Assembly: GCA_016165875.1 (NCBI GenBank)
Contig: JABBOT010000005.1
Span: 28,415,943-28,479,942 of the forward strand
DNA length: 64,000 nucleotides
Source of the DNA: Acanthopleura granulata
Lineage: Eukaryota; Mollusca; Polyplacophora; Chitonida; Chitonidae
Reading direction: 5' to 3'
Below, in pieces: positions 1-64,000 of the stretch. The notes beneath the pieces were generated by a model that was given only the letters and a program-made list of their open reading frames with translations, was not told the origin of the DNA and did not search any database. Within the stretch, counting starts at the first letter, position 1; each line of letters begins with the position of its first letter. The position numbers and the translations under genes are program-made.

Positions 1-279
1 CGTTAAAGTTTGTAAGAAGACAACACCAATGAACAGGCCTTCAAAGCGCTGCCGTCCTCAGTGATTGGCATAAAGCTAGTACACCTGCACCCAGATATTT
101 TCCTAATCCACAAAACAAAGAAGCTCAATAGAGCCAAATGTTCCAACTCCATTAAATGAACAACCGTTTCCGACTATAGTGATTCTGATCCCAAATGTTC
201 TGAGTTACCTCTTTGTGAAGAAACTCTTGTATTTATGTTGTACAATGTGGTGTGCTTAGAAATAGGTGTACGATGGAGA

Positions 280-372
280 GGAAGCCAGCATGGACTTCAA
301 CTCACGGCGACCGCCTTGATCAGAAGCTCCTGAGTCATCGTATTGCGCTAGCACGCTAACCACTCGGTCACG
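280..372 (-). repeat. SINE head fragment (tRNA-related)
   Basis: Read on the minus strand, this stretch carries the head of the same SINE seen complete at 38722-38965: a GGTTAGCGTGCTAGCGCA-like segment followed by the CATGCTGGCTTCCTC block. The body and tail are missing. Family identity rests on similarity to the other copies in this window. Confidence 0.6.
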
Positions 373-3250
373 GTTTGTTAAATAAAACTGACTGTAGGAA
401 GAGCGAGATGTATCATTCATTAAACCCATCACCTCTCTCGCGCAAAAAGTAAAACGTAGACATCTGAAATACCCTACCTCGATTCAGATTTTCATTTGGC
501 TTACAATGATGAGAGGTTAGCAGAGATTTGTCGTTAGCCCGTCTTCCTTTTCCGATGAATTATTTTTTCCAACTGCACACATATCAAATGGAATTAAACA
601 CGGCCGAGAATCTTGAGTAGGATTTCACGAAGAAAACACAGTTAGTTTTTTTATTAGTGGCAGATAAAAAAGTATACTTTTGATAGCAAAGAATTTTTGA
701 AGAAACCAGAATTTGGCACCATGTCTCAACTGTGATGACGAGAAAAATAACAAGAAAACAATCGTTTCACATTTAAGTCATTGCGCAGGCACAACTCGCC
801 AGTGTTAATGCAGATATAAAATGATAATTCTGTTAACTTTTTCAGTACTTTCTTTTTATTGCTTTTAGGAGCTTGTAAGAGCTTTCCTGGTTTATTCCTG
901 TTTTGATTAGGTTTCCTCATCTCTAAAAGTTTTCTTTCTTACATACACTCGGTGTTATGTGTGTCTTGTACTTATACCTTGTTATCGTTCAGTGTCCTTT
1001 TGACAAAAGTCTGTAGTTCCAGTCAAGCATTTCCTCATCACGCAGCCTCTCTTCGATGTCACCGATCTAGGGAGTGGTAAAATTTTATATACCACAATTA
1101 TAGCTTTGTAACACTATAATTCCGACACCAACTGTGACGGTTTACCCACATGAGACCAAAACCACACTGTGACGTAGTGAAACCAAATGTTACCGTCAAA
1201 ATCTGAATGGACGTAGCTCGGCTGTTCTTATCTATAGACATTTCAAACTCCCTGATGAATGGTTTCTAGATTAGTCTAACTGTACTTATGCGATTGGTCA
1301 ACGTCCAATAATGAAGTCATAGAACTTAGAATGGAGGTCGTACACAATCCCCTCAAAAGTGTAAAAATACCAATTCTATTTGGTATCTAAGATTCAGGCA
1401 CACAGCAAATGGTGGGGAGGGGTAGGATTGGCTGTATCTCTGAAGTGTGTTGAAGTATTGCAGGGTGATTTTGCAGGTATAAACTATGACAAATAATGGT
1501 AGAAAAAAAACCAAACAAAAAAAAAAGCAAAAAAAAAACCACCACTACTCGTGGCTACAATTGAACAGAGAGAAATATTATCCAATGAGCAAGTTGCCCG
1601 GAAATCCTGTTTCTATGGCGATACGACGCTAGTACCTGTAATCCAGCTGATTTATTTTGAGAAAATGCAGGTCTACACCTGACGATATTTGGATATGTTG
1701 TAGACCAGGCATCTAGTTATTTGACTGCATGTGTTATTTGGGTCAATAAAAATTGGGGAATACAGTTTTAGGTGGGTGTTTTTTTGTGAAATGTAATCGA
1801 CCCAAGCGGTGTACTCTCTTTGTCAACTTGGAGAACACTTTCCCTGTACGAATGTATGAAGATTGATAGCCCAATGAAAAATGATCAAGACAGACGGAAG
1901 CCACCGACCGGACCCAGGTAACTTTGAACAATTCCTGACCCAAAGCCGTGGCCCTCCGCACTATAATAGAGACCAGCATCGAAGGTTGACACCACTCAGC
2001 AGCCAGTGGCCCTCGGAGCGGCACACTTACCCAATAGCTGATGCTCCGTAAAAGTGCTAAAACCTTTAGGTGAAAGTAAACTGAGAGATTCATTCTCTTT
2101 TGAAAGAGGAGAAAACTGAAAACTTAATGTATGACTTTTTTTACTGTTATGAGCAAAATTACTTTCCCGATGTATCAGATATCGTGTTGAAAAATAATGT
2201 ATTTTTCGATCCGCCTGGTTTTAACTTGGACTAAGAACCTAACGACTGTAAGATAGCAATAAAGAGATATATGTTTAAATGCATCACTTGCTCAGTTGTT
2301 TTTTCTTACAATGCTCAAAAAAGTGTATGTTTCTTTGAACACAATATGGCCCAGCATTGCCGTCGACAAACGTGTCAATCGCTATTTAATTGAAATGTAT
2401 TGTTTTAGTCTTAAGTCATGAGTGGAGCGCACAACACGGGTCTAATTGTTGACACCTCCCACGACCACAAGTATATCATGCATTCTAAATTCTTAAAATG
2501 AACAACCTCAACTATTTCAATTACAACCGCCGTAAATCACGCTCATTCTCGTGAGAGCCATGGCTGGAAAAAGTATGGTTATTGTTGTTGTTAATCTTTG
2601 GAACATCCTTGAAATGCTGACAAAGAAATATTTTCGCCCAAATGCCTCTTGCCAGTCTGGAATTCCTGCAGTTACTGACTTGATTCAAGGATATTCCACT
2701 AACCGACAGCAGCCAGAGATACAGGTGATGGAACCCACATTTACACAGCCCGGAGAAAACCGCGACGCACGGAATGGGCCAAGGAAGCTCATCATTTTGA
2801 GGCAAGATATTTCAAGAAGCATAAATGATTGATAAGACGTTTACCTCACTGCATGATTAAAAAATGATGCCGAGTTTTAACGTACTTTGTGTCATGAAAT
2901 CTCCGCAGTGGTCGTCTGAGGCAGGCGTGTAAAATTCCGTCTTGATAAATGGTACTGGTCTGACCATTACGTACAGTCGTTTTTCACGTGGACTGAAGTC
3001 TGACATCCCAGAGGTCTATTGCAAATTGACTACATACGATGATAAATAGCCTCACTAGTTTTAGTGTGGTTTAAAATGTCGGAAATAGCACCAAATGTCA
3101 TATACGTGCGTACTTCCTATGAGTTTTGGTCAAGTGGAAAAGAAAGTGATTAACAGGCTCCGATTGACACTTATACCAGCCAGAGTAATCTATTGTTCCA
3201 AAAACAAATGTAGGGGTACCACTATCGGAGAGGAAACTGATAAATAAAAG
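365..3250. repeat. Dispersed repeat, copy A (mosaic)
   Basis: Non-coding AT-rich sequence collinear in blocks with copies B (4255-6830) and C (44560-47640). Examples are 365-800 with 45085-45720, 1155-1325 with 4675-4845, 1795-2290 with 4905-5420 and 46330-46600, and 2528-3250 with 6305-6800 and 46925-47640. A shared landmark is GTAAATCACGC followed by CATTCTC near 2533, 6309 and 46925. Only short unrelated ORFs are present and no transposase is recognised. It could be a non-autonomous DNA transposon or an old segmental duplication. Confidence 0.5.
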
Positions 3251-3259
3251 GCTTGTTCT

Positions 3260-4250
3260 ACTCTCAGACAGCGACAGGCCTTACGCAAGATCAATCAAAG
3301 AAACACGAAGTCGCCTGACTAAGTTCAGTACATGTATTGGAACAAAATACAAAAACAAATAGTACAAGTAACAATTATATAGAAAACAGTACAGTTAATT
3401 ACAAAAATATGTATAGTTTCTTACGGATGTTAGCGTCCCAAATCCGGATGAACTATTCGGCTTTCAAAGGCAAGTCAGTCCTGGTGAATATAGCACCCAG
3501 AGTTCTTCGGAATTCTCGAACTGAAGACTGACAAGTCCTGTAGTGACGAACGATACTCCGATACGCCGACGATGGTAGATATCCGACTCCCCGGCAAGGT
3601 GTAAGTTTCCTGGGACGGGTTGACAACAGTGTCCATAATGCCGAGCTGGCGATGTATGTTTCACTCCTCGGAACTTTCATGGTAAACTGGGATGAAATGT
3701 ACGTAATCACACAAAGAGACAATGAGTTATACAAGCTCCAAAAGAACGTCTCACACCAAAGAGCAAGTGGCCAAACACAAGCTTGCAAAGTGCTACGTAC
3801 CGAAAAATGGAGTACAAAATGACAAAACTGTCGAAAGGCGTGTAAGCCAATATCTCCAAAATCCCACATAAATCCTTCTAAAGAACAAATATGGCTCGAG
3901 TGGAAACACGCAAAACGACTGCTCTCAAAGTGGACGTAAGTAAATGACTTTGTGCTTAACAACTTCGTCGCTCATATTTATAAGCCACCGTAAAGAAAAC
4001 CCTGGGTGGTTTATTCGTAAACATGTTTAAAATATGGGTACATCTTTCCAGAGTGTACGCTCGATGTACAATGACACGAACTCATAAACATAGAAGCCTC
4101 GAGAACATGCGACTGAATTCCAGGGCCGGCTATCACGTACACAGAGAAAAAAAATGTAGGTCAGACTCAGGCCTGGTTAGCGTTAAAACAAATAAAATAA
4201 AAAACAAATACAATCCGATACCTTAAGGACTGTTTTCGTAACCCAAAGCA
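3260..4250. other. Unassigned sequence between repeat copies
   Basis: No recognisable gene. The longest open frame is 169 codons on the minus strand (3453-3962), but its cysteine, phenylalanine and serine-rich composition matches no family I know, and the plus strand is also partly open here. I treat it as unassigned. Confidence 0.4.
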
Positions 4251-4254
4251 CAGC

Positions 4255-6830
4255 CTTGTAATAATTGGATAATATTTAAAGAAAGATACATCGATGGATA
4301 GTTTTGGCATCTATTCACATTGAAAATACAACCACATTATAAAGAAATATCTACGGGCTCTGCAAGATTAGGGTATTTTTTGTATTGTTTGACACCCAGT
4401 TTGTTTAATGAAAAATAACATGTCGATGACGTTACGTCTACTATCACGGTTAAGAAAAGTTTGGTTTTGTCTTGATCCACAAAGTAATGTATTTCATAAT
4501 TGCCACACTTGGCCAAAAAAAGAAAAGAAGAAAAATCGCTTAGCTAACCACGCAAGGAAAATTTCGTGCGCAAATCGAAACCAATGATAATAAGGTCCAA
4601 AGGTTTTAACACTTCGGCAAGTTAGGTCACTTGCACAGTGGAGGAAATCTTAGCTATGTTTTCCAAGAAAAATGCTAAAACCACACTGTAACGTAATGAA
4701 ACCGAATGATAGCGTCACAATCTGCATGGACCTAGATTTTACTATTCGTATATCTTTTCATCTAGAGCTCCCCACTTAGTGGCTTTTCAATTAGTCTAGC
4801 TGCACTTATACGATTGGCCAACATCCAATAATGACGTCACATAGGTTAGAGGGTAGGACGCCTTCACATCAGAATGAAGACTAATGGCGGACTCTAACAT
4901 CCTAAATGTAGTCGATCCTAGCGGTGTACTCTCTGGGTCAGCATGTGAGAACACTTTCCCGGTAAGAAGGTTGACAGGAGAAGCAAACCTGATCAACACA
5001 GAGAGAAACCACCCCCTAAGCCAGGTACCTTTGAAACATCTGACACAAAGCCGTGGCTGATCGTACAATAATGGAGAACAGCATCAAAGGTCCATGGAGA
5101 AATGCGGTATTCCAATAATCGACGCTTCATAAGGGCGCTAAAAGATTTAGGCGAAGGCTCGGAGATTTATACCCTTTTTTGAAGAGGAAATTGAGTCATT
5201 TTTTCGGTTCTCGTTCTTGGTGAATTAATTTCCCGACGTATCGGCAATGGTGTTGAAAATTGATGTGTTTTCCCAATCGCCTGATTTCGACAGGGACTAG
5301 GAACCTAACGACTGTAAGATTGCAACGATGTGAACTGCGGTTAAATCCATGACTCACACGGTTGTGTTTTTTATACATAATTCAAGAATGTTTCAGATTC
5401 TTTTAAAGTGAAAGGCTGAAACGAAGAGGATGGTCTTGAACTACGGTAAGACAGGTCGTTCTGTGCTGTTGCTTAGCGACGCTTGCCTACTACGTCATTA
5501 TGGCCACAGTGACGTGTACAGAAGTCTGGGCCGCTCTGCGCAAAGCGGGATCAGTTCACCATTTCCCCTGAGACACATCTCACAAACGCGATTTACTCTA
5601 AAGTTATTGTCTTGCTGTCCAAAGATGAAAGACAGCGCATGTTCTGAGTTAAGTTTGCCAAAAAGTTGCACAATATTATTTTCATCTCGGTAAAGTATTT
5701 TTTCTCGCAGCTATTAAGACAGAGGAAACTGACATTTGATAGTGCTCCATCGACTAGCATGAAAAGCCGCCATTCTGTCTTGCCCGTCATGTAAATGTTC
5801 CAAGCGCGGAGCACACTTGTCACCTGAGACTGTAGTAAGCTGCTAGGGTCGTAACTTAAGCATATATGTCAATTTTTAACATAAACTGAACAAGAGACTT
5901 ACTCCTGCCACAACACAATGGTCCGGAAATAATTTGGTAATAACTCATGTACTTGTTATAATTAAAACATATAACATTAAAACAGTGAGCTGTCCCTATT
6001 ATTACATGTTACATTGACACACAACTCAGAACATTTGTGTCACAGCTGATAAACAGTCTATGCCTCCTAGTGCTCTGATTGGTCAATACCTCATAAGCTT
6101 AAAAGCATGGGCTCCTTCAGATCCCCAGTCGGCAACACAATTCTCCATATTTCAAACGAAGATAATTCAGCAACGAATCCATACAATTTCAAACAGGTTT
6201 CTACATTGAGACAAAGTTTTATAATCTTTTTAATGAACATTACCTCAATCATGAGCGGTCCTGTACTTTACGTTTCAGCAATTGAGTAGCAGTTATCGGT
6301 TGCAGCCATCGTAAATCACGCTCATTCTCGCGAGATTTTGAAGGAACTAGAGCTGGAATCGCTGATACTCTTGTTGTTAATTCCAGGATTCCAGCACGCG
6401 GCATCGTCAGCCAAGGGCCAGTGGGATTGTAGATAAACTGCGATGCACGTGATGGGCCAGATAAGCTACAGAGTGATAGTAAGGACTGCGATTTTGTCAA
6501 GAACCGTAAATGATCGATGAGACGTTAATCGGAATATAAGAAAAAAGAGACCGACAGATGGCGCTGGTCTGTCCAAATGATTTTTGAGATGTTAATCACA
6601 ATATAAAAATAATGACGTGGCGCTAGTCTAGCTATTAGGTACAATCGTTCATAACGCGGATTGAAGTCTCACAACTATCGCGAGTCGAATATATACGACG
6701 ATAAATAACCTATCTAGTTTTCGTTGCGTTTAAAAAAAAACCGGAAATATCGCCAAATGTCACATGTTTACGTCCAACCACGGCTTTTGCTCAACTGGAA
6801 AGAAAAAAATGATAAAACTTTGATCCAAAT
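4255..6830. repeat. Dispersed repeat, copy B (mosaic)
   Basis: Second copy of the family described at 365-3250, in the same orientation. Its first 400 bases match 9060-9420. The block at 6020-6260 matches 44640-44835, and 5440-5560 matches 46650-46760. No coding capacity is recognised. Confidence 0.5.
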
Positions 6831-7784
6831 GATAAAATACGAGCCACAAGAAGGCGGAAGGTGACCGCAGTGGGGGCCATAGTTAAGTTAAGGACTATCC
6901 CCAAAGCCGTCAGGTCAACAAATGAATTTTCAAGACAGACAATTATCTGATTAAAAGTGATAAGTATGGATACATTTTTACTTTATTATTGATTATTTTC
7001 AACATGTGCATAGTACATATACACGTATCAATAGGTATACATATGAAAAATGTATATTTTTCGGCATCAATATACGGATTATCTTAACTGACAAAGTTAC
7101 CGAATTGGTTCATCAAAAACACCCTACTGGATGTATGCGAAATGTAGAGAAAAATCCTACCTTGTGAAGAGTTCGAAGCTAAACTTAACTTTGGAAATTT
7201 ATAGGATCTGGAACAATCTATGTATATGATATCAGTATGCCATCATTGGCGTACAGTTGTTTTTCTTTTCCGTAATAATTCCCGGTTCTAATAAATTTCC
7301 ACATCTCATATGCGGAATCCAATAAACCAATTAAAATTCGCTTACGTCATGACGTAGAGTCTTCTGGGGCTGTTGTTGTACTTCGAGTTGTTGTACTTCA
7401 ATATGTAACTCCGAGAATGCATTGTTATCTGCGGTTGAGAAAACAAGGACATATCGTACAGTCTTGTGTGAATTGCTAAAATTACACAGTCCAATTAGCA
7501 GGTTTTTCCAATGATACTTGTAACTTCGAGAGTAATTAGATTTGTATAGTCCTCCAAAACATAGCACTGTGATGTCTTAGCTGGTATGCTGCGCTGCTCT
7601 TGTGACAGATCAGAAGGTTCCGGGTACAACAACAACATACGTGTAGGGTGTAGTAAATGATCACTGATCGACTGTCCCCGTACTGACATGTGCGCAGACA
7701 TTTCCAGACTCTTCACCGTAAACAAGCTCACGTGCGGGAAGAAATAAGACGACCAGAATTCGCCTCATTCGTCGGTCCGATTTT

Positions 7785-7925
7785 GATTTATTTGATTGAT
7801 GTTTTATGCCGCACTCCAGAATATTCCACCTATACGACAACGACAGCATTATAGTGGTAGGAAACCTGTCATCCGCAGGTTCCTGGCAGATCTTCGCATG
7901 TATCGACGAAGTACAGCGCCCAACC
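7785..7925 (-). repeat. SINE body and tail fragment
   Basis: On the minus strand this holds the GATCTGCCAGGAACCTGCGG block, the GTCGTATA block and the ATTCTGGAGTGCGGC tail followed by a CAATCAA end. This is the 3' part of the SINE family found complete at 38722-38965. The tRNA-like head is absent. Confidence 0.65.
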
Positions 7926-9059
7926 ACGTCTTCGATTTTGCATTTTTTGAAGCCTGAAATCTACCAGGACATTGGCTGGTAATCCCAGTAATTGACTAGA
8001 TTTTACCACACACATCAGATCCTTAGTTAATTCAGATACCTATAACAGGTAGTTCTGTATTGTGGTCTTCTAACCTCAAACTGTCCGTAGATGCCCTAAA
8101 TGAAACGAAGTCATTATCATTTAAACTTTGACAAACCGAGTAGGACCCTTCAGAGAAGGGTCGTTTTTATCACTCCTTCAATCCTGTTGTCAACTTTCAT
8201 GACATCCACCATTTTTCCGTTTCCACCACAAAAGCAGAAATCTTGTATTTCCAACTTCTTTCAGGACATCTCCCAGCTAATAACAGCTTAAAAAGATTCA
8301 TGATAAGCGATTCACACCTGTGTAATGTTGCTCCGCCGAGGAGACTATCCATCATGTTTTACTCGTGTGTCCCACAGTGGAAAGTCGAATACAGTTTTCT
8401 AATCGTGCAGACGCTGGTAACCCAAATCTGACAGCCGTGCTTTGTCCACCTAAAAATGCAAGTTTAGTTTTTAAACCTGTGGGGAAATTGTTTATGTATA
8501 ATCCATAGATTTTAGGTCACAGCACTGTGGCAATAGTTCTCTATCGACTGACCTTTGTTGATAAGAACAGCCCGAATTCCTGAAACACATCTTAATGCTT
8601 TGGGGCAAATCATTCCATGAAATGGAGTCGCCACGTAAACCAGTTTATGTATGTATAGTGTGGTCAAGATGTATTAACATTGTCATTCATGCAACCCTTA
8701 TGATTGCTGGTCATTACACTAGTCACTGCCACGCCAAATCATACAGATTGTAATGTCCCCGAACATTTAGATACGATATAGATCTACATCTTTTTTTGTG
8801 GTCGAAAAGTATATCCCGACTTCGAGTGCCGTGAACATAATTGGGATTGAGCCCTTGTCATTCTGTGTAGTGCTACATGTACTTGTTGTCGTATTGCTTA
8901 CAGATGCGTTTTGAAGATGGTCCATGATGTAGTTGTGTCTTGGTTTGTAAAACTGTTGATTTGGATATAAAAGACAGAGTAGAGTTTAGCAAAATCGGGT
9001 GTTTCACAGAATATGAACATTCGCTAATGTCTTTCAGCTAATGTGAACGGTCACCCCAA
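7926..9059. other. No gene recognised
   Basis: Only short open frames (about 60 codons) with no recognisable motif. I see no RNA gene or complete mobile element. Confidence 0.4.
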
Positions 9060-9420
9060 AATAGTGTGTATCGTCTCCACTTCGCCTGCGGTTGGATAAT
9101 AATTAAAGGGAGACACATCGATGAAGTGCTCCCGTAACTAATTACACAGTTAATACAACCACATTAACGGGAAATGTTAACAAAGGCAGACTTATATAGC
9201 TGCAAGCTGTACAAGATTGTGATAATTTTCTATCGTTTGACACTCAATTCATGTAATGACAAATAACATAACGACATAGTTTCCCAAGATTGGGTTCTAT
9301 CCAATTGGGAGACTGACGATTGTCACGTTTGACAAATTTGTTACTTCGGTAAGTGATGGTCATCCATACAGTGGAGAAAATTTTGGCATAATCTTCCAAG
9401 AAAAAGACGATTTCTTCTTA
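9060..9420. repeat. Dispersed repeat, partial copy D
   Basis: Matches the first part of copy B (4255-4670). Shared pieces are the AGACACATCGATG-like block, ATACAACCACATTA, a TGACAC block followed by AATAACAT, and the terminal CAGTGGAGAAAATTTTGGC-like block. No coding sequence. Confidence 0.5.
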
Positions 9421-12400
9421 TTGAGGCCGTTTCCAATTAGACTGTTTCATTTACAACATTTCTAACATCCGTCACAAAATGTTTGTTCTGCTCCACTTCT
9501 TTATTAACCAGCTCCAGGAAACTATAACTAGTCTTGCAAAGAATCAGAATTGGGGATATCAGATGAATTTTCTTCAAAATAATACTTGCTCTATTCTTGA
9601 CAATACCCCATATTTTATATTAATAACAAGACTAGCTCGTAATATCATGTTAAAATAGATGTGCATTGAGTAGATCTTTAACAACATTCTCTTCATTTAG
9701 GCTTGCAAACAGGAATCATTCGTACTTGTCCATGGTTAGGCGTTTGTATTCTAAGTTTACTTTCCAAGTTTTCATGTTGGAGGAAAAACTCTCATCGCAC
9801 AAATACGGCAGACGGATATCTGACATCGGTGTATTTTAGCCCAATGTTTTCTTGAAATTGAAGTATATCTAATCCACACATTAATTGGATGTAACTACCG
9901 CCTATTATGATGTGCCTGAAAGCTGCAATAGTCAAACCTTTTGTGTGGGCGAACCGTTTATTGATAGACAATAATACACTGGCTGTAACACGGAGACACG
10001 CATGTTTGCGGTCTGCAAGCACTGTGCGTGCGGAGTTCAAAGAATCCCGCAGCAAGCTCGAAAGAACCGATACCCTAAGACGAAACACTCACACGATAAA
10101 CAAGGACGATGTAATATTATCTAGAAACCTGCTGTCTCCAGCTACGAGTGGGTGTGGTTCTGTTTTAGCGATATTCCCAACTTATTTGTCGTTCCACCGG
10201 GCTGGCTCAACAATGGGTGCATTCATTCAGCTTGCCGGTCACCATACCGTTTTATTGCCAAGGGCTAGATTGCCCCAAAACAAGGCTCTGAAAGATTTTG
10301 ACCACTGGTTGCATATATTCCCTGCATTTATAAACTAATGTTTATCCTACCGGGAAATTTGTGAAGTGAAAAGTAGAGTTTCTGTCCTTGCATTCCGTTG
10401 AAGTTTTGACGAGATGTAGACATTTTTTATTTTCGAACTGTAATAACACTAGGGACAAAGAGAACTTAATAACCTCCATTTTCCACTTGTACAAAATGCT
10501 TTTCCTCTTTCACAATTGATGGCACTTTGATCACACTCTCGGTGGTGTAACATTTCAACTTTACTTGTAAGACATAGAGCGAAAGAAAAACGTTTTCCTG
10601 AAAGAACAATTTAGATCAAAGAAATCGTCTTACACTGAAATAAGACAGATTTGTCATCTCGAGCCTTCCTACCACGTGATAACCATCATTCTCTGTGGTG
10701 TGGTGTTCTTTGATCCAAGAACAATCTGAATCAAATAAAATACTTTAAAACTTCTTTGCAAAGCTAAGACTGTTAGACATTTTATTGTTCATGGATCTCA
10801 ATGCTGATAGCACTGTGTCAGTAATTTCACATTTGACCCACCAACTTTTTATATAGCGTAGGCTGCCGTTATCTGTGCACCGATCAGGTGAAGTGCTCGT
10901 CCATTTGACTACAACAACGCGCTTTGGTTTCAGCGAGAACCGTAACTTTTGTAGTTACGTGTGCGTCGTGCCATAAGGTCCTCAGAGTGGCCTTCGTCAA
11001 AGACGGAACAGTACCCTACATTTAGCACAGGATAGATGTAATAGGGTTCAGATAATACTGAGTAAGTTTTTCATGAAAAGTATCTGTGTGTTGACGCCTT
11101 AATGTCTACAATTACAGATCAATCTACATGGATATTTCGACAGAACTTTTTATGTCGCCTTATACGTGGAGTTTACCTTCTAATACGAGTTAAAACATAG
11201 GTGGGACACATGAAACAGTTCATCACAGTTCATTACCAAAAGCCGATGTTTTTTTACGGACAAACTAGGTTCCCCGAGAAAGTAAAATCTTTCTTGGTGG
11301 AGTGATAAGTACTAGACAATGAAACAAAATCAATGGAATATTTTCAACTTCCCATGGAGCAGGTGCCCCATTATCACTTGAGGATAGTCAGCCATCAAGT
11401 TGGTTTCTCGGTGGCTGTCAACGGTGTTCTGATCAAATGGGCCTGGGCAACCATTTCCGCTTGTGGCGTAAATTATCAGTCACGTTCTCAAATGATGTAC
11501 AAACTCGACGTGAATGAGCATAATATATCACATCACCCTTGGCAGTTGTAAAAGAAAGAAAATTGTTTATATGCTGGAAACGCATCTAAACAACAAAATG
11601 ACAGGACTTCCACACTCTGCCGTATTGTTTATCGTTAAGTAGGAATCGTCCGTGAACTCTCCAGAAATGTGACGAATGACAGTAGGCAAGGCTTTGTGTT
11701 TCGAAGAGCTTTCGAAATGCTGACATATTTGAAATTATGCACCAGGTCAAGTGTCTGAAAGAACAATGAAATCTAAACTAATGCACACACATCAACACAT
11801 ATCGGTGGGATATTACAGTGATATGTCAGAATTATGAGCTGATGAATTGACCACATGTTTAGTGATTACAATAACACATGTTCACCGACATAAAGTAGCA
11901 TTATACCAACGCTAAAACGACCTTGTAAACACTAAAACTGAGTTCACTAACCGTCATTAAAATATATTTTTTGTTCTATCTGTAAAGTGAAAAACAACTT
12001 GAATGCAACCTTGTCCCCTTTGTAAACACAAATTTGTTTTTAGATTGACTAGAATGTAAGCATTTGGAATGTAAGCAACTCTATTGTACTTAAACTACAG
12101 ATATACACCACAATTAAACTAGACGTTCCCCATTTACAGTGCTGGAAGCGTTGTGAGACTTGGTTGTAATTCTCAGTGCATATAAATATTACAAACTAAG
12201 AATATAGTAGCTACAAACTGTACCTGAAGAGTGGTTCTCATCATATACCCAACAGTGAGCGATTAGCGGAGAGAGCCTTCTGCAAAACCTCGTTTCCGCT
12301 TACAAAACTTAGGAGGAAAACCTTATCAAAACCAAAGTATGGAGGTGTGTATGGACTACATGGTCTATGTTTATTTATTTATGTATGTATTTGATTGACT

Positions 12401-13390
12401 TAATACAAAACAGCCGGCATAATAGAGAGCAGAGCCCGAGACGATCCACAAGTTGCCCGAAAATCTTGGAGCGGGCTTGAACATAACTTATTACGTCTGA
12501 CTGGAACATCTACCTTGCTTGCGGCTCTAATGTATTCGGGTTAAAAGTCGTTTATACAAATCGTTCATTCCTCCATTTTGATGATATGCTCAAAGTGACG
12601 CAAACAGTTTTTTGTTAATGGCAAAGCCAAGGCCTCGGTCCTCTGAACTTGTGGGAATGTTACATTTATTTCAACGTACATAAGCATGAACAAAAGACCT
12701 TAACAGAACAGTTACGTTATGAGTAATTCACGGGTCTATAACTTTGACGGAGGCACATCGTGGTCTTGGGCTCAAACCCTTGACCGACTTCACTGATTGA
12801 CTGATGTGGCTTTTTGCTTGGTCATAAATTTCTTGTTTTCGGTCAAGCTACACAACCGAATTGTCTCGTGAGTGTTCAAACAAGGAATGGATTTCGAATA
12901 CCTCTTTAACATTGACCGACAAAGTATTGCCCGCAAGCAAACTTCCAATGCCAAACATCCATTTTGTGGTTTTTTTTGTAACCACTACAATGTGTTTTAC
13001 AGGTTAGATTTTTACATGGACTACCCTGACTTTGGAGCTCTATTACGCTTTTCACAAAACTTCACAAAAGAGTTCAAAGACAGTACAGGAACCAGAATGG
13101 AATTTTTCCATCAAAAGACTTTGTATCCATCTTTCGGATATATTTTTGAACTTTTTTTTAGCTTCTTCATTTAGGAACAAATTGTACATATATGAAGTAC
13201 CCCCCCCCCCCGACTTATTGTGTGGAAAACTCTACCCACACACCATAAATGCCTAACATGTTTCCAGCTGATTGCTTCCGATTGTTGTTGTTGTTTTTCG
13301 GCATCTTGTGCTTCGTGTCCTTGATAGTCGGGTGCATTTTTTCGAAGAGCGCACGCGTGTGACCATTAATATTTCATATTATCCCTAACC
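9421..13390. other. No gene recognised; one unassigned 143-codon ORF
   Basis: The longest open frame is 143 codons at 9907-10338 on the plus strand, overlapped by a 98-codon minus frame. Neither shows a family motif, signal peptide or clear membrane segment. A 100-codon frame at 12872-13174 is rich in Phe and Tyr and equally unassigned. A C10-11 homopolymer lies near 13200. Confidence 0.35.
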
Positions 13391-13394
13391 TTCT

Positions 13395-13475
13395 ATTCGT
13401 GGGAAGGTCTACCGGCAGCTTGCGGATGGTCGTTGGTTTCCCCAGGGGAACTCAAGTTTAACCCAAACATAACTT
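13395..13475 (+). repeat. SINE body fragment
   Basis: The blocks GTGGGAAGGTCTACCGGCAG and TGCGGATGGTCGTTGGTTTC correspond to the body of the complete SINE at 38722-38965. Head and tail are missing. Confidence 0.6.
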
Positions 13476-13799
13476 AGTATTGGCTCTGATAAAGGAACAA
13501 GATTTTGAGGTAAAACTTGACCTGTCCGATTAAGTGATTGGTGTCACTTATCAGATTACCGTTTGTCGAGATCGTATTCCAACCAAATTTATCTAATGAT
13601 TACATATATCTAATACCTATTATGAGTATTTGTATTAATTTGCCCCCAGCCATCCAATAATTAGCTGTCAAACATTGTCTTTACGATGCCGTATTTATCA
13701 GACGTCTTAGTTCCAGCAACTGCCATAGGTCACAATGAAGTACTGAGTGCTCCAATAATCTTTTTTGTAAATGAGGTCGTATCTACGTTAACCTAACAA

Positions 13800-14170
13800 G
13801 TTATTCGACATTGGAATAACGAAACATGTGCTAACAGGATATTCGATATTTCAATAATAAAAAGTAAAAGAGCTGAGATCCGAATTGGGAAATACGTGCC
13901 ACTTCCATTGTAATTGCCAATCAATCAATCAGTCAATCGGTCAGTTGTTGGCAACCCGAATAACGAAAAACATGCTATCACGTTATTCAACATTCGAATA
14001 ACGTAAAACGTGCTAACAGGATATTCCATATTCCAATAACAAAACGTAAAAGATTGGAGATCCGAATAAGGATCCATTGTAACCGTCAATCAATCAATCA
14101 ATTAACCAATTATTAAGGAGCCAAATAACAAAAAACGTCCCAGCACGTTATTCGACATTCGAATAGCGAA
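13800..14170. repeat. Tandem repeat with palindromic core (GTTATTCG...CGAATAAC)
   Basis: Three units start near 13800, 13982 and 14145. Each carries GTTATTCGACATT followed by CGAATAAC, so the core is an imperfect palindrome. In the first two units it is followed by GTGCTAACAGGATATTC. The units are separated by ATCA-rich microsatellite stretches near 13920 and 14090. No coding sequence is associated. Confidence 0.6.
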
Positions 14171-17100
14171 CGTGGTACTAATTTCAGGACGCTACCAAAC
14201 AGTATGTTTGCGACTGCTCAGCTCAGTAAACATTTGCATATGGCTCAATTGTAATTTATTGTGTGTATTATATGTATAGGGTAATAAACAGTATTATAAT
14301 GATTGTAATATTTGATAATGGCGAAGACAAAATCGTTACGCTAACGCACAGAATTCAAAGAAGTCTAAATTTTCCCGGTACGCTAATGCTAGAAAGGGCC
14401 GGAAAAGGACAACATTGCAAGGACAGTAAAACATGTGCCCACGTAATCTAGCCGCAGATACGAAAGACTAGATCTGTATTTAGAATAAGATTGCGAATTA
14501 ACAAACGCTGGCATATTCGGCGGAAACAATGGTCTACATATTTACATATTACACCGAATTACAATAAAGGAACATAGGTAGGCCAATTCCATAAATTGAA
14601 GAATCATGTTAACGAAGTAGGCGTAAGGGCAGATCTGGTCTTTCTAAGCTGACAAGATAGCCTAACATGTGGCTCTTGTCCGTGCGGCATACCAATAGAT
14701 GTAGTATCAGAAATCCGCACATTCACTTGAGATCGACACAAGTTAGAGATGGTTGCAAAAGATAGACAAATTATCAATGGCTGAACGCAAATCTCTACTG
14801 TTTCCTGCTACACCCTCCGTAATATTGCTACATTTTAAGTTCAACTGGGATATTCAGAGCCACTGGTGATTTTACAGCAGTTATGGACACAAATACCATG
14901 ATACTGCCATACATGTAATGATTTACTTGTTCGTTAATTTGATTGTTATTCAGCGCCATACTCACGATTTTTCTTCTACTATGGCGGTTGTTTTTTGTGG
15001 ATAAAGATAACATGAGCAGTCTGAATAAACCACACACTTTTGCCAAGTTCCTTACGAAGTGTTCCACATAAGACTTACGGGTATTCACACCATCTTGCTG
15101 TACACATACTTACCTTGCTGTACAAATCACCACAGAGGCGGACACAATGACTCTTCTCATCAACGGATAGCAACACATTAGCCAAACTTCCAAGTAAAGC
15201 CAACCATTAATGGAACCATTTGTTTATTCTCTTGCTTATGGTTTCGTCTCTGGAACGCAAATAAGTATGAATCTATTCGTACAGTTGCCTGTTGACCATT
15301 ACTCCCCCTGAAAAAAATGCAATTTTGAAAGTTTCCTTTAATATAACACGGACATTCAATGTGAGGCCGTCATTTTTAAGGCCCCCAGTTTTTCGGAAAC
15401 ATTATGCCACAGTCCGCTTTTCGTACGTCAACTTGATATTGGGTTAGTTAAGGGTTTGGTTTGTCCCACCTTGTAATTCTGCCGATAAATTTGACGAAGT
15501 GTTACATCGCAGTGTATCCAGTGTCCCATTATTTGACGTTTTCAGAAATAACGAATCCTGAACCCGGAAAACCAGTAACATCAGCAACGGAATTTAAAGA
15601 ACCGATCTGTAAGTTTTTCCCAGCAAAATCATCAAAAACACCGAAACGATATCGGTAGAACTGCTTTAGCATACAACATCGCTGTTAAACATAGCATTTC
15701 TTTTGTCCGTCAGTAAAAAAGCTTCACTGGTTCGCTGTATATATGCAAATATTTGCTGTAATTATTCCCGGTTGTTGACCACTGCCATTTCCTCGTGCCC
15801 AATAATTTGGGAGCCCCTGACCCCCGTCGTATACGTGAAAAATCCTTGCCTCCTGTTAAATACCAATGAAACGAACAATTCTCATTTTTGAATGTGTATA
15901 GTTAGGAATTGTCGATCTTGCTGCACAGATTTTAGAGGTAACATTAAAAGTGGAATTGACATAATTCAATCCTACAATGGATACTGAAGAATATCTCAAC
16001 AAGGAGATGTTGTAACCTAATGGCATTTAATATTGCAGCTGTCCAAATCTCAGGCTGTCTTATAGGGTCAACAGGGCTATCTGTTTTCAAAAACCTTTGT
16101 CTCCATCAGTCGTTACATTTGCCCGGTTATGTGGAAGATGCCTGTCAGGTGACCGCGCTCTGGGCGGGAGAGTTCAAAATAACAGGCCGTCTGTTGCTCG
16201 CGAAAATGGTGTTTGTGAACATTGGGGTAGCAGAAGATCCTGTGTGGCTAATACTGAATGGCAGGCTTGGACATGAACTGTGGCTGTCCTGTGAGAAAAG
16301 ACGATGTGGCAGATTCAGTCCGAAAGAACAATCGTCAAAACATACAGCCATATCATCGCACTGAACCCTTCCAATGTAGACCAGTGACTTCTGATAAATT
16401 GTAATTGACATTACCTATTGGTTTACCACATTTTGCTCATACTATGGTGCTATTGGGCATGCAAGTGGCTAATGTTCAAGGACTTTTACAAACAGGAAGA
16501 AGAAGACCCTAAATAGATCCTCTGAGACATGTGCAGTGCCTTATGGCAAAAGATGACAACAATAGCCAGTATTCATTTTTCTACCATTGTCGAGGCAACT
16601 TTGTATCAAATTACGGTTCTGTCCACTGTGGCGTTACCAGTGAGATCCGCACCATAGCAATGATGACGTGACGTCAATGCCAGCCCAAGTCGAACAACTT
16701 CATACTTCTTGGTTGTTATCCCGAACTAGTCGATTTGTGGGAAATTAACAAGAGATCAGATTTCGCCGCCTCCTGCTCCCGTTTTAATCTCTGTGCTGTA
16801 GTTCTTTATATTGACGTACACAAAAGTCTTGTAAAACTTTGAGCTTTTAAGGTTTCTGGTGCCAGACTGCATGTTGGACGTGGAATCGCTCATTTTGATT
16901 GACGGCTAGCAGGCGAATGTCGGTTTCGAGGCATAGTTTGATAAACCAAGTCCCTGTGGTATATTTACAGTTCCATCCATTGATTGATCAACTAATTCAC
17001 TGTCAAATACTTTCACTGTCAAATACTGCACTTAAACATCAAAGGGCAGTTTCATGCTAGGAAACGAATAACACCAGACAGTCTTTTATAAGACTTACAG

Positions 17101-17187
17101 CTGGTAACACTCAGTGATCTTGATGGTCCCGGAAACGATTCTCTGCATGAGGTACACTGTAAAATACATATGTGTTAAGTTAACAGA
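14171..17187. other. No gene recognised
   Basis: Open frames reach 114 codons (16020-16364, plus) but match no family I know and are shadowed by an 88-codon frame on the other strand. No repeat shared with the rest of the window was noticed. Confidence 0.35.
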
Positions 17188-17289
17188 ATGGTACTTCTAC
17201 TGAGTGATGGCAGAACTGATTATGTCATTTTTACAACATTATGATACATATGGCAGACTTGTTGGTGTAACACAATATTATCTTCTACA

Positions 17290-17343
17290 TAACATAATAT
17301 GCTAAAATTCCATTCTCTGTTCAGAAAGCATGATATTATGTTA
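17290..17343. repeat. Short inverted repeat (hairpin)
   Basis: TAACATAATATGC at 17290 and GCATGATATTATGTTA at 17328 form a stem of about 13-15 bp around a 25-nt loop. The mirrored region near 63870 carries the same hairpin. Sequence just outside it differs more between the arms than the following kilobase does. Confidence 0.6.
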
Positions 17344-19059
17344 CACTCAACAGGTTGGTTTTTATAGTGTATAAGACTAAAACGATTCCAAGTTTGTCAA
17401 GCATTCACTTCGGTATATAAATTTAAATCCAGGCGACAAATCCGACATTGGTGTACCACTCATACAGCGGGGAATGGACGAGACAAGTCGATAATCCCAA
17501 GATCTGTGTCCAAAATAACAACAGTTAACGATCTACGTCTTCCGCTCTTCATGAATTAGTTAAACTAAAGCAATGAAGGAAGGATTTCTTTTGTCTTGCT
17601 TTTGACACCGATGCTTATTCATGATATATCGGGCTTAGCGGTGAGATTACTGACCAACTGTTCCGCCCAGCTGGTAAATATAAACCTGAATGTTTATAAA
17701 AAAGGTAAAATAATAAAAAGACTGGGTTACATATAGCCATGTGAGAAGGGGTCGTAGTGCTAAGCTAACCCTTCACGATTACTCCGTCTGATATGGCGGC
17801 CTTACCATCCTGATGTCTCCCAGACGCCTTCGCCTCACAGTTGATGGATGATATACTTTGGACATCCTCCATTCGTAGTCCGAAGGCCCTTTCTTCAGTT
17901 CCACGTCTTCTTAAATAAAAGCGCGTCATACTCAGTAAGAAACTGTGCTGGTACTAAAAGGACATAACTCGTACCCTTCCCGTCCCAGATGACTATAGGT
18001 TTTCTTTTTTCAACAAAATGGCTACCGATATCACCAGAGTCTATATGTTACCTACTGGATCTTGGGCGACATTAATACAGCGTCGGAACTGGACTTGAAG
18101 CAGCCGAAGACAAACGTGCCGACAGGGACATTAATATTGCATTTGTGATCGGAATAATTCAGCAAGTCCGTCTCCTCGCTGGACACACACACGGTAGACG
18201 GTCACGATTTGGATAATCAACTGTTTCCAATTCACTTACCTGAGCTATGACTCGCCATAGCCGAGTTCACCAGGCCTCAAGGAGATGTACAAAGACGATG
18301 CTAGTTGGAATTCAGCTCTGTCTGAATCGGCTGCAGAATTAGATCAGAGGGTTTTTTCAGATGACAAGTAAGGCCCGGTGTTTTTTCCTGACTTTGTTCA
18401 TACAGAGACTATATCGAAAATTTTGGCCAAGAAATTTATCATCACTTATTCAATGTGATTCTTGTGTTATTTTAAAATAGCGCGGATACTTACATTTCGA
18501 AAAATCTCTGCCTTCCGTGTTAACGTTCAAAGACAGAAATGAGGTTCGTAAATTTAAATAATGCTGCTCGCTTTATAATTCTCTTTTTTCCTCAGATTTT
18601 AGAATAATTGTAAGACTATGAGCAGCAGGGGTACAAGGGTGATCATTCCCGAAAGGCAATACTTCGAGCTACTCTTGGTAAATAGAGAAAATATGGTGTG
18701 ATTATATGACAATACGTTCCACATAGCACGTCAGTAGTGCGCGTTTTAAAAGTGATGTTAAACAGCAAGCACCTCAACAAATAAGATTGATTTGCAGTTT
18801 TAGTGTTAAAGTATCAGTCATATCTCAACACAACACAATATAGAGAGTAACGCAAATTTTACTTTTCTTGTTTTCGACATTTCTTTGTTTGATTCAGGTA
18901 TGCTTTCAATTCGTCCACTGGTATAATGTTACAAATAACTCGGCTTTAACAGAAAAGCTTTCACATAGTCAGACGAGAAATGGTTTCGACCGGTAATACT
19001 ACCAACATTGTGACAGTAAAATAATGTGGAGTCAAAGGACGGTGGTTTGGACAGTATAT

Positions 19060-19350
19060 CGGTCGGTTGGTCTATGGGCTTGTCGGCCTGTCGATCGACA
19101 TGCCTGTCGGTCTGTCAGTCTGTGAGTCGGCCTGTCGTTCATTCGATCGCTATGTCAGTTTATCGTTCAGTCTGTCAGTCCGTCGGTCGGTCCGCTTGTC
19201 TGTTTGAATGCCTACCTATCTTACAGTCTGTGGGTTGGACAGTCTGGCGGTTGGTATGTCGATCAGTTGTTACCTCCGTCGGTCCGTCGACCTGTCGTTT
19301 GGTCAGTCCGTTGGACACCCTTTGGGTTAGTCTGTCGGTCTTATTCTTCA
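19060..19350. repeat. GTCN-rich degenerate microsatellite
   Basis: Irregular tetranucleotide repeats of the GTCG/GTCT/GTCA type. Apparent Ser/Val/Cys-rich open frames on both strands are a by-product of the repeat. The mirrored copy is at 61836-62126. Confidence 0.8.
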
Positions 19351-19889
19351 CATCGTTGTTTTTAACATTGACCGGGTAAAATGAGTGCAAAATGACATCG
19401 AAGTTTTGTGGGACGCTGGTCTTCTTCGGCTAAATTGTGAGATACATGGCACTATAAATACAACGTTTTATTATCGCAAGTGTAACTGACAACCTCATAG
19501 TTTGTCTGCGGCCAACTGTCCACTTCAGACTGTGCGCTTCGGAGCAATCAGTCAGAATGTATCGCTTCAACAGCTTTGCAGTGTAACATGCCTAAGGGTG
19601 CGTACACACCAAAAGCTACTAACCGCGCCGCACCACCGAGTCGAGCCTAGCTGCAGAAATATCTGCTCTTTATTGTTACAAACCGTTTACACCAAAAGCA
19701 GCGGCGTCGCCACGCAGCTCGTCCACGGTTTGCTTCGAGCAGCGATAAATATCTGGGTATTTTCCGTAGCTCGTGGCTAGCCTTCGAACTGACCTACTTC
19801 CATGCTGGCTAAATTTAGCACATTACGCAACAAATACACAGTTGCTGGCCTACAGCTCAACTGAACGCACTACTGAGAAAACAGTAAAC

Positions 19890-22544
19890 ATGGATGATGA
19901 AAAAACCCTTCAGTTTATTTCTTTACTTCAAGATTATCCATCATTATGGAAAAAACAAAGTAAAGACTTCATGAACAGAGATGTGCGGAGAAAGAACTTT
20001 AAAGAGATTGCTGGACAAATGAATGTGACAGGTAATTTAAAACTAAATCAATCAGTCCATGCCCCACATGAGCATCTCGAAAATCGCAATTTCCCCCCGA
20101 CCCCCGTACAGGCTTACCCTTTTTATGAAAAAATATAGTGAATATTCTTACACTAAAGATGCCTAGACCTTAACTTGGCTTAAACAAGTTTCCAACAAGT
20201 AGGCCTAAATATAAAAGGAAAACTGAAAGAACACAAGGACATTCGCATTATTTAAGTTCGAAACCGCACGTGTGGCAGTTTTACATAATTAGAAATCTGT
20301 ACTTTGAAGGACAGCAAATTCGACGTTTAAACATGTTGGAGTCAAAGCTAAAAGCACCTATTGTCCGTTAAATATGTCTTGGCATTTATTGAAAAAGAAT
20401 TGAAAATTACGCCGCCTAAGTTGTAAATAAATAAATAAATAATGTCCGTCCGTCCGTCCGTCTGTCTGTCTCTATCATAATCTGTTTTTGTATCTCACTA
20501 CGACCTTCTCTATTTTGTAAGCCCCCCCCCCTTCTTTACATACACTAGCTGGTGACGGCTCTTTCCTTTGGTTTCCTTATCTCTTCCACTATCTTTTTTT
20601 CCTTTGTCAGATTCCTCAAAAACAGTAAAAGTGAAATATTGATTTCAACATGTAAATTAATAATGAAACTTTTCAAATTAATTTGCTGGTGGTGACACCA
20701 TTTTAGAGCACAGAGTTTTGCCAAGATAGTGCACCTGGTCCAACGAAAAAGTCACTCAGTTTTTGTCGTATCCACCTTGCGTACTGTCCAGGACGACCTC
20801 TGTTTATATTAACGTTTACCCTGTGCAATCTGCTCTCCTATCTCCACCGTCGACCCATTCTTCGACGTCTGTCTCGGAAGCAGATACGGTGTTTCCTTCT
20901 AGCGTTAATATTGCATTGTGCAGGACGACCGAAGCAAGAATAATACTCTCTGAAGTCTTGATGTCTGTAGCAATGACGGATCTGAGAACTCTCCATTTTG
21001 CTGCCAATAAACCAAAAGCACACTCAATGCATCTTCTGGCCCTTTAATGACGATAGTTATAGATTTGCATCTGTGTCGTGAGATTTCCGGAAAATGGTGT
21101 GAGTAGAAATTGCTTTAATGGATAGGCAGCGTCTCCTAATAAGAAGTAGGGAAGGTCTGCGCTTAAATCTGGCAAACTGCAAGTATCCATCGTATTGTTC
21201 TGAAAGAACGATTTTGTTTCAGATCGAGAAAAAACACCGCCATCACTTTCTTTTCCATACGCACCCACTTCGACCATAATGAATTTGAGATCCGAATCAG
21301 CAACTCCCTGCAGCACGAGTGAAAAGAAATGTTTATAATTTAAAAAGTTCGATCCAGAGTTTGCTGGCGCTTGAATGCGTACGTGTTTTCCATCTATAGC
21401 ACCAATTACGTTTGGAAAGTTACACTTTTCAAGGAATCCTTTGGCAGTTTTTTTTTAAACTTTCTGTTGTTGGTTTCTGCAAATAAATAGGGTTTAACCT
21501 TGTCCAAATCGATGTCAACGTTTCAGAAACGATACGACAAACAGTGGTCGTTCCAAGCCGATAAGAGTGTGCTAAGGACCGAAATGACATTCCTGTTGCC
21601 AAAAATATGTGGAGGAAAAAGATTTAGAATAACCATAGTGATATGACTCATCTTATAAGCTTATTTGTACTCTATTGTTCTTTTCTTATTTATCCCCAGA
21701 GGAGGATTGCAGGAAGAGGTTAAAACACCTTAAGGACAAGATGCGGGAGGTTTGCAGCAAATTGCCAAAGACTGCAAGTGGTCAGCCGGCTTTCCAGGCT
21801 GGTGAGGAAATAGTCAGGTGGCAGTATTATTAGTCCCTTCTCTTCATGAAGGATCAATTTCTCGGCCGAAAACTGAGTCGCTCATTCCATGAAAAATCAA
21901 CATATGATGCCACCAGCCAATCACCTGACGTGAACGGTGATGATGACGAGGAATCCTTATCTAGTCAGGGGGGTGTCGACACTACTGACAGTAACTATAC
22001 TACACCCAAGAGGCCACATGGAAGTGACAATTCTACACCAGTGGCGGCACCGAAGAGGCCTCATGAAAGTGGTGCTCAACGGCCATCTTCATCCAAAAAG
22101 GTGAGGCAAACGGAGCAATTTCTAGACATAGAAAGGGAGAAGCTGAACACCGTCAAACACCTAATGAGGGATCGTGAGCCAAAGGATGATTGGTGGGCAT
22201 ATGTTGACTATATAGTGCACGACCTGCGAATGATCCGAAATCCACGCCTTAAAATAAGTGTAAGAAACGGCATATCGAGGCTTGTGGGAGATACCATTAT
22301 TCAACAGCTAAAGAAGGATGAGCAGCATCAACAACAACAACATCAACAACAGCATCAACAACAACAGCATCAACAACAGCAACAACAGCATCAGCAACAA
22401 CAGCATCAACAACAACAGCATCAACAACATCAACACCTAAGTCAACAGCCTCCACGTGAAGAGCCGCCGCGACAGCAAGAACAAGGACAAGAAGACACTT
22501 ATAACACAATGGAAAATATGTCGTCTTTCAACTTCCTGTACTAA
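19890..22544 (+). pseudogene. Harbinger MADF/Myb-like DNA-binding protein, two exons, disrupted
   Basis: Exon 1 (19890 to about 20030) begins MDDEKTLQFISLLQDYPSLW and reads as the first half of a MADF (Myb/SANT-like) domain, ending at a GGTAATT donor. Exon 2 follows a TTATCCCCAG acceptor near 21701 and completes the MADF domain (EEDCRKRLKHLKDKMREVC). After an in-frame TAG near 21830 it continues through an acidic/serine linker, a BESS-like segment (VGDTIIQQLKKDE) and a long Gln/His tract (22318-22440) to 22544. In PIF/Harbinger elements this protein partners the nuclease for DNA binding and nuclear import. The in-frame stop makes this copy probably inactive. Confidence 0.75.
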
Positions 22545-22990
22545 ATTCATTACTTATCTTTTTCGAACATTTTGTTTTTTATGTGTTGAATTTGTTTTGA
22601 ATTTAATTAAACAAAAGTGACGATGAATTAACAAGTTGTGCTTTTTGTTGTTTTTGTCTTTGATATATTGTCCGTTGTTATTGCTACTATAATTGTTGTC
22701 CTCTGTTGTTTTTGTTTCCATTGAATGGCTATTGTTGCATACAGGAGGTCTACTTACCGAAGTGTTAAAGCCAGCCGTTCCTCTGGTGAAACGGGTTTGC
22801 GATAATTGGTTTCTTGTTTCTGCAAGTCCTCGGTGATCAAATCAAGTATGGCAGAGAATGTCTGAGGCAACATTCGGAAATGAGATTGAAAACGTTGTTC
22901 GTCTTGCTTTAAATCGGGAAACAAAAGATGGAATTCTCCACATGAATCCTGTTTGGCATTTATAGGATGAACCCACCATCTTCTCGTTTT
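20760..22990 (-). pseudogene. Harbinger DDE nuclease (HARBI1-like), disrupted
   Basis: Minus strand. An N-terminal exon at about 22990-22765 (INAKQDSCGEFHLLFPDLK) ends at a GTAAGT donor. The catalytic part lies at about 21610-20760 and shows the DDE_Tnp_4 residues: D in VIGAIDGKHVRI, D in YFLLGDAAYPLKQFLLTP, and E in RRCIECAFGLLAAKWR. Lesions are a frameshift in an A-run near 21445, a frameshift near 21160 and a TAA just before the catalytic Glu block near 21046. The reaction would be cut-and-paste transposition at TWA targets. The copy looks inactive. Confidence 0.8.
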
Positions 22991-23464
22991 CCAACAAAAG
23001 ACTCTTTGTTAGATATACTGATGGTGCCAATAAATGTAACAGGAACAACTTTCTTTCGTCTGACATGCTCGACACTTCTCATCAGGCAGCTGAATGATTA
23101 CTACTGCTACTAGCAGCTAGCTCACGGTTCAATGTGCTCTACGACATAGCGGCTTTTGGTGGGGACAGGCAAGCTCTCACTGACCCACTGGCGAGCAAGT
23201 TCCTAACCGTCGACTAGCCACGGAGGCTTTTGGTGTGAACACTTTAGCTCCGAGGCTCGCAAGGCTTGTAGCTCGCTCGGTGGTGCGGCGCGGTTAGTAG
23301 CTTTTGGTGTGTACGCACCCTAAGGGATGTTCGGAGAGGGGCAGGTTTACACGTAATATTGAATTAACAGTTACACATTAGGAGGGTTGATGAGGGGACA
23401 ACCACCGCCTGCAGCGCCCTCTTACAGCCAATACAGGCGGATCGATATCTCCTTACTACTATCA

Positions 23465-23710
23465 CGGAGGTCTAGTTGGTTAGCACGCTAGCGCAGCGTA
23501 ATTACCCAGAAGCCTTCCACCAATGCCGCCACTGTGAGTCCAGTTCATGCTGGCTTCCACTCCGGCGGTACATGGGAAGGTCTGCCAGCAACCTGCGGAT
23601 AGTCGTGGGTTTCCCCCGGGCTCTGCCTGGTTTCCTCCCACCATAATGTTAGCCGCCGTCGTATTCTTGAGCACGGCGTAAAACACAAATAAAATGAATA
23701 AATCAAATAA
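23465..23710 (+). repeat. tRNA-headed SINE
   Basis: Head GTTGGTTAGCACGCTAGCGC, body with TGGGAAGGTCTGCCAGCAAC and GGTTTCCCCCGGGC, and a tail with GTCGTATTCTTGAGCACGGC followed by an A-rich end. It lacks the ATAAGTGAAAT block present in the 38722-38965 copy. It is duplicated at 61190-61435 with the inverted arm. Confidence 0.8.
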
Positions 23711-24300
23711 TGCTGCCTCTGCAACGAGCAGGAATATCCCGTCATGATTGATAAGAAGAGGTTTTTTGCGTGACTTCCTTGTTCTACTTCTTGAACCCGA
23801 AGCACCCATTTTGGTTGACGGCTGGTTTATGAATGTGTACTTCCACGCCTTGATTCCTGTCTAAATATGTCCAAGGTGGCTTACCCCTTGAGTGAAACCA
23901 GCTTTTACATGTCCACGTGAAAAAGGACCACCGTGGGTAACCAATTCACCTCGGACTAACACCTGTGTTTTTTTCTTCCTTTTCATTTTTTACATGGGAT
24001 TTTTTTACTTACGTCTTACTAGCTGAAATCTGACCACTGCTTCCTTTTTTGTGCAACGAGGTCAGTTTTTCAGGTAAATACATGTCAAAAGCTAGAGTAA
24101 GATCCGGAGGTTTGGGCCATTAGGTTGGCACAACACACAAATCAGGCTGCTGTGAAAGCGATTATACTGCCCGATTTAAGGATTAAAAAAGTGACGTGGT
24201 AGTCAGCCATGCTCCCAAAACTCCAAGTACCTCGAGGTCACCGAACACAAAGATCACGCTAAAATGCCAAATGATAGGAAACGATTAAAAAGAGAAGGTG
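23711..24300. other. Outer boundary of the left Maverick, no gene recognised
   Basis: No ATPase-like or terminal-repeat sequence is seen here. The Maverick reading frames begin only at 24302, in the middle of the ATPase gene, so the element's outer end is missing or has been replaced somewhere in this stretch. A short open minus frame near 23960-23870 is unassigned. Confidence 0.5.
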
Positions 24301-24301
24301 A

Positions 24302-24466
24302 TCGTTCGGTCTGAAAAGCAGAAAAGAAGCCTTTAAAGACGCCACATCCGAACCTTACGGATATTTGCTTGTTGATTTCAAACAAACTACACCCGATCAT
24401 CTCCGTTTGCGTACGCATAGTTTTCCTGAAGATTCCCTGCAGTTTGTCTCCCTCCCCAAATCATAA
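24302..24466 (+). pseudogene. Packaging ATPase (FtsK/A32-like), C-terminal remnant
   Basis: About 54 codons remain, reading KEAFKDATSEPYGYLLVDFK then TTPDHLRLRTHSFPED and ending at a TAA at 24464. I recognise this as the C-terminus that closes the packaging ATPase of Maverick elements; this is family recall, not a search. The Walker A and B parts are missing, and upstream sequence is unrelated. The position just before the core-protein genes fits the usual order. The mirror copy is at 60434-60598. Confidence 0.65.
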
Positions 24467-24563
24467 AAATATGAACTTTCAGGGGGAATAACTCTCACAG
24501 GCATATGCAATAAAACCTCCCGACATATCACTTACTATCTCATTATGTAATTAGACACTGACC

Positions 24564-24905
24564 ATGTCAGCACGCTTACGCCGCTTCGCACCTTTGCTAA
24601 AACTTCTGGTCAGGAGTGACCGGAAGGTGAAGGACGCAATTCTTCGCGGACCTAATGCTGAATTTATTCGCTGTATTTGCACGTTATGTAAGAACATTTT
24701 AAATGGAAATATCCCATTGACACCAGCTCAGGAGGCCCGGTTACGTCCGCACAAGACACATCTACGTGCACTAGTAAACAAGCGCACCCCGCTTTATCGC
24801 AAACGGACCATTATACAGAAAGGTGGAATACCACCCCTCCTTCTGGGGGCCCTTCCGCTTGCGGCCTCTTTTCTAGATAATTTGTTTAGCGGCGGCCGTC
24901 GTTAA
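24564..24905 (+). CDS. Small basic virion/core protein of Maverick elements
   Basis: A 113-residue basic protein. The N-terminal third is Arg/Leu-rich (MSARLRRFAPLLKLLVRSDR), the middle contains a CICTLCKNIL segment and PLTPAQEARLRPHKTHLRAL, and the C-terminus is a hydrophobic glycine-containing stretch (GGIPPLLLGALPLAASF) ending in GGRR. Proteins of this build sit beside the capsid genes in many invertebrate Mavericks. A DNA-condensing or membrane-active, adenovirus pX/VI-like role is inferred only. The ORF is intact and its product is identical in the right copy (59995-60336). It ends 6 bp before the next gene. Confidence 0.8.
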   Translation: MSARLRRFAPLLKLLVRSDRKVKDAILRGPNAEFIRCICTLCKNILNGNIPLTPAQEARLRPHKTHLRALVNKRTPLYRKRTIIQKGGIPPLLLGALPLAASFLDNLFSGGRR

Positions 24906-24911
24906 GAAAAA

Positions 24912-25259
24912 ATGTCTCATATGAAGAAAATGACCCTAGTTGAACCTCGTTTGTTGGAAGGATTGCTTCGGCCCACCTCACCTTACCCTGTGCCGTCTAC
25001 TGTCAAACTCCTCAACACAATAGATGGAGATATGGAAAGAATTTTGAAGAATGTGGCATTGTCAAATGAAGACAAAATTCACCCGTACCAACAAGCCCTT
25101 CAAAGCTACTTGACATTTCACAACCAGTACCAGCAAAGTCTCAATGCCCCGCCGCTGGCTAAGCCAGCTACAACCCTACCTGTTCCTTCACCTGCTACAG
25201 CTGTACCCCCTCAAGCACTTGTGGCCGGACAAGAAAAGGAAAAGGGAAAAACAGATTGA
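24912..25259 (+). CDS. Maverick structural protein, second small ORF
   Basis: A 115-residue protein beginning MSHMKKMTLVEPRLLEGLLR, with a central helical region (about residues 35-75) and a Pro/Ala-rich tail ending QEKEKGKTD. This type regularly follows the preceding gene in Mavericks, and its function is unknown. It is identical in the right copy (59641-59988). After the TGA the same frame stays open for about 40 more codons of basic sequence, so the stop may be a nonsense mutation inside a longer gene (see 25260-25465). Confidence 0.75.
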   Translation: MSHMKKMTLVEPRLLEGLLRPTSPYPVPSTVKLLNTIDGDMERILKNVALSNEDKIHPYQQALQSYLTFHNQYQQSLNAPPLAKPATTLPVPSPATAVPPQALVAGQEKEKGKTD

Positions 25260-25465
25260 CGACATCAGCCAGAATGCATGTTGACGCTTCATAAACCAAA
25301 GGGGTCATCTCCAATTTCTCAGCATAAGAAGCGTAAATCAAAGACTAAACAACAGCTGAATGGGAACGACTACAGGAGGCACTAGGGTATAGTCCCACCC
25401 CAACCAAGACTCCATCTCGTCGTAATTCAAAGCCCAAACGTAAAATTACCAAACCTCTGCGGTAG
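25260..25465 (+). pseudogene. Basic C-terminal extension, probably part of the preceding gene
   Basis: This is in frame with the preceding ORF across its TGA. The sequence continues with SSPISQHKKRKSKTKQQ, then needs one frameshift near 25360 to continue as LQEALGYSPTPTKTPSRR and a Lys/Arg-rich end at the TAG of 25463. The same stop and frameshift occur in the right copy. It may be a separate short basic protein or the C-terminal third of a roughly 185-residue protein. Confidence 0.5.
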
Positions 25466-25495
25466 TCCCCTTATTAAAAACGCGGTTACCCACGC

Positions 25496-25502
25496 TATAA
25501 AG
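25496..25502 (+). promoter_or_regulatory. TATA-like box before penton-like gene
   Basis: TATAAAG lies 33 bp upstream of the ATG at 25535. It also overlaps a short open basic frame, so it may be coincidental. Confidence 0.3.
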
Positions 25503-25534
25503 TTAGTCGGACTCTGAGGCGTGGGAGAAACAGC

Positions 25535-26350
25535 ATGTTTTATATGACGTTACCGAGCAACAGCTCGAAGGACTATTTCCCAAATAATACATCAGCTAAT
25601 TACACAACTCAACTACCTAGGCCAATTCATCTCTCAGCTGACTGGGAGTGTGGTTTAGTGGAAATACAGTATCCGCGATTGTGGTCTAATGTCTCAGTTG
25701 GTGAGATCTGGTTTACGGTGCACAAGGGCGATCTCGTTCGTAACGAGCGAGTTGTATTACCCAAAGGATATTACCCGACACCGGAAGCTATCACCTCAGC
25801 CCTCAACGCCCAACTGATGAATAGCAATAGAGCTTTTCTTAGACCTAAAGCAGGTGAAATTGTGTTTGGCCATTATAGGGCTTCTGAAAAATATACACTG
25901 GAATTTAAATCACGCCAAACTGTAAGTTTTAGTCCACGCTTACGTGAAACGTTTGGTCTCACCCATGGGAATACGCAGATAACGGGAGAGGAAGAAAACA
26001 GATCACGCCAAACTGTAAGTTCTAGCCCGCACTTACTCGATGGGAATACGGAGAGAAAGAAAAGATCCACTTTGATTCGACTCAGGCGACACGGACGGTC
26101 CCCACCCTTTACCTCGTGTAGTAGGGGATGTATTAGCCCCACTACTCCGCACAGTAGCTGTTCGTGGGACGTCTGGAGATCATGTTAGCAAGTCCTTTTC
26201 ACGTATTAAGTATGTTCCTGTACTCAAGAAGAGTTTTTCGACCATTGAAATAGATATTAGGGATGACAGAGGTAATCCCGTCCCATTTATGAAGGGAAAG
26301 TGTTGGTAACACTTCATTTTCGAGAGAGGCGGAGTCTATCTCTTCTCTAA
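25535..26350 (+). pseudogene. Penton-like single-jelly-roll capsid protein, frameshifted
   Basis: Opens with MFYMTLPSNSSKDYFPNNTS, a hallmark start of the minor capsid/penton-like protein of Mavericks, and stays open for about 190 meaningful codons. An internal imperfect repeat (SRQTVSFSPRL and SRQTVSSSPHL) lies near residues 128-165. Near 26112 the left copy lacks 23 bp present on the right. The conserved C-terminal part (VVGDVLAPLLRTVAVRG through FSRIKYVPVLKKSF) continues in another frame to about 26308, and a last short segment is in a third frame. The role would be the icosahedral vertex capsomer, inferred from the family. Confidence 0.75.
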
Positions 26351-26399
26351 CAAGTGACAAAAAAATCCCCCCCCCCAAAAAAAAATTCAAAAAACTTGA

Positions 26400-26450
26400 C
26401 TCTGACCGCACGAGGATTCGAACCTGTGATCTTCCACTTGCTCATACAGG
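26400..26450 (-). other. tRNA-like T-arm remnant
   Basis: On the minus strand there is GGTTCGAATCC, a perfect RNA polymerase III B-box/T-loop, preceded by GATCACA and followed by TCGTGCGGTCA. No A-box or matching acceptor 5' strand was found, so this is not a tRNA gene. It sits exactly between the penton-like and pVI-like genes in both copies. Confidence 0.45.
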
Positions 26451-26924
26451 GTGCCAGATACGCATCAACCTTACACCACGTACTACTGCAACCAGGTTGG
26501 GGGCGGTAATTTCCCTGTCTTGCATGGGGCTCCGATACAACGAGGTCATGGATTAGGGAATGTTCTAGGTGCTCTTATCAAAGGGCCTCTGGTGCCCATT
26601 GATAGGAAAAACGGTGCTAGGGACGGCTCTGGGGGTTGCTGGTGATACGCTGTTTCGCGGCAAGTCACCGAAGGAAGCCCTGAAACAACGTAGTAAGGCT
26701 GCAGGTAAACGTCGAGTGCTAAACGTGCGCTGGCGAGGGAAGTCCCTCGTATTCTCGGTGTATTTACACCTGGGGCAGGGCGACGCCTACCTGGTAAACC
26801 AGTTCACCGGCGCCGTATAAAAAGCCCTGCTGCACGTCACCTCATCACTCAGCGTAGAAGCCGTGTTGGAGCACACACGGGCCGCAAGCGATCAGCGAGA
26901 CTCCCCAGAGATATTTTCGCATAA
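26451..26924 (+). pseudogene. Glycine-rich pVI-like capsid protein, frameshifted
   Basis: The reading starts with tyrosine-rich sequence, then VGGGNFPVLHGAPIQRGHGL and GNVLGALIKGPLVP. It shifts frame near 26600 into GKTVLGTALGVAGDTLFRGK and again near 26740 into an Arg-rich tail ending RDIFA at 26924. A short Gly-rich amphipathic start and an RDIFx end are typical of the Maverick protein compared with adenovirus protein VI; that comparison is weak. The right copy starts with ATG (58429), but the left has AGG at that place, so the start is lost here. Confidence 0.6.
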
Positions 26925-26943
26925 CACCCATATCCATCCTACC

Positions 26944-28267
26944 ATGGTTTTACAGCACCCAAATTCTGCCCCATCAGGGAACAGTGAATTTGATTTGTAG
27001 ACTTTACCGCCGATTCAAAAGTGTACACGAAGGGCGATGGGATACCTACAACCCTACTGCCAGCATTGTGGACGGTGGACCTGTAGAATTTTTTATTAGC
27101 AACGGAGATCGAGACAAATACTTGGACTTGGCAAACTCTTATTTGTACGTGAAAGCCAAAATAGTGAAAGGTAACGGGGATGATTTGCCAGAGAATGCTG
27201 CCGCGGCACCTGTTAATTTGTGGCTACATTCCCTGTGGCAGAAAGTAGACATCGCTATCAAAGATAAATTGAGTACTCCGCCAACGAATATGTAGGCCTA
27301 CCCGTACCGTGCGTACATAGAAACCTTACTTAGCTACGGGCAAGAAGCTGAAAGAACTTGGTTGAAAGGAAGTGGATGGTATAAGGATACTTCTCGACAA
27401 ATGGAGACTAAAACTATTCAAAACGACGGATTTCACAGACGAAGGGTTTTGGCTGCTGGAAGTCGATCGATTAATATGATGGGGAGATTACATTGTGACT
27501 TGTTTCAACAAGATCGCTATTTGTTAAACAATGTCACGGTTCGAGTCCGTTTGACCAGGAGCGGAAACAGCTTTGCAATTATATCAACTCTCCGACATGG
27601 ACAAGGAGACGATGCACAGGAGGCTGATTACAAGACAGTCCTTGAGGAAGTGACAATGTTTATACGGAAAATCACAGTCACCCCAGGTGTTCTGCTAGGC
27701 CATTTGAAAGCCTTGGAGAAAGCCCCAGCCAAGTACCCGATTCGACGTGTATTGACCAAGTATTTCAACGTAGGTGTAGGACATACCACAGTGAATGAGC
27801 AAAACCTATTTTTAGGCACTCTTCCCCAGCGTCTCGTCATAGGGTGTATACAAAACACGACATTTAACGGACGATATGATGAAAATCCCTTCGCATTCAA
27901 CCCTCTTAACATAAACTACGTCGTCTTACACGTGAACCGGCGTCAGATACCAGCCAAGCCACTCACCCCAAATTTTCCAGCTCATAATTACATCCGTTCT
28001 TATATGAACTTATTCGCTGCCACGGGTAAAGTTGGGTTACATGCCGGAAATGATATCAAATATACCGATTTCGGAGCAGGGTACACTCTGTTCGCTTTTG
28101 ATTTGACCGCTCCCCAGCACGATGACCAACAGTTGAACGTCAGTCAGAAGGGTGATCTCCGCTTGGAAATGCGATTTTCCCAACCTCTACTTCAATCTAC
28201 TACTATCATTTGCTACGCCGAATTCCAAAATATCATTGAGATTGATGATTCGTACAGTCTTGTGTGA
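26944..28267 (+). pseudogene. Major capsid protein (hexon-like, double jelly roll), disrupted
   Basis: About 440 codons. N-terminal landmarks are SVHEGRWDTYNPTASIVDGG, then DLANSYLYVKAKIV. The middle has SINMMGRLHCDLFQQDRYLL and the C-terminus YIRSYMNLFAATGK, FAFDLTAPQ and a final DSYSLV. This is the family often annotated after C. elegans F54H12.2. Three lesions are visible: TAG at codon 19 (left only; TGG on the right), a +1/-1 frameshift near 27020 (shared) and an in-frame TAG at 27293-27295 (shared). From 27296 to 28267 the frame is open. The protein would build the capsid shell. Confidence 0.88.
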
Positions 28268-28284
28268 TTTCACCAATTAAACAA

Positions 28285-28350
28285 AATCGACATTGACCAC
28301 TCCAGGATTTGAACTTCCACCCTCGACCAGGTCCTCATAATTCTAACAGA
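28285..28350 (-). other. tRNA-like T-loop remnant between capsid and protease genes
   Basis: On the minus strand GGAAGTTCAAATCCTGGAG resembles a T-arm and is followed by TGGTCA. Stem pairing is poor and no A-box was found. The same sequence is present in the right copy (about 55688-55753). Confidence 0.3.
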
Positions 28351-28358
28351 TGACGTCA
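28351..28358. promoter_or_regulatory. CRE-like TGACGTCA overlapping the protease start
   Basis: The palindrome TGACGTCA ends on the first base of the protease ATG. The same motif occurs twice in the element's terminal region. A regulatory role is an inference. Confidence 0.35.
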
Positions 28359-28888
28359 TGAACAGCCAACAATTATTACAATGTCTTCAAGCGGATCCTT
28401 ATACACGTGACTTGGTGAAAGGTGTGCTCCCTTGGAATCATTTACCTGCACGAATGCCACATCTACCTGCTATATATATATTAAACACCGATCCCAGTAC
28501 GAAACCTGGTATACATTGGAATGCATTATATATAGATTATGAGGAAACCACACATCACTTGTCTGGATATTATTTTGACTCTTATGCGCTTCCACCCTGG
28601 CGTAAGGCGGTAGAGACATGGCTAAATCGGAGTACGAACCATTGGCAATCGAATCACCCTCCTATACAATGCTTAAATACCGATGTGTGCGGTCAGTATT
28701 GTTTGTATTTTGCGCTCCCTGGAGCGAGAGGACGAACAATGAACTGTATTACGCAAACATTTAATTCTCCACCTAAGATTATACCAATGATCTATTGGTT
28801 TATGACTGGGCCGAAAGAATGTTCGGTATCCACCCACCTTTCTTTGGTGATTACAAAACATAGATGTCCATTGTTACGAAGATTGTAA
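28358..28888 (+). CDS. Adenain-like cysteine protease
   Basis: An intact 176-residue protein of the adenovirus maturation protease family (C5-like), expected to cleave capsid precursors in assembling virions. Candidate active-site residues are His53 (GIHWNALYID), Asp74 (YYFDSYALPP), Gln104 and Cys111 (IQCLNTDVCGQYCLYFA). The Gln-to-Cys spacing of 7 equals that of adenain Gln115-Cys122. The right copy (55150-55680) differs by one residue (Asn99 to Thr). A polyadenylation signal AATAAA overlaps the stop codon. It is convergent with the polymerase gene. It is striking that this gene is open while neighbouring capsid genes are broken. Confidence 0.9.
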   Translation: MNSQQLLQCLQADPYTRDLVKGVLPWNHLPARMPHLPAIYILNTDPSTKPGIHWNALYIDYEETTHHLSGYYFDSYALPPWRKAVETWLNRSTNHWQSNHPPIQCLNTDVCGQYCLYFALPGARGRTMNCITQTFNSPPKIIPMIYWFMTGPKECSVSTHLSLVITKHRCPLLRRL

Positions 28889-28892
28889 TAAA
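28887..28892 (+). terminator. Polyadenylation signal AATAAA overlapping protease stop
   Basis: AATAAA begins at the second base of the TAA stop of the protease gene. Confidence 0.5.
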
Positions 28893-29165
28893 TCATAACT
28901 GAATTAAATCACCAGTTAATCAGACATTTTTTTATCTATTCTTCCATGTTTATTGTTGTTGTACAAACAGATGCTTATAACAAGGAATATGTTAGTATAG
29001 TGTTGCACAGAGGCTGTATTTTTGCTGATTAGAACAATGCATATATACATTGGCGAGTGTTGTTAAAAAGAAATGACATGTTTAATTCCAGTTGTTTGTT
29101 CTTGTTTATTGAACCAAATGATTAATAAAAATTGAGATCTCACCAAAATAACATGTTTTCTTTGT
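28893..29165. other. Convergent intergenic spacer
   Basis: AT-rich sequence between the protease and polymerase 3' ends, nearly identical in the right copy. No gene is seen. Confidence 0.6.
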
Positions 29166-29171
29166 TTTATT
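29166..29171 (-). terminator. Polyadenylation signal AATAAA at polymerase stop
   Basis: On the minus strand AATAAA starts inside the polymerase stop codon (TAA, 29173-29171). This mirrors the arrangement at the protease end. Confidence 0.5.
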
Positions 29172-32100
29172 TACAAAATATTCAGAATCTTAAAATATAT
29201 TTCCATATGTATCAAAATATCCAGGTAAGTCGTGCTTACCCCATCAGGCAAAATCTTACGTTTAGCATAAAAATACGTGAAAGCGTCCTTATGCTGTGTA
29301 TAGGAACACATTTGATGTCCATGTACACGCATGCCACGATTGACTCCCGCTGCACTTCGTCCTTCCTGGAGCACCGAGAGATACAAATCCTTTTGAGCAC
29401 TGTGACGGTTTACTGCTTTGCAGGAAAATTTATCACCATCCCCACTGTCCCCAGCGTAGCAGTAATACGTTTTCGAACATAAAGCGATAATACCATCTCC
29501 ACTCCATTCTACTTTAAACAGAGCAGGCGTACGTTTGTAATGCTGATAATAATCCCGACGAGGTAACCAGCGGTCACGTTCAGCCTCGTAAGCTTCTCGC
29601 AGATCGGGTTTAACCAAGGATTCCCAATTAGGGTCCGATCATGCAATGTATGCTGAATCTGTATCTGTCTCCACGAGTTGATAATCACTGGAATGAAAAT
29701 ATTTTCCCAGGAAATCGTAATAGAATTCCAGCATGTGGAGTTTGGCATACTGATATACCATACACTTATCTGTAAGGGTAAATTATATGAGATCCGTTAC
29801 TTAGAGCACGTGACCTCATAGGTATCATCACCAATTTCCTCCACGTTAATACATGCATCTGAATTGACTAATTTCCGAGCTTTCTCTAGCGTGCACACTT
29901 TCACATTCACATGACCATCTTGATTAGTAATTGTCTTTCTATATCCCGAATTTCCTAATAGCTTCATCGTTTCACCTATTAACACCTTGCTAGGATCTAC
30001 ATCCCCTCGACGTCCTGCTTGAGTCACGTGACCAGGAAAGATGCCAAAACAGGTTTCAGGTGTGTATTGAACAGCTTGATACACCGAATTACAACCAGTC
30101 CATGAGCCAAATACCATCTTTGCAGAGGGCTGCCCAAGAGAATGTTCGTCCGACACATACTTCCGAATAATGTACGGCGGGGCTGGCTCATATTATTATT
30201 GACGTTGGCATATTCTTTCATACTCGGACCGATATCTTCTACAGTGGCATTTGCGTTTTTAAACATCGCCGGACATTCAGCGAAAGTTGATAATATTTCT
30301 TGGGGGACATGAATGTCACATTCCACACACCCATACAGTTGCTGGTCCATAACTGATTTTAATAATTGATCTTCAGTAAGATGAGCTGGTGGGGGAGTAT
30401 AGTAATGTCGGAGAAATGACTGATGGGCAGGGTCAGTCTGCTTTTGCTGAAGAAAAAAACATTCCCATGTTTCCACAACCTGGAAGCTGAGATGCTCGAA
30501 ATATGCTCCGTGCTCATTCGTCTCGTTCTGAAGTTCTTCCGGTGAAAGACCACGCCTAGTGTTATGGCGGAGCTCACCTGTTGAAGTATAGTTGAGATGA
30601 CACCAATGGAAATGCCAGTAACATCCCTGGAACTGCAATGATACAAGCATACATATATATAAGTATAAACCATGGACATTGTTTTATATATATATATATA
30701 TATATTCCACATGTTATAAATTATAACGCTACATTTACCCAATCTTTTTTTCATACATACACAATTATTTTATACATATTACATATACATGACATACTAA
30801 ATTACCTGGAAAATAATGCGTCGACCATTCACCACAGCAAAGCCGTCAACAGGGAGCCGACGATCGCCAATTCTCCGTTCCACATCGTTCAGCCGATGAC
30901 GAATAGGGCCGCTCAGCTGAGCCGCTTAACAGTCCAGCCACTGTTCAGCCAGTCGAGGTTTTTTGGACTCCTTCGGATAAAAATTTATAGTGTCTTGTCT
31001 CTCTTCTTCTATGGGTAGCCAGCGGATGTAATGAACAGCCGGCATAGGTGATGCCAAGCAAGCTAGGTAAAAAGCATTAGCGTCAAAGCCGACAGTACAG
31101 TGGCATAATTTCCATCCCCTTATACAAGTCACTCCCCTCTCATGATAGCGATGACAAACAATACTTGGTCCCCCGACAATATTCGATCTCAGACATTGAT
31201 AAAATCCTTTATCCGCTTCTCCTGTTAAAGAAAAGTAAGTTGGGAGATTTTGAAGCAAGTAACGTAACGTGACCCCAGGAACACTAATGCAGTCTTTAAA
31301 TATATCTACACGCATGGTTTGATAAAACGCTGACATCCTTCCCAAAGGTTCAAGAAATGGAATGACGTCGAGATTATTGTACCAAATCAGAAAATCACGA
31401 ATGGTCCTCATTCCATGTGATTGCCACACATTCTCCAAAGCACGGTAATCTTGTTCAGAGCAAAAAGTCCCTTTTAAATTGTTATGGAAAACTTCACGAG
31501 GCGGCAGAGTTGTCATCTAAACGTGCTAAACTCTCCACGTATTCGTAACAAAACTGTCCTTTGGTCACTTGACATTAATAAGCTTTGACCCATTTATCAT
31601 AACTATAAATCGGGGCTAAATAATTTCGTACGTCTAAAAATCTCAGCTGACCTGTAGACACGCTCATGTGATCATTATTCCGCTTGACAACGTATTTTAA
31701 CTCATCCGTTTTCACTAAATACGAATACACCTGTCGTTTTATTAAATTAAAATCATATTTCCCAGAATTAAAACCCAAAACAGGGAGTTCGGCCAGGTAT
31801 GTTAAATCGCTCCTTAAGTTTTTCTGTGTAAGATTTCTTTTTCGTTTCGCTGGTAAAGACACATAGTGTGGCTATACCTATATACTCACCCAAGCTGTCT
31901 AACACGTGATGATAATGTTGACACAACAGCTTAAAACTAGCTTCACTGATCTCAGTGAGATACGCCATCATAGTTTCAATTAAAGCGTGAGTATCACCCG
32001 TTGATACAAAACACATCGGTTTGTCATATCCAGGAACGTTACTGTTAACAGACACGCTCATGGGAATATGGAAGGTAGTCCATTCTATGTTTTCACCCCT

Positions 32101-33463
32101 GTTAGCCGCAAAAGGATCTAATTTTTGGAGATATGCCTCAAAATCAAAACAAGCTCTATATCGGAAATACCTGTCCTCTTCAGTGACATCAATAATTCCT
32201 TCGTCAGCTAACTCCTCGAAAACAGTGGGTTTGTTTTTAAACACATCGCCTGGATACACTCGTTTGATAACTCCAGCACAAGTCCGCGCATGGCGTTTTA
32301 ATTTGCAGGCCTTGGGAAATGCTTTATGACAAACCCCGCACAGATAAGAACGAGTGTATAAATTCATATCTTTCACCACGCTAAAATGCTTCTCGTGTAA
32401 ATTAAGAGTCAAAGTAGTAGCGTATCGCTTGGTAGACCGATAAAGAATCTCAGCGCACACATCTTTATCAGTACTACCAGTTCATACACAAATATGTTTA
32501 CGTTAAATAAATCCTCCAGAAAAGGCAGTTCGCTGAGTGGGACACCTCGGAAATACCTGGCTTCCATACCTTTAGCTTTCAAGTAAATTTTTAAATAACC
32601 CTTAGCTTTAACACTACAGTGTTTGGGGTTAGCGTTGTCTAGGTGAAAGGCTAAGCAACGGAAGAAACGCAAATGATTATCGTAAGCACCATGTCCTCCA
32701 CTCACCATGCTGTACAAGACTCTATTATTCCGCACGTGCGCAGGTTAATCTACTGGTGCACCGATGGGTGTGACATGTGGTTTATGCACAAAAAACGCAA
32801 CATTTGTCACACTGTCTACCAACCATTTGGTATTTGGGCGCTGTTGCCGGGCGGATTCGATCGGTTTGATAGCTGACAAATCAGCAGTCAGTGTTTGTAT
32901 ATCTCCATAGGTGTGAACATACCGACATTCTGAGAGTATTCTTGTATTTGTACTCGGATAGAAATAATGCAATTGGTCCGCATCTCGGTGACGTAAAATG
33001 AAGCTAGGTTGATACGGAAAGCTAAAGGCTGGTCGAGAAACACCTGTTCCAGGTGTGTAGCTAAAGGATAGAGTCCCTTAAGTCGGAAATTATACTCATC
33101 CTGCAAAGGCCGATGGCGATGAATTTGCTGGCGGATAGCGCCCCAGTGGTGTTGATATATATGACGTAATGCTGGGTCTGTAGGTACCTCATCATATGAA
33201 GGTGTGATGGGGTCCGAGCGAAATGAATTAGGGCCGTTATTGATGTTAACCTGACCCTTTACATTACCGACAGAGGCGGTATGAAATTCACCCTGATCAT
33301 CTACGTCGCTATCTGGCCCCAGCCGACTAAACACAGCCTCAGGTGAGGGCGGTTGATTGACAAGTGAGAGTGATGAGGAGCTCTCGGATCTAGCAGCAGG
33401 CTGACCCCGGCGCTTTGATGCTGAAGCGGTTACACGACCTCTAGTGTGTGAAATGGGCTGCTC
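29171..33463 (-). pseudogene. Protein-primed family B DNA polymerase (left copy), disrupted
   Basis: Minus strand. A TATACAG acceptor-like site precedes 33463. Landmarks in order: an N-terminal region; a C2H2-like finger CGVCHKAFPKACKLKRHART (about 32340-32280); exonuclease motif I in CFDFEAYL (near 32145); Exo II in LGFNSGKYDFN (near 31785); polymerase motif A in GFDANAFYL (near 31084); a phase-0 intron (30805-30633); motif B in LLGNSGYRKTITN (near 29955, with Arg where the family usually has Gly); and motif C TDTDS immediately before an in-frame TGA (29641-29639). Other lesions are frameshifts near 32980, 32460 and 30180 and stops near 32745 and 30925. It would replicate the element from terminal-protein primers and is inactive here. 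Confidence 0.88.
30633..30805 (-). other. Spliceosomal intron inside the polymerase gene
   Basis: Donor CAG|GTAATT and acceptor ATTGCAG flank 173 bp containing a TA microsatellite. Joining the ends keeps the frame (phase 0), running from a RIIFQ end into FQGCYWHFHW. The right copy has the same boundaries with a 296 bp intron. Confidence 0.7.
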
Positions 33464-33699
33464 CTGTATAACAAAAAAAAAAGAAGAAAATCATAAAATA
33501 TACCAAATCTTACGTTTCAAGGGAAGCAACTCGTACTGGCATAGTCCTACTATTTAATAGCTTGACGTATGTAAATATAACATATATAATATATATAATA
33601 CATATAATAATATATACATATATATGATATAAGATAAATATAACACACAAAGTGTATACCTTATCAGTTTAACCTAGAACACAGGTGAGAACGGACCTC

Positions 33700-33885
33700 A
33701 TGCCTCTCAAGAAGAAACGAAATTTATCCAGGAAATACAATACATACAAACGCCGAGCTCGGAGGAAGAAGAAGACTTGGGGAAATAATTTACAACTAGT
33801 TGTGTGGCGAAAATTCCGACATCGGAAACTGAGAAATAGCTATGAATCACCTGGAGATTTCTACGATCGTGTGACCCATACCTAG
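33700..33885 (+). CDS. Small Lys/Arg-rich protein (left copy only)
   Basis: 61 residues from the ATG at 33700 (MPLKKKRNLSRKYNTYKRRA), about one third basic, ending in YESPGDFYDRVTHT. An in-frame ATG 15 bp upstream is also possible. The composition suits a DNA-binding or condensing peptide, but no family is recognised. It lies in a 1.5 kb block missing from the right copy, divergent from the polymerase. Confidence 0.4.
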   Translation: MPLKKKRNLSRKYNTYKRRARRKKKTWGNNLQLVVWRKFRHRKLRNSYESPGDFYDRVTHT

Positions 33886-34353
33886 TGATTTTTGACAACC
33901 AAACGAAAACAAACGGACCAACCAACCAACCAACCAACCCCTACCTGAACATAGACCTTATAAAATAAAGGTCGCCCTATTCTGTCGAAAGAGTCTTTCT
34001 AATAGAAAAGCACTACATTATTTTCACAGTTACTGATTTGTCTTTTATATGTGTAAAATAATTAATATATGTTTTGTGTTATGTACATCGTAATTATACT
34101 CTATTATGTATAAACAGATTGTATTATGTCTGTATTATTAAATTTTATATGTGTGCCGGAATATATATGCATGTGGGTATTTAAAATACCCAGTTCACAT
34201 AGGCGATATCGCTATGTTAGTAAAACACAGGGACTGAAAAGCAGCTGCTGGTACGGTATAGTCCCTATCATCCAATCAGATGCATGGGATTTTGCTCTCT
34301 ATTCGGTCCGCAGTGTTTGGATTGCTGTCAAACTTTACCAGCCGCCCAATTCA

Positions 34354-34360
34354 TATAAAA
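34354..34360 (+). promoter_or_regulatory. TATA box of accessory gene
   Basis: TATAAAA followed by GGG, 33 bp before the ATG at 34387. A CCAAT motif lies about 80 bp upstream (near 34271). A similar CCAAT arrangement recurs near 35250. Confidence 0.5.
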
Positions 34361-34386
34361 GGGAAACTCAGTTACATGCACTCATT

Positions 34387-34686
34387 ATGCAGAATTTTAT
34401 CGGAGCGATTATGCAAAGGAGCAAGGGGAGAAGACAAGGTGAATCACCATTCCATTTCACACTGCGGAAATGGATGGAAATACTGGAAGCCCGGTACAAA
34501 GAACTGGATGAAATCCTCAAGCAAGCCTTAACAGGCGACGGCGGGCTCTTCGGAGAGAAGCAAATGATAGAGGTGCAGGAGGCTCGCTCCGCATTGGAAT
34601 ACGCACGGAAAAAGTTACATAAACCCAGACGTACGTTACGGGAGCATAGCCACCAGACCCAAGCTACGGTTCCGCATGAAAGCTGA
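34387..34686 (+). CDS. Maverick accessory protein 1 (unknown function)
   Basis: 99 residues from the ATG at 34387, chosen because a TATA box lies just upstream; the next Met (34411) is equally possible. Segments such as FHFTLRKWMEILEARYKELD and QMIEVQEARSALEYARKKL are strongly helical and charged, suggesting a small coiled-coil or regulatory protein. It resembles the broken gene at 35830 in layout (basic N-terminus, two charged helices, Arg-rich end), so the two may be paralogues. It lies in the block missing from the right copy. Function unknown. Confidence 0.5.
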   Translation: MQNFIGAIMQRSKGRRQGESPFHFTLRKWMEILEARYKELDEILKQALTGDGGLFGEKQMIEVQEARSALEYARKKLHKPRRTLREHSHQTQATVPHES

Positions 34687-34989
34687 GCTAAGCTAAGCTA
34701 ATCTAAGCTACCCCACCGTCTCCAACAGCCCTTGTAAGAGCTAACCAATTTTCCCGAAAGTTATATATATATGTATATATGGGTTATGTATGTTTAATTT
34801 AATGTCTTTGATTTTGCTCGATTTATGTAAAACAAAACCAAAATTAATCATTCACATTCAACCCCGTTTGATCTTTTTGACAGGGATGTAGATACATGCG
34901 CATACAGCCAATTATACCAGATTTTCATCCGCATATAACGCTCGCATTTACATCTATGCTAGAAAAAACACATTATGTGTATTACGACC

Positions 34990-35735
34990 GTGTATATATC
35001 CTTTCTAATTATTAAATTTATATGTCAAAACTAAATGCTGATATTTTCACACTGCATTTGTTTTTTTATATTTCTGTACATACATGTAAGCTATTGATAT
35101 CTCTCTATATGCACGCATAGTCCTGTGTATTGTATGACCCCGCGAGAGCGAAACATGGTTTTTAAACATACTATAAACCAACCGCTATGCTATAGTGAAA
35201 CACAAGGATTGAAAATTTCCTAGCACTGCTCAGACATCGCCCACTATCGACCAATCAGAAGAGTGGAATTTCCCCTACCTCCAGCTCGTACCGATAAGCA
35301 TACATCTGGTGTTTTGCTTCTCTAGGGGTGTAAAACACGACTTATCTCTTTACCTCTTTCATATTTTATACCCACGCTGACGAATCATGTATATTAAGAA
35401 CTTCTATTTTTTAAATTTTAAGATTATATCTAAATAAAACTTGATATTTAACGGTATATTCTTATATTTCCATCCAAAAAAGAGACACGGTAAAAACGCA
35501 ATGCTTGTAAATGCAGAAAGCCCACGTGACGGCTATAAACCAATGAGAAATGGTGAAATTGCTCTCTCTGACCGTCGCGCTTTTTTGGTATGCTACTGCT
35601 GCCGGAGTTTACAAGCGCCGGTATATTTATTTATAAAAACAACTCCCGGAGTACACCCGAGCGCGTATTTTTTTTTCTTCACCGATCACCGCTCAGATAA
35701 TTCCAAAACCACTGCTCTCGTTTAGATCCGCGCTG
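34990..35735. other. AT-rich regulatory spacer
   Basis: No gene is recognised. The stretch aligns with right-copy sequence (about 50215-50930) and contains a CCAATCAG motif near 35250 upstream of the next accessory gene. Confidence 0.4.
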
Positions 35736-35739
35736 CTAT

Positions 35740-35746
35740 TATATAG
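35740..35746 (+). promoter_or_regulatory. TATA-like box of accessory gene 2
   Basis: TATATAG lies 84 bp upstream of the ATG at 35830. The mirrored copy keeps TATATAG near 50215. Confidence 0.4.
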
Positions 35747-35829
35747 CCTGTGAGCATTGGTGACAGACGCACTCTACTGCATTTCTGCGGGAGCTGATTT
35801 CACGACAAAAACCCAGAGAGAGTAAGATT

Positions 35830-36190
35830 ATGGATTCACTCACGGAGATGATTATTCGATTACGAGACTGCCCCACCATCGTGGTACGTACAGGGGACCC
35901 TGAAACGGATGGACTCCCGTTATGGCGTTTCCTCCTGAAGAAACGACTGGAATATTATTAGGAGTATGAAACAGCCTATTTAATATACATGGAAGCCTTG
36001 GAGCGAGAAGTTATGGTGGGATCAGGACCAGAGTTTACAAGACTCCTCCACTGACACGCTTCAGAGGTGAACGAACTGGAGTACATCATGGAATGGAATC
36101 GTGTGAGACTTTCACGTGCGCAGGTGGAATACAGACGTGGGGGAACCACCCAACAACGACAACAACAACAATTAAGTTTCATAACGAGGC
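35830..36190 (+). pseudogene. Maverick accessory protein 2 (unknown), disrupted
   Basis: Starts MDSLTEMIIRLRDCPTIVVR and stays meaningful through YLIYMEALEREVM and LEYIMEWNRVRLSRAQVEYR, with an in-frame TAG at 35959 and a TGA near 36050. The helical, charged layout parallels the gene at 34387. The right copy (from 50134, minus) keeps the same first 22 residues with few changes, then stops. The 3' end meets the convergent gene at 36172-36390. Function unknown. Confidence 0.45.
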
Positions 36191-36390
36191 GTATCTGTGG
36201 CAGCTGGGTGGCTGAGGGATCGCTTATTCTTCACAAATCGTGGCAAAGACTTGTTCTTCAAACAGTTTACCAAGCACTTCTCGTACAAGGCGGCAGACCT
36301 TGCTGGAATGTAAATGCCGTATCTTTCTTGTCTGGCTTTTAACCTGAACATGTCCCTTAGCCTCACCAAGTCATTGGAAACCTCCTGCAT
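36172..36390 (-). CDS. Small basic Maverick protein (unknown)
   Basis: 72 residues from the ATG at 36390: MQEVSNDLVRLRDMFRLKAR, then RYGIYIPARSAALYEKCLVN and LPRFVKNKRSLS. The same protein is recognisable, with internal duplications and frame breaks, at 49545-49830 on the right. A TTTTCAG acceptor-like site lies 24 bp upstream and the zinc-finger exon (36866-36662) ends at a GTGAGT donor, so this may be a downstream exon of that gene. However, an in-frame TAG between the acceptor and the ATG argues against it. Function unknown. Confidence 0.5.
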   Translation of the reverse strand: MQEVSNDLVRLRDMFRLKARQERYGIYIPARSAALYEKCLVNCLKNKSLPRFVKNKRSLSHPAATDTPRYET

Positions 36391-36661
36391 CTCCGACTAC
36401 CCTCCGACTACCCCCTGAAAACCCCTACATATAAAAGCTTGTTTGTTTTTTCATGTACTCTATGTTATGTATTGTGTTTCTTTGTTATTTATATGTCTGT
36501 CCGTGATGTCACATAATCAAAGATTAGCCCCTAACATTCACTTCCCCTTAACTTATCATATATATATATATATATATATATACGACACACTATGCTCTGA
36601 AAATGTATACTCACAACAGTATAAAATATGTATATATATATATATATATATGTGCACTCAC

Positions 36662-36866
36662 CAGTCTTTCTCCTTCCATATCACTTTCCTTTCATGTCCA
36701 GTTCGATGATAATGCCGTTTCAGGTTTGACATACGGGTAAACTGCTTAGCACAATCCTTACAACTATACGTACACTTTCCCGATCCATGAACTTCCCGCT
36801 TGTGACGATTTAGCGTTTTACGGGCTTAAAAATACGCGAATACAAATCACAGGTAAATCCCATCAT
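36662..36866 (-). pseudogene. Two-finger C2H2 zinc-finger gene, first exon, frameshifted
   Basis: From the ATG at 36866 the frame reads MMGFTCDLYSRIFK and then must shift to continue as LNRHKREVHG. The second finger is intact: CKDCAKQFTRMSNLKRHYHR followed by TGH. A GTGAGT donor follows at 36661. The first Cys pair is damaged (Tyr at the second Cys). It is the first gene inside the inner terminus, downstream of a TATA box and two CRE motifs, and so a candidate early regulatory DNA-binding protein (inference). Confidence 0.65.
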
Positions 36867-36944
36867 TTAACAACCTCCTCCAGTCATCCACGCCTACGTG
36901 CTTATACACTGCCAAACACAGTGAAAAATGACAACCACCCCCAC

Positions 36945-36952
36945 TTTTTATA
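36945..36952 (-). promoter_or_regulatory. TATA box of the zinc-finger gene
   Basis: TATAAAAA on the minus strand, 79 bp upstream of the ATG at 36866. It is conserved as TATAAAAG at 48017-48024 in the right copy. Confidence 0.55.
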
Positions 36953-37031
36953 CGTTTTAATGTTATCATCACGTGCACACCGCATGACAGAAAAAAAAAA
37001 CAAATAACACCTTCCACCTTACCAAAATCTA

Positions 37032-37127
37032 TGACGTCATAAAGGTAACCCCCTCATGCACCTGATCACGCTCACACCACCTGATAGGAAAAAAACACAC
37101 CCTACCTTACCAAAACATATGACGTCA
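37032..37127. promoter_or_regulatory. Paired CRE (TGACGTCA) modules in the terminal region
   Basis: TGACGTCA occurs at 37032-37039 and 37120-37127. Each heads a module of about 88 bp with TTTTGGTAAGGT and CCTATCA followed by a GTG-rich CRE/E-box-like block. The right copy has the pair at 47794-47801 and 47933-47940. Confidence 0.55.
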
Positions 37128-37212
37128 TTTGACCACGGTGCCTCTAGGTACCTCCGGTACCTTCCAGGTTAAAAGATACGAATGAGGCCTGTAAGTCACA
37201 TAGTATACTACT

Positions 37213-38721
37213 TTTATGAACGAACTTAAAAACTTCGTTAAGATGTCGCAATCAGAAGATGTTTGAAAATTCAAATCTCTTTAATAACTTTTAATCTAAG
37301 CTTGAATTAGGACGCGAGTCTGCCATAGTCTCTTCCGGCAGACAATTGGGAGTGAACCATTTACCAGTCGGACACATTTTCCATTACTGTTTCCCATGGT
37401 CTGGACTTTGGGCTCGTTGAAGTGCTTGAAAATAATCGTAATCCATTCCTAAAAGTCCGTAATTACATATTAAGCCAAATCGTCATCTTTGTTAATTTCT
37501 CCCTAAAGTATTCTAGGGACAAGGCAGCCAACATATGACATAAGGGTTGCCGTCGATATCTAAAGCCCTCCTGCAAACATTCCGTTACCTGCATGCCTAC
37601 ATTCCGACACTAATCCGCCTAATTAGGTGAGTATGCTAATTTGCCGTCACATTAAGGTAAAGCCTGCGTCATTGCATAATACCGAGACTTCTGAGTTGGA
37701 CTTCCACACATATAATCCCGTAAGGGTTGGTTCGAATCTTTCTAAGCGTTACTTGATATGTCTTCAAATGTATCGCCTATTAAAAGAACTAAGTGCCCTT
37801 TTGATCATAATTTTTTTCTTTCAAAACATCCATTATTTCAATGAAAGTCCTATTATCCGGTACATGCATATCTCAGAAAGATAAATTTAACCAAACTGTT
37901 TACCCAAGGGTATTCAAAACCCAAAAATCCGTATGGCTAATATGGTGCTTGCCGCTCAATCGCGAGATTACACGAGATTGGGATTCAGGGCCATTCTTGT
38001 ACGGAAAATTGCCGAGAGGACTTTATGACAAAAAGCGGTTCAGGGCGCTCTCTCGTGGGTTCTTGTATGAAGATCCACCAATATAATAATAGAAAAGTTC
38101 GTCAGTAATGTGCCAAGCCTCAATGCAGGCACCCCGGTTACCTTCACTTGTAATGCATTGATCGTCATCTTGGAAGTGAACAGTTGTTGATTTTGTGTTG
38201 ATTTGTGTTGATTCATCAATATATATACACATGTTTGTGCTTTATAGAAAATTATCTACGATTAAACAATTTAACCCCACCCCCTCAGTTCAAAGGGTTT
38301 TAATGCCAAATAAATACGTGTTTTGGATATACATGTTTTACCCAACTGACACATGTTTTTAATGTCTTATATCTTACTGGAATGTCACGTGAAGGCAACT
38401 GTTGCCTTCTTAGGGGTCTTAATGGGGCGAAAGGTTGAAATACCAAAATTAAGTGTCTAATCTAAGGTTGTGTAATTTAAAATTAATTTTTACACAATCT
38501 GTGTCCTACTTCGCAAATTACATATTAAGCCTAATGCTGGATATAATGCTGTTTTATTTTTAATCGAAATTATGAGACTCAAAAAACGCCAAAAATTGAA
38601 AACCTGTACTTACCACTGTAATGTATCAGTTATTATTTATGTCTTCTGAATAGTCATCCATCCTGGAATAACCTTAACTATAAACTATTAAACTGTTCAA
38701 AAGTAACTTTCCTCATACCTA
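37213..38721. other. Spacer between the two Mavericks, no gene recognised
   Basis: Unique AT-rich sequence directly adjoining the left Maverick terminus. The open frames of 80-85 codons here show no recognisable motif. Confidence 0.4.
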
Positions 38722-38965
38722 CATTAAGGCCGCTCAGTCGGTTAGTGCGCTAGCGCAGCGCAATGACCTAGCAGCCTCCCATCAAAGCTCATGCTGGCTT
38801 CCTCTCCAAACGTACGTGGGAAGGTCCGCCCGTAACCTGCGGAGGGTTGTGGGTTTCCCCCGGGTTCGGCCCTGTTTCCTCCCACCATAATGCTGGACGC
38901 CGTCGTATAAGTGAAATATTCTTGAGTAGGGCGTAAAACCCCAATGAAATAAAAAGATAAATACA
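38722..38965 (+). repeat. tRNA-headed SINE, complete copy
   Basis: Head with GTCGGTTAGTGCGCTAGCGC, body with TGGGAAGGTCCGCCCGTAAC and GGTTTCCCCCGGGTT, then CCCACCATAATGCTGG, GTCGTATAAGTGAAATATTC, TTGAGTAGGGCGTAAAACCC and an A-rich end. It serves as the reference copy for the other fragments in this window. Confidence 0.8.
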
Positions 38966-41560
38966 TTATGGCCTACGGCCCATCGGACAAGACTCTCAGC
39001 GAAGGGCATGAGACCGGTAAGTTATGAGGCCTTCTGTTATAAATAATGTTACGTTACGACTTATTATCGATCTGTCCCCCGAGGCTGACTTAACGGTCGA
39101 CTGTACCCCGTTACCTAGCTGTCTTGCATAATACAATTGATCCGCTCTGACTCGGACAATGGACAGTTTCGCTAAGGCGTGCAAAGTATACTCCGCCGAA
39201 CTCCCTGTGAACCCGCAATTATGGAATTTTTTCCTCACCTACGTCGTTACATTACACCAAAAGCTATTTAAGTCGAGGATACTTATGGCATCAGACTTGG
39301 CTTGCGAAGTGCTTTACCACTTGTGCCTTCAACATTGCTCAGTGGCGTGTTTACTGAAAGGCTGATGCCGGAAATATCATTTCTACCAAATGCCTCCAAA
39401 TGTTCGTGTCGTGGCGTTTTTTTGAGAAGTAAGACTTGGAGAGTTTTCCATGGCCTCATTTCAATGCTCACCCGTCGGAGGCATCTAACGAGAGCTATAT
39501 CAGACGCAAGGAACACGACCTAGTATATTTATTTGGACTGGAACACCCTAACAAAACGAGCTACAGTGGGAAAAGGACTGAAAACTGAATTAAATGCAGT
39601 TAAATTGTGCCCACGCCTAAAAGAAGCAAAGAAACAGTAAGGAAAAAGGTTCAGAGGTGAAGTAAATGCAGTGAAATGACTGAATTTTACGAAAAGTTCT
39701 GACACCATAGAATCTTACAGGGTTCATTTCGTAAGCATGCTATATTAGACCACACTATCTACACACATATTACGTTGCCTTCAGGATATGCGATTTCCTT
39801 CGATTTCCAAGGAATTTGTCGTATAAGAATCTAATGGTATAACACCATAGTGCACAGTGTAAGGGATATTTCCTACGAAGTTGTTCGGAAGCTGTTAAAT
39901 AATAATAATAATAATAATCATCATCATCATTTGAAACCGTACAGTGGGATATTTGGCTTTAGTATCTCTGTCTATGTGTCCATCTGTCTGTCCCTCTGTC
40001 TTTCGAGCAGTCGATGACATATTTCTGAGATCCTGTGTTTTAACGAAGGGATTGACTGCAAGGCAACCCGACTGCCGACTTGACCAAACCGCAGTCTGTT
40101 GAAACAGCACAATATGAATTTATTTACATCACATCAGCGAAACCGTGAACTTGTGTGTATAAGTCTGGTATAAGGCTTTCATGTGCAGTCAGACATAACA
40201 TCGTCATTTGAGCATATTTTAGCGTAAATGTGTCGACGATCCATCATGGCGAAATCTGATTTTCAATATTCACGGCAGAATAATTTTTTCTTAAACACAT
40301 AACAATCAAACATTGTTTTCAAATATTCTTTCCTCCTTAAAGTAAACTTGAAAAAAGAAAAACTCTTAAAGACTACACGCGTATCACAACCTTTCATGAG
40401 AAATATGGATCAGTTCTGTGTCTTCTCTTCCTCTAATTCCATTGGGCTTTAACGGTAAAATTGAAAACTTTTAAATTAAGACGAAAATTAAGATGAGGGT
40501 TACTACTCTAATTTAAGTGTGAGTCTCATTTAAGCCTAAGACCACTTTGCAATCTCGTGGCCAGGGAATTTTCATATGAACATATATTCCATTCACAAGC
40601 CAGATGACTTATTCTGCCTTAGTCTAATTCGTTATGCAAGAATGATTCTGTCTAATTAAGAAACTGTCTTCAAGTGTATGTATAAGTGCTTTCAGTATTT
40701 ATTTATTAATTCATTTATTTACTTTTTTCTATTTTCTTAATTATTTCTTTGTACGCCTTATTCAAGAATTGAACAAGCGTACGTATCTTTACGATCCTTG
40801 AAATGCTCCACATCCTGTCTGTCAGTGTGGACCATTCACTACTGAATATACATTACGAATCTGTGTTAGTTGCACCAAATGCATATCATATTAACAGATG
40901 TATCAATAAATAGACAAATGATGAGAATTCTGATTTTTTTCTTCGCTAGAAAAAGAATGCTCTCCAAGATAAGCACGCTTCGTTAGTAATGTAAACATCA
41001 AAGACAAATAATTTACTGCATTTAATTTGGGGAAAATCTTTTTCTGTTGTTTTATCCTCTTTTGGGACTATTCACTGGCTAAGGGAAAACAGATTTCTCG
41101 CAATAAAGGGAAATATACTTTTCATAACTGACCAGTCGTACCTTTGCCTCAATTAGGGTCTCCAGTTTAGTAGATTGATATTACACGAGTGGTGTACGAG
41201 TCATTATTGCTGTTATGAAGGTTATGTTTATCGGTGTTGAGAGCCCAATGGGGCAATGTATGAGCTTTTGGGTTCCGTTAACCCAAGGTAACGCGAGATA
41301 GCATGAGGTTTTGCATCACGAGACTTAGAAATAAGATTTGATTTTGTGACGGCATTGATTTCTGGGTTATTCTCCCTAAGGGTCAATATCCCTACAACCG
41401 ATAGCCTGTAAACTAGTAAAATAAATAAATGAATAAAGGAACGAGTGAATAAGCAAACAAATAAGTATATAAATACGTAAAGGAATAAACACATAGTTAA
41501 ATACGCTAACAAAAGAATAACAAATCTAACGCCGTGCTTAAGATGTCTATATTTCTTCTA
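38966..41560. other. Spacer, no gene recognised
   Basis: Short open frames only (up to 94 codons). Simple repeats occur (AAT/CAT near 39900). Nothing is assignable. Confidence 0.4.
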
Positions 41561-41784
41561 TAGTATCGACAGGATTTATGGATAAAGGAAATCGAAGAGA
41601 TCAAAGCCACAGGAAACCACTGCCTTTCCCCACATACCAGAGAAATCTATGATTTAAAGCTGCAGCCGAACCAGCCCGAGGTGCTGGTGGTGTACTGTAA
41701 CCTGCAGGATATCCTCCTATTACAATATTGCAACACGTCAACTAGATCCAAAAACAGGACATCAACGCTTTAGACGAGCTTCCC

Positions 41785-42006
41785 ATGATCATATCGGAAA
41801 CCATGCTGATTCCTCGCTTAATCTTCGCAGAAACATGTCAAGCGGTACGTAAGAGGATGAATGGCCATAAGAGAGATATCAGGAGTGCTAACGACGATAA
41901 ACTGGATGGAGAATACTTCAACCCACTGGAACACTCTGTGTCAGATTTCCGAGTGGCTGGACTCCTGAAAGTGAGACAAAAGGATAGCAGAATAAAAGAG
42001 AAATAG
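41785..42006 (+). pseudogene. GIY-YIG endonuclease-like fragment (Penelope-like element)
   Basis: The frame reads AETCQAVRKRMNGHKRDIRS, then HSVSDFRVAGLLKVRQKD. The R-x-R-x-x-x-H core and the spaced H-S-x-x-D-F-x-V match the GIY-YIG nuclease tail of Penelope-like retroelements as I know them. The GIY-YIG tract itself and the reverse transcriptase are not seen, and the frame ends at 42006. A domain search of this stretch would settle it. Confidence 0.5.
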
Positions 42007-42694
42007 CAGAACAAAAAGAAAAAAAATGTTCAGCTGTGTTCGAACAGTTTCAATCGAAATTACGGATTCAAGACTCATTATTCGGACTCTACGACGCAAC
42101 TACATGTATAATAATGTCCTCTCTGTAAATTTACCGGCTCTTTACATAACTTTTATAAGCAGAGTTAGTTTGAGTAACCGTTTCTAGGACGGCCTTAACA
42201 ACTTCGTGGGCCTGTTTCTTTTGTTTCTTCTTGTTTTTGGTTGCATATTTTTCTTCTAGCGTTTGTCTGGCAATGACTTAGCCCTTGTCAGTTCTTGCCT
42301 GTTTTGCACTTATAAGAGGTGAGCTTATTTCGAACAAGCCAGCCATATTATCCCGTCCTGCCTACATATATGTAGAAAGCACATCCCACTTCACTACACC
42401 TGACGAAGCTGATAGACACTACGAGCCAGATCTTATGCCACAGCGAGTCCTACGTTAATCACAGGGGTGCTAACCACACTCAATTTTTCCTGTAAGTTAG
42501 GTTACCCTCAACTTCAGGATCAAATTAACCACGTTCTCACGACGTTGTGGCTGAAGTACAAGTATTACCAGTGTGGCGTTAAGCCATAATCACCCGTTCA
42601 CCCATTCAGTTAGTCAACCAACTCAGACACAAGGGTATGTCGGCGTAACATAGATTCGTGAGTTACGACAGCATCCCGCAACCCTGACAGACGG

Positions 42695-42960
42695 CTACAG
42701 CTTGATGGCAGTCTCCGTCCTTCGAGGATAGGCTATTAAGGACCACTAAAGTCACGAGTTCGAATCCCGCTCGTGCATCATTGGCTGCGGCTTTCAGTCG
42801 GGGTAGTGGGGGTGGTCTGGTATACCTGACGTAGGGTGCTAGTTTACTCCGGGCACTAATGTTACATAAACCTGACCGCCTTCATGTAAAAGGTCAATTC
42901 TTTTGTACGATACTAAACATTTAATAAAATGAAGAAAGGAAATAAATCAAAACATACACG
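42695..42960 (+). repeat. SINE-like element with pol III B-box
   Basis: GAGTTCGAATCCCGC is a good B-box. It is followed by a unique middle, a TTTACTCCGGGCACT block, a CTGACCGCC block and an A-rich 3' end. The head is poorly preserved. It appears to be a different subfamily from the 38722 copy. Confidence 0.5.
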
Positions 42961-44559
42961 GTTTGTGCAGCACTTCTGGCAGCCAACCATTACCACACTG
43001 ATTATCGAGATTATATAAAGCTTATTTTTGATGTAATTAGGTTTAATTGTCACAATTATCTGATGTTAAGAGAACGCCACTCACAAATAACATCTTTTGA
43101 GAATCACACGAACTGCGTAGTACACAGGATGGATCATCATTGGCCTTGATCAAAGAGAAAATACTCTCCGGCTGATGTAAGAGAGCTTTTATCGGGATAA
43201 GAAGCCATTATCGGCTTGAAAGTGGTCACAACATTTGGGATTAGGTAGAATGCGACAAGTCAATCATTTTGGTATCAATCTGAGGACACACCCATTCGGA
43301 TGAATGTCGAAATCAAGCCTTTTCTTTTACCGCCAAAAACGCCGTATTAACTATAATTCAAATAAGATTTTGACCTGAGGACAAAGAAAGCCTCGTGAAA
43401 AAACGTAGACTATAGGAATATAGTTATGGGAATTTTTTCCTTGTCTTAATTTTCCGTTCAAAAATATGAATTTTAACGGAGATTGTCAGCTAAGTTAGCT
43501 GATTTGAGCAATACCGTTGGGTTTTTTTTGTTTGCAAATCTCGCTGACTCGAGATGTCACTAGTTTTCTAAAGGCGACAAAAATAAAAGAGAGAAATAAA
43601 TTTCTTGTATCTTTCCTAGCAGTCTTTCTTATCTCCATGGTTATCTGTATTTGTGGTCTGCTGTTCCATCATTTTACTGAATGTCGACCATTAAATTTAG
43701 ATGTATTTCAGAATATGCTAGAATATTTTTACATTATTGGTTTGCAGCACGAAAGACAACGTCCAGTAGCTGACAGATTACTAACAACTACTAGCTTCCA
43801 TTCGATCTAACATCTTGTGATTCTTTCTGTTTACAGATCAACTGGATTTTTTAAAACCGACAATGGCAGGATGGGAGGATGGGCGCATTGATTGGTTGGT
43901 CGAGATCATCGGACTAAATGCCCACCATGGCAGGAAGAAACATACGTATGTTAGCTTGACAACTCCGACTGTTTAATCAAGGGCCTATCCTGGGAGCATT
44001 TAGATGCCTTGGACACACATCGCCGCTCTACACCAAAACCATGTAGAGGTGCCGCCACAGCTAGGCTTCAAATATGCGTTCTTAGTACCAAAATCCAAAT
44101 TCTCACGAATCTTGTTTACGCCTTTAGGTAAATCCTCCAATTGTTCACCATAATTACGAAGAAAGTAGTCCACTGTGTAGTTTCTTCTGCTCTTTTTTGT
44201 TTTGTTTATTTACTTATTTCACTATGTATGCATGTATTTTTAAATTCATTCGGTTTGTTTACATTGTTTCTTTCTTGTCCTATTTCCATGTACTATGATT
44301 AGTATTGTTCCAAAAATGTTTTTAAATTCTGATCATCGATTTAAAACACCTTTTCAAGGTTTTCACAAGTGGTATATGAATGTCAGATCAAACACTTATA
44401 CTTTATGTATGTCTTTCTTTTTTTATCCGCTTGGCTTTACCAATCAAATGCGCGAGACACCGAGACGGTGTCACCAGACTGTATCCACAAGTTAATCACC
44501 AACAACTGACTTCACTGGATAGGGTCTGGATGGCCCCCTAACACAGGGACTTATTATTT
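42961..44559. other. Spacer, no gene recognised
   Basis: One 97-codon frame (43517-43810) has a hydrophobic stretch (VSFLAVFLISMVICICGLLF) that could be a membrane segment, but there is no family match and no supporting context. Confidence 0.35.
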
Positions 44560-47500
44560 GTCTAGACACCTGATAGCCGTCGAACGTGACTACAGAAATA
44601 GGTATGGCTGGCTGCCGGTGATGGGCTAGGCAGGGTTTTGCACTGATATTGCCTAGCTTTCTGACTGGTCAGTCTATCAGCAGCTTAAAAGCAAAGACGC
44701 CATCAGGTCCTCAGTCGGCAGCACAATACTCCACACTTCAAACGAAGATTATTCAACAACGAATGCATACAAATTCACACAGGCTTTTCCATTCAAGAGA
44801 GAATTTTATAGTCTTTTTATTGAGCAGTGCCTCAGAGCTATCTTTCACTTTGATAACTTGTGCTATAATTGGTATATGGTCATTTAATTTCCTCCTTCAT
44901 GCAAATTTATCAAAATTAACTTAAACCATTTTGCTACTCATGTGTAAATTCTTGTACTGCCATCCTACACGTATGTTTATTTTGTTTTCGTGATACATCA
45001 CTATTTAGCCATTTGTGCGTAATAAAGTTTCATTAATTCATTCATGAGTGGCTCACGCTACTCTATCACACTAACCATCCAGCCACGCTTTACTAAATAA
45101 AACTAATTCTAAGAAGAATGAATTGCATCATCCTTTACACCCATTTTCCCTCTCGCGCTAAAACAAAACCTCTTCCTTAACCTCAGGTAAAAACCTTTTT
45201 GTACCTGTTCACGTTTTCTGCTCTTTTTTCGGTTGTGTTTGGTTTCAGTATCTGTCTTCAGTTGCTTAAAGTGACAGGTTGATGGCTATTTTGTCTTCAT
45301 CACATGAAAAGCTTTACAAATCTTGACAACTTTCTGTACAACTGTGTGCTTTTTGCCCGTCCTTGTCAAAATTTCGAAGATCAAAGCTCGCTACAGTGTT
45401 CCGACTGTCCGATTACTATGGGAAAAACAACAGACTTAGAGTCATCGGTTTTAGCAGAGATTTGCCCGATGCGCATTTTCCTTTCCGATGAAGTGTTTTT
45501 TACCTTTAAACGTCAGACGAGAGGAAACGAGATGTGGACTCTGGAATAGAATTTCACGAATAAAAATGACAGTTAATATTTTTTGTCAGCGCCCGATAAT
45601 AGGCTACTCTCATCATCAAAAGGGTTTTTTGACTCTAGACTCAAACTGCAGACACGGAAAAAAACAACCTTTTTACATTTTATTCCCTGCTCAGGCACAA
45701 TTCGCCAATATTACTGGGAAATAGAGCATCTTGAAGTTGTGAAAGATCCCCTTACCCCCCCCCCTTACAAAATTCACATACGGGGCTGGATAACCGCTGA
45801 GAAAGACGTCATAGTAACGCGATGACGCAGTGTCTTCTTGCCGGTATGACCTGCAAAGGTGAACCCGCCTAAAACAAGTCTTCCTCAGGGGTGTCTCACT
45901 GTATAATGTTTAGCACGCCACAGTTCTGTTTGTTTCTTCGTTTGGGGTCCAACGCCGCCGTCAACATTGTTTCGGTCACGTGGTCTTGTAGCAAGCATTA
46001 TATATATAGGGACGTCATGTCGAAGACACGGGACACGATACTCCAGCATGTCGCATTATACTGACACCGGGTAGAGCAATACTTGGTTTGTTCCACGTTT
46101 ACAGACACTCCAGTACTACAGTATCGGTGCCGATAGTTGTGCTCAAAGAACAAAAGACAGTTCACAAGAACAGCAGCGTAACAAAAGGAAAGGATTTGCT
46201 CAGGATTACCGTACAGTGAAGAACATTTTCCTTGTAGGACTGCGAGGAGGTGTAGAAGTGCGAGAAACCAGGGGAAAACCACCGCGCTCTGCTAGGTGCC
46301 CGGGAACTCTCCTGACACAAAGCTGTGGCCGACCGTACTAGACCAGCATTGGGGGCTAGTATATTTAACTGAAGGTTGAGTGATTTCTACCCATTTCAGA
46401 GTAGAGGAAAATGAGACCTTAAAGTGTCGTTTTTATCGCAGGTTCCGACGTATCAGAAATCGAGTTGAAAAATAATGTGATTTTCCAAGAACCTAATTTT
46501 GAAAGAGGCTGCAAACCCAGTGACTTTAAGAATATGAAATGCGCTTAAATCCATCACTCACTCGGCTGTTCGTTTATACATAATACAAGAACATTTCAGC
46601 TAGCTTTTCAATGAAAGGACCAAAATAAAGAGGATGGTACCGAACTGAGGTAAGACATTTAGCGTCGCTGTCGTACTACGTCACTACTTTACGGCCACAG
46701 TGACGATTGCACAAGTCTGGACCACTCTGTGTTAAGAGGTATGTGTTCACCATTGCTACCGACAAAACTCCATTTACTTGACATTTGCTGTCTTTCAGTC
46801 TTAGTCAATGAGTGAAACCTTCAACACTATTCTAGTTTTCGACACCCCCAATACATGACCACAAGAAAATCACATATTATAAATTCTTAAATTTAACAGC
46901 AATATTCAATTGTATTGCAACGAGCGTAAATCACGCCCATTCTCAGGAGATTTGAAAGGGACCAAGGCTAAAAATAATGCGGTTGTTGCTGTTGTTATTC
47001 TTTTGGAAACCCCAGGATGGGTGTTGCAGAAGGATTGCCAATTAAATAAACAAATTCATTTATTGATTCAATGATGTTTCATTCATTTGGTAGCAGGCGG
47101 GACACGATTGAAGGAAACCAGGGCCCGGAGATGTCTACCATATATACTTGCTCTCTCAAGTGACACTAGCAGCGCGTGCAAGACTTTGAGCATGTGACCT
47201 CACTGATCAAGGATCAAATGGATTGAGGGAAAACCGGGACGGCGAAGGTCGTCAATTTGAACTAACAGACGGAATTTTTCAAGAACACAAATGATTAATG
47301 TGTTTATAAGCATACTGAATGAAAAACAAAACTTAGGCGGAGATTTCCGTTTTGATAGATTTTGTAGTATGAAATAGTGACAGTGGGCTGTATCGTCGGA
47401 GGCAGAGGTGTAAAATTCCGCCTTGACAGATTGCGCTGGTCTGGTCATTACGTACAGTCTTTCATAACGCAGATTTATGTCTGACATTCCGGAGGCCTAT

Positions 47501-47640
47501 CGCAAATTGAATACTTGCAACGATAAATAACCTATCCAGTTTTCTAAAATGAGAAATAGCGGCATGTGCCATATACATACGTCCACCACGGTTTTTGCCC
47601 AAGTGAAAAGAACAAAAGTGATAAAACTGTCATCCAAAGG
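44560..47640. repeat. Dispersed repeat, copy C (mosaic)
   Basis: Third copy of the family at 365-3250 and 4255-6830, in the same orientation. Conserved blocks are 44640-44835, 45085-45720, 46330-46760 and 46797-47640. No coding function is recognised. Confidence 0.5.
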
Positions 47641-47793
47641 GTGAAATACAAGATGACACCCCCCGCAAAATCCCCCCCCAAAAACAAAAACACCCCCCCC
47701 AAAAAAAACAAACAAACAAAGCAAATAACAAGAGTAGTATACTAGAGAACTTACAGGTCTCATTCCTATCTTTTAACCTGGGAGGTACCGTGG

Positions 47794-47940
47794 TGACGTC
47801 ATATGACGTGATAGGTTGTGGTGGGAGGTGGTAGGGAGTCATGGAGTGCACAGGATGCGGGAGAGGTGGGAGGTGTTTTTTTTCCTATCACGTGGTGTGG
47901 GCGTGATCAGGTGCATGAGGGAGTTACCTTTATGACGTCA
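47794..47940. promoter_or_regulatory. Paired CRE modules (right copy)
   Basis: TGACGTCA at 47794-47801 and 47933-47940, 139 bp apart against 88 bp on the left. They lie upstream of the TATA box at 48017. Confidence 0.55.
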
Positions 47941-48016
47941 TAGGTTTTGGTAAGGTGGAAGGTGTTATTTGTTTTTTTCCTATCATGCGATGTGCACGTG
48001 ATGATAACATTAAGAG

Positions 48017-48024
48017 TATAAAAG
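48017..48024 (+). promoter_or_regulatory. TATA box of the zinc-finger gene (right copy)
   Basis: TATAAAAG, 84 bp upstream of the ATG at 48101, in the same relative position as on the left. Confidence 0.55.
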
Positions 48025-48100
48025 TGGGGCGGTTGTCATTTTTCACTGTGTTTGGCAGTGTATAAGCACGTAGGCGTGGATGACTGGATGCAGGTGTTAA

Positions 48101-48307
48101 ATGTTGGATTTTTACCTGTGATTTGTGACGCGTGTTTTTAAGGCGCGTAAAACGCTAAATCTTCACAAGCGGGAAGTTCATGGATCGGGGAGGTGTACGT
48201 ATAGTTGTAAGGATTGTGCTAAGCAGTTTACCCGTATGTCAAACCTGAAACGGCATTATCTTCGCACTGGACATGGAGAGGAAATTTATATAGATGGAGA
48301 AACAATG
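48101..48307 (+). pseudogene. Two-finger C2H2 zinc-finger gene, right copy, frameshifted
   Basis: The first finger begins FTCDL and loses frame one base before RVFKARKTLNLHKREVHG. The second finger, CKDCAKQFTRMSNLKRHYLR then TGH, is intact. A GTGAGT donor follows at 48308. The frame breaks in this copy and the left one are not identical. Confidence 0.65.
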
Positions 48308-48537
48308 GTGAGTATATATATATATTTTATACTGTTGTGAGTATACATTTTCAGAGCATAGCGTGTCGTATTTATATCTATATATATGATAAGTTAAGAG
48401 GCAGTGAATGTTAGGGGCTAATCTTTGTTTGATTATGTGACATCATGGTGTGTGATGTCACGACAAATCACAGACATATAAATAACAAAGAAACACAATA
48501 CATAACATAGAGTACATGAAAAAACAAACAAGCTTCT

Positions 48538-49050
48538 ATCCATCGGTGTAGGGGTTTGCAGGGGGTAGTCGGTGTTGAGGGCGTGGCACAATCTACGGAG
48601 CTTATGAACATTAACAATTAAAATAATGTAAATGTACATAGGCTCTGTAAAGTGTACCAGGCATATACCCATCGGTCCATTGGCGTAGATTTTCCAGGTA
48701 GATTGTGTTGAGGGGATGGGACAATATACTCTTTCCCAATACATTGATAGTTATAATTATAACGTCAATGTACCGAGTAAGAGTTTAGTGTGCCTCCCAT
48801 ACAGCCACTGCTCCGTCCGTGTAGGTTTTTCTGGTAGGTGGAGTTGGGCATTGCACAATAACTACATCTGTGACCACCAACAGTTATAAATAGACAATGT
48901 AGAAAGCCACGGATGTAGTATAGTGTACAGCGCGGTTGTGCTTGATCCATATCTGGAGTGTTGACATGGTCCATCGTGCGCTAGATGACTGTCAGGTGAT
49001 CACAAATTATACTACACTGTGAACATCAGACGTTACCTAGTGTACAATAA
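48538..49050. repeat. Diverged tandem repeat, about 133 bp period (right only)
   Basis: Units start near 48538, 48670, 48803 and perhaps 48944. Each begins with a CCATCGGTGTAGG-like block and continues with TTGAGGGGATGGGACAAT-like sequence. Nothing comparable lies between the zinc-finger and basic-protein genes of the left copy. Confidence 0.5.
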
Positions 49051-49209
49051 ATAGTGTACAAAATAGATAAATCACAAAAAATAACCAATAAATAAATAAA
49101 TAAAATAACCCGAAAATAGCCAAAACATCCAAAAAACATGCAAAAAAAAAAACATCCAAAAACTTGCAAAGACCACAGTGCTCATATTTCGGAAAGTCCT
49201 TTCGACAGG

Positions 49210-49320
49210 GTGGGTGGCTCTTAAAAGAGCTGTGGTTATAGGAAGAGTCCACGATGAAGAGAACCCGTGATTATAACGAGAGTCCGCAATGGAGAGAAGC
49301 CTTGATTATAATAGGAGAAG
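49210..49320. repeat. Short tandem repeat, about 36 bp period
   Basis: Three units contain GATTATAA followed by GAGAGTCC and CGATGAAGAGAA-like sequence. Present in the right copy only. Confidence 0.5.
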
Positions 49321-49439
49321 GATCTAGAAGAGGCGGTAGGATGAGGAAGGAAAGCGACGATACACACATCTTGTCACTGATTATCACCGATTAAACATGT
49401 CGCTGTTAGTCCGATGGTCAAGAGAAGAAGAGGGAGGAA

Positions 49440-49830
49440 AAGCGGCGGTATAGACATCTTTCCTAGGATCCATACACAGGATGGTTCCTTTGACTTGGTG
49501 AGGCTAAAAGGTACACGGGAGGTAAAGCTACGGCATGTACATTCCAGAGATGCAGGAGGTTTCCAATGACCTGGTGAGGCTAAAAGCTATACAGGAGATA
49601 AAGCTACGGCATATACATTCCAGAGGTGTGACAATGATCCATACACAGGAGGTTTCCTGTGATAAAGGCGGAGGAAAGATACGGCATGTACATTCCAGCG
49701 AGGTCTGCCGCCTTGTACGAGAAGTGCTTGGCAAACTGCATGAAGAACAAGGCCTTGCCACGATTCGTGAAGAATAAGAGATCCCTCAGCCAGACACAGA
49801 TACGCCTGGTTATGAAACATAGTTGTTGTT
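49440..49830 (+). pseudogene. Small basic Maverick protein, right copy, internally duplicated
   Basis: Homologue of 36172-36390. The segment encoding EVSNDLVRLK is repeated about three times (units near 49470, 49545 and 49630), followed by RYGMYIPARSAALYEKCLAN and LPRFVKNKRSLS. The C-terminal end is frameshifted relative to the left copy. Function unknown. Confidence 0.5.
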
Positions 49831-50134
49831 GTTGGGTGGTTCTTCCAAATGTCTATATTCTGCCTACGCACGTAAAAGTCTCACATGATTCCTTTCCATT
49901 ATGTAATGCAGGTCGCTCACCTCTGCTGCGTGTAACTCGATCAGTCTTGTCCTTGTCCCACCATAACCTCTCGCTTCAAGGCTTCCATGTATTTCAAATA
50001 GGCGGTTTCATACCTTGTGTAAAAGTATTCCAGTCGTTTATTCAGCAGGAAGCGCCATAACGCTAGTCCCCTTTACGTACCACGATGCTGGGGTAGTCTC
50101 GTAATCGAATAATCATCTCCGTGAGTGAATCCAT
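49790..50134 (-). pseudogene. Accessory protein 2, right copy, disrupted
   Basis: The ATG at 50134 opens MDSLTEMIIRLRDYPSIVVR, as on the left, but reaches TAG after about 23 codons, next to a small deletion. Downstream sequence still aligns with the left gene. It is convergent with the basic-protein gene. Confidence 0.45.
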
Positions 50135-51021
50135 AAACTTCCTCTCTCTGACTTTGTGTCGTGAAATCAGCTCCCGCAGAAACTGTGCGCCTGTCACCAA
50201 TGCTCACAGACTATATAGCAGAAACACGGATCTAAACGAAAGCAGTGGTTTTGGAATTATCTAAGCGGTGATTCGTGAAGAAAAAAAATGCGCGGACGGG
50301 TGTACTCCGGGAGTTGTTTTTATAAATAAATATACTGGTGGTTGTAAACTCCGGCAGCAGCAGCATACCAAAAAATCCCGGCGGTCAGAGAGAGCAGTTT
50401 CACCATTTCTCATTGGTTCACAGCGGTCAAGTGGGCTTTCTGCATTTCGAAGCATTGTGGATGGAAATATATGAATATAGCGTTAAAAATCAACTTTTAT
50501 TTAGATATAATCTTAATAATTATAAAATAGAAGTCCTTAATATACATAATTTGTCACCGTGGGTATAAAATATGAAAAAGGTAAAGAGATAATTCGTGTT
50601 TTACACCCAAAGAGAAGCACAACACCAGATGTACGCTCTATCGGCATGAGCTGGAGGTAGGGGAAATTCCACTGTTCTGATTGGTCGATAGTGGGCGATG
50701 TCTGAGCAGTGCTAGGAAATTTTCAATCCTTGTGTTTCACTATAGCATAGTGGTTTGCCTTATAGTATATTAAAAACAATGTTATGCTCTCGCGGGGTCA
50801 TACAATACACAGGACTATGCCTGCATATAGAGAGATATCAATAGCTTACTTGTATGTACAGAAATATTAAAAATCAAATGCAGTGTGAAAATATCAGCTT
50901 TTAGTTTTGACATATAAATTTAATAATTAGTGGGGCTACATGTCAGGAGGGCTGATTTTTTTTTGTTTGTTTTTACATAAAACGGACAAATCACAAATAT
51001 GAAAAGGATACATACGTAATT

Positions 51022-51080
<59 letters not shown>

Positions 51081-51160
51081 CGCTCGAATTTCGAAAACAA
51101 ATCTTTCGGAAGAATTGGTTTGGCCCTGAAAAGGGCCTTTGGATTGCACGGTTCCCTCCA
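50135..51160. other. Right-copy spacer with TA microsatellite
   Basis: Corresponds to left 34990-35830, then a 1.5 kb gap. A (TA)n run at 51026-51074 marks the place where the left copy instead carries the 33700 and 34387 genes. No gene is recognised. Confidence 0.5.
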
Positions 51161-51164
51161 GGGA

Positions 51165-53282
51165 CCATTTCACAAACTGGAGGTCGTGTAACCACTTCAG
51201 CATCAAAGTGCAGGGCTCAGCCTGCTGCTAAATCCGAAAGCTCCAGGGGCTCCTCAGTACTCTCACTTGTCAATCAACCGCCCTCACCTGAGGCTGTGTT
51301 TAGCCCGCTGGGGCCAGATAGCGACGTAGATGATCAGGGTGCATTTCATACCGCCTCTGTCGGTAATGTAAAGGGCCAGGTTAACCTCAACAATAGCCCT
51401 AATTCATTTCGCTCGGACCCCATCACACCTTCATATGACGAGTTACCTACACCCAGCATTACGCGACAGATACCAGCGCCAGTGGGGCGCTATTCGCCAA
51501 CAATTTCATCGCCATCGACCTTTGCAGGATGAGTATAATTTCCAAATAAGGGGCCTGTATCCTTTGGCTACACACCTGCAACAGGTGTTCCTCGACCAGC
51601 CTTCAGCTTTCCGTAACAACCTAGCTGATGGCTTCTTTTTACGTCACCGAGATGCGGACCAATTGCGTTATTTCTATCCGAGTACAAATACAAGAATACT
51701 CTCAGAATGTCGGTATGTTCACACCTATGGAGATATACAAACACATAAAGCTGATTTGTCACCCATCGATCCGATCGAATCCGCCCGGCAACAGCGCCCA
51801 AATACCAAATGGTTGGTAGACAGTGTGACTAATGTTGCGTTTTATGTGCACCAGTAGATTTACCTGGCCACGTGTAGAATAATAAAGGCTTGCACAGCAT
51901 GGTGAGTGGGGGACATGGTGCTTACGATGATCATTTGCGTTTTTTCCTTTGCTTAGCCTTTCACCTAGACAACGCTAACCCCAAATAGTGTTAAAGCTAA
52001 GGGTTATTATCTCCAAAAATTAGATCCTTTTGCGGCTAACAGCGATGAAAACACAGAATGGACTGCCTTCCATATTCCCATGAGCGTGTCTGTTAACAGT
52101 AACGTTCCTGGGTATGACAAACCGATGTGTTTTGTATCAACGGGTGATACTCACGCTTTAATTGAAACTATGATGGCGTATCTCACTGAGATCAGTGAAG
52201 CTAGTTTTAAGCTGTTGTGTCAACATTACCATCACCCATCAAAACGGATGGGTTAAAATACGTTGTCAAGCGGAATAATGATCACATGAGCGTGTCTACA
52301 GGTCAGCTGAGATTTTTAGACGTGAGGAATTATTTATCCCTGAATTATAGTTATGATAAATGGGTCAAAGCTTATTAATGTCAGGTGACCAAAGGACAGT
52401 TTTGTTACGAATACGTGGAGAGTTTAGCACGTTTAGATGAGACAACTCTGCTACCGCGGGAAGCTTTCCATAACAATTTAAAAGGGACTTTTTACTCTGA
52501 ACAAGATTACCGTGCTTTGGAGAATGTGTGGCAATCACATGGAATGAGGACCATTCGTGGTTTTCTGATTTGGTACAAAAATCTCGACGTCATTCCATTT
52601 CTTGAAACTTTGGGGAAGATGTCAGCGTTTTATCAAACCTTGCATGTAGATATATTTAAAGACTGCATTAGTATTCCTGGGGTCACGTTACGTTACTTGC
52701 TTCAAAATCTCCCAACTTACTTTACTTTAATAGAAGAAGCGGATAAAGATCTTTATCAATGTCTGAGATCGAATATTCTCGGGGGAACAAGTATTGTATT
52801 TCATCGTTATCATGAGGAGGCAGTGACTCGTATAAGGGGAGGAAAATTATGCCACTATTTTGACGCTAATGCGTTAGACCTAGCCTGCTTAAGCATCACC
52901 TATGCCGGCTGGGCATTACATCCGCTGGCTACCTACAGAAGAAGAGAGACAAGACACTATAAATTTTTATCCGAAGGAGTCAAAAAAGCCTTGACTGGCT
53001 GAACAGTGGCTAGACTGGAAAGCGGCTCAGCTGGGAATCCCTATTTGTCATCGGCTGAACGATGTGGAACGGAGAATTGGCGATCGTCGGCTCCCTGTTG
53101 ACGACTTTGCTGTGGTGAACGGTCGACGCCCTATTTTTCAGGTAATGTATTATGTCATATATATGTAATATATATTGATATATAAAATAATTATGTATGT
53201 ATGAAAAAGAAAGATTGGGAAAATGCAGCGTTATAATTTATAACATGTGTAATATATACAAGTATATATCTATCTATCTATC

Positions 53283-53326
<44 letters not shown>

Positions 53327-54867
53327 TCTGTGTGTGGACGCGGGTTCGAATCCAGGCAGGTTCAATGAATTTTTGTTTAAAACAATGTACATGCTTTATA
53401 GTTATATATATATATATATATGCTTGTATCATTGCAGTTCCAGGGATGTTACTGGCATTTCCATGGGTGTCATCTCAACTATACTTCAACAGGTGAGCTC
53501 CCCTATAACACTAGGCGTGGTCTTTCACCGGAAGAACTTCAGAACAAGACGAATGAGCACGGAGCATATTTCGAGCATCTCAACTTCCAGGTTGTGGAAA
53601 CATGGGAATGTTTTTTTCTTCAGCAAAAGCGGGCTGACCCTACCCTTCAAGCATTTCTCCGAAATTACTGTACTCCCCCACCAGTTCATCTTACTGAAGA
53701 TCAATTATTAAAATCAGTAAAAAAAATAGTAAAATTAGTAAAAACAACTGTATAGGTTTGTGGAATGTGACATTCATGTCCCCCAAGAATTATTATCAAC
53801 TTTTGCTGAATATCCGCCGATATTTAAAAACGCAAATGTCACTGTAGAAGATATCGGTCCGACTATGAAAGAATATGCCAAGGCCAATGATGACCCAGTC
53901 CCGTCGTACATTAATCGGAAGTATGTGTCGGACGAACATTCTCTTGGGCAGCCCTCTGCAAAGATGGTATTTGGCTCATGGACTGGTTGTAACTCGCGTG
54001 TGTTACCTGCTTTCCAGCATTTGCTGATCACGTGACTCAAGCACGTCCTCAAGGGGATGTAGATCCCAGCAAGGTGTTTTCGGGTAATTCTCGATATGGA
54101 AGGACAGTCACTAATCAAGATCGCCATGTGAATGTAAAAGTGTGCACGCTAGAGAAAGCTCGGAAATTGGTCAATTCAGACGCGCGTATTAACGTGGAGG
54201 CAATTGATGATGATACCTATGAGGTCACGTTCACTAAGAAACGGATCTCACATAATTTACCTTACAGATAGGGTGTATGGTATATCAGTATGGCAAACTC
54301 CGCATGCTGGAATTCTATTACGATTTCCTGGGAAAATATTTTCATTCCAGTGATTATCAACTCGTGGAGACAGATACAGATTCAGCATACATTGCATGAT
54401 CGGACCCTAATTGGGAATCCTTGGTTAAACCCGATCTGCGAGAAGCTTACGAGGCTGAGCGTGACCGCTGGTTACCTCGTCGGGATTATTATCAGCATTA
54501 CAAACGTACGCCTGGTCTGTTTAAAGTAGAATGAAGTGGAGATGGTATTATCGCTTTATGTTCGAAAACGTAGTACTGCTACGCTGGAGACAGTGGGGAT
54601 GGTGATAAATTTTCCTGCAAAGCAGTAAACCGTCACAGTGCTCAGAAGGATTTGTATCTCTCGGTGCTCCAGGAAGGACGAAGTGCAGCGGGAGTCAATC
54701 GTGGCATGCGTGTACATGAACATCAAATGTGTTCCTATACACAGCATAAGGACGCTTTCACGTATTTTTATGCTAAACGTAAGATTTTGCCTGATGGGGT
54801 AAGCACGACTTACCTGGATATTTTGATACATATGGAAATATATTTTAAGATTCTGAATATTTTGTAA
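51165..54867 (+). pseudogene. Protein-primed family B DNA polymerase (right copy), disrupted
   Basis: Collinear with the left copy. A deletion of about 0.46 kb at about 52008 removes the zinc-finger-like part and Exo I. A second deletion of about 0.19 kb at about 52236 removes Exo II. Motif A reads FDANALDL (Tyr to Asp) next to a small deletion. The intron is 53142-53437. Motif C TDTDS (54371-54385) is followed by the same in-frame TGA as on the left (54397). Private stops lie near 54532 and 54571. The C-terminal part ends at 54867 with AATAAA overlapping the stop. Confidence 0.87.
53142..53437 (+). other. Polymerase intron, right copy
   Basis: Donor CAG|GTAATG and acceptor ATTGCAG match the left intron. 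It is longer because of a TA expansion and an insert holding a B-box (GGTTCGAATCC) near 53343, probably a SINE scrap. Confidence 0.65.
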
Positions 54868-55149
54868 ATAAAACAAAGAAAACATGTTATTTTGGTGAGA
54901 TCTCAATTTTTATTAATCATTTGGTTCAATAAACAAGAACAAACAACTGGAATTAAACATGTCATCTCTTTTTAACAACACTCGCCAATGTATATATGCA
55001 TTGTTCTAATCAGCAAAAATACAGCCTCTGTGCAACACTATACTAACATATTCCTTGTTATAAGCATCTGTTTGTACAACAACAATAAACATGGAAGAAT
55101 AGATAAAAAAATGTCTGATTAACTGGTGATTTAATTCAGTTATGATTTA

Positions 55150-55680
55150 TTACAATCTTCGTAACAATGGACATCTATGTTTTGTAATCACCAAAGAAAG
55201 GTGGGTGGATACCGAACATTCTTTCGGCCCAGTCATAAACCAATAGATCATTGGTATAATCTTAGGTGGAGAATTAAATGTTTGCGTAATACAGTTCATT
55301 GTTCGTCCTCTCGCTCCAGGGAGCGCAAAATACAAACAATACTGACCGCACACATCGGTATTTAAGCATTGTATAGGAGGGTGAGTCGATTGCCAATGGT
55401 TCGTACTCCGATTTAGCCATGTCTCTACCGCCTTACGCCAGGGTGGAAGCGCATAAGAGTCAAAATAATATCCAGACAAGTGATGTGTGGTTTCCTCATA
55501 ATCTATATATAATGCATTCCAATGTATACCAGGTTTCGTACTGGGATCGGTGTTTAATATATATATAGCAGGTAGATGTGGCATTCGTGCAGGTAAATGA
55601 TTCCAAGGGAGCACACCTTTCACCAAGTCACGTGTATAAGGATCCGCTTGAAGACATTGTAATAATTGTTGGCTGTTCAT
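55150..55680 (-). CDS. Adenain-like cysteine protease (right copy)
   Basis: Intact 176 residues, identical to the left copy except for Thr99. Candidate His53, Asp74, Gln104 and Cys111 are all present. TGACGTCA again overlaps the ATG, and AATAAA overlaps the stop. Confidence 0.9.
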   Translation of the reverse strand: MNSQQLLQCLQADPYTRDLVKGVLPWNHLPARMPHLPAIYILNTDPSTKPGIHWNALYIDYEETTHHLSGYYFDSYALPPWRKAVETWLNRSTNHWQSTHPPIQCLNTDVCGQYCLYFALPGARGRTMNCITQTFNSPPKIIPMIYWFMTGPKECSVSTHLSLVITKHRCPLLRRL

Positions 55681-55770
55681 GACGTCATCTGTTAGAATTA
55701 TGAGGACCTGGTCGAGGGTGGAAGTTCAAATCCTGGAGTGGTCAATGTCGATTTTGTTTAATTGGTGAAA

Positions 55771-57933
55771 TCACACAAGACTGTACGAATCATCAATCTC
55801 AATGATAATTTGGAATTCGGCGTAGCAAATGATAGTAGTAGATTGAAGTAGAGGTTGGGAAAATCGCATTTCCAAGCGGAGATCACCCTTCTGACTGACG
55901 TTCAACTGTTGGTCATCGTGCTGGGGAGCGGTCAAATCAAAAGCGAACAGAGTGTACCCTGCTCCGAAATCGGTATATTTGATATCATTTCCGGCATGTA
56001 ACCCAACTTTACCCGTGGCAGCGAATAAGTTCATATAAGAACGGATGTAATTATGAGCTGGAAAATTTGGGGTGAGTGGCTTGGCTGGTATCTGACGCCG
56101 GTTCACGTTGTTACGAGGCACATGTCGTGATTACATGTGTCCGGGTTTATTAACCGCGTAAGTTTAAGGCCCACACAAGGTGATTAAATTCACGGTCGGG
56201 TTTAAGTTCGTTTGGCTTGGCTGATTGTCCACATGGGACAATGCTACATCATGGACCAAGCTGAAATTCCCACACATGTGTCAAAAATGGTTCTCGCCGT
56301 TGGTCCCCATTAATGTTACCCAAAGGAGGAAAGAGAGCACCTCCAGACGATACATTAAGTGAGATAACGCAGGCTTCAAAATTTACGACCGGTAATTTAG
56401 AAACAAAAGATTTACTCGTTCGCTGCTATATAAGCGAATCCCAAATTTCAGAGAAGCGGAAGTCTTTTGGCCACTCATACGCTACGTTACTGTGCTTCCT
56501 GATACCCCCGATCTAAGACTATAACTTCTCTCCTTTGGAGATACCCTCTGCTGTCGGACTTCACCAAATGCAACTGGGATTGACTTGTTTTGGCTGGCGG
56601 TCGCTCTCTCTCCACTTTGAACCAGGGACAGCGGCACATAGTAAGTATAAGTAGTAAGTATATATTAAAGAACTCCTTTCTTGTTATTTAACCCCTTGTC
56701 GTTGGAGTCACTTTGTCCACAGGTTTATCTATAAAACTATATAGTTTTATAAAGGTTACGGGTATAGTTAGTGGCAACCTCAGCGCACAGTTTCCACTCT
56801 GCACGTTGTGTTACCTAGTTGTGTCTGACAAGACTATATAGGCTCCATCGTGAGGGTCTCCCTAAGACGCTTCCACTCAAAACGCTTCCTCTACAAACTC
56901 TGCGCTCGGATCAAGTAGCCACACGAACCCTTACCCCGTATCAACGTGTAAGACGACGTAGTTTATGTTAAGAGGGTTGAATGCGAAGGGATTTTCATCA
57001 TATCGTCCGTTAAATGTCGTGTTTTGTATACACCCTATGACGAGACGCTGGGGAAGAGTGCCTAAAAATAGGTTTTGCTCATTCACTGTGGTATGTCCTA
57101 CACCTACGTTGAAATACTTGGTCAATACACGTCGAATCGGGTACTTGGCTGGGGCTTTCTCCAAGGCTTTAAAATGGCCTAGCAGAACACCTGGGGTGAC
57201 TGTGATTTTCCGTATAAACATTGTCACTTCCTCAAGGACTGTCTTGTAATCAGCCTCCTGTGCATCGTCTCCTTGTCCATGTCGGAGAGTTGATATAATT
57301 GCAAAGCTGTTTCCGCTCCTGGTCAAACGGACTCGAACCGTGACATTGTTTAACAAATAGCGATCTTGTTGAAACAAGTCACAATGTAATCTCCCCATCA
57401 TATTAATCGATCGACTTCCAACAGCCAAAACCCTTCGTCTGTGAAATCCGTCGTTTTGAATAGTTTTAGTCTCCATTTGTCGAGAAGTATCCTTATACCA
57501 TCCACTTCCTTTCAACCAAGTTCTTTCAGCTTCTTGCCCGTAGCTAAGTAAGGTTTCTATGTACGCACGGTACGGGTAGGCCTACATATTGGTTGGCGGA
57601 GTACTCAATTTATCTTTGATAGCGATGTCTACTTGCTGCCACAGGGAATGTAGCCACAAATTAACAGGTGCCGCGGCAGCATTCTCTGGCAAATCATCCC
57701 CGTTACCTTTCACTATTTTGGCTTTCACGTACAAGTAAGAGTTAGCCAAGTCCAAGTATTTGTCTCGATCTCCGTTGCTAATAAAAAATTCTACAGGTCC
57801 ACCGTCCACAATGCTGGCAGTAGGGTTGTAGGTATCCCATCGCCCTTCGTGTACACTTTTGAGTCGGCGGTAAAGTCCACAAATCAAATTCACTGTTCCC
57901 TGATGGGGCAGAATTTGGGTGCTGTAAAACCAT
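55771..57933 (-). pseudogene. Major capsid protein (right copy), split by solo LTR
   Basis: Same protein as 26944-28267, with the shared frameshift (near 57855) and shared TAG (57584-57582). The left-specific TAG near the start is a Trp codon here. An 835 bp solo LTR interrupts the gene at the equivalent of left position about 27935. Outside the insertion the remaining frame equals the left copy except for a few residues. Confidence 0.88.
56109..56943 (+). mobile_element. Solo LTR (Ty3/Gypsy-like) in the capsid gene
   Basis: 835 bp starting TGTTACGAGG and ending CCCCGTATCA, i.e. TG...CA, flanked by a 4 bp duplication ACGT (56105-56108 and 56944-56947). The left arm shows the single ACGT of the empty site. 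A TATA box (TATATAAG at 56427-56434) marks the plus strand as the LTR sense strand. No internal retroelement genes are present, so it is a solo LTR left by recombination. The Ty3/Gypsy label rests on the TGTTACGAG start and 4 bp duplication only. Confidence 0.8.
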
Positions 57934-57952
57934 GGTAGGATGGATATGGGTG

Positions 57953-58429
57953 TTATGCGAAAATATCTCTGGGGAGTCTCGCTGATCGCTTGCGGCCCGT
58001 GTGTGCTCCAACACGGCTTCTACGCTGAGTGATGAGGTGACGTGCAGCAGGGCTTTTTATACGGCGCCGGTGAACTGGTTTACCAGGTAGGCGTCGCCCT
58101 GCCCCAGGTGTAAATACACCGAGAATACGAGGGACTTCCCTCGCCAGCGCACGTTTAGCACTCGACGTTTACCTGCAGCCTTACTACGTTGTTTCAGGGC
58201 TTCCTTCGGTGACTTGCCGCGAAACAGCGTATCACCAGCAACCCCCAGAGCCGTCCCTAGCACCGTTTTTCCTATCAATGGGCACCAGAGGCCCTTTGAT
58301 AAGAGCACCTAGAACATTCCCTAATCCATGACCTCGTTGTGTCGGAGCCCCATGAAAGACAGGGAAATTACCGCCCCCAACCTGGTTGTAGTAGTACGTG
58401 GTGTAAGGTTGATGCGTATCTGACACCAT
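57953..58429 (-). pseudogene. pVI-like capsid protein (right copy), frameshifted
   Basis: Retains the ATG (58429) that is AGG in the left copy, followed by VSDTHQPYTTYYYNQVGGGN. The frameshift in the middle and the Arg-rich tail are as on the left. Confidence 0.6.
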
Positions 58430-58480
58430 GTATGAGGAAGTGGAAGATCACAGGTTCGAATCCTCGTGCGGTCAGAGTCA
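58430..58480 (+). other. tRNA-like T-arm remnant (right copy)
   Basis: Mirror of 26400-26450: GATCACA, GGTTCGAATCC, TCGTGCGGTCA. There is no A-box. Confidence 0.45.
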
Positions 58481-58526
58481 AGTTTTTTGAATTTTTTTTT
58501 TTGGGGGGGGGATTTTTTTGTCACTT

Positions 58527-59365
58527 GTTAGAGAAGAGATAGACTCCGCCTCTCTCGAAAATGAAGTGTTACCAACACTTTCCCTTCATAAATAGGACGG
58601 GATTACCTCTGTCATCCCTAATATCTATTTCAATGGTCGAAAAACTCTTCTTGAGTACAGGAACATACTTAATACGTGAAAAGGACTTGCTAACATGATC
58701 TCCAGACGTCCCACGAACAGCTACTGTGCGGAGTAGTGGGGCTAATACATCCCCTACTACACGAGGTTCGAGCACATCTGAATATATGTAAAGGGTGGGG
58801 ACCGTCCGTGTCGCCTGAGTCGAATCAAAGTGGATCTTTTCTTTCTCTCCGTATTCCCATCGAGTAAGTGCGGGCTAGAACTTACAGTTTGGCGTGATCT
58901 GTTTTCTTCCTCTCCCGTTATCTGCGTATTCCCATGGGTGAGACGAAACGTTTCACGTAAGCGTGGACTAAAACTTACAGTTTGGCGTGATTTAAATTCC
59001 AGTGTATATTTTTCAGAAGCCCTATAATGGCCAAACACAATTTCACCTGCTTTAGGTCTAAGAAAAGCTCTATTGCTATTCATCAGTTGGGCGTTGAGGG
59101 CTGAGGTGATAGCTTCCGGTGTCGGGTAATATCCTTTGGGTAATACAACTCGCTCGTTACGAACGAGATCGTCCTTGTGCACCGTAAACCAGATCTCACC
59201 AACTGAGACATTAGACCACAATCGCGGATACTGTATTTCCACTAAACCACACTCCCAGTCAGCTGAGAGATGAATTGGCCTAGGTAGTTGAGTTGTGTAA
59301 TTAGCTGATGTATTATTTGGGAAATAGTCCTTCGAGCTGTTGCTCGGTAACGTCATATAAAACAT
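58527..59365 (-). pseudogene. Penton-like capsid protein (right copy), frameshifted
   Basis: Same gene as 25535-26350. It contains 23 bp near 58770 that the left copy lacks; these read on in frame into EPRVVGDVLAPLLRTVAVRG, so the left copy has probably lost them. A frameshift upstream of this point still breaks the gene here. Confidence 0.75.
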
Positions 59366-59434
59366 GCTGTTTCTCCCACGCCTCAGAGTCCGACTAACTT
59401 TATAGCGTGGGTAACCGCGTTTTTAATAAGGGGA

Positions 59435-59640
59435 CTACCGCAGAGGTTTGGTAATTTTACGTTTGGGCTTTGAATTACGACGAGATGGAGTCTTGGTTGG
59501 GGTGGGACTATACCCTAGTGCCTCCTGTAGTCGTTCCCATTCAGCTGTTGTTTAGTCTTTGATTTACGCTTCTTATGCTGAGAAATTGGAGATGACCCCT
59601 TTGGTTTATGAAGCGTCAACATGCATTCTGGCTGATGTCG
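59435..59640 (-). pseudogene. Basic C-terminal extension (right copy)
   Basis: Mirror of 25260-25465, with the same stop and the same frameshift. Confidence 0.5.
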
Positions 59641-59988
59641 TCAATCTGTTTTTCCCTTTTCCTTTTCTTGTCCGGCCACAAGTGCTTGAGGGGGTACAGC
59701 TGTAGCAGGTGAAGGAACAGGTAGGGTTGTAGCTGGCTTAGCCAGCGGCGGGGCATTGAGACTTTGCTGGTACTGGTTGTGAAATGTCAAGTAGCTTTGA
59801 AGGGCTTGTTGGTACGGGTGAATTTTGTCTTCATTTGACAATGCCACATTCTTCAAAATTCTTTCCATATCTCCATCTATTGTGTTGAGGAGTTTGACAG
59901 TAGACGGCACAGGGTAAGGTGAGGTGGGCCGAAGCAATCCTTCCAACAAACGAGGTTCAACTAGGGTCATTTTCTTCATATGAGACAT
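59641..59988 (-). CDS. Maverick structural protein, second small ORF (right copy)
   Basis: 115 residues, identical to 24912-25259. It begins MSHMKKMTLVEPRLLEGLLR and has a Pro/Ala-rich tail. Function unknown. It lies 6 bp downstream of the core-protein gene. Confidence 0.75.
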   Translation of the reverse strand: MSHMKKMTLVEPRLLEGLLRPTSPYPVPSTVKLLNTIDGDMERILKNVALSNEDKIHPYQQALQSYLTFHNQYQQSLNAPPLAKPATTLPVPSPATAVPPQALVAGQEKEKGKTD

Positions 59989-59994
59989 TTTTTC

Positions 59995-60336
59995 TTAACG
60001 ACGGCCGCCGCTAAACAAATTATCTAGAAAAGAGGCCGCAAGCGGAAGGGCCCCCAGAAGGAGGGGTGGTATTCCACCTTTCTGTATAATGGTCCGTTTG
60101 CGATAAAGCGGGGTGCGCTTGTTTACTAGTGCACGTAGATGTGTCTTGTGCGGACGTAACCGGGCCTCCTGAGCTGGTGTCAATGGGATATTTCCATTTA
60201 AAATGTTCTTACATAACGTGCAAATACAGCGAATAAATTCAGCATTAGGTCCGCGAAGAATTGCGTCCTTCACCTTCCGGTCACTCCTGACCAGAAGTTT
60301 TAGCAAAGGTGCGAAGCGGCGTAAGCGTGCTGACAT
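59995..60336 (-). CDS. Small basic virion/core protein (right copy)
   Basis: 113 residues, identical to 24564-24905: basic N-terminus, CICTLCKNIL segment, and a hydrophobic Gly-containing C-terminus ending GGRR. Confidence 0.8.
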   Translation of the reverse strand: MSARLRRFAPLLKLLVRSDRKVKDAILRGPNAEFIRCICTLCKNILNGNIPLTPAQEARLRPHKTHLRALVNKRTPLYRKRTIIQKGGIPPLLLGALPLAASFLDNLFSGGRR

Positions 60337-60433
60337 GGTCAGTGTCTAATTACATAATGAGATAGTAAGTGATATGTCGGGAGGTTTTATTGCATATGCC
60401 TGTGAGAGTTATTCCCCCTGAAAGTTCATATTT

Positions 60434-60598
60434 TTATGATTTGGGGAGGGAGACAAACTGCAGGGAATCTTCAGGAAAACTATGCGTACGCAAACGGAGA
60501 TGATCGGGTGTAGTTTGTTTGAAATCAACAAGCAAATATCCGTAAGGTTCGGATGTGGCGTCTTTAAAGGCTTCTTTTCTGCTTTTCAGACCGAACGA
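60434..60598 (-). pseudogene. Packaging ATPase C-terminal remnant (right copy)
   Basis: Mirror of 24302-24466. Only about 54 codons of the C-terminus are present, with truncation at the same place as on the left. Confidence 0.65.
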
Positions 60599-61189
60599 TC
60601 ACCTTCTCTTTTTAATCGTTTCCTATCATTTGGCATTTTAGCGTGATCTTTGTGTTCGGTGACCTCGAGGTACCTGGAGTTTTGGGAGCATGGCTGACTA
60701 CCACGTCACATTTTTAATCCTTAAATCGGGCAGTATAATCGCTTTCACAGCAGCCTGATTTGTGTGTTGTGCCAACCTAATGGCCCAAACCTCCGGATCT
60801 TACTCTAGCTTTTGACATGTATTTACCTGAAAAACTGACCTCGTTGCACAAAAAAGGAAGCAGTGGTCAGATTTCAGCTAGTAAGACGTAAGTAAAAAAA
60901 TCCCATGTAAAAAATGAAAAGGAAGAAAAAAACACAGGTGTTAGTCCGAGGTGAATTGGTTACCCACGGTGGTCCTTATTCACGTGGACATGTAAAAGCT
61001 GGTTTCACTCAAGGGGTAAGCCACCTTGGACATATTTAGACAGGAATCAAGGCGTGGAAGTACACATGCATAAACCAGCCGTCAACCAAAATGGGTGCTT
61101 CGGGTTCAGGAAGTAGAACAAGGAAGTCACGCAAAAAACCTCTTCTTATCAATCATGACGGGATATTCCTGCTCGTTGCAGAGGCAGCA

Positions 61190-61435
61190 TTATTTGATTT
61201 ATTCATTTTATTTGTGTTTTACGCCGTGCTCAAGAATACGACGGCGGCTAACATTATGGTGGGAGGAAACCAGGCAGAGCCCGGGGGAAACCCACGACTA
61301 TCCGCAGGTTGCTGGCAGACCTTCCCATGTACCGCCGGAGTGGAAGCCAGCATGAACTGGACTCACAGTGGCGGCATTGGTGGAAGGCTTCTGGGTAATT
61401 ACGCTGCGCTAGCGTGCTAACCAACTAGACCTCCG
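61190..61435 (-). repeat. tRNA-headed SINE (right arm)
   Basis: Mirror of 23465-23710, present in both arms and therefore older than the arm duplication. Confidence 0.8.
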
Positions 61436-61579
61436 TGATAGTAGTAAGGAGATATCGATCCGCCTGTATTGGATGTAAGAGGGCGCTGCAGGCGGTGGTT
61501 GTCCCCTCATCAACCCTCCTAATGTGTAATTCAGTGTTACTGTTAATTCAATATTACGTGTAAACCTGCCCCTCTTCGA

Positions 61580-61598
61580 ACATCCCTTAGGCATGTTA
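61580..61598. other. Empty Harbinger target site
   Basis: AACATCCCTTAGGCATGTT is the uninterrupted version of the sequence flanking the left-arm Harbinger element, with a single TTA/TAA. Confidence 0.9.
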
Positions 61599-61835
61599 CA
61601 CTGCAAAGCTGTTGAAGCTTTGCGATACATTCTGACTGATGCTCCGAAGCGCACAGTCTGAAGTGGACAGTTGGCCGCAGACAAACTATGAGGTTGTCAG
61701 TTACACTTGCGATAATAAAACGTTGTATTTATAGTGCCATGTATCTCACAATTTAGCCGAAGAAGACCAGCGTCCCACAAAACTTCGATGTCATTTTGCA
61801 CTCATTTTACCCGGTCAATGTTAAAAACAACGATG

Positions 61836-62126
61836 TGAAGAATAAGAGCGACAGACTAACCCAAAGGGTGTCCAACGGACTGACCAAACGACAGGTCGAC
61901 GGACCGACGGAGGTAACAACTGATCGACATACCAACCGCCAGACTGTCCGACCCACAGACTGTAAGATAGGTAGGCATTCAAACAGACAGGCGGACCGAC
62001 CGACGGACTGACAGACTGAACGATAAACTGACATAGCGATCGAATGAACGACAGGCCGACTCACAGACTGACAGACCGACAGGCATGCCGATCGACAGGC
62101 CGACAAGCCCATAGACCAACCGACCG
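61836..62126. repeat. GTCN-rich degenerate microsatellite (right arm)
   Basis: Mirror of 19060-19350, with scattered substitutions. Confidence 0.8.
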
Positions 62127-62129
62127 ATA

Positions 62130-64000
62130 TACTGTCCAAACCACCGTCCTTTGACTCCACATTATTTTACTGTCACAATGTTGGTAGTATTACCGGTCGA
62201 AACCATTTCTCGTCTGACTATGTGAAAGCTTTTCTGTTAAAGCCGAGTTATTTGTAACATTATACCAGTGAACGAATTGAAAGCATACCTGAATCAAACA
62301 AAGAAATGTCGAAAACAAGAAAAGCAAAATTTGCGTTCCTCTCTATATTGTGTTGTGTTGAGATATGACTGATACTTTAACACTAAAACTGCAAATCAAT
62401 CTTATTTGTTGAGGTGCTTGCTGTTTAACATCACTTTTAAAACGCGCACTACTGACGTGCTATGTGGAACGTATTGTCATATAATCACACCATATTTTCT
62501 CTATTTACCAAGAGTAGCTCGAAGTATTGCCTTTCGGGAATGATCACCCTTGTACCCCTGCTGCTCATAGTCTTACAATTATTCTAAAATCTAAGGAAAA
62601 AAGAGAATTATAAAGCGAGCAGCATTATTTAAATTTACGAACCTCATTTCTGATTTTGAACGTTAACACGGAAGGCAGAGATTTTACGAAATGTAAGTAT
62701 CCGCGCTATTTTAAAATAACACAAGAAACACATTGAATAAGTGATGATAAATTTCTTGGCCAAAATTTTCGATATAGTCTCTGTATGAACAAAGTCAGGA
62801 AAAAACACCGGACCTTACTTGTCATCTGAAAAAACCCTCTGATCTAATTCTGCAGCCGATTCAGACAGAGCTGAATTCCAACTAGCATCGTCTTTGTACA
62901 TCTCCTTGACGCCTGGTGAACTCGGCTATGGCGAGTCATAGCTCAGGTAAGTGAATTGGAAACAGTTGATTATCCAAATCGTGACCGTCTACCGTGTGTG
63001 TGTCCAGCGAGGAGACGGACTTGCTGAATTATTCCGATCACAAATGCAATATTAATGTCCCTGTCGGCACGTTTGTCTTCGGCTGCTTCATGTCCAGTTC
63101 CGATGCTGTATTAATGTCGCTCAAGATCCAGTAGGTAACATATAGACTCTGGTGATATCGGTAGCCATTTTATTGAAAAAAGAAAACCTATAGTCATCTG
63201 GGACGGGAAGGATACGAGTTATGTCCTTTTCGTACCAGCACAGTTTCTTACTGAGTATGACGCGCTTTTATTTAAGAAGACGTGGAACTGAAGAAAGGGC
63301 CTTCGGACTACGAATGGAGGATGTCCAAAGTATATCATCCATCAACTGTGAGACGAAGGCGTCTGGGAGATATCAGGATGGTAAGGCCGCCATATCAGAC
63401 GGAGTAATCGTGAAGGGTTAGCTGAGCACTACGACCCTTTCTCATACGGCTATATGTAACCCAGTCTTTTTATTATTTTACCTTTTTTATAAACATTCAG
63501 GTTTATATTTACCAGCTGGGCGGAACAGTTGGTCAGTAATCTCACCGCTAAGCCGGATATATCATGAATAAGCCTCGGTGTCAAAAGCAAGGTAAAAGAA
63601 ATCCTTCCTTCATTGCTTTAGTTTAACTAATTCATGAAGAGCGGAAGACGTAGATCGTTAACTGTTGTTATTTTGGACACAGATCTTGGGATTATCGACT
63701 TGTCTCGTCCATTCCCCGCTGTATGAGTGGTACACCAATGTCGGATTTGTCGCCTGGATTTAAATTTATATACCGAAGTGAATGCTTGACAAACTTGGAA
63801 TCGTTTTAGTCTTATACACTATAAAAACCAACCTGCTGAGTGTAACATAATATCATGCTTTCTGAACAGAGAATGGAATTTTAGCATAATATTATGTTAC
63901 GTAGAACATAATATTGTGTTACACCAAAAAGTCTGACATATGTAACATAAGGTTGTAAAAATGACATGATCAGTTCTGCCATCACTCAGTAGAAGTACCA
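62130..64000. other. Right outer flank, no gene recognised
   Basis: Mirrors 17188-19056. A 66-codon plus frame (63221-63421) is interrupted by a stop in the left counterpart, so it is probably not coding. The arm homology runs to the window edge. Confidence 0.5.

Follow-up and report, generated by a model that had tools for sequence, protein, structure and literature searches.

As assembled, the window (the whole 64,000-nucleotide stretch of Acanthopleura granulata DNA analysed here) holds, across its right-hand edge, an inverted duplication, bounded and some 10 kb long, that consists of half of a Maverick and 4.7 kb of adjoining flank. The probable origin of this inverted repeat is the repair of a break in the right Maverick, with the left one serving as template for outward copying. 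The hybrid repeat at the inner junction is the right Maverick, as identified by a change point in arm-to-arm divergence and by comparison with family copies. The features are as follows.

15884–24323, forward strand: flank duplicated along with the Maverick half, outside the Maverick (4.7 kb aligned)
15884–29735, forward strand: left outer arm (13.9 kb with the Harbinger insertion, 10.1 kb excluding it), collinear with 65548–54303 on the opposite strand
19592–23319, no strand assigned: PIF/Harbinger-like insertion, confined to the left arm, with inverted ends about 60 bp long, a TAA duplication and pieces of DDE_Tnp_4 and MADF
24324–37212, no strand assigned: left Maverick, without its integrase end; polymerase-side terminus at 37212
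26858–28267, forward strand: predicted gene for the major capsid protein, interrupted by an in-frame stop; the double jelly-roll domain PF21738 is present in a homologue
28313–28888, forward strand: weak match to an adenovirus-type protease (Peptidase_C5, E = 0.006, 16.7 bits against a Pfam cut-off of 21.3; PDB search also weak)
29216–33187, reverse strand: predicted polymerase B gene of the left copy, broken (relative P0242, 1,258 amino acids, PF03175)
29713–29745, forward strand: interval in which identity switches, within the polymerase gene of the left Maverick (about 54303/54302 in the right copy)
37202–37212, reverse strand: left-copy Maverick terminus, AGTAGTATACT
37213–47732, no strand assigned: spacer between the Maverick termini (10.5 kb)
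47733–47743, forward strand: right-copy Maverick terminus, AGTAGTATACT; its flank and the left copy's are unrelated
47733–60576, no strand assigned: right Maverick, hybrid (inner 47733–54302 its own; outer 54303–60576 resembling the left copy)
51459–54822, forward strand: predicted polymerase B gene of the right copy, broken, with large deletions
54303–64000, reverse strand: right outer arm within the window, continuing to 65548 past its edge
56109–56947, forward strand: solo LTR (name inferred), right arm only (839 bp, TG...CA ends, ACGT duplicated)

Results

The inverted repeat was recovered both by BLAST and by a MAFFT alignment of the arms (window 16988–37500 against the reverse complement of 47401–64000). 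Across 13,719 aligned positions (badly aligning left-arm stretches 33459–35004 and 36328–36403 excluded), the best single change point fell between left 29735 and 29736, equivalent to right 54303 and 54302, with 73 of 8,818 positions differing on its outer side within the window (0.83%) and 431 of 4,901 on its inner side (8.8%; 55 of 310 in the first segment inside the switch). Its lnLR of 278 compares with maxima of 10.6 in 2,000 position shuffles and 106 in 2,000 shuffles of 200-bp blocks, and its 2-unit support interval spans 33 bp. Among nine transition widths tried, a step had the highest likelihood: ramps of 20 and 50 bp lay at most 0.5 log units below it, and ramps of 100, 400 and 1,600 bp cost 1.6, 5.1 and 19.6 log units, so the change is best described as stepwise. 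A sequence-only reading of this DNA had proposed a sharp two-level switch inside the polymerase gene, naming a gradual change as the finding that would speak against it; the step, which outperforms every ramp of 100 bp or more, bears that proposal out. The same reading described inverted outer arms, as we find them, and started the left one at 17188, which is merely the window's cut of the right arm (homology reaches 15884/65548); its estimate of 1 difference in 290 further out is accurate for parts of the Maverick half and wrong elsewhere in the outer arms.

Maverick/Polinton elements have inverted repeats at their termini and a 6-bp target duplication. In both copies here, homology stops at the terminus and the inner flanks differ; an AGTAGT terminus is present at the inner end of each copy, and the outer ends are absent from both. 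The AGTAGT sequence agrees with the (AGT)2//(ACT)2 motif of Maverick ends (PMC8097293; cited papers are drawn on in excerpt throughout). Because the inner ends are Maverick termini with unrelated flanks, two separate insertions supplied the homology, as the sequence-only reading had supposed in invoking two older inverted Mavericks, and common descent of the inner halves through a segmental duplication was tentatively set aside on the same difference in flanks. At the outer side, the truncation at 24324 and the adjoining flank are common to both arms (67 of 4,698 flank positions differ), and in the two fetched relatives that cover the outer end, L011 and L026, similarity to the arm begins at 24324. 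The shared truncation and flank indicate that both outer arms stem from one locus, so that one outer arm with its flank does appear to have been copied onto the other, again as first proposed. The lost outer half of the right Maverick was not found in 65549–74000, where only short matches occurred (73.6–73.8 kb), to stretches holding ends of the next Maverick; a neighbouring relative, 75–90% alike in BLAST pieces, has inverted ends.

The comparison with other family members, which also served to polarise differences between the outer arms, drew on eight copies plus neighbours; the eight account for nine of 43 further match rows (a 2-kb Maverick piece has 45 in the genome). Relative to seven of these copies, the inner pieces diverged by 7.2–7.8% (left) and 8.5–9.2% (right), against 8.4% between left and right; the outer pieces diverged from the same seven by 6.2–7.1% and from each other by 0.6%. 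Six of the other copies (L003–L008) differ among themselves by 0.8–3.7% in the inner piece and 1.1–3.9% in the outer piece; low divergence between Mavericks is thus not rare in itself, and it is the flank and truncation common to both arms, and not the 0.6%, that carry the case for duplication. Among the 28 differences in the outer half of the Maverick, the right copy carries the derived state at 19 and the left copy at 7, with 2 ambiguous (P = 0.029), a modest surplus in which several sites hang on one or two relatives, and terminal branch lengths gave z = 1.4 with the left copy as parent and z = 2.8 with the right. This lean towards the right arm and the branch lengths fit, weakly, copying from left to right. 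A patch from a third copy adjoining the switch was considered and set aside, as the variants that the right inner piece shares with L010, a divergent neighbour, are spread along the piece and not clustered (16 variants are exclusive to this pair, and 3 to L010 and the left inner piece). The two inner pieces have 16 exclusive variants in common, one of them a stop codon, and may be close relatives or may once have been partly converted; the right piece and L010 likewise share 16.

Each outer arm also has an insertion of its own. The Harbinger site is empty in the right arm, and the left arm would have gained this element after the duplication; an LTR element likely entered the right arm, also after duplication, and then collapsed to a solo LTR.

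Divergence within the outer arms is itself uneven. Over their entire length (15884–29735 against 65548–54303), 95 of 10,110 aligned positions differ, comprising 53 of 2,697 in the far part (15884–18593; 1.97%) and 42 of 7,413 in the near part (18594–29735; 0.57%). A second change point at 18594 (gain of 18 log units) gives three divergence levels overall, and differences are clustered within the outer arms (index of dispersion 2.49 against 0.99 expected, a value reached in 0 of 5,000 simulations). We therefore set aside one uniform event for the outer arms: the single recent copy of the sequence-only reading is at odds with a far flank about 3.5 times as diverged as the near arm, and this mosaic calls for a later step, either conversion or another second step. 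An alternative that takes the three levels and the clustered differences as its starting point, and that also draws on a 228-bp stretch of 97% identity within the inner arms, is an older inverted duplication (at least the 2% of the far flank) kept alike by gene conversion, in which case the step at 29735 would be the end of a later conversion tract and not the original junction. We regard this as unlikely, because the inner ends keep two different insertion sites, so that this account, too, requires a homologous join within the Maverick, and a tract ending exactly there by chance is an extra assumption.

The outer limits of the duplication bear on whether the arms could be alleles. Collinear homology stops at 15884/65548, with unrelated sequence beyond on both sides and no informative microhomology at this far junction; it was not seen to resume between −99,999 and 16,063 or between 65,124 and 164,000 (about 100 kb on each side; one of the 20 stretches was half N). 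A 247-bp insert in the right arm lies in the stretch of homology that reaches 65548. Both arms and their surroundings lie within one 31-Mb contig of the assembly, and the spacer is unduplicated between them, within the window and about 100 kb on each side; a six-frame Pfam scan of the spacer gave nothing at E ≤ 0.01. A bounded duplication within one contig, with unrelated sequence on both sides, argues against alleles misjoined through the Mavericks, the alternative that the sequence-only reading had kept alongside its own proposal, and makes it the less likely account. One version of it supposes an inversion heterozygote, in which exchange between the inverted Mavericks flipped the spacer in one haplotype and the assembler crossed the unphased spacer, leaving the arms as alleles. 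This would explain why one Maverick is a hybrid and why the arms diverge about as much as alleles do, in keeping with heterozygosity of about 1 to 4.1% in chitons (PMC12005716) and 1.73%, with many hemizygous stretches, in a mussel (PMC7653742), and with chimeric copies at inversions generated by transposable elements (PMC2775673, PMC3573991). It also predicts arms that run on, against homology that ends without resuming in about 100 kb and a single contig that runs through, and we consider it improbable. Least credible is a simple misassembly, a chimeric join within the Maverick to an allelic piece of the left flank: Mavericks are repeated in the genome, as the match rows above attest, but two false joins would be required, one of them lacking homology, the right arm bears its own insertions and mutations, and the few, mostly small indels between the arms (8 in 17189–29735, 5 of ≤10 bp) suggest an accurate consensus.

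Discussion

We thus favour, as the probable origin of the repeat, repair of the broken right Maverick from the left one. A broken end in the right Maverick would have paired with the left copy, which is about 91% alike, by invasion or annealing; synthesis would then have copied about 10 kb (the remainder of the left Maverick and its flank), and the new end would have been joined without homology to the far side, with loss of the right Maverick's own outer half. The route may have been break-induced replication, or else gap repair over a long tract, with end joining as the closing step, and arm-to-arm conversion probably homogenised 18594–29735 again later. More tentatively, and with some doubt, we suggest that the break was a germline one, repaired from a nearby inverted Maverick diverged by 8–9%, and that the copied arm, some 10 kb comprising both element and host DNA, keeps an excess of mutations from error-prone synthesis. 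As a separate observation, the lack of uniformity in outer-arm divergence counts against a single-event form of break repair.

The mechanism is already known; the Maverick as its substrate is the new part. Of 21 sequenced human junctions of spacer-containing inverted duplications, 3 had homologous LINE or SINE repeats (PMC3907307), and inverted repeats as much as 25% diverged and as far as 30 kb apart rearrange in a yeast mutant that has long single-stranded DNA (PMC10164571). Fold-back and break-induced inverted duplications (PMC3907307, PMC10164571, PMC10622511) resemble the present case in their unduplicated spacer (there 766–70,466 bp) and in a junction within a pair of diverged inverted repeats joined into a single hybrid; they differ in that, in the excerpts, they involve Alu or LINE repeats and mostly large duplications with terminal deletions, whereas here there are Mavericks, a tract of about 10 kb and an internal end. 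Galileo inversions of Drosophila buzzatii (PMC2775673, PMC3573991) likewise have a chimeric element of two well-defined segments, from ectopic exchange between inverted transposons, but their product is an inversion with exchanged target duplications and not a bounded, duplicated segment; neither a reciprocal hybrid element nor outer target duplications of that kind lie in the window. Mavericks also lie at rearrangement breakpoints in cod (PMC12368964), where ectopic recombination was proposed; the excerpted account describes Maverick enrichment at the breakpoints of one inversion and resolves no hybrid Maverick, in contrast to the hybrid copy here. Among the titles and opening lines of abstracts retrieved on Polinton/Maverick recombination, conversion or inversion, none reported a hybrid Maverick at a duplication junction. 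Intact vertebrate Mavericks are 12.7–24.6 kb long (PMC8097293), and one Maverick piece has tens of match rows in this genome, so that repeats the size of an Alu or LINE provide far less homology for ectopic repair. If the more tentative reading above is true, giant virus-like elements act as homeologous primers of segmental inverted duplication; the favoured origin of the repeat would be an example of how Mavericks rebuild chromosomes. A hybrid copy with a pinned switch, a bounded tract and many family copies would make it possible to measure how long the tract of a natural germline event is, which way it ran and how many mutations it carries.

The gene content is that of known Mavericks/Polintons (PMC8097293, PMC4028283) in its type B polymerase, double jelly-roll capsid family and (AGT)2 termini, with capsid genes and polymerase on opposite strands. 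Homology searches predict a type B DNA polymerase of the protein-primed class (one piece is 58% identical to P0242, which matches PF03175 at E = 9 × 10−9) and a double jelly-roll major capsid protein (the window's piece is homologous throughout to P0018, which matches PF21738 at E = 1.5 × 10−7); the window's capsid piece itself had no Pfam match and no relatives in viral_contigs. Unlike the known elements as excerpted, the two copies in the window are broken, and neither has its integrase end: an rve integrase was found in the neighbouring relative (E = 4 × 10−9) and not in 60300–64000. A packaging ATPase, identifiable in 83% of Polintons (PMC4028283), had no Pfam match at E ≤ 0.01 in the scanned parts of the left copy (33400–37214 in six frames, 28889–33502 in three minus frames). 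There were no Rfam matches at gathering scores, and no tRNA was found. Insertions of 173 and 296 bp at one polymerase site in the two copies were rejected as a common lesion, their GT...AG ends marking a predicted intron. Between the inner polymerase pieces, dN/dS was 0.62 over 821 codons (stop codons left out), which lies between constraint and neutrality.

Results and discussion

The inverted repeat in the window, with its near-identical outer arms (15884-29735 on the left; 54303-65548 on the opposite strand, running past the window end), was plain both by BLAST and by base-by-base alignment. The sequence-only reading had claimed an abrupt switch inside the polymerase gene, from near-identity to about 9% difference, with a stepwise rather than gradual change, and on both points it was borne out. 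The best change point lay between 29735 and 29736 on the left, corresponding to 54303 and 54302 on the right (lnLR 278 over 13,719 aligned positions, counted after removal of the poorly aligned left-arm stretches 33459-35004 and 36328-36403), with 73 of 8,818 positions differing on its outer side and 431 of 4,901 on its inner side. Shuffling yielded maximum lnLR values of 10.6 (positions, n = 2,000) and 106 (200-bp blocks, n = 2,000). Ramps of 20-50 bp fitted as well as a step and broader ramps fitted worse; because the 156 identical positions at 29580-29735, directly before the first inner difference, have a probability of 6 × 10−7 at the inner rate, the switch itself is narrow.

The arms carry a capsid protein gene, a stretch that weakly matches a protease and a broken polymerase B gene (relative P0242). 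The capsid protein had 659 homologues at E ≤ 0.001, the nearest named one among 120 listed being from Liolophura sinensis (58% identity), and a double jelly-roll domain is present in a homologue. At the inner ends of homology, the two Mavericks (left, 24324-37212; right, 47733-60576) terminate as follows:

37202-37212, minus strand: terminus AGTAGTATACT of the left Maverick, exact match
47733-47743, plus strand: terminus AGTAGTATACT of the right Maverick, exact match

With one mismatch allowed, 1.2 matches to AGTAGTATACT are expected by chance per window, and at least two occurred in 31 of 100 shuffles; the weight of this pair is that both lie exactly at the homology ends. According to a published description, a doubled AGT at one end and a doubled ACT at the other are the commonest termini of vertebrate Mavericks, and their target duplications are 6 bp long (PMC8097293). 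The sequences past the left and right termini are unlike each other, so the Mavericks represent two separate insertions. The spacer between them (37213-47732), searched in six frames, had no Pfam match at E ≤ 0.01.

Other Maverick copies served as a control. The window corresponds to C5:28415943-28479942 of an 87-contig assembly of 606.5 Mb, and the protein relatives alone make a molluscan host, perhaps a chiton, probable. Searched with 2 kb of the right Maverick, the assembly gave at least 45 match rows (40 of 231 candidates scored), from which eight other copies (9 of the 43 rows besides the window pair) were compared, together with one divergent neighbour (L010) outside that list. Against the same seven copies, the left inner piece differed by 7.2-7.8%, the right inner piece by 8.5-9.2% and the outer pieces by 6.2-7.1%; against each other, the two inner pieces differed by 8.4% and the two outer pieces by 0.6%. 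The outer pieces differed from L030 (a copy compared for its outer piece only) by 7.3-7.7%; for the divergent L010 the figure was 14-18%. Close similarity between two Mavericks is not unusual on its own, since a younger group of six copies (L003-L008) differs mutually by only 0.8-3.7% (inner) and 1.1-3.9% (outer); it is the inner/outer contrast within one pair, taken together with the shared flank, that needs an event.

A stop codon (31577 and 52376) is common to both inner polymerase copies and absent from the other copies compared, as are 15 more variants, which may reflect closer kinship or local conversion. Within a region of 8.8% difference, 31906-32133 and 52008-52235 are 97.4% identical over 228 bp, with right-copy deletions on the flanks, and form a possible short conversion tract.

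The right arm keeps matching window 17188-15884 as far as 65548, with a 247-bp insert, and homology then ends. Twenty 10-kb stretches on both window sides (one half N) revealed no further collinear homology between window −99,999..16,063 and 65,124..164,000; the 40 matches listed were repeats at 76-91%, bar the final 180 bp of the arm itself. In the two compared relatives that cover the integrase end (L011 and L026), the match to the arms begins at 24324, and one of them has an rve integrase on the far side of this position (E = 4 × 10−9). Both window arms are truncated at the same place and continue into the same non-Maverick flank of 4.7 kb, and therefore derive from one locus. On the window alone, the strongest rival was an inversion heterozygote read across haplotypes, akin to the misjoin that the sequence-only reading had offered as its alternative. 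Mollusc alleles, in published accounts (PMC12005716, PMC7653742), do differ at the level of the arms; an allelic walk, however, should run on, whereas the far end here is bounded, which weakens this explanation and leaves it improbable.

The outer half of the Maverick holds 28 differences: 19 right-derived, 7 left-derived and 2 ambiguous (P = 0.029). All 11 differences in 27286-29504, a stretch picked after seeing the data, were right-derived, and 26454-27242 holds six of the seven left-derived ones. In a tree of a 1.8-kb outer piece, terminal branches were 0.0005 (left) and 0.0051 (right); with even element decay assumed, the outer stem fitted the left inner branch better (z = 1.4) than the right (z = 2.8). 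Together, polarised differences and branch lengths favour, without proving, the left copy as donor and the right Maverick as hybrid.

Copying between the inverted Mavericks, by break-induced replication or conversion as had been proposed, is consistent with the anatomy: the two repeats are inverted and homeologous, the switch falls at matching positions in both, the copied tract measures about 10 kb and its far end lacks homology. The likely course is that a break within the right Maverick was repaired with the left Maverick as template, synthesis proceeding outward across the Maverick and then the flank, and that the gap was sealed by end joining. As described in the respective sources, human inverted duplications are built alike, hybrids of LINE and Alu elements occurring at 3 of 21 junctions and spacers spanning 766-70,466 bp (PMC3907307); single-stranded inverted repeats in a yeast mutant rearrange when as much as 25% diverged and as far as 30 kb apart (PMC10164571); template switching and templated insertions are known from replication restart (PMC10482687); and transposon-made inversions likewise leave chimeric element copies (PMC2775673, PMC3573991). 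At the assembly level the structure is well delimited, and the mechanism would be of a known type on an unusual substrate.

A single uniform event was set aside, given two divergence levels along the full arms (1.97% in 15884-18593; 0.57% in 18594-29735); either the nearer part must have been converted later or the mutation rate must vary by region. A PIF/Harbinger element only in the left arm (with a clean empty site in the right) and an 839-bp LTR-like insert only in the right arm likely postdate copying. A repeat at 23474-23709 and 38736-38963, presumably a tRNA-like SINE, has many partial copies in neighbouring stretches.

In the polymerase gene of both copies, a GT-AG intron is predicted (30636-30808 and 53139-53434; AT-repeat lengths differ); ORFs of intact vertebrate Mavericks are described as intronless (PMC8097293). 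Residues 761-845 of P0242 (window around 30636-30808) resemble a Vsr mismatch endonuclease (E = 0.0018), and P0247 bears that label in its source. At about window 73.6-91.7 kb (L009-L011) lies a third Maverick, oriented like the right one, with inverted ends, an rve integrase and a PC4-like match slightly below the cut-off. Contig C12 holds five Maverick matches on alternating strands within 53 kb. There, the stretches between two inverted pairs (L031, C12:18174400-18182900; L032, 18206950-18215500) are 99.4% identical over 8.5 kb, and thus an inverted Maverick pair was itself duplicated, about 32.6 kb apart; in each, the AGTAGTATAC terminus of one Maverick adjoins the other's interrupted polymerase.
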